From Branchiostoma floridae (taxonomy: Eukaryota; Chordata; Leptocardii; Amphioxiformes; Branchiostomatidae): a DNA stretch of 64,000 bases. The stretch spans positions 4,554,234 through 4,618,233 of the forward strand of contig NC_049985.1 in NCBI RefSeq assembly GCF_000003815.2. The letters are read 5' to 3'. The translations under genes were made by a program, and so were the position numbers. The notes under the pieces were generated by a model, which was given only the letters and a program-made list of their open reading frames with translations, did no database searches and was not told where the DNA came from. Within the stretch, counting starts at the first letter, position 1; each line of letters starts with the position of its first letter. Of the stretch, positions 1-64,000 are shown piece after piece.

Positions 1-368
1 ATGATGAATCCATAGATCTTATCCAATTAGTGGATTGTATTTAACCTGGGTTTGTTTATTTATATATCTGGTTTGGCTATGAAAACCTGGGTGGTAAGGT
101 TCATAGAGCTGGTTGGGTTTCATAAAACTGGGTCTGTTTCATATATCCAGGTGGGTTCCTTCAAATCAGGTGATACACAATAACATTGTAGCACAATAAT
201 AACTGCACAATGGATAACTGCACACTTCTGTTAGTTGCATGGAATCACCAAATCCCTTGGTGTTGTGGTTCAGCATTCGCATTGCACGAAATACACTGGC
301 AAATGGGGTGCGCAATTAAATGGCTTCTACGGTATATGCTTCTTATTGAAATTTTTAATGATTGGCAG

Positions 369-526
369 GAATCTACGTCAAGGAAGACGATCAGTCGGCG
401 CCACCCGAGTTCCGTGGGATCGGGATCCGGATCGAGGATGATGTGTTGATCACGGACGGGGATCCCCAGATCCTGACTCGCAACTGCCCCAAGGAAGTGC
501 ACGAGATCGAACAGCTGATGGCATGA
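369..526 (+). CDS. XPNPEP3: Xaa-Pro aminopeptidase 3, terminal exon (partial gene)
   Basis: Only the last exon is in the window; the rest of the gene lies to the left. A splice acceptor (attggcag) ends at 368, the frame enters in the middle of a Gly codon, and a TGA stop lies at 524-526. The 51 complete codons include FRGIGIRIEDDVLIT and then NCPKEVHEIEQLM. This closely follows the C-terminal end of human XPNPEP3 (FRGLGVRIEDDV, CPKE-IEQ), the mitochondrial M24-family metallopeptidase that removes N-terminal residues before proline. The RIEDDVLIT strand is the last strand of the pita-bread fold; it contains the glutamate that in this family ligates the dinuclear metal centre (family knowledge). 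The close matches point to XPNPEP3 and not PEPD or XPNPEP1, but only a short segment can be judged. Confidence 0.85.
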
Positions 527-2217
527 AACATGAGCCACCTGTACAAGCAGAGATGAATCATGTGTACTTTGTAGTGTAAACCTCTGTTCCAGCACAAGAG
601 AAGTACACTACACACAATAGTGGTGTGTACCTAAAGCCCGCACTTGGAATTGGACCTAAAAATGTTTAGGTCCAAGTTCAAAAAAAAAACTTAGTCCGGA
701 CTTGCAAAAAACTATATGTCACTTTTGTTCCGTTTTTGTTTTTTTTGTTCTAAACCATCTAAAACCTTCCATAGACAGTGAAATTTGCACTGGAAAAAGA
801 CAAAAAACATTTCATGTTTACACTGGCTGTATATAATTTGCATGTATTGTTCACATTACATTTCAATTCATGCTAACATGCAATTTTATATGCACCATCC
901 CCCCTCCTCCTCAAAAAAGAAGAATTTCTAGCGCACATTATATGCAATGATGGTATGCACCACTAACTACAACTTGTGATTTAAGGCTTGGGCCTTTTTC
1001 ACTGCTAACACATGATCTGGTGAAAAGTTGAAGTCAACAGTTGCAAAGAAAACAGTTGCCTTGTCCTCCATCACCTTCCTGCTTCCTCACATAGTAAGCC
1101 TGTTCAGTGTTCAGTACCCTCACAGTGTAACAGCGTTCCAAAGCTGCCATCACACAGCAGAAAGATAACACCATTATGGCCGGTTGTCTTTTTGATCTTT
1201 GCACAATTTTTACACATTGGCCACAGAGCATCATCCAATGTGACAGGATAGATGTTCATACTCTACAAGCAGAGGTTCTGCTCTGGCTGTTTGCTTTTTT
1301 ACATATTATAGGCGTTTTTGTTGGGCCTTTTTTTACAGTATTCTTTATGTCCGCTGGCAAACAGAGATGTCTAAAAATGTCAAAAACAGCCATAGCCAAA
1401 CCTCTACTTGGAGAGCTAGATTTTCAGGAAAACTCTCTTACAGCTCTGAAATTCAGAGACCGTCAGTCTGGTGATCAAAAAATCTGCAGATTGCCACTAA
1501 ATCATATAAGTGGTGAAATGCTCGTTAATTACTAATTTAACTCTAGAGTAAAAGTCATTTGTTTGATAGTCCATCCAAAATTGAACTTTGATTATGTTAC
1601 CTATCAATATTAGTAAGTTATTATACTTGAATAAACAGAAGAAAAGTTGTTTGTGAAAATGTTCTATTGTCCCTTCAGTTTGTATTAAAACAGCTATATA
1701 CCTCCCCATCTGTTCTGTTTTTGCCTTGAGATTTTGACTTTATTGACGAGGAGACAAGTCATTATATGGGTCTCATGCTGACAGTTGCCTCATGCTGACA
1801 GTATACATAGCAAGTTTGTACTGATCCAGATTATATATGATTCTTGCGCACAACAGCAAAAGGCTAATGTGAAATGTGTTGCTTAGTTATTCATCCCGTC
1901 AGTTTCTATGGTTGGTCAGCTGTCAGAAGGACGCCGGCCACTTCGAAAATGTTACGATTTTCCCTCCCAATAACTGCTGAATGATTGCTTATATCTCATT
2001 ATGCCTCAGTTGGTTCTGGATTTTTTTTAAGTCAACAGCAGCACTATGTTGGTCGTAATAGGAGAAGTGAAATTCACCTCGGTCATCTGGTATTCCACTG
2101 ATAACTATTGAAAATGTACACTTATGTCTTTGATAGTTATAAGATGCCGTTAGAGGCTACATGTACATGAGGAGGGAGGAAGCTAAAATGTGACCTTAAG
2201 TACCTACTGAGTGATTC
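527..2217. other. 3' flank of XPNPEP3 and intergenic DNA
   Basis: No convincing gene is seen. The first part is presumably the XPNPEP3 3' UTR. The stretch is AT-rich and contains one foldback element (1261-1415, listed separately). Short ORFs on either strand lack splice context and family resemblance. Confidence 0.5.
1261..1415. mobile_element. Foldback/MITE-like element with CTCCAAGCAGA-type ends
   Basis: The left end reads CTCTACAAGCAGAGGTTCTG, and the reverse complement of the right end reads CTCTCCAAGTAGAGGTTTGG; both continue into a matching GGCTG. The copy is non-coding and about 155 bp long. The same terminal motif (TCTCCAAGCAGA, or TCTGCTTGGAGATTA in reverse) recurs near 4370, 9739-9892, 39492-39696, 40207 and 58630, so this is a dispersed family. 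Confidence 0.6.
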
Positions 2218-3068
2218 ATGCATGTTTGGAACGTTGACACCAGTACCAGAGAACTGCATAAATGCAGGGACGTGCAGTTTGGATTAAGTGGCAATAGTGG
2301 GCAGTACAATCTGAGGAGACCAACCCTGCTGTATCAAAAGGTCCCTACCGCATCTGCCGAAGCTGTTACGTCATCATCAGCCGGACCTACTGCATCATCC
2401 GCAGAAACTGATACGTCATCAGTCGGAACCACTGCATCAGCAGCAGAACCTGATACGTCATCAGCTGGACCTGCTGCATCATCAGCNNNNNNNNNNNNNN
2501 NNNNNNNNNNNNNNNNNNNNNNNNNNNNNNNNNNNNNNNNNNNNNNNNNNNNNNNNNNNNNNNNNNNNNNNNNNNNNNNNNNNNNNGCCCTGTTGCATCA
2601 TCAGCGGAACCTGATACGTCATCAATTGGAGCTGCTGCATCATCCGCAGAACCTGATACGTCATCAACTAGACATGCTGCATCATCAGCAGAACCTGATA
2701 CGTCATCAGTTGGAGCTGCAGAACCTGATACGTCATCAACTGGACCTGCTGCATCATCAGCAGAACCCGATACGTCATCAGCTGGACCTGCTGCATCATC
2801 AGCAGAACCTGATACGTCATCAGCTGGACCTGCTGCATCATCAGCAGAACCTGATACGTCATCAATTGGAGCTGCTGCATCATCCGCAGAACCTGATACG
2901 TCATCAACTAGACATGCTGCATCATCAGCAGAACCTGATACGTCATCAATTGGAGCTGCAGAACCTGATACGTCATCAACTGGACCTGCTGCATCATCAG
3001 CAGAACCCGATACGTCATCAGCTGGACCAGCTGCATCATCAGCAGAACCTGAAAATAAGACCCTTTAA
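2218..3068 (+). CDS. Possible Ser/Thr/Ala-rich repeat protein, interrupted by an assembly gap
   Basis: An ATG at 2218 follows directly after an in-frame stop at 2212. The frame is open into a 14-residue repeat (AEPDTSSAGPAASS) that reaches the gap at 2487. After the gap the same peptide repeat continues in the frame beginning CCT at 2589, and it stays open to TAA at 3066-3068, ending SSAEPENKTL. The two halves join in frame only if the true gap length differs from 100 in the right way. Both DNA unit lengths (42 bp, and a 30-bp short form) are multiples of three, so the peptide frame survives every unit change, which is mild support for coding. If real, the protein would be a mucin-like linker without hydrophobic segments. 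No homologue is recognised; it may simply be an open minisatellite. Confidence 0.35.
2341..3055 (+). repeat. 42/30-bp minisatellite carrying a CRE half-site in each unit
   Basis: The tandem unit is about 42 bp (CCTGATACGTCATCAGCTGG, then ACCTGCTGCATCATCAGCAGAA). A 30-bp deletion form appears near 2695 and 2937. Most units contain TGATACGTCATCA, whose reverse complement TGATGACGTATCA contains the TGACG half-site bound by CREB/ATF proteins. A block of five units is itself repeated (2640-2740 compared with 2880-2980), which shows higher-order duplication. Part of the array is missing in the gap. Confidence 0.9.
2487..2586. other. Assembly gap (100 N)
   Basis: A run of exactly 100 N lies inside the 42-bp minisatellite. 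It is probably a placeholder where the array could not be resolved, so the length should not be trusted for reading frames. Confidence 0.99.
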
Positions 3069-4543
3069 AAGCAACTGTGCTATATAAGGTGCCATCAGAT
3101 AGATTAGCCATTCAGTAAAAAAAAATACCAGTCTTTTTAAATTGCCGAAGAGAGCGGCTCGCTTTTGAGTATAGCTAGGGCAGTGAAAAAATAATAAAAG
3201 CTTTTGCATGGGTTTTCACAAGTACAAGCCAGAATTACAACAAGATTGCGGGTGAACAAACTCTGGGTTCAGTAAACTTCATATTAACTTGAAAGCTTCC
3301 CGTTGTCATCTGATGTCATGATGTCCTCGACTGATTCCAACTGAACTGAACTGAAGTTGGAAGAGACCCAGCTGGTTAGCTACCACGCATCGTTAGAGCA
3401 GGTGTTGAGAGGTAACTGTTGAAAACAACATCTGCCATTTCACCTGCTATAACCTTGTACATTAGCGCACATGTGCCTATTTGCCAAGATAAATCACGCT
3501 TCTATCAGCTCCTTCACTCTCCTGCGCACGGGGAGGAGCTGCACAGATCCCGGGACAGCGAGAGTCATTCAGGTTGCCGGCTCTGGTGGCGGTCCTGATC
3601 ACATTACCAGTTCAACGGCCGTCGGGTACCGGGTAAAACGTCATTAGGCGACAGCAAGTAACTTTTATGGATGACATCAGCACGCTCATTTATTTTCGCC
3701 TGATTTCAGAAGAAAAAAATTCCCCTTCGGGGAGGGTCAGATAGACCAAAATTGGCAAACATGTTGTGTTGAAGCCTAAACATTATACTTGTAGAAGTGA
3801 CACAAGAGAGGTAGCCATGACTAAAGATGTAAAAGTGAAACTGTTGGATGGTTGTAAAAGTGCCACGAATATGGAAGCCATGAATGTAGTTGCCAGCTTG
3901 GCAAGTGATACCAGTCTACCACACTAGTGTCACTTTTACTAAACAAGTTCACTTCTTTAATACAGGCCTTGGATAAATGCCTTGTTAGTTGTGATGCCAC
4001 ATTTTGTCACTTCAAATCTTGTTTAGTAATACGACGTTTATGATGTCTATTTTGAAAATATAACCATCTTTTTTTTACCCATCTTGCGCTATCTCATTAT
4101 TTTTGCACTCTGCATAGGATGTCATCCATGAAATTTACTTGCTGTGGCCATATTAGACCACCAATAAGAACTGCTGATGTGGCCGATTATGTATTCATGT
4201 GTCCGTACATTTCTGTTAGAACCTGTCCCCATGCTGCAACCACTATGACACCCATATATTGACGAATCCAGCACCAGTCGACAGGAATATGCCCCTTTTC
4301 GGTCATCACCATATCGCTCCGTCTCTGCATCCAGTGACGGCCTGTCTCCTTGGCCTCCCCTAGACTACTCTCCAAGCAGGTTGGGACAAGTTTGCAGTTT
4401 TGTAATCTTTCCGCGGAAAGTAGGAGGAATGGCAGGTGGGTTATTTTTGTGATGTTTGCTTCGTGCTGCACGAAGTGGCTATTTTGTGTGTTTTTACTTC
4501 GCTAGACTGGCTATATTTCGAGTGTGTTTGTGCCTGCGTGCGT

Positions 4544-4597
<54 letters not shown>

Positions 4598-5600
4598 ACG
4601 GCATAACCCGAGAAGCCTTGGATGGACCCTGATAATATTGGGTAGGTGGGTAGGTCAGGTAAACGAAGGTCAAGTTCGATTACCCCCCTAACGGCTTGCT
4701 AAGGTACTGCAGCGGAACGTCAATTTTTTTATATCTCGTGTTCTCGACATGCTGTGGTTTTTATTTTTGAGTGGTAGATAGCCCTTGAGGCAGAGAGTAA
4801 GTGCTGTGAGATTGGACCCCCTATATAGTTTTTCATCGTTTAGTCTGAAAAGAAGGGATTGAACCGTGCATATATAGTGATACTTTGGGAGACTTTGAGA
4901 CTTTTACCTCCATGAAAAGCTATTGTTTGGGTATGTCTGTCCGTATTTCCGTATGTTTGTGGTCAGCATGTCTGGATCGATGGTGATTGTATTTGATATC
5001 ATCAGGAAGACGAAGATCAAGGTCAATTTTACACCTCCAGGCGGTTGGCTTTGTCACTGTGGTAGTACTGTTACAGGTGGTTGTTTCTTTTGCCCTGGAA
5101 ATGCTGTGGTTTTGATTTTATTTGTGGCATACAGCTTTTCATGTCAGAAGAAAATAGGTGTAGGAATGGCCCACCTAGCAGCTTGGTCTGGATTTCCAGG
5201 GGTGGTTATCATGAAAACCGTTCAAAGAGATGGTAATTCATCAAAAGAATGACGAATTTCTCTTTTATTCGGCATGCAGGTAGCATAGACAGTGATGCAT
5301 ACAATTAGGTGCAAATTATGCAAATTGGGACTTTTTGATAACACGAACTTTATACAAGCAGCATAAGTAAGTTATGACAGGTGGAACAGATGTTCATTAT
5401 GCAATTATGCAAATACATGCCTGATTTGCATAATAAATGTGATGGTGCGCTAGTTCATTTAGATGATAAATGATGGGAATTCCATACTTAAGACATGTGT
5501 AAAGTTACCTGAATGGAAAGCACCAAACAGACGTGAGGTGTACATAACCATGCATACTAGCTCTGCAAAGAAGTGAAGTAATTTGCATAATCAACATACT
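3069..5600. other. Intergenic region without recognised genes
   Basis: No spliceable homologous exon is seen. The region holds a (TG)n microsatellite (4530-4597), a solitary CTCTCCAAGCAG element end near 4370, and a stretch near 4895-4990 (TTTTACCTCCATG, then GTCTGTCCG) resembling a dispersed repeat also met at 34700-34850 and 45640-45790. The 109-codon ORF at 4923-5252 overlaps this repeat and is not called. Confidence 0.5.
4530..4597. repeat. (TG)n microsatellite
   Basis: An almost uninterrupted TG dinucleotide run, preceded by degenerate GTGCGTGTG units. Confidence 0.95.
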
Positions 5601-5803
5601 GTAAATGCAGAAATGTTCGCGGTGGATTAATGTTCGCGGTTTTCGCGGTGACCACTTTACCGCGAACTTGAAACCACCGCGAACTTTTTTCTATCATGGT
5701 ATTAGACTGCAGCCTATGGTGTTACCGCGAACTTAAATCCACCGCAAAAAGTCCTTTTTCCTGCTACCGCGAAATCAAATCCCCGCGAACTTAAATGCAT
5801 TTA
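5601..5803. mobile_element. Palindromic MITE-like repeat rich in TTCGCGG motifs
   Basis: The left end GTAAATGCAGAAATGTTCGCGG mirrors the right end: the reverse complement of CCGCGAACTTAAATGCATTTAT gives ATAAATGCATTTAAGTTCGCGG. The interior holds further alternating TTCGCGG and CCGCGAA motifs. A degenerate one-sided copy lies at about 20718-20800. The right end of the element overlaps the first ATG upstream of the GPCR exon, so that ATG is probably not the true start. Confidence 0.75.
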
Positions 5804-5846
5804 TGGAGGAATGTGGTTTTGGAACTCTTTCTTTTTACTTCTACAG

Positions 5847-7366
5847 ACCCCGCAACTGACGTCACAGACAACATCAGCACCCCCGACATGGGCAACCGCA
5901 CGGACTCCACAGTGACGAACACGACAGACTACTTTGAGTTTGTTGACAACTCCACGACTGACAGTGATTTCTTTCGTGACGAGATAGACGGTGCTTTGGG
6001 TGTTGGTCGAACAATCCTGATAGGTACGGTGGCCCTGTGTGCTTTGGTTAGTAGCGTACTGGTAATCCTCGCAACTGCCAAGAGGAAAAACACTTTACCG
6101 AAAAACATCGGCTACCTGTCTTGCTCCATGGCTGTAGCTGACTTCATGCTGGGAATATTGTTAAGTTTTTCAATCTATCCCTCTACACTTGGCTATTGGC
6201 CGTATGGTGACGCGTTGTGCACCACGCAAGGCATCGTGTTCTACATGAATACAATCATTGTATGGATAACGCTTGCTTACATTAGCGTAGACAGGTACGA
6301 GGCGGTCGCTAGACCCACTGGTGTAATGCAGAGTAGGCGTTTTTGCGGGGTCTCAATATGCCTTATATGGGTAGTGGCGTCTCTCTGGTGCTTGGGAGTC
6401 TACATGAAAGGGGACATGAGAATAGTTTACAACAAAGCATTGGCATTCTGCATAGCTGCAGATACGGTCAACATTGTTGGCACGGTGGTAGTCTTTCTTG
6501 TAGGAGGTGTCGTCACATGGGTTTTCCTCACAAAAACTTGGCAAACGATAGCCAATCACGTGCAGGGCGCTGTGGCTCCATCTGCCACCAATCAGGCTCC
6601 CCTGGCTTCGCCCGCGCAGTCGTTTGGACTGGCATTTCGGACTCTTTTTCTGCTGACCGCCGTACAATACCTTCTCTGGGTACCCGAAGCATTTCTGGCT
6701 TTTTTGTATGTAGCAAAAGTGCTGAAGGACCTGAAAGTTCCCATGGTGAATTGTTTTGTATTTTGGCTTGGGCAGTTCAATACATCGCTGGACTTTATTG
6801 CCTATAGTTTTACTCATCAGTCTTTCAGAGAGGCGCTTAAGGGACTGTTTCGGGACGCCACCAGCGTTCTGTGGAGGCGTTTGACCGGACGAGATTTCTT
6901 CCAGACGCCTGTAACCGACTTCCAGCATCAGGAGATTGTTTCGCAGAACGCGACAGTCCACCGCTCAGAGGAGAACCCTTCCCGAGATCAGCCGCTCCAC
7001 CGCTCGCAGCAAACCCCGTACCGAGAACAGCCGACTGGGATCGAACTCCAACCGCCTCCCAACCTCGGGCCCGAGGAAACATCTGACGACGATGGTGCAG
7101 CTGCAGCTGCCAGCAGGTGGAACAAAGACACCCGACCGCGAGGAAGGCACCAACCCAGCAGCTTCTGTGCCCAACATCTTCCCGCGCTAGATCCGGACGA
7201 CACCCCAGGCAATGACCAACCTCCCATTCAGCTTGGTGACGTACAACCCAACATGCCTGCTGGTTTCGCACACGTGTCAGTAGTTACAGCTGACCAGGAT
7301 GATGGTGACATGGAAGCAGAGGAGAACGACTACATGGACCAACTCCCCGGCATGTTGTTATTGTGA
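5847..7366 (+). CDS. Orphan class A (rhodopsin-like) GPCR
   Basis: A single large exon encodes a complete seven-helix receptor. A pyrimidine tract and CTACAG acceptor end at 5846, so an upstream 5' exon is likely. The first internal Met is at 5888; an ATG at 5795 is also in frame but sits in a mobile element. Residue numbers here count from 5795. The N-tail has four N-glycosylation sequons (N26, N34, N42, N52). TM1 spans about 73-94, TM2 106-126 with D116, and TM3 has Cys142 and a DRY motif (166-168). TM4 spans about 183-203, ECL2 contains Cys219, TM5 spans about 224-246, TM6 has LWVP (294-297), and TM7 ends DFIAY (333-337) where NPxxY is usual. TM1 has Ser in place of the near-invariant Asn. 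A C-tail of about 170 residues, rich in Pro, Gln and Asp, follows. The ligand is unknown; G-protein coupling is inferred from the intact DRY motif. Confidence 0.85.
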
Positions 7367-8324
7367 TTTATTGTCATATTGACCCCAGAAGTCTTAATTC
7401 TTTAACCTCCCTTCTAATGGCTTAAAAAGCTTTACACATCAACCTGCTATAGTAACGTTATACCATGTTTTTAATAAGGCTCAATACAAAAATATCGTGT
7501 TTGGTTTGATCATGTGGGTGGCATCGCCCGGGAACCCTAAAACTGATGCAAACATGCGAACAAAAAAGGTTGCCTCAAATGTGAAATCTAAGTGGTCAGG
7601 AAGGTTGAACAAATGACTAGTAGATTTTTCATTTTTGTTCCTTCACATCTTCTTCTTTGACTTTGGAAGTTACTTTGGTACTCTATGGCATCAGTATGTG
7701 TTTCCGCTATTTTTTTTTCAATTTGCGGCATATATGTGCTCATTGCACAATGCAACTACTTTGTATGTTTTACAGTATGGTCGAAAACTTTTTTTATTTT
7801 TGAAAACGGACCAAAATTGATGCGCGCTCGGATGTCATCCATATATTCTTTTTTAACCTCCTTGATATGATCAAATCAACATGGACTTCCGTTCCTGAAA
7901 AAATTACGTCGGTAGGACAAGGATTCTCAGTGATCCAATATATACAGTTTGACAATGTAGAAATGAAATGCATCAGGGCATTGGTTAGTAAGTGCCCTGG
8001 CCTGCATTAAAGTCTTCGGCCTGTAAGCAAAAACTACCCGGCCTGGCATCGGTTAGGAAATGTACGAACATGTACACACATACAAATGTAACAAGTGCTT
8101 CCGAGCATGAACAGGCTTGCGCTACGTCACTTTAGTACTTGACCAATCAAAGCACACGGTCTTTAATTGCCCCAAATTATCTCTCCTGTATGTACCCATC
8201 GTCACGTCATGAACATTCCGTCACACGATGAATTAATAATTCACGTTTTAATTTCGCAAAGTGATCGGGGCGGGGTTTTCTCCTTTGTTTACACAAACGA
8301 CAGAAGTGATAATTACACCGCCGC
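7367..8324. other. Intergenic region between GPCR and calmodulin-like gene
   Basis: The sequence is AT-rich with no recognisable exon. The short ORFs near 7635-7870 are compositionally like non-coding DNA. The last 300 bp are the presumed promoter of the calmodulin-like gene. Confidence 0.5.
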
Positions 8325-11300
8325 ATGTTGCGGTGTGTGGAGACTATTGTGGACCTGCTCACCGGACTGTGCGCCTGCCTCTGCAAGGGAACCGAATACT
8401 GGGAGTTCGACAAGCGGATCTGTGCGCACGCCATGGTGAGATAGTTTATTCTTACTGTACCTGCAATAAAATATGGTATGTCAACGAATGACGAGCAACT
8501 GAAGGGCATTTTACTGTATCTTGTTCACACGTTGTGGGATAAACAAAGTGCAAACGTACCTACCTTTTGCTGAAACTTGCATTGCGCCATACAACAGGTA
8601 CTTAATAGCTGTATATTTACGTATCAACAGGTGACGGGCTCGCAATAGTAACTGCATGCATGACGCGACAATGAGACAGGACACTGCATCTCTATATTTA
8701 CTTGTGAAAACCGAGTGAAGGCCCGTCGCATGCGTCGTACGATTGTCGTACGATTGTATTCTTTGTATGTGTTCTACAAAATGTGTTCTACATTCTGTGT
8801 ATGTGTTATACAAAATGCAGTAGGTAGGGTAGCATGGATGGATACGTGCACTCAACTGAAGAAATGGTTTATGGACACTTGAGGCATGACACTGCCCCAT
8901 GTGTCCTGCAAAATCTAGCTGTCTTAAGCTTGTTACGAAAAGAAGTCGTATTAGATCCTTGTCACGGTTGCATGGTTCTGCTTGGAAATTGTACGACACC
9001 AAGGTTCCAACAACTTACGACGAATGTACTGATAGGTGCAACTAATAAGTGGAAATTGCAATTGATACAAGGCAGGTTCAGATAAACATTCATGACGAAG
9101 GTGTAACGAAACAACGAAGAGTACCGACTTAAATTTTGATGAAAGATGAAAATGAAAGATGAAAATGTGCTAATTGTTTGCTTTTCCTCAGGTCGATCAT
9201 TTGACAGACGAGCAGATAGAGGGTGAGTCATCAAGAAAGTTACCATTTGAATTTAGAACATGAATATGAACTAGTATATTTAAACTAGCAGCATTCTCCG
9301 AATTAAAGATGGATTTTTTTCGCGAATTCGGTTTCCTTTCTAGTCTTCATTCGAGCTGGTTGTTTCACCATATAGATCATGCGGTACGTATGCTAACTCT
9401 CATTGCAGGTGCAGGACTTTACCTATAAAAGGTTGTCCCTTGTTCATCAGGCAGTAGCTATAGATAGTCCTTCGAGTATAAAAGATGTAGTTGTCCTTCC
9501 TGCGTCAACCTGCACCTACCAGCTGTCCTTGTAGCATCTACAGGCGCCACAATCACATGTTCATTGCAGCAGCTGAATGCAACATTAGTCCTTGATGTCT
9601 AAAGCTGTAGCTATAGATTGTCCTTCTAACACAGCATCAAATTGGTGTATATGTATCTGTCGGCTGTCCTTGGTACATCAAGTTATAGCTGTACACATGT
9701 GCATTGTTTTTGGTTGTAAGTTGTCCCCAGGAAACCTGTCTAGCAGATTCTCGGTGGCATAAGATAGTATCAAAGTCGGCAAACGAGTATAGCCGGCCAA
9801 AGGACCGGTAGGCGGCGGACCTCCTTTGGTCGGCTATACTCCTTGGCCAGTTTTGATACTATCTTATGCCATCGGGAATCTGCTTGGAGATTAGCTCCGG
9901 TCTGCATCTGTAGCCTTGCAGGCCATTACTGGTACACTATATAACCAATTCAAAAAAATCATGATTGTATTTTTGTTTTCCAGAGATCAAGGACGCGTTT
10001 GTGTCCTTCGACAAGGACAGTGACGGTCTGATCGCCACGAAGGACATCGGGTCCGTGATGAGATCGCTGGGACAGAATCCCACCGAGCCAGAGCTGAACG
10101 GCATGATCAACCAGGTGGAGATTGGGGCAGGTGAGTACTAAAATGGGATAGGTGCAGATGAGAACTGGTGGGGTAGATTCAGATCATCATCATCATATCG
10201 TTCCGTGCTAGTACTGCAGCCAGGCCACGGCCTCCTCGTTGGCTTCTAGTAGGTCCTGGTTGGAGATGTTGGGGCCTAATACGCAGTCCTTTGTAATGTG
10301 TCCGGCATAGTTTGGGTAGGGTGGCCACAACGGCACTCAGCTGAGTTCACCCGTCCCCATTTCAGTAGGTTGTCTCTGGTCCTACCTACTCCGCACCTGG
10401 CTATGTTCAGGTCCACCCATTCCCTTTAGATGAGATGGGAACAGGTAGATTCAGATGGGAACTGGTGAAGGTAGGTTCAGGTGGGAATTGGTGGAGGTAG
10501 ATGCTGGTGAGATCTGTTAGAGAAAGGTGCGGGTCATTACTAAAGGGGATAGGTGTGGTTGAGATCCAGAGGTAGAGATTCAGAGGTAGAGGTTCAGGTG
10601 CGAATTGGCTCGGGAAGGAACTTATGGAGCTCCGGAGGTAGATGAAAGAGCAGACAAGATCTGGTAGAGGAAGGTGCAGGTCATTACTTAAGGGCAAAGT
10701 TGTGGATGAGAACCAGGGGCAGGTGGAGATAGGGATAGGTTCGGATGGGAATTGGTGGAGGTAGGTTTAGGTGGGAACTGGTGGATGTAAGGCCAGAGCC
10801 CAAAACGGCACAGGCTCCAGGACCCTACTTTGCATCGAACAGTGGCAGGTTGATTCGTCAGGGCGTCTATGTGTTGCTTGGAACGATATCAAACAAGTAC
10901 AATTTTTTTTCTCGGAAACCTCAAACTTTGTGTGTGGTTTAGAAAGGTTCAAGTCTCAAGATTGACAGGCTGATCATGTTTTCGTCGGTTTCAGGGAAGT
11001 TCAAGATCGACTTCCCCGAGTTCCTGGACATGATGGTCGAGCAGATGGAGAACCACAGCAGCGAGCAGGAGATCGCTGAGGCCTTCAGGGTTTTCGACAA
11101 GGACGGCAACGGTTTTATTAGGTGCGAATCCTGAGATCATGATTCTCCCCGCTTACAGCTTCATTTAGGCCTACGTCGACATCATCCAAACCCGGTACCG
11201 GTCCGACAGCTTTTCGGGAACGAAAAGTATGATATAAAAGACACCAAACTGCACAAGACGTTTAGAGAACAGTGTGGGCAAATATTAAAGCTAAGGCTAA

Positions 11301-12378
11301 CGTCACATTTTCAAGCAAGCAGCCCGGCCGCGCCACAGGTACCGGTAGGAAATGTGACGTAGGTCTTAGGTATCTTACTATGACTATGTACATTGTTGGT
11401 ATAGCCTGAACTGTTGTTTTCCAGCGCGGAGGAACTCCGTGACATCATGAAGAACCTGGGCGAGGCGATGTCCGTGGATGACGTGGATGAGATGATCGAG
11501 GCGGTGGACACGGACGGAGACGGACAGATCAACTTCGACGGTGAGATCAAATTCAATATCACAACCCGCCGTACGTGCAATTTGTCCGTACCTTTTTTTG
11601 AGGCCCCATCCGCCACATTTTTCTGAAAACATTCAGGCTGTGAGTACAGGGCAGGTGCGTTGCCCGTACTGGCACGTACGGGGGCTAGTCTGCGGCCCAA
11701 TGGCGCGCACAAAGTTTTGCCTGTACGTAAAGTGTGTCTGCGTGCTCCCAAATCCGTCGGTCTCCCTAGGAGTTCGTACGGAGTCGGTACTTACAACTTA
11801 TGGATCACAAAAGATTGCCCACGTTTTGGCACGTAGACAGCACGCATTTGCACGTACGACGGGTTGTGCCCTTAGCTTAAGTGAAAGTACATATGTGTTG
11901 GTAAATGACATTATGAAGAAAAAAAAAACTTAACGTTGCATAACCAACACTGATACAGTTGGGACTTTTCATGGAATGGACCCATCTACTGCAGCTTTAC
12001 GGTTCGCGAGGCACTTCTGAGCCTATACATTGTAGCTACTTGTATAGACGCTTACCCTTCTTTTAAAAAGTTTCTTTGAAAAATATTTGTTGTACTCTTT
12101 TGAAGTATTGTTGTTACTTTGCTGTTTCAGTAACGAGTGCCATACATTGTCCATTTCAAGACATATCCACTGAATTCTGAAACCTCATTGTAGTTACCTC
12201 TTCCAACCAACCTTGCGACCCTTTTTCTATCTTATCTTATTTTGCCTTTTCTTGCATTTCGAAACGTCTGGTCACATTTAGAATACGTTGTAAACGCAAA
12301 TGAAGTGCTATCAACTCAATAACCCGTTTGCCGATCATGATTTCAGAGTTTGTGGCGATGATGACGGGAAAGTTTTGA
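8325..12378 (+). CDS. Calmodulin-like EF-hand protein, six exons
   Basis: Exons are 8325-8435, 9192-9222, 9984-10130, 10995-11121, 11425-11540 and 12347-12378, with consistent phases and GT-AG ends. The core follows calmodulin: [15 protein letters not shown], then four EF-hand positions, ending [11 protein letters not shown]1 ([12 protein letters not shown]) has Asp, not Glu, at loop position 12. EF2 is broken ([14 protein letters not shown]): its Asp ligands are lost and it has one extra residue. EF3 ([12 protein letters not shown]) and EF4 ([12 protein letters not shown]) are intact. There are two possible starts. The ATG at 8433 has a strong context (GCCATGG) and abuts the intron, as in classical calmodulin genes whose first exon holds only the Met. 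The ATG at 8325 adds 36 residues including a Cys-rich LCACLCKG stretch. The lengths would be 151 or 187 aa. It is a divergent paralogue, not canonical calmodulin; its targets are unknown. Confidence 0.88.
9739..9892. mobile_element. Long foldback element in calmodulin-like intron 2
   Basis: Two arms of roughly 65 bp are near-perfect inverted copies. The left arm contains GGCATAAGATAGTATCAAA and GAGTATAGCCGGCCAAAGGA; the right arm contains their complements. Outer ends AGCAGATTC and GAATCTGCTTGGAGA belong to the CTCCAAGCAGA family. Transcribed RNA would form a long hairpin. No coding capacity. Confidence 0.85.
10131..10795 (+). repeat. Degenerate GGTAGATTCAGATGGGAACTGG array starting at the exon 3 donor
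   Basis: The first bases of intron 3 (GTGAGTACTAAAATGGGATA, then GGTGCAGATGAGAACTGGTGG) recur in diverged form down to about 10795. Examples are GGTCATTACTAAAGGGGATA near 10531 and GATGGGAATTGGTGGAGGTA near 10745. One copy near 10710 (AACCAGGGGCAGGTGGAGAT) resembles the end of exon 3 itself. The array is interrupted by the LINE fragment at 10184-10420. Confidence 0.6.
10184..10420 (-). mobile_element. 3' end of a degenerate LINE (reverse transcriptase C-terminus and tail)
   Basis: Read on the minus strand, the segment gives [21 protein letters not shown] and then [12 protein letters not shown], typical of the Cys-rich C-terminal tail of non-LTR reverse-transcriptase ORFs. After frame breaks it continues [12 protein letters not shown] and ends in an (ATG)n tail at 10184-10197. 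Only about 240 bp remain, so it is a 5'-truncated dead copy inside intron 3 of the calmodulin-like gene. Confidence 0.65.
11560..11868. mobile_element. MITE with CACAACCCGCCGTACGTGCAA terminal inverted repeats
   Basis: The left end CACAACCCGCCGTACGTGCA matches the reverse complement of the right end (CACAACCCGTCGTACGTGCA) at 18-19 of 20 positions. The element is about 309 bp, rich in CGTACG motifs, and lies in intron 5 of the calmodulin-like gene. A related copy in the other orientation lies at about 57460-57665 and shares GATTGCC(C/T)ACGTTTTGGCAC. Confidence 0.8.
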
Positions 12379-13154
12379 TCTCCTACTGAACCGACCGGCC
12401 AATGGCGTCCTCTCGTATCCATGGCAGCTTCTTCACTCTGGGTGGAACCTTTAAATACTGAATCTGAATCTCCGAATGTCTAAACTGTTTTTGATCCCAT
12501 CTTTGATCATACTTTTCTCATTTTGGTATTTCAACTAAACGTGTATTAAAAGATTAACATTCTTAGAACTGACCTGATGCAATTGTTTTTGTATCATTTT
12601 AATAGATTGGTAAGTTGAGGCTTTATAAAGCTTCTTCGTTGTACTGCTCTTCAAACACCATAAAAGAAATTTGAGTCAAAATGTGTTAGAGACGGAAGTT
12701 GTATGTAAAACTCATAGAGGCTGATATACACCGCATCATCTTAGAATATATATATCTCCTATGTTTGATGATATGAGACAACTTATCTGCATGGGCACAA
12801 ACAAGTATATGAGACAACTTCAAGTATTTAAATTATCTTTAATTCTTGAAACAGAAGAAAATGGCTACAGTGGTTGCATGATAACTTATAGTAGCTCAGG
12901 ACACAAATTTTGATACCATACCTTCTACATACAATTATCAAGTGTACCTTGAAATGTACTCATATAGATACACACAAAACACTAATATCACAATATATAT
13001 ATATATCTTTGTATATACATGTTTATATGTCATTTTGGTGAACAATGAAATATCATACCTTTTCAAACATTGTTGTGCTGGTGCAATATAATACCCATCA
13101 AACATGCAGCATATGAAATAAATACCTCCACTCCCCTTATTATTAAACAACCAT

Positions 13155-13270
13155 ACCTGGATGCCAGATACACCCAGGCTATTGGGTACACCCAGGCTAT
13201 TTGGGTACACACGTACCCAGGCTATTGGGCACACCTATGCTCCTGGATACACCCAGGCTAGTAGGTACAT
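13155..13270 (+). repeat. Short CCCAGGCTATTGGGTACA minisatellite
   Basis: About five imperfect units of 17-25 bp, each containing ACCCAGGCTA(T/G)T(T)GGGTACAC or a close variant. Confidence 0.85.
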
Positions 13271-13989
13271 GTACATATGTTCAAACGAATTCCTAACACA
13301 TACTCTTATGCTCATCCTACTACCTGAGCTACACTTTTGGACAAAATCAGGAAGTTCTATACATTTGCACCTATTGCTTCAACAGAACTTGTGCTAACAA
13401 GTCTTATGGTTACAAGACTGAGACTAGGCTTGATTATATAGCAGAGACCTCAATTTGTTCCTTGGAAATGATACAGAAAAATTCAGAAAAGTCATCATCG
13501 CATGTAGTCTCCCATTGCTTAAAGTCAAACACCTTGTACGTGTTACAACAGTTTCAACCTCATACATAGAACACTGCTAATATCTATTTCCCCTTCTACC
13601 ATGAAATTAAGTTATTGCAAACTTAAAATCAATTTAAGATAACTAGTTTCAGTTGCCCCTTCTGCAGTATTCTTCAAATAGCCTCGACAAAAGTCTAAAC
13701 TAAGTCAACAGCCTTTTGACAGGATGTTCTCCACAAAAAGGACATGCAATTTTGTTACACCCTTGTAGTACACCATGGATAGTGAGTGAGTGAGTAACAC
13801 AAGTGAGTGTATAACACATCTTTCAGCTTGAATTGGGAGCAGATACATGTTTCAGTTTATTTACCTCGGCACTTCATTTGGCAAAACAACTTTGTATAAT
13901 TACCAAACATGGCAAGTTTTCAGAGCTCTTTCATGACGATCCTTATTGGCCACTTTTGATTCGAAAATAAAATAAAACTAAAAAATAAC

Positions 13990-14620
13990 AGAAAACCTGG
14001 CACTTCACAGCACACAATGATTCCCTAGAACAAAATAATACCCTTCATAACAAACATTTAGCAACACATGATTATGCTTTTTTATCATACACCTGAACTG
14101 GAACAAAACTTTCACCCTTCAATACAATCATATAGGAGGACATGATTGTAAGCTGTAGAGGGACACAATAATCCCTTCATAACAAACATTTAGCAACACT
14201 TGATGCATTTTTATCATAAACCTGAACGGAAAAAAATTATGACCCTTNNNNNNNNNNNNNNNNNNNNNNNNNNNNNNNNNNNNNNNNNNNNNNNNNNNNN
14301 NNNNNNNNNNNNNNNNNNNNNNNNNNNNNNNNNNNNNNNNNNNNNNNACAATGTATAGATCATAACAAACCCTCAGCAGAGCATGATAATACCGTCATAA
14401 GAAAACTGTAGTGCAACATGATACATGTAAGATCCATCAGAAGAAACCCTCAGCAGAGAATTGTTTTTTACCCTTCATAACAAAGCTGTAGCAGAATATC
14501 ATGATTTACATGTATAAACTTGTAGTAGGGGGCATTATCAGGATATAAGCCTACAGTGGGGCACAATAATACCCTTCATTTGAGAAACCCATAGAAGCAC
14601 TCAATGATTCCCCCAAGCAG
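13990..14620 (+). repeat. Degenerate array of CATAACAAAC..TAGCA(A/G)..CATGAT units
   Basis: Diverged units of about 55-70 bp recur on both sides of the gap. Each carries variants of AATACCCTTCATAACAAAC followed by AGCAACACATGAT. It is an old tandem array with no coding sign. Confidence 0.7.
14248..14347. other. Assembly gap (100 N)
   Basis: A run of 100 N within the degenerate array; the size is probably arbitrary. Confidence 0.99.
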
Positions 14621-15799
14621 GGCACAATTAGACCCTACAAGTGATTGTTCAGGTATGGTAGTGGTATACGTAGTAAACATGAGGACACTTTACGTCTGAC
14701 ATTCCAACAGAAGAACACACCTGTTCTTGTCTCTACAAAACAACCCCTTGCATAGAGTACAAAATGTCTATTCAACCCTCTCAAAAACATTTCCCCTTCC
14801 TTATTATGCATCAATATTAATACCAATATATTGAACTAAGCCATAGGAGAGAAAAAATTGTTGTGTTCCCAATTACCAAGCAAAAACCTGCCCACCCTAG
14901 TCTCTTTTGCGAGTCGACCGCTGGCAAGGGTCACACATCTTCCAAGTGACATTTGAGTGGTGAAAACTTTTTATTTACAATAGTTTTTCAACATTTTCTC
15001 CTCATTTCTGTTGCTACAGAAATATGTGCTTTTACGTTAACTTTATCAATGTTAATCAAAACATGATGTTGAAAATACCATGTCCTGATGCACACATATT
15101 TCAGTTCTTCAATTCTACAGAATTTGAAAAAAGAGAATCCCTACCTACCAACCCTATCATTTTCAGGACAGTGATTGGAAATGTAACCTTAGTTTTCCGT
15201 GGCCTATAAACCTACAAATGCATGGAATGGCTGTTCCACAGAGAACTGTAGTAATGTGAACATGTAGAATTGAATCCATAGGTACATGGAATGGTCACAG
15301 TCAGACAAGTTTGTAGGAATGTAGATCATGTCTGCAAGGAATATCCATGCTAGTGTCAGAGGAATGTACAGTCAGGCCTAGGAAAAAATGTTGTGTTTCC
15401 TGTTTCCCGACCTACCCTAGAAAAACCTGCCGACCCTAGACTTTTTTTGGGTGGGCAGTGGAGTCAAATACTTTTAAGTTCAATTTTCATTCAGCTTGCT
15501 TCCTATTCAAGTAAAAAACTGATTGTCCTATCTAATTAAGGATAAACGTATATCTACAGATCTGCACAAAATTGAAGTTTGACATGGAAAATATTAAGTG
15601 CCCTCCTGCATTTCATTTTACTTTGTTAAAATGTATTGTGTCACATAAGAGTTTGGACCAATGTCTAAACAAATGATTCAGTTTGAAAAAAAATAACCCC
15701 TACCTACCTACTCTACTTTTTTCAGGACTGAAACAGGAAACAATAATTTTTTCCTAGGCCTCAGCCTTTATGGTCCCACTATGGCATGTAGACTTGTTG

Positions 15800-16145
15800 T
15801 AAACAACTCCATAAATGGAAGCCTTGTTTCTAAAAACTCCATATATGGTAGCCTTATTTCTCAAAGCTCAATATATATATAGAAACCTTCTTTCTCAAAA
15901 CTCCATATATGGAAGCCTTGTTTCTCAAAAAAGTTGTCTGTTGATATATAGATGGTAATAAATAGGTTCTCAGAGGCAAAAATTCCATATATAGCAGTCT
16001 TATTTCAGAGCAGAAAGTCCATATATAGAAAATACAAACTTCTTTCTCAGAGGCAAAAGCTCCATATATGGAAGCAAGTTTTTTCTTTTGAGGCAACAAC
16101 TCCATACATGGAAACACTGTTTTTCAAAACCTCCATATATGGAAG
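15800..16145 (+). repeat. Minisatellite whose unit contains a CArG-box palindrome
   Basis: About nine to ten units of roughly 30 bp, of the form CTCCATATATGGAAGCCTTG then TTTCTCAAAA. Five units have a strict CC(A/T)6GG box, at 15809-15818, 15839-15848, 15903-15912, 16062-16071 and 16133-16142; the others are one or two bases away. The array lies about 160 bp beyond the STARD10 stop codon. Confidence 0.9.
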
Positions 16146-16301
16146 ATCGAACCTGACAAGACCCAAGTTGTCAGAAATACTTACGTTTGATTGCTTTTTG
16201 TTTATCATTCTTAAAACCTTAAGGAAATTTTCACTGCCCTAATAGCAGGACAACTGTTCTGGAAAAGGAACTTAGCCTAACTTAGAGTTAACTACTAGTG
16301 G

Positions 16302-19300
16302 CTATGCTGGTTCTGTGTCTTCATCTTTCACGAAGTTCTCATCCTTGAAATCCTCTTCAAGAGCCTCCATCTCTTCCATGATGTCACTGGAGGAGTCTGG
16401 GAGCGCCGCCAGGACCACGGGAGAAAGGTCATCGTAGTTGACCCTTGGGACGGTGATCTGTTCCGGGTAGAGCCACGGTTTCCACGCGGGTTTGTGCTGC
16501 GACTTCCATGCCGGGTACTTCATGGCAGCCTTGTGGATCTTCTGCATCATCTAGATAGGAGGGTACAGTACTGTAAGTCTGGAAATATGTGCAGAGGTGT
16601 ATTTGTGTTGGTCTGCAGTATTGTTTTGACTGCAGACTTAAAACACACACACAAACACACGCATATACACGCACTGACACACACAAACACAAATAGACAC
16701 AAACACACACACATATAAATACAAATGGACACACACACATAAAAAACACACACAGTTATATACGCAAACATAAATACAAATGGACACAAACAAACACACA
16801 CACACACACACACACATAAACATCGTACTTACTCTTGGAGCGTAGAATTGTGTTGCTTTGTTCACCACCCACTTTGGCAGGGACCCTGCAGAAACATAAA
16901 CAAACCTTAGAGACATTGCCTAACAACATTTGGGAGGTTGAAGGGTTCAAAACCAGGCCAGTGTACATAATGCTTTGTAGTGAGTATGGCACTTGAACAC
17001 ACACTAGTGGACAAGTCCCCTTCTGTAGTGGCATGAGTGGTCCATGGACTATAGAATTAAGAACTCGAGATGGGCACCGCCCTTATACATAAAAAAAGTG
17101 GGGCAAGGATTTTAATCAACTACTTCAACTAAAAGCTATGAAGCATCCGGTACATAACTATGTATACAGCTCTATTGTCTTCGATGAATTGAATGATATC
17201 ATGCAAATGGATCAGCTTTACTCAAAAGCCTCATAGCGAAGACTTAAATGTGAAATTACAACACAAAAACTTAACTGGTCTTTTAAATATCATGTTAGAC
17301 TCACCTCTGGGGTCCATCTGTGTGAGATATGTGAAATGGCAGCTGTCGGAGGTCAGAGGTCGTATCAAGTATCCCGACAACAGGGAGATGCCTCGTACAA
17401 ACCCCTTCTTAGGTGGCACTTTCTGTGGGACGGGCAAACATTGCAACATTTGTTTGGATCTGAGATTTGGGTAAGGAACATTCAGAATTCTATGTAGTTT
17501 TGCAAATTTTCTTTTGTAAAATGTAAATCTGCATTAGTCTTAGATGATATTCAAAATACAAGTGTACTGATGCAGTTAAACATCGTTAAACTGTATTATT
17601 TTGTCTCATGAGTTCAGGAAAAATAAAACACTGGCCTTAATTTGTACAAGAATGCTATCTGAATGCTTTTATTTATTGTTATTGGGGAAACACAACATTT
17701 ATGTTCCTAGGAACAATGTTGCTTAAGTAAAGAAACATCGCAACTGACCTGGTGATTGACAGAATGGTTGATGATCATGTACTCCGTTCCAGTTTCCAGC
17801 CAGGATCTTAGAGTGACAAAGTCACGGTTCTTCAACGGTGGGGAACACTTCCCTGCAGAATCAAAAGCAACACAACACAGATTGGTATTGCACACACAAT
17901 AATCTGAAGCTTTGTGTTGTAGGGATGGTACTTACATGAGTAGTAGCCTACAATGTTAGGATGGTACTTACATGAGTAGTTCTACGTTCTTGAAATTGTT
18001 CTAAGAAAAGTACATGTAGTAGCTGACATTGTTAGGATTGTACTTTTAGTATCAAGTAGCCTACATGGTTAGGATGGTACTCACATGAGTACGTAGCTTG
18101 TATTTACATGAGTAGTAGCCTCCATTGTTAGGGTGATGCTTACATGAGTACTAGTAGCCTCCATTATATTAGGATGGTGCTTACATGAGTTTAGGATTTA
18201 CCTACATGAGTAGTAGCCTACATTGATAGGGCAGTATTAACATGAGTAGTAGCCTACATGACTTGTAACCTTAATTATTGTTAGCATGTACTTACATGAG
18301 TAGTAGCTTATTTCAAAGTTAGCATGTACTTACATGAGTAGTAGCCTACATCATTGTTTGGGTTGAGTTGGCAGATTTCGTAAGCGTCTATCATGTTTGG
18401 GTCCCACATTTTTCTGTACTCAGGATCGTGAAGGACATCGTACAAAGTCGCCGCACAAACTTTCTTGAACGTCACTGAAACCTGGTAGGAAGAAAACACA
18501 CAGCAGAGATGTAGAAAATATCAGTGAACAAAATTTAATGAGTTCTGTTCTGGGAACTGTTTGTTCCCATTTTATGGCAGCAAGGAGGTAAAAAAACTTA
18601 ACCTCCTTGATCATGGCAGCTGACTAGCTATCCACTGACAATACCACACTACTTTCAAGAAGGTGGCGTCCTCCCATGATGCTGCAATACCTGAAAATAC
18701 TGCTAGGGGTCCCAAAAACTTACAGGACTCTAAACATTGTAACTGTATCTCTGTTTGTTATATACTTTGTCTGACCCTTGCCTCTTCCCTCATGACCTCA
18801 ATGAAAAGCGGCCTGCAGGCCGATTTGAGCTTTCATGAATAAATAAAGGTTCAAACAAAAAAACAAACATATTCTTTAATAGCTATCTATAGTATCTATC
18901 TTCAATGCAGTTAGTGTTACATTTGATAGCTGAAGAGTTAATACAGCAATAAACAAAAAACAATAGCTACCTATTTACCAAATTTTGTACAATTTTATCA
19001 AAGGGGTTTTGTAGGTACGAATACACAAACACAGCCAAAAACAATATACCCATATCGGAGGCGAATCACCTTCCTTGATACGGAGGTAATAGCAGGCGTA
19101 CACGTAAGAGCACTGTTCAATGGGACATTACTGTACAGATGTTGCCACTATTATCTCCCAAAGGCCCAAAGGCTTTTGTTCCTATGACATCTGGTGTCAG
19201 AGATGACCCAGTTTTGGTCTAACCACAATTCACACAGGAGTTTCCTCGGGGGCCTGGGCAATTATAGGGTGCACACAGCAGAACAATTTAATTTTTATCA

Positions 19301-20453
19301 TAGAGATTTTAAATCTAACTGGCATGATCTTACATTCCTGATGGTCATTGGCTGAAGTGTTAATTTTGACGGCCGTCTGAAATAGGTTTAGGATTACGTG
19401 TTGCAACCGGGAATCAGCAAAGCTCACAGAATAGCCACATTATTATCAGTCAATGATACTCTAGGCCTTCTACTGGAACTGTTCATTGGGGATTTGATTT
19501 CACAGAGAAAATGGAATGTTCACGGTGGTTTTAAGTTCTGGGTTGGGTGGGTTGATGACAGAACAGAAATTTTTGCATTGGTTTAGTTTTATGTTTGAAA
19601 AAAAAACAACACACACACACAAAAAAAAAAATATCTCCACATAGACAGTAACGTTACTCCTCTTCCTGTTTCTTGAATGTATGCCATAGTTTCATTTTTA
19701 ATATGGGCTGTTGGACAATGGAACCATGGAATCCTGGGTGGATGTCCGGTGTTTGGCGTTTACAAACATCCTTGCCTGTGTTTGTTTGATTCAGTATAAG
19801 AAGCCTATATTTGACAAGAATGAAGAAACTGCCTTGTCATTCCTCCTACTTAAAAATTCTTCATAGCTTAATCCAAGGAGCTTTTAACACAAAACGTTCC
19901 TAGCTTAATCCAAATAATCTAAAGTCGGACCTAACCCTATACTTCGTGCATGCGCAGTAACAGGTGGTTGCTACACTTGATCCCCCCACCCCCCCTGAAA
20001 AACAGACACTTCTGTCCTTTTGCTGAACCTGAATTTGCGACGTGCCTAGCATTCCTCCTTCATTTAGTATATATGTATGATGGTGGACGACTATAATCTC
20101 TGTTTTACATAAAGTATTACTAATGATAACGCCATCAATTTTTTTTCCTGACAAGGCCGGGCGGGCGACCCGCCCCCTCAATATATTTATGCATTATTGA
20201 GATATAATTATCCCTGGTACGCCCCATTAAATCTATGAATCTTGTGAGTTAAAACGAAAGGAATCCTGTTGTGTTTTTATCCTACCTTGAGCAGTTTGAC
20301 AGAAGAGGCTTCCTGTAGCTTCGCGTAGACAACTGTTCCGTGTTTGTTGTACTTCTGCTCCCAGCCGTCGCCGTGGTTCAAACAAGCCTGCTTAAAGTCC
20401 AAGAAATCCTTATCGTCTGCGATTCGCACTTCCCCGAGCAGTCTTCCGTCCAT
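16302..20453 (-). CDS. STARD10: START-domain lipid transfer protein STARD10
   Basis: Six exons on the minus strand: 20286-20453, 18334-18481, 17749-17852, 17305-17422, 16833-16885 and 16302-16550. They join in phase to about 279 aa (human 291). The START domain of the PCTP/STARD10 subgroup fills most of the protein. Matching stretches include [75 protein letters not shown] and [13 protein letters not shown]. The acidic tail ([16 protein letters not shown]) replaces the serine-rich CK2-site tail of mammals. STARD10 moves phosphatidylcholine and phosphatidylethanolamine between membranes (family knowledge). The start [17 protein letters not shown] is the only ATG fitting before the domain. Intron 2 contains a minisatellite made of copies of the exon 2 donor. 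Identification is firm by the WVVNK and PPLKNRD signatures. Confidence 0.95.
16640..16815. repeat. (AC)n microsatellite, imperfect
   Basis: ACACACA runs mixed with AAATACAAATGGACAC units in STARD10 intron 5. The V/C-rich ORFs predicted here are translations of this repeat. Confidence 0.9.
17922..18357 (-). repeat. Minisatellite of the exon 2 end and 5' splice site of STARD10
   Basis: Read on the minus strand, the unit is GGCTACTACTCATGTAAGTAC plus about 15 bp of spacer. The true exon 2/intron 2 border is TACTACTCAT then GTAAGTAC at 18334/18333. About ten further copies follow inside intron 2, several with an intact or near-intact GTAAGTAC donor (for example near 18296, 17972 and 17935). Unit length is roughly 35-40 bp. 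Confidence 0.92.
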
Positions 20454-21458
20454 GGCAAGAAGTCCGAGCAGCTTGGTTTGAGAAATAACGGTGATATATG
20501 GCTATGAACGGCCTGAAAATGTTGATATCCGGCTTTACACGTCGACAAACCGCTTGGCTACAGAGAACAATCTCTACAGATGGGCCTTGAAGACCAGTGC
20601 GCATGTACAGCACGGGTGGGCAGCATGGTTTTACGACAGCGATGACGACATCGCCACCTGTTTGCGTCATCGGTGACTGTTAGTCAGTCAGTCAGTTAGT
20701 GCGTGGGTGGTGAAATACTGTAAATGTTTTAATGTTCGCGGCTTTTTCATTTTCACGGTTTTTGCTGTCACCTATTATTGCAAGATCATAAAACTGCGAA
20801 AACTGGGGTCTAAGGAAATTATGAAAGTTTCATTATCTGAGAAAAGATACCTTCAAAGCACATATAACGTTAACGTTACCTACCATGTTCTGATACACGC
20901 ATCATGTTACTACAGACATTCATCAAGAAATGAATGAGTCTTGCACGAAATGTTCAATGCATAAAACATCTTTTATTTACAACAGTGGGCCAAAGATCAT
21001 ATCTTGGGGGCACAACAGGCCCCAAGACCATGCCTTGCGGCACCCCTGGCCCCAAGATCATATCTTAAGGCATACATGGCCCGAGGACCATACCTAGACT
21101 ATATTTCATCCAGTGCTCACATCTATTGTAGACATTTCATTTATTTGTGATTTATACTCCATATCAATATGTACAGTGACCAGTTAACAGGTTGGTGGGA
21201 AATTATAGTGTCTTTGTCATATACAGGCTTTTCATTTGACGTCATTTGCGCCATCTTGGATTACAGGGTATGTCTGTACACCACAGGAAGATGCTACTGC
21301 TTAATTCAATTACCCGCCAACATGGTCGTCAGAGGATTCAAATTATGATTAGTATGACATCAATGAAAAGCCTGTATATGTATGTTCCAACATATGATGT
21401 TCAAGCAGTGGTCCTAATTGGTGAAGTTATCAGCCTCACGAAGGTACAACTGACTGGT
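20454..21458. other. STARD10 promoter side and PAXX 3' flank
   Basis: The two genes are in tandem on the minus strand. The stretch holds the STARD10 upstream region, a degenerate TTCGCGG repeat (about 20718-20800), a 30-bp minisatellite (20990-21097) and a minus-strand AATAAA at 21140-21145 that could end PAXX transcripts. Confidence 0.5.
20990..21097 (+). repeat. 30-bp minisatellite (GGCCCCAAGATCATATCTT..)
   Basis: About 3.5 units of roughly 30 bp, each GGCCC(C)AAGA(T/C)CATA/GTCTT followed by a short GC-rich link. Confidence 0.8.
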
Positions 21459-24230
21459 CTAACTGCTGTCTTCCTCATCGTCAAAGTGTACTCCTCGTGG
21501 GGCCTTCACTCTGCAAACAAACAAACAACATTAACTCCAGCCAAATGAATATGCCTCACCCAAAAGTCTTAGTTGGTATTAACACTCACACTCACTCACT
21601 CTGTATTGAGAAAATTCTAATCCTTACTCACAAACACAAAACCAGACTATGGGGTATGTTTTTTTTCTATTTCCTCCCATTGTAGAAGGTCTTAGTATGA
21701 ATACAAAGAAGTAATTTTTATCTGCAGAAAGGATCTTGTAGATACAATGTATGACATCAGGTGTACTGGAGTTCAAGCTTTGTTTTCATTCCAACTCTGT
21801 AAAAGTAAGATATTAGATAGATTGTATATGTACCAGAAAGTGTCGTAATGTAAAAATGTCTTATTATATTAGTTATACTGTCTTTACCTCTTACTCTCTG
21901 GGTTCAGTATGCTGTATCCCTCTTTCCTCCTAACTTTAGCAGCAGGACCTCTGTTTCTCTGCATATCCAAATCTGGAAAGTGGAAAGGACACACGTTACT
22001 TTGGTTAACAGCATGAATAGATATGAACAGGTACTACATGGATCCAGATGTCCAACTGAGGGTTTTTTTGCAGTGCTAAAGATATCTGTTAGATGAGGAA
22101 TGAATCCACCCTCAATACATATACAAAATGTTATGGTACATGTAACTTAAGATATACCAGTTTAAAATTTACCAAAAAAAATTTGAATAAAAGGAATTGT
22201 CAATATTCTTCTTTGTTCATTCATCTGCAACACATAAATATTCATCTTCCACTGCCTAAAAAGAATAAGTCAAACCCAACAAAACTAGTATAATGTACAC
22301 TTAAGCAGCATAGCATACTCAGAGAATGTACTTCCTAGCACCTTTGTACCTTCCTTATTATACATGTTGTTTGTACAATGTACTAGTACCTGCAATTAGC
22401 CATCGGGCATGAACTTGCAATAAACATATTATTGAATATTTGGGTGTCTCTAACTAATTCCTCAGGTTTGGAGATTGGCTAATGTGAAGTTCTGACAATG
22501 TTATCATATAATATATGGTGATGTTCGTACCAAATCCGGCGCCTCCCTTCCCCCCGACCTGGCGCTCTGGGTGGTTCTGCCGCAACGCGTCCAGCCGGAC
22601 AGTGGAGTCTGAACAAAAAAGATACATTGTTTAAAACAAAGGTGACTGTATGGATTAGAGAGAAAACATCTTGCTGACTAAAATGTTACAAATCAGACTA
22701 CAGATAATAAAAATTACACTACATGTATATTTGTAAAAAAAAAAATACATTGTATTTACATGACCAAAAACCTGTTCTTCCCTTCTTCAGTTATCAACTC
22801 ATTTTCATGGAGGTTATAAAAGTAAATGAACCATTAACAGTTTACCATCTACAGTAAGTGCCCTGGCCTTTGGACTCACCTGACAGTTTTTGGTCTAGCT
22901 CTGTAACTTTATCAGCCAGTCGGAACAAGATGTGTTTCAGATTCTCTTTCCTCTCGCTGGCTGTTGCCTCGTATAGGTCATAGGTCAAGGTGGAGCTACC
23001 CTTTCCCAGGGTACACTGCAACATGTGACCTGTCCCTGAAATGCTGACCTCTCCAGCGAGGAATGCTGTCCTACAAAAGGGAATTCCACATGATGGGTTT
23101 TCAAAGACAGGTGAACTACAGGAGGACACGAGACCAATTCCTGGCAGTATTAAACAACAACCAACGAGTTTCTGTGTTTTTATTTTGCATTGATACACTT
23201 TGACAGAGGTGGGCAGGGCAATGAGATCTCTCTATTGTTGGCTAGTTGTGCATCATTTACCGATAGACAGTTACTGAGTAGCTTACTGTGCATAAGCACA
23301 AAGAGATAAACATTATCAAGCATAGATTGGAGGAAATTACCTGAACCTAGAAAAGTATGCCTCAAAGCTTGACAACTCAGCAACATCCCTCTGGAAAAGA
23401 AGACAAAAAATTTTGTAACTAATGGAAGACTTTTGATGTGTGTTACTGAAGCTTACTGGGGTTTTATCACTGAATACAGATCACTAGAATTCCCAAACCT
23501 GAAGCACTTTTGTTGGTCTTTGATAGTGTCCTTCTTTTTATGGATTATGATTGATAGCAAATTTATCTTATGCAAAAATAAAAATTGTGTATGTTTATAT
23601 GTTTTCTTCTTCTTTGTCTCTCCTGTATAACGCATGAACAACTCACATGAGCATCCAGTTCTTCCTGCCCAGCCTGCCATATCCACACGTCAACCCCGTC
23701 AGTCACACTGCAATTAAAAAAAACACAATAATGTACTCGAAACATCATCTTCACACAATGCAGATCTATCTATTTTATGTCTGTAAGCATGTTCACCACT
23801 GCATGTGCAGCAACAGGAATTGTGGATAAAGTGTCAAAGGCGAAGGCCCCTGAGACATAAACAAAGCATGCACATACTTTGATACTTGGATACCATCCTC
23901 GGGAAGAAGGCGATGCCTGTTAGTGTAGTACCCGATCTTCACACTTGCAGAGTGTACTTCTTGCTTCACATCTGAACATTGTTATGCAAATCAAGAAATT
24001 ATGAACTGTGAGGGGTCTTCCCCTTGCACGTACTAGTAGAAGAAGCCCTGTCCCTGCACATACATACTGCTTTCTTGAGCCTTTGTTTTTGTTTGTTTGT
24101 TGTCTCACCTGATGCTCCAGGCCGCAGCTGTGCATCTGGTGAAGCAGATGAACCTGCCGCCTGCACAGTCCACCACCTGCTGCAGCTGTGCACACCTGCC
24201 GTCACCGACCAGCTCCGACACAGAACTCAT
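21459..24230 (-). CDS. PAXX: PAXX, XRCC4-family non-homologous end-joining factor
   Basis: Seven exons on the minus strand: 24109-24230, 23647-23707, 23341-23390, 22880-23070, 22531-22608, 21888-21972 and 21459-21510. All junctions keep phase, giving about 212 aa (human 204). The head domain begins MSSVSELVGDGRC, with RFICFTR and then SVTDGVDVWIW aligning to the RFVCY and YVTDAAELW strands of human PAXX. A helix (RLADKVTELDQKLSGE) is the short coiled-coil stalk. The basic C-terminus KVRRKEGYSILNPESK, then KAPRGVHFDDEEDSS, matches the human Ku-binding tail (SLINPGFKSKKPAGGVDF). That tail docks PAXX on Ku-DNA during end joining (family knowledge). A candidate exon near 23880-23968 was excluded because it breaks frame after exon 1. 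It sits head-to-head with DELE1. Confidence 0.92.
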
Positions 24231-24411
24231 CTCATGTAGCCCCTCCCCCAGCTATCAATGATACCGAAACTAAAGGGGATCCGTCCTTGAGGTGTGGCCA
24301 AAAATTTCAACAGTTTGAAAGTTTCTCTGCACTGGGCGTTCTCGTCACAAACTTAGAATGGTCTATATAACATAAACTCTCTCTTTTCAGCGCCTCTGTG
24401 CTGCTATAAGA

Positions 24412-24567
24412 NNNNNNNNNNNNNNNNNNNNNNNNNNNNNNNNNNNNNNNNNNNNNNNNNNNNNNNNNNNNNNNNNNNNNNNNNNNNNNNNNNNNNNNNN
24501 NNNNNNNNNNNNNNNNNNNNNNNNNNNNNNNNNNNNNNNNNNNNNNNNNNNNNNNNNNNNNNNNNNN
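24412..24567. other. Assembly gap (156 N)
   Basis: A run of 156 N inside the PAXX-DELE1 intergenic region. The odd length suggests an estimated size. Confidence 0.99.
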
Positions 24568-24729
24568 AGTTTATTTACCTAAATCATAGATTACACTCGA
24601 CATAGACCAACATAGGCACATCTACACTTGGCCCTTGACAGCACAAGTTACACACGGCAAGAAGGCCGACATGCGTGGGATTACATTACACATGCAAATT
24701 ATCTATCTGCTGCTGACCTTCCGGTCGCA

Positions 24730-24747
24730 TGACGTCATGTTGCATCA
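24730..24747. promoter_or_regulatory. Palindromic CRE plus C/EBP-ATF composite site
   Basis: TGACGTCA (24730-24737) is a perfect CRE palindrome. Two bases on, GTTGCATCA (24739-24747) reads TGATGCAAC on the minus strand, fitting the C/EBP-ATF response element TGATGNAAN bound by ATF4 heterodimers. The pair lies about 120 bp upstream of the DELE1 ATG. Function is inferred. Confidence 0.55.
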
Positions 24748-24864
24748 TCGGGAAATCCCCCACATGGATGGCGATGGCGTAGCACGCGCTGTGACGCCGT
24801 TGTGTTCGTCAACTTTCAGTAAGGTTATTACTTAAGACAGGCGGTTTTCTGATGTTTCTGCGTC

Positions 24865-27800
24865 ATGTGGAGGATCCTACAAGGTCTCCCTCGAGGTAAG
24901 AACCATTCTTGCTTTGTTGTAACGTGTTGACATGCCTTTAAATTAACACATTTGGCGAGAAGAAGAAGAAGACACTATTTATTTAGGTCACCGCGGCGCC
25001 GGCTTTTTTCTTCATGGGCGTTGCGATTTTTGAAAATTTTCAGGACAACTACACGTCTGTTTCCAATGTCAACAGTCACTAGCTGATCTATGAATGATAT
25101 TTATTGACATCTAATGTTTAAAATGTGTCTGGAAGCGTAACCTTTTATTGAAAAGCAAATCATTTTCCAGACGCCCCCCTCCCCAACGCCCTTCGCCGTT
25201 CAGCCGTGCGTGTAGTGCCTCATGCTTTATCATGTTTGTACCTGCCCAGACCTAATCCCACCGAACTATCCCATATTTACACTTATCATGTCAGACATTG
25301 CGTGACACAGTTAACAGTTGGAGCTCCTGCACAAATTCAGAACCATTACTCCTGCCATTATGTTTTTGTTAAAATTTATTTTGTTTTTTGCAACAAAGCA
25401 ATACAGAGAACATCCCAGGCAGCAAGGCCTCTTTCGGGTGCCATCAAATATACATTTGAAAATTCACATAATGCAACGGTAACATTACATCAAATCATTC
25501 ACATGTATAACATAAAGTATAAACATCAAAATTTATTAAACTTGCTTAGAGCCAAAGTTCGAAGTAGATAAACATAGTAAATCTGAATTGAATCAGCCAA
25601 GTGACATGATAGTGTTGGGATGGCCTATGTCTTCCCTATCAGGGGTGGAGGCAGGAAATTTCGTGTTTGCAGATAATATTTATGGTCTCTGTCGGTCGTT
25701 TCCAAAACAATGTCCAGACATATTTTGTTTAGGCTCTCAGGGGGATTCACCTTTGACCTGTACATGTGCAGTGGAAACAGTGACCAGGCTTATTCAGTGC
25801 TGCTCAGATTTTTACTGTGATATCCCCCATGTTTCAGTACTGCGGCCGCAGATCAGCTCAGCAGCGGGTAACCATGGCAACAGGACGCTGTCGCCGGGGC
25901 TGTGGCTGGAGGAAGGAGAGCATGATGGGAGTTCAGCGCAGAGGTCACCGCGGGTGACAACTGTGGGGACTCGGCCGTTCGTCGTCAGGTCAGGAAAACT
26001 TATGTCCAAGCAGATGAAAGAAATAGAAAAGTGTATTAAATGTCACAAAACAGAGAATAATCCTTACATCTTCTTTGGGGCACTTCCCAATGTTAGGAAG
26101 TAAGTCTTGTCCACTATGCTTTGACTGAGGTCTGTGTTACTCTCTCAGGTGATATAGATGTACAACAGAAAAGAACAGGAAAACATATTTGTTAGTACTA
26201 GATGTGCTAGTTTCCAAATATGCTAGTTGGTTCCAAACGTGCACCACTAATGCTGCACTTATGGTATTTTATGTAAGTAACGTTACTGATGTCCGGCACG
26301 TGGTTCTTTTTTCCACAGACTACATTCTGATGGAGCTGGCCATAACCATCATGGCAAGAAGGAAAAAGTCAAACAAGACTTCTGGTCCAACTTTGACACA
26401 AAGGACATCAATAGTTTGTTTGATGTTATTGGTTGGGTAAGTCTAGTTCTTCTTGATGCAATGTCAATACTCTGAAGATTTTTTATCCAAAGATGAAATT
26501 CTAGTTTCTATGAATAGTATGATAAAGAAATGACTGCAAGCTTACTGTTCTCTTTAAAAGGTGGCTTTTTTGAGCATATTGATATTATTGACAATTTCAA
26601 TGAATAAGCGCTAGCTACCGTATAATTCTAAGCATAGAGTGATGTCTTCCAGTTGTGTTGTTTTGTCCCAGGTTTTCTGTGCTAACTTTACATAGAAGAA
26701 ATGACCTTGGGATAACCTTGTGAATATGTATCCCCTCCTACAGGGTTCCGCCATTTTACTGGGGTTCCAGCTCTGCCGACATCTGTCCTGGGATGTGAGT
26801 GGAGACGGGGAGGGGCGGCGCCTGGTGCACACCCTCTACAAACTTGCCTTCTCCCTGCCCCCCTCCCACCACGCTGTGCTGCCCGGTAATGATAGGAGAT
26901 CCCTGCCCCCCTCCCACCTCTCTGAGCTACCCAGCAGCGACAATGAACAGGCAGAGGAGCAGACCAGACATCGTTCTGTAGCTGCAGCAGCGGTGAGTTA
27001 CTTTTTACATCCCATAAATAAATGTTGACCAGTGCTCAGTCTTGCCGCTTTGCATAAAGGTCACCTCACACCACCTTTGGGTGTATAGGTGGACACCCCA
27101 TGGCCTTGTAGAAAAGGATGTAACTAAACCTGGTAACTAAGCATGATGTATGTTGATGAGGTATTAGCAAGATATTGCTTGAAATGTTTGGAAGACAGCT
27201 TTGTGTCTTATTCAGTTGTAAATATTGATTACCCTTAGAAAAGTTATGTGTAAAGCTGCCCTAATGCTCAGGATTTTGATGCTGCTGTAGTGCAGCATTG
27301 GTGCTGTCAGCCATGGTAATTTGACAGTTACTATAATCAGCAGTGTAAAGGCTGTCAAAGATACCACTTTTTAGCTGCCAACCAATTCAAGCCTTCGACC
27401 AATGAAGTACTAGTAATGCAGCATTGGTAGTGAAATAATCATAGGTGGTATCAATGCCGATAATGATACAAGTTCAGCATCAGTGCAGCACTAATACAGC
27501 ACTACACATCATGTGAAGAAAGCAGGAGTTAAATTCTAACCTGTTTCTCCCCAGCCCCTGTCAGAGCACAGACTGCACCACAATGCTCTCCTGCAGCAGG
27601 CCCTGGCTGAGTTTGAGACGGCGACCAAGTCGTGTTCGGCAGCGATACAGCACGCCATAGGGCTTCAGCTGGCAAGGGAGGGCGACATCAGACATGCTGT
27701 GGACATGTTCAGGTAACTAACTGGTGTGACATTGAGAAGCGAACCATTGGACATTATACATGACTTTTCAGTACTGATATACTGTACTTCCCTGTTGGAT

Positions 27801-30800
27801 TACAACACACTTTGTGTAAATAAAAGTTGATGATTCTTAGCCTGAGTACCATCTGATTTCTATAGGTATATACCGGGGCTCCTTGCACTCGGTAGAAATC
27901 GGATGGTACCCAGGCTAGATGATTCTGGCTCCTAAGTGTGAATGTTGATGTTACATGTCTCCTTTTAATAGGATTGCCAGGACGAATATTAATGATTATC
28001 AATGTGGATATTGATGATTGTTAGTGTAACTGTCAATGATCATGTGTGTAATTGTAAATGCTGATGCTCCATATGTATACCCCCACAGGATCGCCAGTGC
28101 TGCAGGCAGTGCAAAGGCCCAGTATAATCTGGGTGTTTGCTACGAACAGGGCCGTGGGGTGGACAGAGACATCAAAAAGGTGAGACAGAATCTGCTTAAG
28201 GTTGAACATAAACCAGACCCAGCCTTTACACATATATTATGCATGCAAACTTTTCCATGGGGTAGTAAGTATGAATCAATGTGTTGTGTCTGTGTGAGTG
28301 GATGAAGTAGTTACCAAATGCCACCTTCATTCAAATGTTCTGTTTGTGCTTATATTGTGATGGAACGACTGTTGTCAATTGTTTGTCAAATAATGTATTG
28401 AATATTGTATAATTTTACCAAACTCAAGAATTTTGTTTTAACTTTTTTAACACTCTGATGATGTCTCTTAACATTGTGATCATGTTTTAGACACGATGAA
28501 GTCTACCAAATGCTAATAAAGTTCTTTGATGAAGATACATGTGTACGTCAATGAAGGTTTGACATCCAGGTAATAAGATATGCCAAAAGCAGTTACTCAA
28601 GCAACTGGATATGATTTGGGAAACGGTCAGATGTTTCAGATACTAGTAGTATCCACTACCTTTTGTCAGTGACTCTTTGATGATGATGTTGTTGATGTTT
28701 CAGGCGGCTGAGCTGTACCAACAGTCAGCCGAGCAGGGCCACGGCAGAGCCCAGTACAACCTGGCCACCCTGTACCTGCACGGGGGAGGGGGGCTGCAGC
28801 AGGACACGGACAAGGCACTTGGTCTGCTGCAACAGGCAGCTGCACAGGGGGTCATGCAGGTGAGCGGCGGGTCTTTCATGGGTGTGTTGTGGTAGAGTAG
28901 TAAAGAAAAAGTCAAAGTCCTTTCCATACCATTGTAGAATAGAGCCAGTCTTGTACCTGGCCATGGGTTTAATGTATTGCAGGCCTCTACAGTCTACTTG
29001 TTGCCTGGCCTCTGTATTGACTATTCTGACCTGGGGTTAGTGTGCCCAGTTTTACCTGGGGGTGTCATGCTGTTATCAGGTACCAGTCTAAACTGATTGC
29101 AATGCCCCCAAAATGCAGTCCTCTATGTTATCTCATAGACCCAACCTTCTACATGTTTAACCCGGGTGTGTTCTGTTGCATGCAGGCCCAGTCCTTCCTG
29201 GGTGTTTACTGGACCATGGAGCCTCACAGAGACATGTTCACAGCCAGCCAACACTTCACTAGTGCAGCACAGCAGAAGGTATGTTCTGACAAAACCTCTT
29301 TCTTAGGAATTTCATCTTTAAGGAAATACTCACTCAACATTGGTACATGATGTACTGGGTATTTTCAATAATTCAGCATTAAAAGATAAGCAAAGCCATA
29401 CCTATTAATTATAGTGTAAAATAGGTAACTTTTGTCTTAAAAGTGCTGTTTGATTTCTTTCTACTGTAAATTCCATCATTTTTGCAGGGACATAATTTTG
29501 CATTAGGATGGTAGCAAATGCAGAAAGAAGGTTATAAGATTCTATAGTGCAATAGTAAAATTGTGAAACATGTGTTTAGTGTCATAATTTCAAAGCAAGA
29601 AACAGCTGTGAACATTTCAAGGTCAATTGTACCAAAACCTTTCTTCCCTCCAGCACATGAGTTCTCAGTACCATCTGGGGGTTTGTTACGAGCGAGGCTG
29701 GGGTGTAGAGAGGGATGTAACCAGAGCTGTGGAGCTGTACATGTCTGCTGCCGCTGCCGGCCACACACAGGCAGCTCACAACCTCGCTGTGCTGCAGAGA
29801 GGTACGATGGAGGGGGTGTGTGGTTAAGGGGGGGGTCAGATGTTGTGCAGGGGGGTGTTACCAGGGGGGTTGGGGTGTGGAGAGGGATGTAACCCGAGCT
29901 GTACATGTCTGCTGCCGCTGCAGGGCACACACAGGCAGCTCACAACCTGGCTGTGCTGCAGGGAGGTACGATGGAGGGGGTGTGTTACAGGGGGTGTGGT
30001 ACAGGGGGGTGGTACAGGGGGGGTGTTACGAGCGAGGTTGGGGAGGAGAGAGGGACCTGAGCAGAGCTGTGGAGCTGTACATGTCTGCTGCTGCTGCAGG
30101 CCACACACAGGCAGCTCACAACCTGGCTGTGCTGCAGGGAGGTACGATGGAGGGGGTGTGTGGTTAAGGGGGGGTCAGATGTTGTACAGGGGGGTGTCAC
30201 GAGGGGGGTTGGGGTGTAGAGAGGGACCTGGGCAGAGCTGTGGAGCTGTACAGCTGCCACTGCAGGGCACACACAGGCAGCTCAACCTGGCCGTGCTACA
30301 GGGAGGTATGTGGAGGGGGGGATGTGATACAGGGGGGTACAATAGGGGGTGTTACGAGCGGGGCTGAGGTGTGGAGAGGGACCTGACCTGAGGAGCTGTA
30401 CATGCACAGGCAGGCAGATGTGTGCTGTTCGGTGGAGGGAGGGCTTGTATGGGGGGACTGTAGGGAGCAGCTGCTGTAATGAAGGGGGGATGTGTGGTTA
30501 GTGCTGTAGAAGGACAAAAAAACATACTAGTATATGTTTGGTTAGAGATTGTGGTCTGGCATAATTGGTGATTCTACTGGTACTAATCATTATGCAAGGC
30601 TCTGACGACAGAGCTCAAGATCACTACTGTAACAGTTGGAGATACTACTGGTAGAAGAATCTTGCATTCTTGCACTGAATCTTTCCCTTGTATCTGCCTT
30701 TAAATCTAGGGGCCGCTGGAGACGCGGGATTTCAGGACAACTCGCACAAAATGGTTCCTTCACTCGAAGAGAAACCAGAATCTTCCTCACAAGTCGTGCA

Positions 30801-31317
30801 ACGTTCAACTCAAGCAATAGTCAAGAAGGTCCCAAAGATTCACACAGCCGAACAATCACCCACAACAACAGAGAGACATTCATGCATGAAGGACCTGAAA
30901 TCTGAGAAGTCATTCTTTCGCAAGGAGTCTGTGGAAGTTCTACCCTGCAACCTGTCCGCCGTGTCCTTTGGTGACCGTGGAGTTGGAGAGGACAGTAATG
31001 ATGACTTTAGTAAAGCCAGCCATTATGACCTTGGGGAGGCCAGCCTTTCTGACCTTGAAGAAGACACCAGTGATAACTTTAGTAAAGCCAGGCATAGTGA
31101 CCTTAGAGAGGCAAGCCAGTATGACCTTGGGGAACCCAGCCGGTATGACCTTGGGGAGGATAGCCTTTCCGACCTTGAAGAGGACAGCAGTGACGACTTT
31201 GGGACAGCAAGCCATAGTTTGTTCCACATGGACAGGTACAGGGCCCGGCATGTGGGACAAACATCAGTTCTGAACAAAACTGTCGCAGCAAAACCTGTCC
31301 AACTGGCTGTGAGCTGA
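24865..31317 (+). CDS. DELE1: DELE1, mitochondrial stress relay protein with Sel1-like repeats
   Basis: Ten exons: 24865-24895, 25838-26099, 26319-26436, 26744-26992, 27555-27712, 28089-28179, 28704-28859, 29186-29278, 29654-29801 and 30710-31317, giving 637 aa in unbroken phase. The N-terminus MWRILQGLPR resembles human DELE1 (MWRLPGLLGR) and looks like a mitochondrial presequence. A conserved segment (FWSNFDTKDINSLFDVIGW, then AILLGFQL) follows. Exons 6-9 encode Sel1-like repeats: KAQYNLGVCYEQGRGVDRD, RAQYNLATLYLHGGGG, then SSQYHLGVCYERGWGVERD. On mitochondrial stress DELE1 reaches the cytosol and activates the HRI kinase, raising ATF4 (established for the human protein). The last exon encodes an unusual acidic tail with repeats (YDLGEASLSDLEED, 31010-31210). 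Intron 9 is filled by tandem copies of exon 9. An AATAAA lies at 31360-31365. A shorter in-frame ORF using other frames of exon 1 was rejected. Confidence 0.93.
27838..27918. repeat. TAGCCTGAGTACCATCTG hairpin element
   Basis: The left arm TAGCCTGAGTACCATCTGAT is complementary to the right arm ATCGGATGGTACCCAGGCTA with few mismatches, and both continue through TTTCTA. It is an 81-bp foldback in DELE1 intron 5, related in its TAGCCTG ends to the element at 31488-31584. Confidence 0.8.
28555..28636. repeat. Dispersed repeat, CAGTTACTCAAGCAACTGGATATGATTT family
   Basis: The segment GACATCCAGGTAATAAGATA and the following CAGTTACTCAAGCAACTGG, ATATGATTTGGGAAACGGTC match the left arm of the palindrome at 59783-59945 almost base for base. 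This copy, in DELE1 intron 6, has only one arm. Confidence 0.8.
29845..30425 (+). repeat. Tandem copies of DELE1 exon 9 with its donor site
   Basis: At least four diverged copies of the exon 9 segment follow the true exon in intron 9. They start from GGTGTTACGAGCG(A)GG, pass through CACACACAGGCAGCTCACAA, and end GTGCTGCAGGGAGGTACGAT, near 29850, 30018, 30190 and 30347, spaced about 150-175 bp. The copies include the GAGGTACG donor but lack the acceptor and first bases of the exon. The copy at about 30020-30145 keeps an open Sel1 frame (CYERGWGGERDLSRAVELYM). Confidence 0.92.
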
Positions 31318-32338
31318 ACTGAGTGCAAAATGTTTCTAGCATTACTACATGTAGGTAGAAATAAAGTTAAAAAATAGAGGTAAAGTTTACAGAAATTAAT
31401 ATGGGACAGATTGTATATAACTTACTGTAGATCCGCATACACATGGCAGACATGTAAAGATTTTGTAGAATGTTCTATGCGCTTGTTTAGCCTGGAGTCC
31501 AGACTTGTTGTGCTTTCGATCAGTTGGTCTGCGAAGCATACCTTGGAGGAGCAACTAAAAGCACAAGGCTGGACTCCAGACTAGCTGTTATTTTGTGAGA
31601 ATGGACAAAACATTTGACACCTGATGTTGAACTAGTGTTGAGTTAGAAGATAAAGAAACAGTGCTTCTTGCTGCCAATCTTTACAAGAACATGATCATGA
31701 CTACAGTATTACATTTTTAAAGGGTCGTATGTTGATGTAAGATTTGATAGTAAGAAAACTCACTCTTGCAATAGATCTAACTGTTTTGACTTTAATCAAG
31801 GTTTCCTGGATACCTAGTACAAGGAAGAAGGTTCCTTTTATACACTCTTGGAGTCTTGCCATTGTTCATCTGATGTAAATAAACTTTTTCTACAATGATT
31901 CTTCTGCCTATATTTGTTTGATCAAGTATATTTGTATGCTACAGTTTGTGTGTTAGTCTTTTAATCAATTCCAAAACTTTAAATATACAGATTCAAACAA
32001 CTGTCCTACAGTGGTTATACAATCAAGTTTCTACACTGTACTGCAAGCAGCTCAAGTTCAACATTAAGTCTATCTAACAAGGTGACCACCTTTCCACTAC
32101 AGGCTGCATCTATTGAGCAATCAAATATCTGACAGGTTGCTAAATGGATATTATACATAATTCCAACTTTGGTTGCTCAGTGATCCCTTTGCAATTGCAA
32201 TCTAGTGGAATGGGGCCTTATTATTAGTGATTTTTTGTGGACAAGTAAAGAATGAATTATGTAAAATGCAAAAGTAGACTTTTTCGACACCATGACCTTG
32301 ACACAATGTACAGTAGTTTGGCTGCCATGACCTTGAGA
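31318..32338. other. Convergent 3' region of DELE1 and RFC3
   Basis: Contains the DELE1 3' UTR (AATAAA signals at 31360-31365 and 31878-31883), a foldback element at 31488-31584, and the RFC3 3' end. No additional gene is seen. Confidence 0.6.
31488..31584. mobile_element. TAGCCTGGAGTCCAGACTTG foldback element
   Basis: The left arm TAGCCTGGAGTCCAGACTTG continues into TTGTGCTTT, and the right arm AAAGCACAAGGCTGGACTCC continues into AGACTAG. The arms are inverted copies over about 28 bp around a loop of about 40 bp. Confidence 0.8.
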
Positions 32339-35300
32339 TTATAACATCATGGCCGCCATTCCTTCATCCAAGAACTTCTTATAGATAGACATGAACTTGG
32401 CAACGAAGGCCTCCAGGTGGTAGATAGACTTGGAGCCCAGCTGGAGCCGATGTTCATAGTAAGCCGCCCACTGCGTCACCTCCGCCTTCAGCTGTCCATC
32501 ACAGCTGTCAATCAACTCTGTCAGCAGGCCCTAAATATGAAACATGGTTACATGTGTTGATTAAACCACATAATAGACCCTGATTTCAATACTGCGAAAT
32601 AAAACAGAATTGGTAAAAGATGCGCATGTAGCAAATTTTCTTGGTATGTAAAATAAGCATAAAGGTGTAAATTTGAACTGCTGGCTACAAGACAACAGAA
32701 ACAACCTAGCTTGGATACAAACTGAGCCATCATCTGTGACACTGCGAGACTATCCTGAATGACTCACCCTTATGATGACATCAGGAGGGATGCAGTGGGT
32801 CAGCAGCTCGTACAGACGACCTCTCACCTCCAGCAATCTGCAGAAATACATGTATCAAGATACAGGTCAGATAAGGTCAGCTGGGGTCATTGTTCCTACT
32901 TCCCCTCATGAGTTCATACCTGCCGACAGGGTAGGGACAGGTAGGGACTTAATGAGATCTAAGACAAGCACAGAATTTAATGGTAAGACTAAAGCAGTCA
33001 AACCTCAAACTGAAGACAAAGCGGGATACTAGAAGTGCAGTGTATCTTTGCGATGGTTCGCTAGTCTAAGCCAAGCACATCAGGTGACCTGGTCACTTCT
33101 ACTCTTCTTGACAAATTTGTTCCTTTACGTGCAGAGGTTTGGCACTTGAGGCTGACGCCTGAAGCTCCCTAATACACAGGGCTGCCGTCTTTACTTCATC
33201 ACACGGGCAACCGCTCTACTCTGGATAAGTGTATTGGGTTCTTTTACATGCAGCAATTTGACGCTTGAGGATTATGCCAGAAGTTCCCTCATACATGAGA
33301 CTGATGGCTCTACGTCACCATCGGAAATGATGAAGATAATCCCTTACAAACAGGTGTGGGTGCAGCGAAAGCTTACCTCCGGGGACTCTGCTGGCTGACG
33401 ATGGCGTTAGCCGTCTCTCTCAGGAACACTTCCCAGTCTGCCTCAACTACCTGCTGGTCGGGCCGGAATGGGTACCTGAAAAACATATTTCATCAATACC
33501 CAATCCACTTACACATGTACACTTTCAGCCATGGCTGCCTCTACGACCCTCCCTTTGTCTGGGGATGGGCCCTGGAGACAGCCTATTGAGCATCGCCCAT
33601 TCACAAGTTTTCATAGACAATAAAGTCCAGGTTTAGATCTGGATAGGGACCTGATCCTCTGGACGACCCTGAACCGTACCTGTACCTGAATTTGCTGTAC
33701 CTACACCTACCAACGACTTTGATTTCTTTTGCCAAGTAAAAATACGAATGTTACCCTCTGTTTTTCTTTGTAAATAGAACAAATAAATGTCACCCACTGC
33801 TGCACTTTGCAGGCCTCCAGCATCAGGATGGCCCTGCGGAGATTCCGGCCGGACTTGTCAGCGATTCTATTGGCCAGTTCCGGGGGCAGCGTCAGTCCCT
33901 CCTTCTTACACACTGTCTGGAGGATACTGCAGATCTGAACAGACACATAAGGAACACTTCAATACACCTTCACCTAGAAAAAAGTTAAAATGGTGCATTC
34001 TAAGGTATCCTACAAGGCAAAATTACTGCCAGAGAGGTCACAGTAGAAGACTGTGACCACAGATGACCTAGTGGCATCCCTGGTCAATCAGAATTTCATG
34101 CTTGCCAAAGGATCTGCTCCCCAGTGTAAGGGCGTCCAATTTGTTATTTCAAGAAAAGAGTGTCCAAATGATGCCTTGACGCATGCCTGGCTAAAAGCCT
34201 TGAACCAATACCTGTTGGTTTGACGGTGCCGGAACTCGAACCCCGAGACACCTGCTCCTGATGGCGGGGATGACCTTGCTGGTGGACTCGCAGCAGAGGA
34301 TGAGGCGGCAGGTCGTCACATACTTCTCCATGGTGCGCCGCAAGGCATGCTGGGCATCCTTCGTCAGCCTGTCCACCTCCGTCAGGAGGACCACTGGAAA
34401 CAACACAATAAATCATCAAAGGTCTCAGAACCCTGGGAATTTGGGGAGGGGTGGGGTGGGAAACTCACTTCTTGTGAGTTTCTTGTTTTACTTATGACTG
34501 AGTTTGTAGCTGATTCTGTCTGATGCATTTTCTAACTGGCTCTTATTCTTTAAGAGTCTTACAAGTCAACTGACATACCTAAAGATGAAAATTGAAGAAA
34601 GGAAATGTAAGCAAGCTCTATGCTGGGATCTTTGACCTGAATTTCTGTCATTGTCCATGACATGTAGAAACCAGCTAATGAATATTGAAATGACTACAGA
34701 CTGACAACATATAACCTGAGTAAATTCCGCTCCTAGCAACCGGCCTCAGGAGGGGGTCATTAATCCCTGCCAGCAAGAGATTGTGTCTACGCAGGCTAAC
34801 AGACAGACAGACACATCTAAAATAAAACCTCCAGACATGGAGGTAAAAATGGCTACTGTTAGGGAGGGAAAAGTTTTGACCTATTTTCAACTTCCTCTGT
34901 GTAGCTGACCTTTGTACTACTAGTGTCAAGGTGTTGACTGACCTTTGAACTCTCGCTGTGTTGAGGAGTCCAGCTGCTGCGCCTGCGCCACCATCTTGAT
35001 GAGTTCTTGGACAACAACTCGGTCCTGAACACCTGCATCACTGCAATGTGGTGCGACAGAAAACAACTCAGATGAAAAGCAAGGCGTGATTAAAAGTAAA
35101 CAACTCAATCCTTTCCTCAGTAAAAATTCAACTTTGAATAACTACAAGATGAGCAAAGCTTACCTTGGACACACTTCTATGTGGTAGTTACTGGCGATTG
35201 TGGTGATCTCAATCTTTTTCTTGGAGGGGGTCTGCAGAATCAAATTCAAAGCAATTATCACTATATTAGTCAGCTCAGTTCAGAACACACAGTCACTTCA

Positions 35301-38300
35301 TCATCATCATCATGGGTTACCCCCATATAACCCCGCGAGGGGCAAAGTAGGGGGGGGAGCTGAGGTCCCGGGTTAGGGCGGGCAGCCCTCCTGCCTGGCG
35401 CGGAAGTTCTCAACTGTGGGAGCACTTACTACCGCGCCAGGCAGGGAATTCCACTCAGGAATCGTTCTAGGAAAATATGAATACTTATATGTGTCTGTTC
35501 GTGCAAAAATTGGTTTGTACTTATGTTGATGGCTGCCTCGGGTTCGCCCTTGGGTCGGAATCAGTAGGTTCTGTGTGTCTATATTAATCTTGTTATTAAC
35601 TAGCTTGTAAAAGAAGGTGAGGCGGGCGTTCCTCCTCCTTTCGGAGAGAGGACGCCACTGCAGGTCATTGAGCATTTGTGTCACGCTGCTAGTCTGCCGG
35701 AAGTCATTAAGGGTCACTCGGGCTGCCCTGCGCTGGACGGCCTCCACCGCCTGTATCCCTTTGTTGGTGTACGGGTCCCAGACGGTGGCACTATATTCCA
35801 AGTGGGGCCGTACCAGCGCTTTGTAACAAGTGGCCTTGACCCTGGATGGACAATGGGTCAAGTTGCGCCGAATGACACCTAGGACCTTACCAGCTTTGCT
35901 AGTGGCGTGGTTGATATGGGTGTCCCACCGCAAATCGTCGGACAGTTGTACTCCAAGATAGGGGTGGGACTTAACACCGGTGAGGGCTTCTCCACAGAGG
36001 GAGTACTGTGTTAAGATGGGGTGCTTCTTACGGGTGATGTGGAGGATGTGGCATTTGGAGGGATTGAACGACATAAGCCAACGATTTTGCCATTCTGTTA
36101 ACGCATCGAGGTCAGACTGTAGATCTTGAGCGTCAGAAGGCTTGCTGATAGTTCGATAAATCAAGCAATCGTCAGCAAATAGCCGCACATGTGAGTCTAC
36201 GGAATCGGGTAGGTCGTTAATGTAAAGCAGGAAGAGCAAAGGGCCTAAAACAGTACCCTGCGGAACTCCAGAGGTGACCTTAACGGCTTTAGATGTTCCA
36301 CCGTCAAAGACGACACTCTGGGTTCTCTCCGTAAGGAAGGCCCTGAGCCAAGACTGAAGTAGGCCAGAAATGCCATAGTGCTCGAGCTTGCTCAGCAGAC
36401 GTTCGTGAGGCACGGTGTCGAATGCCTTGCTAAAGTCAAGCACCGCGGCATCGACCTGTTTGTTCTGGTCCATGTTTTTGGCCAAGTCTTGGAGGGTTAG
36501 CACCAGCTGGCTCTCGCAGGACAGACCCTTCCTGAAGCCGTGTTGCGCTGGGGACAGAATGCCATGAGCGTCTAGATGTTTCATCATGTGGCTGTGCACG
36601 ATGTGTTCGAGCACTTTACCACAGACCGATGTCAGAGACACCGGTCTATAGTTTGCAGGCAAGGTTCTGTCCCCCTTTTTGAAGATTGGAGCGATGTTAG
36701 CTGTTCTCCAATCTTCAGGAACATCTCCCGTGGATATTGACTGGGAGAATATGACCTGTAGTATTGGCGCAATTTGTTCGGCTACAGTCTTCAGGAGGCG
36801 ACAAACACAAGGTGACAGTGTTTGGGAATTCCTAAGTTTGTCTAAAAAGTTGTTGATAAAGTACCAGTCTAAAACAGACTAGCCTGTGTTTGCTTCAATG
36901 GCAATGGGCATCACTATGCCAGACTATTCTGTGTGGAAAAGTTGTGATGTTTTCTTGTTTGTCCATACCGTGAAGTTGTGGTGTTCGATCCTGAGTTTCT
37001 CCACCCCTGCCCCGTACAGCTCCCTCAGCAGACACGTGATCCGCGTCTTCTTACCGGCGCCCGACGGACCAAACACCAACAGGTGGGGGAAGTCACCATT
37101 CTGCACCTGTAGGGTTGAGGGGGTAGGAAGGGTCAGGGGTCATGGTTTTGACAGTTGCACGGGCAAACTTACCTCATAGGCCCTGTGAAAAGTTGGTGGG
37201 GTCACGTGGTCTTTTAGTGCTGTGTACAGTGCATGCCAAGTGCGTGCCATCAGCCGGCATTTGTAGCAAAATCGCACTTCGAGTAACTACCTTCTGCATC
37301 CGTCGGAACTTTCGGCACCCACTTGGATAATTCCGAGTAAAATCTACTCAAATTTCGGGTCACACTCAGAACATCACGGCAATCTTACAACAATACCTTG
37401 ATCTACCACCTATAGACTGACAGGAACGGACCGCACTCTTGGACCTCTCTCTCATTTTCGCAAAGTGGTAAGAACTTGTGGTTTAGGGTAAGTTTTGCAG
37501 GAATTTGAATTGGCAAATTGAGCCACTATTTTCCCAAGTGCCGCACCTCAGGCGTTTTGTCGTAAGTGGACCAGACCAACTTCTCACAGATGTGTGTCCG
37601 TGAGTCATAGTCGGGTTTGAGACTTTGACATGTTTTCCAAGTGATTTTCCTAAAATAAATAGTCTACTGCTTTGCCATCCAAACTATGAATAATGAGGTC
37701 CCAAGTTATTTCCTGACGCGGTCATGAATTCAGGTGACACGAAAGAAGGGCAAACATAGCCTGACAGTGACTGATATAGACTATGGCCCGATTTACACGA
37801 GGCAAAAAATCAAACGGCGTACGTCGTTCGACGCGCAGAGCGCGTCCTACGTCACTTTTTTTTCCTGTGTAAAAGCGAAAACGACGCGCTGCGGCGCGCT
37901 GTGGCGCAACACAGTGTGGCACCTGCGGAGGTGACTTACGACGCTCCGCGGGGAGTCTGCGGCGCCGCCCAACCTCGTGTTAACGGATCTGCGTCGTAGG
38001 TAGCCCATTTTTTCGGCGCTGTGTGCGTTCCTGGTATGCTCTCGCACCCAAATTGTTCAGTTGACATTTCCTTGAGCTTCAATGATAGCATCGGCATACA
38101 ATAAAATCGGCAGCAAAGATGGCTGCCCGTTGAATGTCCGTACCCGGCGCTGCACGTATGCGCAAGTAGACAACAAAAATCATCATCTGTCAAATGAACA
38201 ACAACAACAGAACTTGTTTTATGATCCCGCCATTTTGAAAACGCGCGTTGTTATATGTCACGGCGGGTCACCAGAGTTCACGGCAACGCGACGCACTGTG

Positions 38301-38568
38301 GTGTGTTACGACGCGCTGCGGTGCGCCGCCGGGGTGTGTGTAAAACGACAACTGTCCTATGTCACTGTCCTAGGACAAACGACGTACGTCGTTCAAAGTG
38401 CCTCGTGTAAATTGGGCCTATGATACACAACTGACCATCGGTCTCTTCACAACTTACAAGCCCCCCTCCCCCCTAACTCACCAGTCTTTTCAGCTGTGCC
38501 GCCTGTTCTGTGTGGTAGCTCAGTTTATTCAGGGAAGTCGGCCGGTACTTGTCCACCCAAAGACTCAT
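32339..38568 (-). CDS. RFC3: Replication factor C subunit 3 (clamp loader)
   Basis: Nine exons on the minus strand: 38482-38568, 36969-37106, 35164-35231, 34943-35040, 34212-34393, 33798-33934, 33377-33475, 32768-32837 and 32339-32530. They join to exactly 356 aa, the human length. The start [19 protein letters not shown] is the canonical RFC N-terminus. Walker A is GPSGAGKKT (exon 2), the Walker B region is [20 protein letters not shown] (exon 5), and the arginine-finger SRC motif lies in [10 protein letters not shown]. The C-terminal collar ends [20 protein letters not shown] and then [11 protein letters not shown]3 is one of five subunits loading PCNA at primer ends in the nucleus (established). 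Exon 6 must end at CA/GTGGGT, not at the next GT, to keep frame. Intron 1 holds a 634-bp MITE and intron 2 a LINE on the same strand. Confidence 0.97.
33116..33320 (+). repeat. Two diverged tandem copies of a 120-bp repeat
   Basis: TTCCTTTACGTGCAGAGGTT..GGCACTTGAGGCTGACGCC (33119 on) and TTCTTTTACATGCAGCAATT..GACGCTTGAGGATTATGCC (33239 on) align over about 85 bp within RFC3 intron 7. Confidence 0.65.
35290..36880 (-). mobile_element. 5'-truncated non-LTR retrotransposon (CR1/jockey-like) with an intact reverse transcriptase
   Basis: The minus-strand frame is open from about 36860 to the stop at 35373. The 429 codons from the first Met carry the RT motifs in order: [70 protein letters not shown] (the YxDD box as FADD), and a thumb region with [13 protein letters not shown]. 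No endonuclease or ORF1 is present, so the copy is 5' truncated. The 3' end, after about 60-80 bp of UTR, is a (TGA)n run (plus-strand TCATCATCATCATCA at 35297-35312) instead of poly(A), as in CR1/L2-type elements. It sits in RFC3 intron 2 in the same orientation as RFC3. The lack of stops suggests a young insertion. Confidence 0.9.
37785..38418. mobile_element. 634-bp GC-rich MITE with long terminal inverted repeats
   Basis: The left end GGCCCGATTTACACGAGGCA matches the reverse complement of the right end GGCCCAATTTACACGAGGCA with one mismatch. Both arms then reach ACGACGTACGTCGTT-type sequence and GCGCGCTGCGGCGC blocks. TAT flanks both ends, a possible 3-bp target duplication. No transposase ORF. 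The interior is far richer in CpG than the surrounding intron (RFC3 intron 1). Confidence 0.85.
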
Positions 38569-40373
38569 CCTGACGACGAAACGTTAACGTTCACAGCCAC
38601 TGTCCCTGACTTTCAACAAAAATGCGACAGCGATTGTTTTTTTGCTGCTACGATTTTCGCGGGAACCGTGTCGCACATGCGCACAAATCATGGATGTGTT
38701 TATAGCGAAAACCGCTGTGTGGCGCCTTTGTACAGTTACGTGCTTGCGATTGGTCAAATGGTGAAGTGCAGAAAAAGCGATTTCCTAGCTTTCCGAGGTA
38801 ACCTCAGCATCTCACATCTGTGTTTTGTTTATCAGAAGACATTTTTATTCACATGAAATACTTAAACCTTGGCCAAATAAACTTTGAAGCTGCAATGGAA
38901 AAGTAACGCGTTCTCTGTATAAGGTTACCAATTTATAGGAATGATAACGTTATATGATGTCAATGACAATGAGGTTTATTGTATGACCATGCTTCAAGTT
39001 AGATACCTAGGGTATGTTAAAGGAAAACTATGATTAACATATGTTTAAGATTTGGGCCACGCGTGTCATGCCGAAATAAATTAATAAACGTCCCAACAAA
39101 ATAAGTTGCATTATTTCTTGCACATAACTTGCAGAGTCGTATCAACGTTCCTGGTGGCCTCCTCCGATTCTGCGCTACTCATACGTCAACACAGGCATAG
39201 TTAAGTGTGGATATTTCAGACAATTTATCATCATTGGCATCAAAATACAAACAAGGATTGCGTAAGCCAGACGAGGGTAATGTTTGCCTGGTAACCATTG
39301 TCGACGGGCCGTCTTAATGTATCTTTTACTAATACAAAGTCATATATACTATTGATACAATAGGCCTTTTTCTGACAGTCTAATCTTTCCAGCTGACCTT
39401 TCCAATCTGTACAAAAACCAACCCCGTAAAAGTTCCACGACTTGCGCTATAGAGGCGCACAGTGGTACATGTGTAACGTTATATTACCTATTTTCCAAGC
39501 AGCACTTCTGCTACGGCCAGACGGCCAGACGGCTGTTTTTAAAAGTGTTTTAGACGTTTTATTTTGTTTGTACCGTTTTCTTCATATGCCCGCTGGCCAA
39601 GCAGAAAAAGGGTACAAAATAGAAAACCCCATTTAAAACTAAAAGCGAGTAAAACCCGCCAGAAACAGCCGGAGTCAAACATCTGCTTGGAGATTAGGTA
39701 GCATCGGGAGCTACCCGCCCGTTGCTTAGTAGGAGAGTTAATTGTTTATTTGCAAAATGTGACAAGGACAATAAACTGATTCTCAAGGCAGCAATTGCTG
39801 ATGTTTGATGAGAGTCAACATTATAAAGGAGAATTGCCTGCCCGCCCTAGATCCTATGCTTTAGCGCAAGCCGGGGAACTCTTTCAGGGCCAGTAGGGTA
39901 GGTTTCAAACTTGACTTATAAAAAATGCAAACCGGAAAGAAAATGCTATGTTCATAATCAGAAAAAAAGTTCATAATTTCGTTAGTCTTTACCAGACTCC
40001 GGCCTGCCTGAATGAATAGCAATAGGGGACTTTGGCCGAGTAAGTTAGCAATAAAAGCCTAAGTACCGTTTATATAAAGTAGTAGGAGCAAGGGACAGGT
40101 ATAAATCGGCCTCACCGGCCAGCGGATAGACTGCAAAAGACTGACTAAAATCCCATGGCAACTTTGTCCCTATTTGGCGAAAGTCTTATCTTTTTTTCCT
40201 GACACGTCTGCTTGGAGACTTATAATGTGTTCAGTAGGATCCAGTAGGACTTGAGCGGGTAAAACACCCTTAAGGATCTTAAGGCGGGCCGCCGAGAATG
40301 GTTACCAGGCCAGACTGACAAGAGGTGAAAGTTCAACAGGTTACTTCGCGTTCGGCTGCGTTCCTGCTGAAAA
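38569..40373. other. Divergent intergenic region of RFC3 and PGM2
   Basis: The two genes are head-to-head with 1.8 kb between start codons, which must include both promoters. It contains one CTCCAAGCAGA-family element (39492-39696) and a solitary end of the same family near 40207. No exon is recognised. Confidence 0.6.
39492..39696. mobile_element. CTCCAAGCAGA-family foldback element
   Basis: The left end TTTTCCAAGCAGCACTTCTG, followed by CTACGGCC, pairs with the right end CCGGAGTCAAACATCTGCTTGGAGATTA. The interior GCCCGCTGGCCAAGCAGAAA resembles CCGCTGGCAAACAGAGA inside the copy at 1261-1415, confirming one family. Confidence 0.65.
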
Positions 40374-43300
40374 ATGGCGACGGAGACCGGAGTGGGCGGA
40401 GCGGGCGCGGGGGAAACCCTGCCGTCTGTGGGCGACGCGGAGCTGGACGGGCTCGTACGGCAGTGGATGGCGTGGGACAAGGTGAGACGCAAGTTCACTG
40501 CGCGGGAAGGGGGCTAGGGTGTCGTCTGGAGCGGCTGACGGGACGAACTGTCCGTGCGTTCTCGCTGATGAAATTTTAGTCCACCGTGAGCTTAAATTTA
40601 TTTAGTCCGTTTAAGGGCGTCATGAACGTGACGTTTTTCCTGACGACCCTGTTTTCGGACAACATCGGAACATATTCGGTCCAGTCATGGTGATGGTGAA
40701 GGTCATGAACGTCAAATATTATCTCATAATTTGCGGCCGCCCCTCCCACTGAGCAGACACAACATGTGGGCCACTTGTTAAACACTTGATGACTGATCGG
40801 TAAACATTAACAGCACTACTTGCAGACAACTAGAAAGGCAGCATTTGCAATCACACAGTCTGGCATAAAAAAAACTGCAGCTGTGTTTATTCTAACTCAA
40901 ATACATTCATTATGCGATGACCAGCCCCTCCAGCTCTGTCCTGCCACTTGCTACCTAATGCTATTCAACACCACAGGGTGCAATCCAACCCATTTGAGCC
41001 AAGTCATTGACCTTATTTGCTTCTTAGAAGATGAAGAAACTGGAAAAAAAACAAATAATGTTTTCCTTTTGTGAAGATAGACATAATCAATCAATCAATC
41101 ATTCAGTCAATCAATCGATCAATCGATCGATCAATCAATCAATCAATCAACAAACCTTTATCAGGTGACATTGGCCAGTCAGGAGCCTCTGTTTGATGAC
41201 TTGATTACATGTAGTTTTATATGGCTCTAAAGTATTGGCCAGCCAACAAGTGTGCAATTTTTGGCTTGTTGACACAACTGTCCCGTACTTTGGGGTGTTT
41301 GTCTGTTTGTATTGCATGCCCAATAAAACCACCTCATGTTATAACACACACAGAGGAGTACAAGCTACATACTAGTAACCAGAACCACGCATAGTATTTA
41401 TTATACATAGCTTGCTTTCGATTTTAAAAAAAAAACTCCTAGGGAAGAACATTAATATATCAAATAGATAACATGGCAAGTGTGACCAGGTCTAACTTAT
41501 CTTCATCAACGTTGAGAGGTGTTTTTTTCATTCTCTGTAACATCTTTGTAACATTGTAAATAAAAGATAAATAAAGTCCATGGCTACGAACCATGGGAAC
41601 ATCTTTTAAAAAACTTCATCAAACCCCACCAACACAAATTTTATCCAACACAGACCGAGGCTACCCGAGGGGTTCTGAAGCAGCTGGTGCTTGACAAAAA
41701 TGTGGATGAAATCCGGAGCAGGCTAAGCCAGCGGATGGCATTTGGAACTGCAGGTGAGACTTAAGGGCAAGGTGTCTAAGGGCTGATGATGATTGCAACT
41801 AATGATAATAAGAAATGGAAATAATAAGAAATGAAATCATTTGTCAAAGATGTTAGCTTAAAATAATTTCTTAACAATATGTGAAGTGGTTGTTGATCTG
41901 TTTTCCAGGTCTGCGGTCCAGGATGGGAATGGGTTTTTCCCAGATGAACGACCTCACCATTTTACAAACAGCGCAGGTGAGGCCAAGAGTGACTACTGTG
42001 TATGTTGAACATTCAGATACCTTTATCATGAGGACAAGAATGAGTTGACATGTTTGTGCAGATAGTGTTAACAGCTACACGTGTGTTTGTTTGTTTAAAG
42101 CAAAGTTATATATGTGTTTGTTTGTTTATATGTGTTTGTTTGTTTAAAGCAAAGTTATATATGTTAAGCATCTGTAGTTATATTATATTTAAACATGTAC
42201 ATGTATAGGTGTAGTAATGTGTCATAAACTTTAGTTTTGTATACAATGTACATGTCTGAAAACTTGTTAAGCTGCTTCATGATTGTACATTTTGTGATGG
42301 CGTTTATCTTGTAGTGCTTTTGAGTAAGTTTGTTTGGATCCATAAAGTCACTTTTGTTCCTTGCAGGGTTTTCTACGCTACCTGCAGAAGACGTTTCCAG
42401 ACTTGCAGAAAACAGGACTTGTCATTGGTTACGACAGTCGACACAACAGTCAAAGGTTTGTGCCAGTTTCACACCTCCCAGAGATAACATGATGATTTTT
42501 CATCATCTCAATATCCATCAAATACAATTGAACGTATACTATCTATCTATGAACAAGTCAGGAAAGTACTGAATATACAAATTCATGTACCTTTAATTTA
42601 GAAGGCATTAAATTTCATGGTAGGACTGGAAATGAGATTTTTTCACTTTTTTAAGTTTGGAGTTGAAACATTCTTCTTGGCTGGGCATTGCTGACAAAGA
42701 TTTAAAGTGTTGTCCACTTCTGGTGCTTGCTCACAGGTGGCTGACATTAGGCCGATATGTGATAGTTCGATACATGACTGGAGTTGAAACTATACTGTAG
42801 CAAAAAAGGACACATGTTTGCCTATTGATGATTTTCTGGTGTAAAAGCATGGCAATGAAATAAAACCATTACAAACATGTGAAGATTTACAGTACATAAG
42901 ATACCAGTAGGTAGAGTTTATTCTGAATATTGACCTATCTCCTCAGGTTTGCCCAGCTGACTGCAGGGATTTTCCTGCATGCTGAGGTTCCAGTCTTTCT
43001 TTTCTCCAAGATCTGTCCCACTCCCTATGTGGTGAGAACAGCTACCGTTACGTTCGAACAACCCTTTTGTTTATTCATTTATTTGTTTATTACTTAACCA
43101 TTAAAAAGTATTAACTGAGTGAGCTGATACAACAAATGTTCATGCCAAATGTGGTGAGTAAATTAAAGTTGTGTCACAGAGTCATGGGTGTTCAGGTTGT
43201 CCTGTATGTTCAGTTGTCCCAGTTTTGTAGGTTTTCTGTATGTGTTGAGGTTGTCCTAAATGTTTAAAGGTTTCCATATGTGTCTTAAGGTATGCAATGG

Positions 43301-46300
43301 TGTCCTTTTTTTGTTTTTGACTAATTTTGTGTTGTTCTGTGCTGCAGCCTTACAGCGTTCTCCATCTTGGTTGTTCTGCTGGTGTCATGGTTACTGCCTC
43401 CCACAACCCGAAGGAGGACAACGGATACAAGGTTTACTGGAACAACGGGTCACAGGTATGTAAGGAACAGCTACACCAGTCTTGTTTCTTGTTTCTAATT
43501 TTTTTCTATTTGAACCTCTACTTTAGCTTTGTTCCTAATCTTTACCTTTACCCCTGGTTCAATGACTAAGTGGTAGAGTGTTCACCTTGTAGTTGGTAGG
43601 TTCAGTGAGTTCAATACCCAATCAAGTCATTCCAAAGACTCTACAAATGGTACATTCTGCTTCCCTTCTTAGTACTGAGCATTTGAGGAAGAGGACAGTT
43701 ACTGTAATTGAACACACAATGCACTAGCCCCCTGCTGTACTGATCGCAAAACTGCCCCAGGGCTACAGAAACTTCCAACATCTTCTGCACCATCTGGTGT
43801 TGGAAAAAGATTTTTACACTTTTCCAAATCTTCACCTTCATCTGGTTCACCATTCCTTCAGATGTTGACACTAGCATGTTTTCTCTCCAGATCACCTCTC
43901 CCCATGACAAGGGCATCGCCAGCTCCATCGATGCCAACCTGGAGCCGTGGCCCACATCTTGGGACGTCTCCATCTGTGAGCAGAGCCCGCTGTGTCAGGA
44001 TCCCATGGACAGGATCACCAAGGCTTACTATCAGGACATACAGAACTACTGTTGCCATAGGTAACTAAGAGAACTACTGTTGTCTTAGGTAACTTACAAA
44101 CAGAACTACTGTTGTCATAGGATACCAACAAACTGAACTACTGTTGCCATAGGTAACCTACAGAACTACTGTTGCCATAGGTAACCAAGAGAACTACTGT
44201 TGCCATTGGCAACCATGAAACAGAACTGCTGTTGCCATTGGTAACCATGAAACAGAACCACTGTTGCCATTGGTAACCATGAAACAGAACCACTGTTGCC
44301 AGGGGTAACCATGAAACAAAACTACTGCTACGATTGGTAACGTTAAAACAGAACTACTGTTGCCATAGATAACCAACAGACATAACTACCGTTGCTATAG
44401 ATAACAACAAACAGAACTAATATTGCCATAGGTAACCACGAAGCAAAAGTTCTGTTGCCATAGGAAGCCAATAGACAGAATAGATGTGCCATAGGTAGCT
44501 ATCAAACAGAACTACTGTTGCCAAAGGTTAAACAAAAAGAAAGAAAGAAAGAACTACTGTAGCAAAAAATATAGAACTACTGTTATTTCTGTTGGCAGAT
44601 AGATCAAAATGTAAATTTTCTAGAATATTAGATAAAAGTAGATAGAGGTATCTAAGTTACTTGATTTATTTTCCCAGGGAAAACAACCAGAAGACAAGTG
44701 TGAAGTTCACGTACACAGCCATGCACGGGGTCGGGTACCAGTTTGAAGTTCAGGCCTTCCAGGCCTTCAGCCTGCCCAGCGTTATACCTGTGGAGGAACA
44801 GGTCAGTTCTTAGGTCACTTGTCAGGCGACGGGTCGCTGGAAACAATCTTTTTGTAGGTCAAAGCGCAAAACAAAGACATTTCAATGCAAGAAATCTGAG
44901 ATCTCGTGCCTTTGTTGAATGTTAAGAGTTACAATTCTTTGATGACTCTCATTATGATTTTGTGCATACATTTTCCTGGCATCCTGGGGAATTTGGACCT
45001 GGGCTAAACCAGTGTTCCTAGCTATGGTGATATTCTGGATGTTTCTGTTTCAGATCATACCAGACCCTGAGTTCCCAACAGTTAAGTTTCCCAACCCAGA
45101 GGAGGGCAAAAGTGCCCTGGTAAGTTTGAGATGAAAACCACATACTACCATAGTATAAGGAAAATCACAGGCTGAATAAAAGTTGTACAAAAGATGTCGA
45201 TGGCTTAAGGAATGAACCACTCTACTTAAAACTTATTAGAAAATGTTTTGGATGTTATTTTGTTTGTACAAAACAATGTTTTGTTTGCCAGTTGTATGTA
45301 GGGCACGTTTTGGATGTTTTTGTTTGAAGATCCTGATGAATTTAGTATGTTTGTTGTTTGCAAGACTAAGGTTGTTTGTTTGCTTGTTTGTCATCTTCAG
45401 GACCTGTCTATGCAGACGGCAGAGAAACACGGCAGTTCTGTGATCCTGGCCAACGACCCTGATGCAGACAGACTGGCAGTGGCTGAAAAACAAAAGTAAG
45501 GAAACACTTTGACAGATTTTACTTTGAAAAGAAATAAAAATCTCATACCTCAGAGTCTGTGAAATATTGATTCTGTCCAGTGCAATTTCCCCCTGGCTTT
45601 AATAAGACAACAGACATGCATTAATAGGGAATGGAAGACCGGAAATGAGATAACCTATTTTGGGACCTAGCATGTGGAAACCAGGTACTGTATATACGTA
45701 TATGGATTCAACTAACTATGGACACACAAGCAGACAAGCAGACAGACAGACACCCTGAAAACAAAACTTCCAGATAACAGGGGGAACAAAACTTACCGTT
45801 TGCTAATTATTTTTCCCTTCCCCAGTGGTTCCTGGAAGGTTTTTACCGGAAATGAGCTCGGTGCTCTGCTGGGCTGGTGGGCATGGAAGTGCTGGAGACA
45901 GAAGAACCCAGACAAAGGTAACATCTTTGTATGAAAGTTTATCTGTGATGGTAATCAACCTTGTATAACACATCGTACCAACAACCCTTGACCAGTCCTT
46001 GGGTCCTTCCAAAGTTGATTTTTTCTGAAGCTCAATGATGTCATCTCTTCACTAATGCCTGGCTCATAAGGCACATAAGGGTCATCCCTTGTACATTTTA
46101 TACAGTTTACATTTTGAACAGATATATGTAGGTCACAAATAATGTGATAAAAAATAAAAAAGATACCAGTACATGTCTATGTATCTTTCATGGCCATGTA
46201 CCAGGTATGAATTTTGTATATATGGCTGTATATATGGTGACAGTTGATGTTCCTTCCTTTTGCAGATGCCAAAGATGTCTGGATGATAGCCAGTACTGTG

Positions 46301-49300
46301 TCGTCTAAGATTCTCAGGGCCATCGCAATCAAGGAATCCTTCAACTTTGAGGTAAGATGCTCGAAATGTATGCAGTAGTTTTATTTTTGTGTGAACCTTT
46401 AAACTGACATTGCAAATATGTGTTTCTATTCTATTGCATTACTATTGAACTATGGAATTGTTGTAACATTGCAACTGAAAACACTGCTGTAAAAAGGCTT
46501 CTTTCCCCTCATACCACAGACTTTAGTTCCAGCAAAAATATATGAATTTTCTGTATAATTTAGAATCAGATTCTTTAGAAATAACATGTCTTTGCCTATT
46601 TTTGGTATAGTTTTATTACTTGTACCTTGTAGCATGCTAAGGTGTCACACAGATGTTTTGCTAAGGTATCTCACCAAAGTTGTTGCCTTTCAGGAAACAC
46701 TTACTGGCTTTAAATGGATGGGAAACAAAGCGGATGAGTTGATGAAGAAGGGACAAACTGTGCTCCTTGCATTTGAAGAGGCCATAGGTCAGTAAGGTTG
46801 CTATGGTAACAATGGGGAGGAGTCAGTTTTGGGGCTTATTATTCAATGCCTTCTGTTAGTTTTATGTATCCATACGTTACCTCAGACTTTTAGGGATGTT
46901 GAGAGATAGTTTAGGTAGACATGAAGAAAAAGAGCTGTCTCCAGGCTCCTCTCTCTCTTGCTACATCACAAAAACACAAAACAGGTTGGAAGTTGGTGTT
47001 TGGGATGTGTCCGTTCATTATTGCAATTCTCATGTATTATGTGTTCTCACAGGGTTTATGTACGGCACCAATGTGCTGGATAAGGATGGCATCAGTGCGT
47101 CTGTGGTAATGGCTGAGATGACATGTTGGCTGGCCAGTCAGAATATCAGCCTCACACAGCAACTAGGCAGGATCTTTGAAACGTAAGTATTGTAAATAAG
47201 CAGTGTTGACTGTTGGCTAGAGGATAATTTTTCTTTATTCTGTACCTATGTCCATCAGCCTTGCGTTCTTTCTGTAGATCCTTTTGTAACTTTATGGCAT
47301 GGAACATTCTGGAACTTTAGCACTACACCCTCCCCGCGACAAAACATTAGCTCAAATAATTCAAACAACAGGAGCTTATGAACTCATATGCATCAACTTC
47401 ATCTTAACTTGTCTTACCTTATATTTTGTATTGCCAACAAGATCTCTTCAGTGTCACTCAGGGACGAAAGATGACGTTTCCAAAATTATATCTAATTGCT
47501 TAAGTAATTGCCATTTGATGTATCTTATTACATGGATGTCATCAACGTTAATCATCCTTGTCTTCCTCTTGTAGCTATGGTTACCACATGTAGCTTGTAC
47601 TGTCAATCATCATTGTCCTCTCGTATCTATGGTTACCACATGTCAATCATCCTTGTCCTCCTCTTGTAGCTATGGTTGCCACATGTCAATCATCTGTCTT
47701 CCTCTTGTAGCTATGGTTACCACCTGTCAATCATCCTTGTCCTCCTCTTGTAGCTATGGTTACCACATGTCAATCATCCTTGTCCTCCTCTTGTAGCTAT
47801 GGTTACCACATGTCACCTGTCATCAGTCTTTCTCTTGTAGCTATGGTTACCACTTGTCAATCATCCTTGTCCTCCTCTTGTAGCTATGGTTGCCACATGT
47901 CAATCATCTGTCTTCCTCTTGTAGCTATGGTTACCACCTGTCAATCATCCTTGTCCTCCTCTTGTAGCTATGGTTACCACACGTCAGAGAACTCCTACTA
48001 CATCTGCCACGACCCGCCCACCATCACCAAGATGTTTGAGAGGATGAGGAACTGGGATGGCAAGACTGGCCAGGTAAGATCCTGCATGTGGTGTTCTGTA
48101 AATCCTGGAATGTTTACGATGGTTTAGTTTCCGCAGTCTTTTCCATGACCTCTTTCAAACTTGTGCTTTGTACTAAAAATGTGCCACAGAATTGTCTGAG
48201 ACGAAATCTGAAAAAACCTCATTCCCTTCTTACTGCGAAATAAGTCCCTGTGAAAATAGATGGATTTATTGTATATGCTAGTCTGATACAGTGTATGTTC
48301 TTGTTCTTCACTAATAATAAGCGTGTATATTCTAATCCAATACCAGGTTGGTATATGAATAATGCTTGTATGTTGTTCTCTGAATGAATTGAACTTATAC
48401 AATGGTTTGTATGTTCCCAGTACCCTAGTTCATGTGGTCCATATAAAATCAAGCACATACGGGACTTGACAGCAGGGTACGACAACAGCAAGCCAGACAA
48501 CAAGCCGGTAAGTATACGTCATATGGACAAAAAAATTTCTTAAATTTTAGTTTATTACCAGCTCTACAATTATACCCAGCCCAACTGCTGTGTGTGGGAA
48601 CAGATAGACAACAGAATGATTTCTTAGTAACTGGCATGTGCTATGTAAAACTAATAGAATAGCATTTTGTGCAGCAAGTTTCTAAGTTGATACTGATTTA
48701 ATCACAGGTACTCCCCACCAGCAAGGCGAGTCAGATGATCACCTTCTCCTTTGAGAATGGCTGTGTGGCGACCTTGAGAACCAGCGGGACGGAGCCCAAG
48801 ATCAAATACTACACAGAGATGTGCCTGCCGCCCGGCACTGGAGGGTGAGTTTTCTATCGCTCAAGGATTCAGCACCAAGGACAGGGCTAGGCCAAACTTG
48901 TGCTGTTGATGTATTGTTTTTCTGCTTTTTCTGTGTTGTTTCTGTACTGTTCCTTTTCTGTTTCTGTGCTATTTCCATGGTGTCTATGTGTTTTTTGCTG
49001 TGCTGTTTTAAAGCAGCTGTTGTTTTTCCACCCGTGCTGTTGACTTTTGTTGTTTTAGCACTTCTGCTATGTTGCTGCTGGGAATGAAATGAATGTGTTG
49101 TTGCTGTGCTATTTTCTGCTATTTCTATGCAGTTGTTTTTAATGTTGCTAATGTTTTTGTGCTCTTACTGTGTTTATAAATGTAGTTTCCATGCTGTTAT
49201 TGTATTGTTCCTGTGCTGTTTCAGTATTCTTGCTATTATGCTTCCAGTTATTTCTGTTTTTTCTGTGTATGTTGCTGTTGCTGTGTTGTTTCTGTGCTGT

Positions 49301-49633
49301 TTTTTTTCAATGCTGCTGCTGTGCTATCCCTGTGCTGTTTCTATTCTGTTAATGTATTGTTGCTGTGCTGTTTCAGTGTACCTGCTGTGATGTTACCATG
49401 CTATTTCTGTGTGTTTTTCTTTGTATGCTGATGCTTCCATGTTGTTTCTGTGCTATATTTTAAACGCTGTTGCTGTGCTATCCCCATGCTGTTTCTGTCT
49501 TGTTAACATATTGTTCCTGTGCTGTTTCAGTTCGCCAGAGTCGGTAGCTGCAGAGCTCCATGCGATGGTGGAGACCATGGTGAAGGAACTCCTCCAGCCT
49601 GAAGTGAACGGGCTGATCGCCAGGAGTGGTTAA
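40374..49633 (+). CDS. PGM2: Phosphoglucomutase/phosphopentomutase PGM2
   Basis: Eighteen exons: 40374-40481, 41654-41753, 41909-41976, 42367-42455, 42947-43031, 43348-43455, 43891-44060, 44678-44801, 45054-45119, 45401-45495, 45826-45917, 46266-46351, 46694-46787, 47053-47182, 47968-48073, 48421-48507, 48708-48844 and 49531-49633. All junctions keep phase, giving 615 aa (human 612). The active-site phosphoserine loop is [16 protein letters not shown] (exon 6). The metal-binding loop is [12 protein letters not shown] (exon 10), the sugar loop AFEEAIGFMYGT spans exons 13/14, and the phosphate loop is [12 protein letters not shown] (exon 17). The enzyme interconverts ribose- or deoxyribose-1- and 5-phosphates and also glucose phosphates in the cytosol (family knowledge). 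PGM2L1 is the close vertebrate paralogue; a single amphioxus gene could predate that split. Three introns carry splice-site minisatellites. Confidence 0.96.
41088..41151. repeat. (AATC)n microsatellite
   Basis: Imperfect AATC tetranucleotide run in PGM2 intron 1, followed by AAACCTTTATCAGG, possibly the tail of an old element. Confidence 0.9.
44035..44610 (+). repeat. Minisatellite of the exon 7 end and donor of PGM2
   Basis: The true border is CAGAACTACTGTTGCCATAG then GTAAC at 44060/44061. About fifteen further copies of GAACTACTGTTGCCATAGGT, followed by AAC, fill the start of intron 7, spaced 26-37 bp. Several keep an exact CATAGGTAAC or TTAGGTAAC donor (near 44090, 44148, 44180 and 44430). 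Later copies decay to GATAACC or GGAAGCC. Confidence 0.95.
45640..45790. repeat. Dispersed repeat with (CAGA)n core
   Basis: ATGTGGAAACCAGGTACTGT, then ACAAGCAGACAGACAGACAC and AAAACTTCCAGATAACAGGG, parallels ATGTAGAAACCAGC, then ACAGACAGACAGACACATC and AAAACCTCCAGACATGGAGG at 34664-34855 in RFC3. An inverted relative lies near 4900-4960. Confidence 0.55.
47528..47985 (+). repeat. Minisatellite of the exon 15 acceptor of PGM2
   Basis: The unit is about 43 bp: TCAATCATCCTTGTCCTCCT, CTTGTAG, then CTATGGTTACCACATG. The last copy is the true acceptor (CTCTTGTAG ending 47967, then CTATGGTTACCACACG). Eight to nine near-identical copies precede it from about 47565, each with its own pyrimidine tract, AG and first 14 exon bases. 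Confidence 0.95.
48880..49530 (+). repeat. T-rich CTGTGCTGTTTC array before PGM2 exon 18
   Basis: Degenerate units such as TGTTGCTGTGCTGTTTCTGT fill intron 17. The true acceptor is CCTGTGCTGTTTCAG at 49516-49530. The same string with CAG occurs upstream near 49210-49224 (CCTGTGCTGTTTCAGTATTC) and 49360-49376 (GCTGTGCTGTTTCAGTGTAC), so the array also multiplies an acceptor. Confidence 0.75.
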
Positions 49634-52613
49634 CGAGTCTAGTAAAGCTAGCTGCAGCTCTATAGAAACCAGCCAAGGCCAAACCAACTTTGTATCTTGA
49701 GCCTCTGTCACACATTCAAAACCTTTTCTCCCTTTTTGTTGGAGGATCTGTTTGTCTTTGAACTAGACCACGGGTGGCCAGTCCAGGTGTACTCTTGCAG
49801 AGTTTGCCACATATTGTGCAGGTGAATGCTGTTGTTTTGCCTTCTAGCAACCTCTTTCAGCAACTCTTCAACCATGGTTGGTAGTTCCAGTTCACTCCTC
49901 TTATCATATCAAAGGAGAATGTTTGGACTTTAACGTTTCAAAATGTATAGCCAGCTGGCTCAGACAACGTTAAAAGACGGCAACCTTGCTGACCAACCAT
50001 GCCAACCACAGCTGACCTCATGACTAACTCCCAACTTGGAGACTATGTGTGACAGGGGCTTTACTATGATTTCTGTCTATGCCTGCTTTAGTTTAATCTC
50101 CTATTGGATTTAAAAGTAATATTCTGACAAACATGAAAACAATCTAAAGTGAAATTCTGTATGTAAGAGCTACAAACAGTTTCAGGGAGTAAACATCGTC
50201 AGATGACTTGTAACTTTATCTTGACCAGTCTCACTAAATCTTTATTTTAAAATGTCTGGGAATCAAAGAAATATTGAGGAGCACATACCCTGAATCCAAG
50301 TTATGATGTAAGTAGTGCCAATGTGAGGATGTCAACATTGTAGGGGGATGGGGGTGATAAAGTATGTGCTGAGTCTGTGACACTTTCAGATAGGGTTCTA
50401 GAAAGGGTGTTTTGATCAGGATTTTCATGGGACTGTTTGGTTTACATGGCTGCATGTAGGTGGAGGATGTACTCTAAAAGGGTGCATAAAGTTTGCGGGA
50501 ATATTATGTCATGGTAGGGAAAAAATGGAATGTTCTTGGTGGCTCTAAATTTGTGGTTAAAACAACATTACAGTCAGAAGAAAGAACATTTACAGCACAT
50601 AAAACCTCCAAGAAAAATTTCCCTTTACCTTACCCTAAAGTTTCAACTTTTGACTAACTGTTCTGTTTTTTTATATCTTTTCTTCACCAAGATTGTTGTA
50701 TCTTTGTCTGTTAGCTAAATATAGATCATTCATAGCTGTGTCATTTGTATTGAAAATTCAGATGCCACATTTGTACCCTGGCAATTTCCTATTTAGTATG
50801 ACTATCTTAATTTATAGCAATCTTACTGGCTATATAATTGTCTGGATAACAGAACTGACTGTAATGGTTGACATGTGTAATTTTATATGTAGGTCCTTAA
50901 TTACATGTAGCTGTTACTCCAAAGTGTAAAGTTTTCTTTAAACTTGATAGTGTGATAATGAACAAAACAGCTTTTGCTTTTGCAGACCTGTAATGAATAT
51001 TTGCAAGCAATAAAAATATCTCTTGATAATAGTTTGCACCTATTACGTCATAGCAAAGTACATGTACCTAGCTGTGAAGTTCAAAATAATGTTACATTTT
51101 GACGTGATCGGGCTTCTATTGATGACCACTGCGATATGATCATCTCTCTTTTGTCCTTCATCATATTGTTATTTCTTTTGTGAAATTTGTGAACAACTGT
51201 CTGCTTAACTTTATGTTTTGTTTTTACAAGTTATTATAGAATCTTTTATGTCCATAGTGAAAAAACAATGTTAATAAAAGTGCACAATGAGCCAATTTAA
51301 TGGAAATAAACTGATGACAAATGATTGATGCAAAAATGCATATTAAGTAATGAAGATGTCAGAATATTAGTAATTAATAAGCTTCAATCTGTGGAGAGAA
51401 ATTTTGCAATATATAAGAATGTACTTATATTTCTTGATTTGTACATTATTGTAAACTCCTATTTACATGTCAGTCTAGCCTATGTCTCGATGACATGTAC
51501 TGTGTGTCCCATGTTTGAAAGTCCCATAGCAGAACACAGTGGATTTGAAGAATTTCCTCATAAATTATGCAAATACACTGTATTGCATAATCAATATTTA
51601 ATTATGTCAAATGTCACTTAATCTACATACTTAGAATCATGATGATACATCAACCCCTTACTCTTAGTTATTCTCTTTCAAATCCTCAAAGTCAACCTCG
51701 GTCTTTCAGTGAGCAGTTCCAAAAAGCTGCTTTTATTTATTATTATAATTACATAACCCTACACCAAGGAGGTTAACCTCCTTGCCCACACAAATATTAA
51801 GGTACAACAGTGTATCCACAGTAAACAATCAAGTTAACAGCTGCACATAAGTGCATATTTGCAGTAGTCAGAGCCCTGATGATACAGAAGTGACATCATA
51901 ATATCATCGTATAATATCTGAGCAGAAGTGCCTTTCCCAGAATCCCCCCTGGAATAACATTGACCCCCCTCCTTTCACTTTTGCCAATCACATGGTAGGA
52001 CGCCATTTTTACTTCCAGCCTACTATCAAAAGGAGACTGAGGTTTATGCATAACAAAGCTACAGTCCTTTGATAATTGTACTACTGACAGAGAAGACTGC
52101 ACACCTAACATGCAAGACAGTGTGTTTTCTTACATTATGTACATTGTTTACCCTGGAGGGTGAGAGTGCAATAACATTGGCTGTGTTCTTTCACTTTTGC
52201 CAATCACAAGGTAGGACGCCATTTTTACTTACAGCCTACTATCGAAAGGAGACCTAGGTTTACGCACATGTGTGTTTACTTAATACATAATGTATTACCA
52301 TGTAGGGTGAGAGTGCATACCCAGGCCAGCAAAGGTATCATGTCTTATAGACTGTGAGGCAAAACTGTTTGCCTTCAGACTGTTTAGTTGTAGCAAAAAT
52401 TCATTTTGGGGACTGTTGATCTTAAGTTATAATTGTTATTGTTTGACCGTTGTTTCTTGCCTGCAGATGCAAATATTTTTGTAAGTGGGTATGCACGGAA
52501 AAGTAATCCGACCTTTTTACTTGATATAAGAATGGTCCCACTTCCAAAGTCCAAAGTTTGTTTGCTTTAGTGTTGCTCACTTTTGTTCCTACCCGAGGTG
52601 ACTGCTTTGCATT
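49634..52613. other. PGM2 3' flank and intergenic region
   Basis: The first part is PGM2 3' UTR; a candidate AATAAA lies at 51009-51014. A perfect AAGGAGGTTAACCTCCTT palindrome lies at about 51767-51784, and a 215-bp tandem duplication at 51960-52320. No exon is recognised. Confidence 0.55.
51960..52320 (+). repeat. Two copies of a ~215-bp repeat
   Basis: TTTCACTTTTGCCAATCACA, then GGTAGGACGCCATTTTTACTT, followed by CAGCCTACTATC and AGGAGAC, occurs at about 51975-52050 and 52188-52266. GTAGGGTGAGAGTGCATA and its variant follow each copy (52155 and 52302). Confidence 0.85.
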
Positions 52614-55081
52614 ATGGCAGAGGGCTCCTCTCTCGACAGCTTCAAGCAGTTGGAATCTGTGCTGGATGCTATCATTGAGGAAAAGGTGGCCAGTCATGTG
52701 CAGGATATTCGTGCTGAGCAACAGGAACTACGCGAGACTGTGAAACGCCTGGAAAGTGAGCGTATCTCACCAAAAAAGGTACATGTACATGTGTACTCAA
52801 CTACTGCTGACAACAATAAATGAATTAACAGCCATTAACAGATCTACTGACATTTCAAAACATTTACTCCAAGCAAACACTGCCAATTTCCTAAAAGTTG
52901 TGATATTACTTTATTTGTTTATCCTGATATATCGTAAATACTCGTAAATACACTCAGGTCAATTACCTGTTTTTCAGGTAGGCTTGGGCCCTGCTCTTAC
53001 ATTTGTACATGACATTATATACTACATAACATACAATTATGTGTGTGTACTAGGGCTGGGTACCAGTATGGCGTACCGGTACAAAACCGGTTTTTCTCAT
53101 TGGCCCGGTGCAGAAAAACCGGACCTGAAAAAATTCCTTGGACCGGATGTTGGACCGATTGGAAAAGGAACATATTATATGATCAGGCTTTCACACGTTT
53201 TGGGGCTTACCGGTCAAGAAAAATAAAAGAGTGAAGTAGAGTAGAGTCTATACTCATTTCTACCAACTTTTACAGTCAATCATACAAAGGCAGTTAGCCT
53301 TGTAGGTTTTTAAAATGCCAGTGGGAGTCGAATACTACACAAAACAGATTTCCTTGTAGCGAAATGGACCATTGTTTTGAGTATCCTCCATTCACAAGTT
53401 TTCACATACTGAATCAGGTCCAGGTTCAGGTCCGGACCTGAACCGGACCTGGACCCGAATTTTCTGTACCGGTACCCACCCCTAGTGTGTACTAATAATG
53501 GCTCAGATGCATACAATACAAGATTTTAAGAGGATGCTCCATTGTCATGACTTTGTCACCAGTGCTTAGTCTTCCAATCAAACTAACCTCATGTTAATTC
53601 CCACAGGGATGAAGCTGCCATGACAGAAATGTACATACATGTACATGACATATATCTATATTATATATTATACAATATTCAGAAAGGTTCTAAATAGAAA
53701 AACTGATTTAGAATAAAGCTGATGCACCACTCAGCCGCCACGTACAAATTCACAAGCAACACTGAGTCCATTGGAATCAATGTGAATCATGAATATTATA
53801 ATGTTAATCTTACAGAATCATTGTACAGGCTATTTCAATACCAATAATCAGCTCAAGAGAACTAAACATTTTGCTTTATTTTTTTACTATCTCTTTAGAC
53901 CCAAGCAAAGGCCCAAAGTGCTGATGAACAAGAGGAGGATGGAGATAGAAGTAAGAAATATGTGATATTGTTATTGGATTGGGTAATACGTCTCATGAGA
54001 CTCACACGAGTTGTTTCAGTTTGTAAAAAGTGAAGATAATACCATGCTGCGGTTATAGGAAGGCTGAGATCTGATGATGGGCATGATTTAATCCTCTATA
54101 TTGCAGTCATGTACAGAACTCAAAGACAAAGTTATCAGTATTTGTTGCTAAAGTATCTCCTATCATACATGCACAGATATATGCCAATGATCAGGGAATT
54201 CGAACAGAAAAAAGAAATTGGCAACCACGAGAAGGTTAATATGCTATGGTCACATTTCAAAACTGGGCCCAGCCTGCCAGTTTGTGGAAACGAAAAGCAT
54301 CATATAAAAGACAAAAATAATATACTAAAGATGTTAACAAGATTAGTAATGAGCATATTTTGTGTATATTTGAAATGGGGCTTGCTATTTTAGATGAGTC
54401 ACTGGACATGCAGAGATGTTGAGGTGTCCCTTCATACTTTTGGGTACTTTCACCTTCAACGAGGCTTTGTCCAGTTACAAATGTGGCAACACAGTTACCA
54501 AAATAAAGTATCTCCATTATTATGACAGTGTGATGGGCCAAATCTTCTCATGATATCATACAAGTTTTTTTTTGCAGATGTCAGGACAAGTATACTAATC
54601 ACCTAGAGCATCATGATAACTCAAAAATTTATTACCTGCAGAGGACAACACGAAGATTTTGCAACGATTTCTAGAAATGGTTATTACTAAAGATACACCC
54701 ATCACATCTGTTCCTGGGGCCAAAAATGCACTCGAAAGCTTGAAGAAATCTGGACAATGCACCAAGGTGATAATCAAAGTCCTAAACTCATTCAATTGAC
54801 ATGTTCCTATTGAAAAATGTTGAATGTGTTTGATTAAATTTTATAACTGGTGTTGAGAAAAAATGGCCTGTTTTGATGTTATTGATGTCAATAAGTTTCC
54901 TTTGTCCTGACCGTTTGATTCCTTTTCTTTACAGGCTATCAATCTAATGGACAAGTTCATCTTTCTGAATGGAGATGAGATTGGGTTTAAAAAGTTGCTT
55001 ATAGAACATGGTGCCAAAGATTATCATGCAGGCAGGACTTACCGTGCCATCAAAGAGAAGCTCAAAAACATGTGTTCCTAA
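52614..55081 (+). CDS. Unrecognised small coiled-coil protein, four exons
   Basis: Exons 52614-52778, 53899-53950, 54642-54766 and 54935-55081 join in phase to 162 aa. The N-terminal third (residues about 8-52: FKQLESVLDAIIEEKVASHV, then QDIRAEQQELRETVKRLE) is a clear heptad coiled coil. Residues 56-75 form a Gln/Glu/Asp-rich linker. The C-terminal about 90 residues (ILQRFLEMVITKDTPITSVP, then AINLMDKFIFLNGDEIGFKK) look like a compact helical domain, ending YRAIKEKLKNMCS. No signal peptide or membrane segment. I do not recognise the family. The exon 3 acceptor (TTATTACCTGCAG) is weak; the alternative TTTTTTTTGCAG near 54577 leads to a stop in frame. It is same-strand after PGM2 and convergent with NUDCD2. 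Intron 1 carries a hAT-type MITE. Confidence 0.75.
53051..53484. mobile_element. hAT-type MITE with 8-bp target duplication
   Basis: Terminal inverted repeats TAGGGCTGGGTACC and GGTACCCACCCCTA (reverse complement TAGGGGTGGGTACC) are flanked by the exact 8-bp direct repeat GTGTGTAC at 53043-53050 and 53485-53492. The 434-bp interior is non-coding and has further inverted CCGGTACC/CCGGACCTG motifs. An 8-bp duplication is typical of the hAT superfamily. Confidence 0.9.
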
Positions 55082-56421
55082 CCAGATGGAGAATTAATGA
55101 TGTGACAGTGATATAACCATTTACTCTCACTGTCTCTCCAAATATATATTGATATTGTGGTCTAACATTGACTCTCATAATTCCACCAGATGCCATAAAA
55201 CTGCCGCCTAAGAAAAAAAATACATGACTTTAAAGTGATTTAGAGATGTACTAAATAATGCAGCATCAGTAATCCTGAGGTATATATAATCTTCAGATAT
55301 CTAGGTGTTCAAGACAATCTTGAGAAGGCCTCTATAAGAATTGTTTTCTTTTAATGTGGCAGTATTATGGCACCTTGAGGTCCAACCCTTGCCAGACCAT
55401 GTTTGGGGGTTGGTCCTAGCCTGAGCAAGGTCATCTGCGTATAACAACACATGCTGCATTTATTTAGACTGGATAACTATATTGATAGCAGACTAGGCAT
55501 TTAGACACACTGCAGTAGAAATGTGCAGGTGTGTGACTTGATGGTGAGCAGTTTCCACAAATTACAATCATTATGTTAATTTTCACATATCACAACTGAT
55601 ATAAGCTGTGTCCTGTGGGCAGAGTGTAAAGGCATTATATTAGGGGCCATTCTACCATGATGATAATATACATTTGCACAAGAAACCTGCAGAAAACATG
55701 TATAACAGCATTTCCTAAAAAATATTTTCCCTTTAATATCAGAAGCAAAGTACCGGGTATGTCATGTACATACTGCAATGACAAAGCCATAGATAAAAAA
55801 AGATTTCCACACTTATTTTGAAAGACAATATAATTGGACAGTATATGTGCACCAGAAATTAATATTCCCAGATATTCTGATGAAATCAAAGAAACAACAG
55901 CTGCTTGTCTTCGAACTTTACATCAATAACTAAAAAGTAGACACTCGGCCCTGTCACCACTAAAGGCGCCACATACATGCAAACTAAACTAAAAAGCTAA
56001 ATAGGAAATTCATTGAATACAAAACTTGTTGTGAAACACTTAAAGTTAAAGCGAGAAGAATACCAGACATGTTTAGCATTAAATTGCTTTAGACACTGCT
56101 ATACAACTCAAGTCTTTTCTTTTTAACAGCTACACCTAGTCTAGTACTGTGGTCTCATGGTGATTTTGCACAAGTTTGCAACAATGCCGTCATCTTATAG
56201 TTCATGACTTTCTCTGAAATGCAGCCAAAATCATAATGGTACATGTATTGCCAAATCTTGAACTGTTTTGAGCAGTCGTACCATCAGCTCCGAACAAATT
56301 GGGTTAATTAATGCACTTTAACCTGCTACCTGACCCACTCATCAATACCTATTTGGTGCCAAAAGGGTGCCTCAGCTTGCAGGAGATTAAACTTAAAGGC
56401 ACAGACATAAAAGATTTGCTG
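55082..56421. other. Convergent 3' region of the coiled-coil gene and NUDCD2
   Basis: AT-rich sequence holding the two 3' UTRs. No exon or element is recognised. Confidence 0.55.
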
Positions 56422-59400
56422 TTATTTGTCCCACTGGGGTCCTCCTCCCTGGTAGTTTCCTGATATTTCAGCATCGGCAAAGTTCAGCCCTGGATTCTGC
56501 ACATAGAAGAAAGAAAGAACAATGTTACTAAGTTTTAACTAACGGTACTAACATTGTTTAAAAACACCAGTACTAGTAACACAATGTTTCCTGAAGCTAA
56601 TATTGTTATATGGTTGAACTACACTCTACAAAATGTATGTGACCATTGCTGGATCTTGGACCATGCTTGTTGGGTGCCTGTGAAAATATCACTTAAAGGC
56701 CAGGAGAAAAGGCTTAAGTATACAGTTGGGATGTTCTTGATACAACATATATTACAGGTAATACATTACATTCCACTTTGAAATGATGACAGTCTACAAT
56801 CTGTAATTTAGGCTTCGTGTGTGCAAGAAGTGCCCATATGGGAGTCATGCTTGTTGGTACCATGTTGGAGGAACAGGGTCCTAAGAACTCATTCGGTCTG
56901 GTTGAAGGATGGCAAAATAATGTGTATAATTGTGAACACAACCAAACCTTTGGATTCATTCACCAAAATACATGTATTGTACCTCTGAGAACAAGGGAAA
57001 ATGAAACAAAATGCCCAAGTACACATTCACAAAACACATTCCTGATGCTTTTATTCTACATTTAGAAAGTACATCATGCAACCAGCTTCGAGAAAGAAAT
57101 TAGCAGTAACAAACTGAATACTACACTTCACTACACCTCCCATAGGCCTTCTAAAAACATGCTGTTGTTTCTAATAAGTAAAGTTAAGACCAACGGACCA
57201 CTTGACTGTTACAATAAGGTCTGGCGTCAGAGGGAATTCTAAAGCTGCAACTAGCTTCTGGGTAGCTGCTTAACCCCATAACCAATATAATTTAGTGCCA
57301 AACTGTATACATGTAATTATTACAGCTACCTTAGCATGCTGCAGGTTACTACAAGAAAATCACAACCCAGGCTGATTGCTCAGAGACTCACACCCTACAT
57401 TATGTTCACAGCCAAATAGGTTAGTCTACCAGCTGCCATTAAGTACTGTAGGGGGTTCCTTAAGCTAAGGTCACAACCCGCCGAACGTGCAAATACGTGC
57501 TGTCTATGTGCCAAAACGTAGGCAATCTTTTGGGATCTGTAGGTGGCAAGTACCGCCTTCGTACAAAGTCTGACAGATTTTGGAGCATGCAGACACACCA
57601 TAGAACTTCACGTGCAGGCAAAACTTTGTGTGCCATTGGACTGTGGATTCGATGTGAAAAGCTTGGGTGTGACAAGTCATTCAGTGTAAAATAATCAACC
57701 AGCTGCTGCCACGGCGCATGCCTGCAAAGCTGGTGTGTTGGTCTGACAAGCAATTTTTTTTAGCCATCCAGACACTGACACAACTAGCTTCTGGGTAGTC
57801 AGCATGCCAAGTTACAGCTACGGTTCCTACTTACACTCTGCATTGGCAATTGCGATCATATTCTTCCTGGCTGCGTCCCACTGCCATACCTGCTCCCAGG
57901 AGGTGGTGTTCTCTATGCCCTGGGTCTGGTGACGATCATTGTGATAAACACGACACATTATTTTCAGTGACATAAACCAGGAAATGTGTTTTGAGATGCT
58001 ATTTTGGACCATCATTTAATGGGTTCTGTATGGCAGTCCTCTGCATACAGTAAATTTTGAGGGCACATTTCTCTTTTAAGTAAAAGTGACAGTGGACAAA
58101 TGTTGAACTAATAACTGAATTAAGTCATTGAATTTTTGCCATCCGTAAATCTCTGATGTTCTCTACTGTTCTTTGACCAAAAAAATTAAAACTGAATCAA
58201 GTGTTAATGAAGCCTCTAGGTTAAACATCAAGGTGAAAAGACATAAAAGTTAACTCAAGCAACTGGATGAATATTGGTTAATGTCAGTGACCATTTCCAA
58301 TCCAGTTGCGTGACTAACTGATACCTTGTGTATCAACCTATAACATTGTGTTATTGAGTACTTTTGGTATCTTCTACACAGGACATACAGGCACAGGCAC
58401 ACAACATACCTCATGCACATATAGACAGGGACTAGCTGGAGCTGTCTATGCATCTATGCATTTCTATTAGACTAAGTAAAATTGGTTAGTACATACTATT
58501 CTATTTTGTGATATGATTAATCTCAAAGCAGACGTAGGGATGCAAAATTGTCACGTTTTCCTAAACTGCAGTCTCTAAAAGTAATAGAAAAGGTCAGCTA
58601 GGAAAGTGTCCCGGTGTTGCTTCCACATATCTGCTTGGAGATTAAGAATGGTGTTTTTCCCTAGCCTACATTTACATGCAGAATGGTACCAACAAGCATG
58701 GACACACAGAATTCAGTAAGAGTCTAAGACTTCATGCAGTGGCGTGATCTGTCATCATCACTTCAGCACAGATGAAAAAGGGTACTGGCAATGTTGGCCT
58801 TAATAAGCAATAGTCCTACACATATAAAAAGAGTAGAATTCAGGTTTTCCCAAGAATACATGTACCTGGGTACCACCAAGGAGGTCAAATAATCATTTAT
58901 AAACATTTTGAGTTATTCAACCTCCTTGGTACCACATAATATATATGCACTATGTTTTTCTTGCATGTTAACTTCTGAAAAGAAATGAGTACAATAAAAT
59001 CTAGAGGCACTACAGAAAATATGTAATGTTAGTCGTTGCTTTAAATCAGATTTAATCTAGTTGTCTAATTACCATGGAAACCCAAGTAATTGCTATGGCT
59101 TTGTAAAAAATACAAAGGGGTACCAACATGTACATGTATGGTACAAGTATAGAGAAACTCAGACTGTCATATATCATGTGTCAGACTGTCTTTCAATACT
59201 TATTTATTTAGATATCATGAAAATTCATGTATGATGGCAAATTAAATATGGGGTTGATGATAGTTTGTCCCAAAATACATTTAAAAAATATGGGACGTAA
59301 AAAACGTTGTCAGATCTGTGACAGTACTTACCAGTAACAAAACAGTACTGTGTACATGTCCTTATCCTATACAGATTCCGATGGAAGGTCCTGAACATGG

Positions 59401-60318
59401 TGAGACAAAAATGACTCAGGAAACTCAACTTCTGTTTAATTTCCTTGTTTGTGTGTTTCATCCTTTTTCAATCATGAAAAACTCTTATGGGCCTGGCTGC
59501 TGACCACTTTTCAATCAGGTGATGGGGGAAGAAGTAAGGGTCAGACAAAATATAACAAATATACAGATTACATGATTGCCTACTTGATAATGATAAGCAT
59601 TGGTTTGGAAATTGGAGATATGTTTCATGGACTTAACAAGAATTTTCTTTTGTTTATGTTAGAATATTTGGTTATGTTGGTTAAAGTTTGGGTGCACCAA
59701 ACTACATGTATAGTCTTCTGGATGCAGCATTACAGTTGTTGGTTTTTATGATCAATACACTCTACAATATTCGTTGATAAAGGTTAGACATCCAGGTAAT
59801 ACCAGTAAGATATGCTAGACAGCAGTTACTCAAGCAACTGGATATGATTTTGGAAATGGTCAGAACTGTCGAGTAGTGGATGCTAGTTGAAAGGTCTGAC
59901 CGTTTCCAAAATCATATCCAGTTGCTTGAGTAACTGCTTTTTGGCATACTCCACAATGTTAATTGTCATGAAGATTTTGGACAGACTTAACACTGACCTC
60001 TCTCTGGACTCTCTCCATGGTCAGTTTCTTCTCCATGTCGTCGTACACCTGCGGGTCAGCGGGATACTGACCCTGCAGGAGGGACTGCCAACAGTCTCGG
60101 CCTGTGCGGTCACTCTTGGTGATGACTATCCTCAGCAACTTGTTGTCCTCTAATTGTAACAAAGGAAGGCAAAATTATCATTGCATGGCTCAATAGTACA
60201 GATCTAGACATTAATTGTTGCACAGCTATCCCTGAACTGTGAATCTATCTTATTCAATTAGAAGTTTGTAGTACAACCACCCATGTACACACATACACAC
60301 GAACAAACACACACACAT

Positions 60319-60357
<39 letters not shown>

Positions 60358-61513
60358 CATGCATGCACACAAACACACACACACACACACATACAATCAC
60401 ATACAAAATTGTACAGTAACAGTAAAAAGTTATCAGTTAGAGCTTTATTACATGTGTTTCAATTTTCTAACCATGTACTGAAGTATTCTTTCAATCCTTT
60501 TACGTAACCTTACTTGACCAAGGAGGTTTGATTTTATAATATACCTTCTCTATGAAACCTCCTTGACTTGACTTACCAACTGTCCAAAGGAAGTCATCTG
60601 TGACAACATTTCCAGCAACGGTACCCTGAAATAACAAAACACAAGAATAGTTGTTATCAGATCCCTTTTTAGTTTTCTGCAACTTTTTCTTGATTGCTTT
60701 GTTCAGTTGTTGATTCCAATCAGTCAATGGTTTACATTATGTCACTGTACTGTCACTCTTAATACAGATCGATGATCAAATGTACATAAAAAAGTCACTG
60801 TTTCAAAATTAGCTTTTAGTGGATATTACTGCAGACAAATACATTTTTTATTCAAAATATCTTTTTGGACATAAATGATATACAGGTGATTCAAATCTTT
60901 ATGTAAATTTAATTTCCATTTAAGCCAAAGTTGTTTTGATGTCAGCCATTGTTTTGTCCAAAGAACAACAACATTTAGAACATTTAGTTTGTTGTTGTTC
61001 TTTTGTTTTGTTTTGTTTTGTTTATCTTTAACTTACTCCAATAGTAAAGAAGTACTAGTACATGCTCTGGGACCTATTCCTGAAATCTGACACCAGTAAC
61101 CTCAACCCACAAGGCTGCATGCAGTATAAAAATAAACTGGACATTAAAACATCCATTTATAGGCATGGACAGCTGGCCCTGTGGAATGCGAGCGTGTGAG
61201 CCAAATTTTCAAGACCACAAAGAAGCCATATAGGAGGGTACCTATAGGAGGCATCTGTAAAAAAAAACTTAAATCATTGGCCACTCAAAAATAACGTTAA
61301 CACTATAAATAAAGACTGTAGACTCACATTCATTATCTCCTTCCCCCTCACGACCGTTGTCAACTTCTTCCCGCTCAGTTTACACTTGATTTCCTTCGCT
61401 TTCGTGCCTGGTTCCAGCGTTACCTCCGCCACCACCTCCTCCAGTGTCTGGTACCAGCAGCCCCAAGGCGCTTTACACTCCACAACGTCAATTCTCTCCT
61501 CAAAATCCGCCAT
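56422..61513 (-). CDS. NUDCD2: NudC domain-containing protein 2
   Basis: Four exons on the minus strand: 61328-61513, 60577-60625, 59998-60149 and 56422-56496, giving 153 aa (human 157) with all phases kept. The start MADFEERIDVVECKAPWGCW, then YQTLEEVVAEVTLEPGTKAK, matches human NUDCD2 (FEERSGVVPCGTPWGQWYQTLEEV). The CS domain, a p23-like beta sandwich, fills residues about 15-105. The signature NCWTSLL corresponds to RDCWQSLLQGQY, and the tail NPGLNFADAEISGNYQGGGP matches NPGFDFSGAEISGNY. NUDCD2 is a cytosolic Hsp90 co-chaperone acting on LIS1/dynein partners (family knowledge). Intron 3 (3.5 kb) is crowded with small foldback elements and a candidate unassigned exon at 57835-57925, which is not part of this reading frame. 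Confidence 0.95.
57460..57665. mobile_element. Partial copy of the CACAACCCGCCGTACGTGCAA MITE
   Basis: TCACAACCCGCCGAACGTGCAAATACGTGCTGTCTA and the following TGCCAAAACGTAGGCAATCTTTT correspond, in the opposite orientation, to the right half of the element at 11560-11868. The inverted partner end is not clear, so the right limit is approximate. Confidence 0.7.
57835..57925 (-). other. Candidate unassigned exon in NUDCD2 intron 3
   Basis: On the minus strand an AG (CGTCACCAG) is followed by an open, protein-like segment of about 30 codons (TQGIENTTSWEQVWQWDAAR, then KNMIAIANAE) and a good donor (GAGTGTAAGT). Its phase does not fit between NUDCD2 exons 3 and 4, which join cleanly without it. 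It may be an exon of a nested gene, an alternative exon, or chance. Confidence 0.3.
58254..58318. repeat. Small foldback, CAAGCAACTGGAT..ATCCAGTTGCGTGA
   Basis: AACTCAAGCAACTGGATGAA pairs with TTCCAATCCAGTTGCGTGAC around a short loop. It belongs to the CAGTTACTCAAGCAACTGG family at 28555 and 59783. Confidence 0.65.
58870..58934. repeat. Foldback with GGTACCACCAAGGAGGT arms
   Basis: GGTACCACCAAGGAGGTCAAATAA is the near-perfect inverse of TTATTCAACCTCCTTGGTACC. Related CCAAGGAGGTT palindromes lie at 60518-60572 and 51767-51784, and at 18586-18606 in STARD10. Confidence 0.8.
59783..59945. repeat. Long palindrome, CAGTTACTCAAGCAACTGGATATGATTTT family
   Basis: The left arm CAGTTACTCAAGCAACTGGA, TATGATTTTGGAAATGGTCAGA is mirrored by TCTGACCGTTTCCAAAATCA, TATCCAGTTGCTTGAGTAACTG: about 43 bp with one or two mismatches, around a 35-40 bp loop. 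Confidence 0.9.
60280..60395. repeat. (AC)n microsatellite
   Basis: Long imperfect AC run with ATGCATGCATGC interruption, in NUDCD2 intron 2. Confidence 0.95.
60518..60572. repeat. CAAGGAGGTTT/AAACCTCCTTG palindrome
   Basis: CTTGACCAAGGAGGTTTGAT and ATGAAACCTCCTTGACTTG are inverted copies separated by about 20 bp, immediately downstream of NUDCD2 exon 2 on its coding strand. Confidence 0.75.
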
Positions 61514-61680
61514 GTCTAGCTACAACTGAACTGGCAAAGTTTGAACAATGGCTTGTGCGTCGAATTTCCTGGCCAAGAGCTTCTGAACACGCTTTCTTAG
61601 AAGCTGGTTGTTGGTACAATCTGCTCAACTTGTCACGCCTCCGCCGAACTCGTGGGCTTTTTGCTTTCTTTCTGGTACTA

Positions 61681-61715
61681 CCCGGAAGTGAACCAGGAGG
61701 CAGTTCACTTCCGGG
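61681..61715. promoter_or_regulatory. Inverted pair of ETS-type sites in the NUDCD2 promoter
   Basis: CCCGGAAGTGAAC (61681-61693) and GTTCACTTCCGGG (61703-61715) form a perfect 13-bp inverted repeat around a 9-bp centre. Each arm contains CCGGAAGTG, the core of ETS/GABP sites common in housekeeping promoters. It lies about 170-200 bp upstream of the NUDCD2 start codon. Confidence 0.6.
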
Positions 61716-62488
61716 TTGAACGACCGGTAGCGCGCGAAATATAAAAGTGCCGACACCCTGTTGCCGCAAGTTTCCAAGCAGGTTTTTAAGGATCATCTTA
61801 TCCTGAGTTACCTTTCAAAGAGACTAGCGGTTAAGGCTACATTTTTTCGACATCCCATGTCTTGTTTGGCCATATTTCATACAAAACGACGTCTTGTCTG
61901 GGAACGAGTCCACAAAGTGACCCCTGAACTACCAAACTATCCTGGGTACGGGGTTCAACCTCTGTCGTAAAATAAGAAATAAAGATATATTTTATGAGCT
62001 TATTGGTATCTTTGAAGATTATAGTCTATTAAATAGTTTAGTATTTGAGACCGTACACGGTTTATATTGATAGATATCTGTTGAAGCGTGACGTTATGCT
62101 CCAAAAAGCCTTCTAATTCAGTCACGAACTTGCCGCAAAACGTGCTGATCGGAGCCCGGTGTGCTTGCATCACTTCACGTGGACTTTCAGCATTTTATGC
62201 TGTTTTCTTGTTAATGACAGCTGTTTTGCAACACAGGAGCAGGGGACCACGTTACTGTCTTGCTTTATGCTAGATGCACATTTTCCAGTCTAGAAATCCG
62301 AAGTCTTGAAGGCCATCGCGGCGCGAAAACTGTGCATTGAAGCCCCCCTCCCCATCCCATTGAAGTTTCCAATATGGTAAGTGGACTCTTGTGAACAGGA
62401 TTTCATACATGTATTTAACTCCTTAATAACTTTGTGTTGTCCCTCTCGTTCTAAAGCTAATGCAAGTATACAAAAGTAACGGGTTCCG

Positions 62489-62992
62489 CACTGGTGTTCC
62501 AGTGCTGAATCAATGGGTCGAATCGGCCTCAGCACTGGTTTTCCAGTGCTGAAGAAACGTCAGCACTGGTTTTCCAGTGCTGAAGAAACGTCAGCACTGG
62601 TTTTCCAGTGCTGAACGGCCTTGTTGCAGTGCTGAAGCTCCCTCAGCACTGGAATTCCAGTGCTGAACTTTTCCGAGCACTGGTTTTCCAGTGCTGAACT
62701 TTTCCGAGCACTGGTTTTCCAGTGCTGAACTGCCGTCAGCACTCGGGTACCAGTGCTGAACTCGCGGCGGAGAGGCGGCCAGCCAGTTCAAAGGTCATTC
62801 AGCACTGGTTACCCAGTGCTGAAACCGGCGTCAGCACTGGAACCGAGTGCTGATATACAAAAGTAACGGGTTCCGCACTGGATTTTCCAGTGCTCGGGAA
62901 CTTTTCAGCACTGGAAGACCAGTGCTGAAAAAACTTCAGCTCTGGGCTTCCAGTGCTGACGATTATAAAGCACTGGAACGTTCCAGTGCTGA
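62489..62992. repeat. Array of ~14 short palindromes (TCAGCACTGG-N4-CCAGTGCTGA)
   Basis: About fourteen hairpin units and one half unit, repeating every 30-40 bp for the most part. The clearest copies are at 62529-62552, 62560-62583, 62591-62614 and 62643-62666. Arms AGCACT and AGTGCT are nearly invariant. The centre varies (TTTT, AATT, GGTTACCC, GGAACC, GGAACGTTCC) and the linkers vary in sequence and length. TACAAAAGTAACGGGTTCCG precedes unit 1 (from 62469) and recurs at about 62854, so a larger block was duplicated too. Confidence 0.95.
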
Positions 62993-63292
62993 ACGTAATA
63001 TTCATTCGTAGCATGCGTCCGTACGGCTGAGTTATTTCCTTTCGACTTGTTACCTTGGAGATTGACATTACACATGACATTGACAACAACAGTTTTATTT
63101 CATGAAATAATGAAAGAATAAAAAGAGGTCATGACTTTGAGCTTTTATTGAATTGTGTGAATGTGATAGATATAGCCCTTTCGGGAATCATTTCGGTGGC
63201 CCTGAAAAGGGCCGGGGTAATTGTAGACAGCAGATCAGTCTTCGTTGTTATTCGTGTCGAACAGACGGCGGTGTATCTCTAGGAAAAGACAG

Positions 63293-63828
63293 TCCCCTAT
63301 TTTTCAAACAATTGAATAAAGAAAGAGATACAGTTCAGGCGCAACTTGTACCATTACGTGACAAAAGTTTGGAACAAATAATATAACGTCATTTGCTTGG
63401 TAAGTTGCTCTTGTTTTATTATGTCCGAAGGCATAGCGGCGCCGATAAAAAGGCAATACGACAAGCTTCAAACCTTTATGTTTCAACTGACCGTATAATA
63501 CAGCTGTCGATTTACATTTTGTACCAGAATGTACCCTAGCTATGTATCAATCGCTACCCATTGATGTACTACGTATATATTTCTGCTAGTGATTGGACCC
63601 AAATTTTGTAGAGAACTGTATCAATTTACCGTTGCCGTTTTGTCCCGACTTTATTACGTTTTTAGTAGTTCTTTTCACCAACTTCATCAGGCTCCCTTTA
63701 TACATTTTTCAAACAATTGAATAATTGTATAGGGAAAGAAGAGATATAGTTTAGGCACATTACGTGAAAAAAGTTTGGTACAAATAATATAACGTCACTT
63801 TAAGTTGCTCTTGTTGTTTTATTGTGTG
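63293..63828 (+). repeat. Two direct copies of a ~135-bp sequence
   Basis: TTTTTCAAACAATTGAATAA, then AAGTTTGG(A/T)ACAAATAATA, TAACGTCA and AAGTTGCTCTTGTT, occurs at 63298-63420 and 63704-63815 with small indels. Confidence 0.85.
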
Positions 63829-64000
63829 CGTGCGTGTGTTTGGCAGTGTGTGTGTGTGTGTTTGGCAGTTTCTTTGGTAGGCTCAGTCGTCCGTGCAGCT
63901 CACGGTTTATAGTCGACACTACAAGTGCGGTCCCTCTTGTTGTAACTATAAATTGGGACCTTCCGATGACCTTTGGCCAAGAAAATTAAACGTTAGACGA

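What the first reader, a model, noticed from the sequence alone, without database searches (positions are those of the whole stretch)
10131..49530. A recurrent class of minisatellites built from exon edges plus their splice sites
At least four introns in three unrelated genes (STARD10, DELE1, PGM2 twice) carry tandem arrays whose unit is the neighbouring exon end together with its own donor or acceptor. Two further arrays, before PGM2 exon 18 and after exon 3 of the calmodulin-like gene, look like weaker examples. This happens on both strands and at both donors and acceptors. In each clear array the unit nearest the exon is the real splice site, so the arrays appear to have grown outward from it into the intron. 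That many cases in 40 kb suggests a systematic mechanism, for example slippage or repair copying seeded at splice sites, or tolerance because a duplicated splice site still splices. I recall amphioxus Adh minisatellites that span exon borders having been described, so the class may be partly known; the density and the in-frame stop property seen here may not be.
Basis: partly seen in the sequence, partly recalled or inferred. Interest (0 to 1): 0.85.

Follow-up and report, generated by a model that had tools for sequence, protein, structure and literature searches.

The report
Splice-site minisatellites ("mirages") in lancelet genes
Several introns in this animal genome contain tandem copies of the neighbouring exon edge with its splice site, a repeat type already named "mirages" in lancelets, and the copies look more like tolerated passengers than products of a process aimed at splice sites.

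Summary
Four introns in three genes carry tandem arrays whose unit is the exon edge plus its own donor or acceptor: STARD10 exon 2, DELE1, PGM2 exon 7 and PGM2 exon 15. The CALML and PGM2 exon 18 arrays are real repeats, but the aligned unit holds no clear exonic sequence. The class is in print: such arrays are called "mirages" in amphioxus Adh3, globin and other genes (passages). The window lies in an unnamed 513-Mb, 431-contig genome, whose size I recall as fitting Branchiostoma floridae.

In 264 kb from seven other places I found three more cases, all acceptors, two in one WW-domain gene: about 11 per Mb (95% interval 2-33).

The inferred systematic mechanism is not supported. Junctions are not more often inside arrays than random positions. 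Counted per array, the sample gives 3 against 1.8 expected (P=0.27). In-frame stops are ordinary. Best reading: minisatellites arise without regard to splice sites, and those crossing one persist because the exon-proximal site is still used. PGM2 exon 15, with nine AG-bearing acceptor copies, would test splice-site choice.

The parts
17915..18355 (-). STARD10-like intron 2: array of about 38-bp units, each the exon 2 end plus its donor (..GGCTACTACTCAT|GTAAGTACC); authentic donor at 18333; ends set by eye
   Evidence: GT in 11 of 12 anchors; four copies score as the authentic donor or above; START domain.
29677..30337 (+). DELE1-like: 4 copies of a ~164-bp unit, about 120 bp of Sel1-repeat exon end plus donor and 44-56 bp of intron; authentic donor after 29801
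   Evidence: copies 65-91% identical, GT kept in 4 of 4; Sel1 repeats.
44036..44528 (+). PGM2 exon 7 donor array, ~32-bp unit (..GAACTACTGTTGCCATAG|GTAACCA); authentic donor after 44060; degenerate copies run to about 44594
   Evidence: 18 anchors, GT in 11; exonic identity to the authentic copy shows no significant fall with distance (rho -0.30, P 0.28).
47545..47986 (+). PGM2 exon 15 acceptor array, ~43-bp unit (..CCTCCTCTTGTAG|CTATGGTTACCACA), 10 copies; authentic acceptor is the last one (exon starts at 47968)
   Evidence: AG in 9 of 10; copies 47670/47711/47754 equal 47884/47925/47968; a genome search with this array matched only the array itself (2 matches).
49185..49531 (+). PGM2 intron before exon 18: ~154-bp repeats whose unit carries the pyrimidine tract and AG but not the exon; weak example
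   Evidence: local alignment score 82 against shuffle maximum 34, ending one base into the exon.
10443..10830 (+). Calmodulin-like gene, intron after exon 3: degenerate repeats resembling intron sequence downstream of the donor; weak example; right end set by eye
   Evidence: score 41 against shuffle maximum 23; the aligned stretch lies entirely in the intron.

Best explanation
These are mirages: ordinary minisatellites whose repeat unit happens to contain an exon edge and its splice site. A local duplication crosses a junction (inferred). The exon-proximal site goes on being used, so every extra copy falls in the intron and is silent (inferred from reading frames here and from published results on other genes). 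The array then grows, shrinks and homogenises by slippage and by unequal exchange of multi-unit blocks, which can include the authentic copy (block structure shown for PGM2 exon 15; process inferred). No process aimed at splice sites is needed; tolerance is enough.
For: Unit structure and register at four window junctions. Three further cases in an independent sample. No excess of junctions in arrays per site and no significant excess per array in the independent sample. Copy-private substitutions are spread over all codon positions (33/20/34; 27/16/30 after correcting anchors and dropping one misaligned copy, third-position excess P=0.10), while exon-versus-all-copies differences are 1/1/5. 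A block duplication includes the authentic copy. Published mirages are said not to disturb regular splicing and to vary in length (passages).
Against: The window has more arrays on junctions than placement of seed units predicts (4 against 1.22, P=0.024; a hand-listed set of 7 intronic arrays: 4 against 1.18, P=0.012), and window plus sample gives 7 against 3.04, P=0.026; but the window was picked because of the arrays, and strict extents give 5 against 3.04, P=0.18. Use of the exon-proximal site is not shown by any RNA here; in one sample array the gene finder chose the copy one unit further out. In 7 of 7 arrays the exonic part is more alike than the intronic part when gaps count (5 of 7 by substitutions only), and second codon positions change least in the copies; plain drift predicts neither.
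Confidence: 0.65

Rival explanations
1. Splice sites actively seed repeat formation, for example through R-loops, transcription-linked breaks or repair copying at exon edges.
For: 4 arrays on junctions in the window against 1.22 expected, P=0.024; 7 against 3.04 with the sample, P=0.026.
Against: The window is post hoc. The independent sample alone gives 3 against 1.82, P=0.27. By strict extents the figures are 3, 2 and 5, P=0.11, 0.56 and 0.18. By site, junctions are less often in arrays than decoy sites (3 of 244 against 50 of 1210, P=0.024) and not more than random positions (229 of 9134, P=0.29).
Confidence: 0.13
2. The copies do something: they act as alternative or decoy splice sites that tune isoforms or send transcripts to decay.
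For: Copies keep splice signals of authentic strength: four STARD10 copies score as the real donor or above; two PGM2 exon 15 copies beat the real acceptor. GT is kept in 11 of 12 STARD10 anchors. Two PGM2 exon 15 copies would insert 28 or 57 residues in frame without a stop. The exonic half is better kept when gaps count.
Against: In PGM2 exon 7 only 11 of 18 anchors keep GT. Copy substitutions show no clear coding pattern. In-frame stops are as common after ordinary donors. No RNA data.
Confidence: 0.13
3. The copy numbers, or the arrays themselves, are assembly artefacts.
For: Assembly gaps occur in the window, one inside a tandem array (N runs 2487-2586, 14248-14347, 24412-24567).
Against: Copies within most arrays differ from one another by many substitutions. 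The same design is found at three further loci and in a published case rebuilt from trace reads.
Confidence: 0.05

Closest known systems
Amphioxus 'mirage' minisatellites (Adh3, troponin C, globins BflGb6 and BflGb9; PGBD5 as an imperfect case)
   Same: Tandem copies of an exon-intron boundary, at 5' and 3' boundaries, AG/GT kept in many but not all copies, homogenisation within the cluster (passages seen; the original Adh paper is not held).
   Different: Other genes (STARD10, DELE1, PGM2 twice, a WW-domain gene twice, a SMYD2-like gene); up to 18 repeat anchors in one array; a density estimate and a test against random placement.
Human internal tandem repeats at exon-intron boundaries in segmental duplications (PMC2812944)
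   Same: Minisatellites of about 30-bp units, some at exon-intron boundaries, that can change gene structure (passages seen).
   Different: There the concern is recent paralogs and repeats kept in or spliced out of exons; here conserved genes with apparently silent intronic copies.
Complete or partial exons with splice sites in introns of amphioxus VCBP3 (PMC2632668)
   Same: Intronic copies of adjacent exons in amphioxus, some with canonical splice sites (passages seen).
   Different: An immune-type gene; the passages do not call them minisatellites.

Membership tests
Amphioxus mirage minisatellites | Tandem repeat whose unit spans an exon-intron boundary | tested here: met
   Four window arrays; CALML and PGM2 exon 18 do not clearly meet it.
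Amphioxus mirage minisatellites | Found at both 5' and 3' splice boundaries | tested here: met
   Three donor arrays and one acceptor array in the window; three acceptor arrays in the sample.
Amphioxus mirage minisatellites | AG/GT kept in many but not all copies | tested here: met
   PGM2 exon 15 9 of 10, DELE1 4 of 4, WW arrays 5 of 5 and 4 of 4, SMYD2-like 5 of 5; PGM2 exon 7 11 of 18, STARD10 11 of 12.
Amphioxus mirage minisatellites | Concerted evolution within the array | tested here: met
   Identical units 214 bp apart in PGM2 exon 15; not examined formally in the other arrays.
Amphioxus mirage minisatellites | Host is a lancelet | tested here: inconclusive
   Genome of 513,431,437 bases in 431 contigs, unnamed; the fit to B. 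floridae is recalled.
Amphioxus mirage minisatellites | Regular splicing is not disturbed | not testable with these tools
   Only indirect: open spliced frames.
Amphioxus mirage minisatellites | Length instability, including somatic | not testable with these tools
   One assembly only; no relatives held.

The most novel reading that the evidence does not exclude
Mirages are not curiosities but a pervasive feature of the lancelet genome, numbering in the thousands (extrapolated 5,800; 1,200-17,000). They would be a standing source of duplicated splice sites from which intron growth, intron gain and in-frame exon extension can start, and the constrained authentic exon would act as the template that keeps the exonic half of the copies alike.
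Probability: 0.3. Interest if true: 0.62.

Novelty: new member of a known kind. Interest (0 to 1): 0.4.

Why it matters
Arrays of alike splice sites in which apparently only the exon-proximal one is used are natural experiments on splice-site choice. In PGM2 exon 15 nine of ten acceptor copies keep AG, and two copies score above the authentic one, so local sequence alone does not explain the choice. If mirages are as common as the sample suggests, lancelets allow a direct test of exon definition and of the published idea that such duplications feed intron gain. The negative result matters too: their frequency needs no special mechanism.

Tried and rejected
Splice-site-seeded mechanism: tested in several ways; not supported outside the flagged window. 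Stepwise outward growth: PGM2 exon 15 contradicts it (rho 0.05); STARD10 shows a trend with distance (rho -0.77, P 0.07, on 7 of its 13 anchors); PGM2 exon 7 showed rho -0.48, P 0.07 with uncorrected anchors and -0.30, P 0.28 for the exonic part after correction. In-frame stop as a selected property: expected by chance and broken by two PGM2 exon 15 copies. Exonic half conserved by conversion from the exon: 7 of 7 with gaps but 5 of 7 by substitutions only (PGM2 exon 7 redone with the same direction), so left open. DELE1 copies under coding selection: third positions held 26 of 43 differences; when differences shared by all copies were separated 10 of 18 private ones remained at third positions, so weak coding-like bias in DELE1 is not excluded.

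Errors found and mended: the anchor of one C2 array was one base off (0 of 5 AG; 5 of 5). In some searches four PGM2 exon 7 anchors were one base off; recounted. In one search one SMYD2-like copy with a deletion was misaligned and inflated the counts; left out.

Positive control on the known globin mirages: not reached. 9 globin exons were placed; upstream flanks of 4 of 9 were fetched, and 0 of 4 showed a repeat. The known BflGb6 and BflGb9 loci were not identified.

Rows not counted: 9 window rows and 3 sample rows were positive; I set aside 6 window rows (1 false junction in the array at 2.6-3.1 kb, 5 inside DELE1 copies). The gene finder missed the STARD10 junction at its cut-off, so sample counts may be low. 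In one search the strict repeat-finder extents cover 3 window and 2 sample junctions; STARD10 (its covering row scored 72, under the cut of 80) and the C8 case (row stops 16 bases short) were added from self-matches. For the STARD10 comparisons I used 7 of 13 anchors, chosen for clean alignment.

Full report
What is there. I annotated 114 canonical junctions in the window by reading the sequence (coordinates checked by script). Spliced frames are open across every annotated junction of PGM2 (17 of 17), DELE1 (8 of 8), STARD10 (5 of 5), the calmodulin-like gene (5 of 5), PAXX (6 of 6) and one unnamed gene (3 of 3); RFC3 gave 6 of 8 and NUDCD2 3 of 4, so some of those boundaries may be off. Of 8 proteins given to Pfam, 7 matched, among them PGM_PMM I-III, Sel1 repeats, a START domain, EF hands, PAXX, WW and CS; the finer names STARD10, DELE1, PGM2, RFC3 and NUDCD2 are recalled.

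Four junctions of 114 have a 40-base stretch across the splice site that recurs in register nearby: STARD10 exon 2 donor, DELE1 donor, PGM2 exon 7 donor, PGM2 exon 15 acceptor. PGM2 exon 15 has ten copies, 41-52 bp apart, 71-100% identical to the authentic one, nine with AG. PGM2 exon 7 has 18 repeat anchors, 11 with GT; STARD10 12, 11 with GT. DELE1 has four, all with GT. The CALML and PGM2 exon 18 arrays are real repeats (0 of 60 shuffles reach their scores), but the aligned unit is intronic or stops one base past the AG.

Splice signals. Scored with matrices from 53 donors and 57 acceptors of the window (mirage junctions left out), four STARD10 copies equal or exceed the authentic donor, and two PGM2 exon 15 copies beat the authentic acceptor, which itself is weak (4th percentile). 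So local strength does not single out the authentic site.

Structure of the arrays. In PGM2 exon 15 the units at 47670, 47711 and 47754 equal those at 47884, 47925 and 47968, the last being the authentic junction: a three-unit block recurs, authentic copy included. STARD10 shows identity falling with distance only as a trend; PGM2 exon 7 does not after correction. Among copies, the exonic part is more alike than the intronic part in 7 of 7 arrays if gaps count and in 5 of 7 by substitutions only. Private substitutions in the exonic part of copies, in the five arrays with a known frame, fall 33/20/34 over codon positions 1/2/3, or 27/16/30 after correction (third-position excess P=0.10); differences between the exon and all its copies fall 1/1/5. 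The copies look largely unconstrained, though second positions change least and DELE1 leans to third positions.

Stops. Reading on from the authentic donor meets an in-frame stop before the next donor in 3 of 3 donor arrays (1, 23 and 23 nt). For 44 ordinary donors the median distance to such a stop is 33 nt, and the joint expectation for these unit lengths is 0.25. Of nine upstream PGM2 exon 15 copies, seven meet a stop first; the copies 84 and 171 nt upstream would add 28 and 57 residues in frame. The property is ordinary and not universal.

Elsewhere in the genome. The window is part of a 513-Mb genome held without a name. I took seven 40-kb stretches at fixed positions (8.00-8.04 Mb of contigs 1-6 and 8), 263,981 bases without N. 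A simple gene finder trained on the window (calibrated on the same window: 135 predicted junctions at the cut-off, 90 correct, of 114) gave 244 junctions. Three are mirages, all acceptors: two in a WW-domain gene (67-bp and 113-bp units) and one in a gene resembling SMYD2 (copies 130-154 bp apart; PDB match E=0.0013 with a joined query; the single exon alone matched nothing). For the 67-bp array the gene finder chose the copy one unit upstream of the exon-proximal one, so which acceptor is used there is open. Three in 264 kb is 11.4 per Mb (95% interval 2.3-33.2), or about 5,800 (1,200-17,000) if the genome were uniform. The upstream flanks of 4 of 9 globin exons held no repeat.

Is there a link to splice sites beyond chance? 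By site, no. In the window 4 of 114 junctions are in arrays against 6.1 expected from all positions at the 30-of-40 threshold. In the sample it is 3 of 244 junctions against 50 of 1210 decoy splice-like sites and 229 of 9134 random positions, the mirage arrays themselves left out of both controls; sites within one array are not independent. By array, placing one unit of each minisatellite at random, the window has 4 of 16 on junctions against 1.22 expected (P=0.024), the sample 3 of 30 against 1.82 (P=0.27), both 7 against 3.04 (P=0.026); with strict repeat-finder extents 3, 2 and 5 (P=0.11, 0.56, 0.18). A hand-listed set of intronic window arrays gives 4 of 7 against 1.18 (P=0.012). The window figures are post hoc. 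A moderate preference cannot be excluded; a systematic mechanism is not shown.

What is known. [quoted passage not shown] Passages of PMC3902484 add PGBD5 (imperfect) and troponin C. The original Adh paper is not held. My searches listed no genome-wide survey of mirages that I could recognise from titles and abstracts; only openly licensed papers are held. Human repeats at exon-intron boundaries are described in PMC2812944 (passages), and intronic exon copies in amphioxus VCBP3 in PMC2632668 (passages).

Verdict. The arrays are new members of a known kind. The likeliest history is minisatellite birth without regard to splice sites, survival because the exon-proximal site keeps being used, and turnover by slippage and unequal exchange. 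Use of that site and instability of the arrays are inferred here, not shown.

Noticed in passing
62527-62985: Minisatellite of palindromic units (CAGCACTGG..CCAGTGCTG), partly exact 31-bp copies, beyond the start of NUDCD2, with no gene that I could assign; a repeated hairpin. A genome search with it did not complete.
   Followed up: no
15793-16125: Array downstream of STARD10 whose units repeat CCATATATGG, which I recall as a CArG-box (SRF) consensus.
   Followed up: no
44037-44528 and 46797-46810: The PGM2 exon 7 unit (GTTGCCATAGGTAAC) and GTTGCTATGGTAAC just after the exon 13 donor resemble RFX X-boxes as I recall them; the unit is a near-palindrome over the donor.
   Followed up: no
2372-3052: Tandem array of 21/42-bp units interrupted by a 100-base run of N (2487-2586), so its length is uncertain.
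   Followed up: no
30983-31188: Imperfect 24-bp tandem repeat in the last DELE1 coding exon, a unit length that keeps frame, in the same gene that carries a mirage.
   Followed up: no
30018-30141: The third DELE1 copy keeps an open Sel1-repeat reading frame and is 91% identical to the authentic exon end over the aligned unit.
   Followed up: partly
35500-36880: Within an RFC3 intron, a stretch that by eye looks like a reverse transcriptase remnant on the minus strand; not searched.
   Followed up: no
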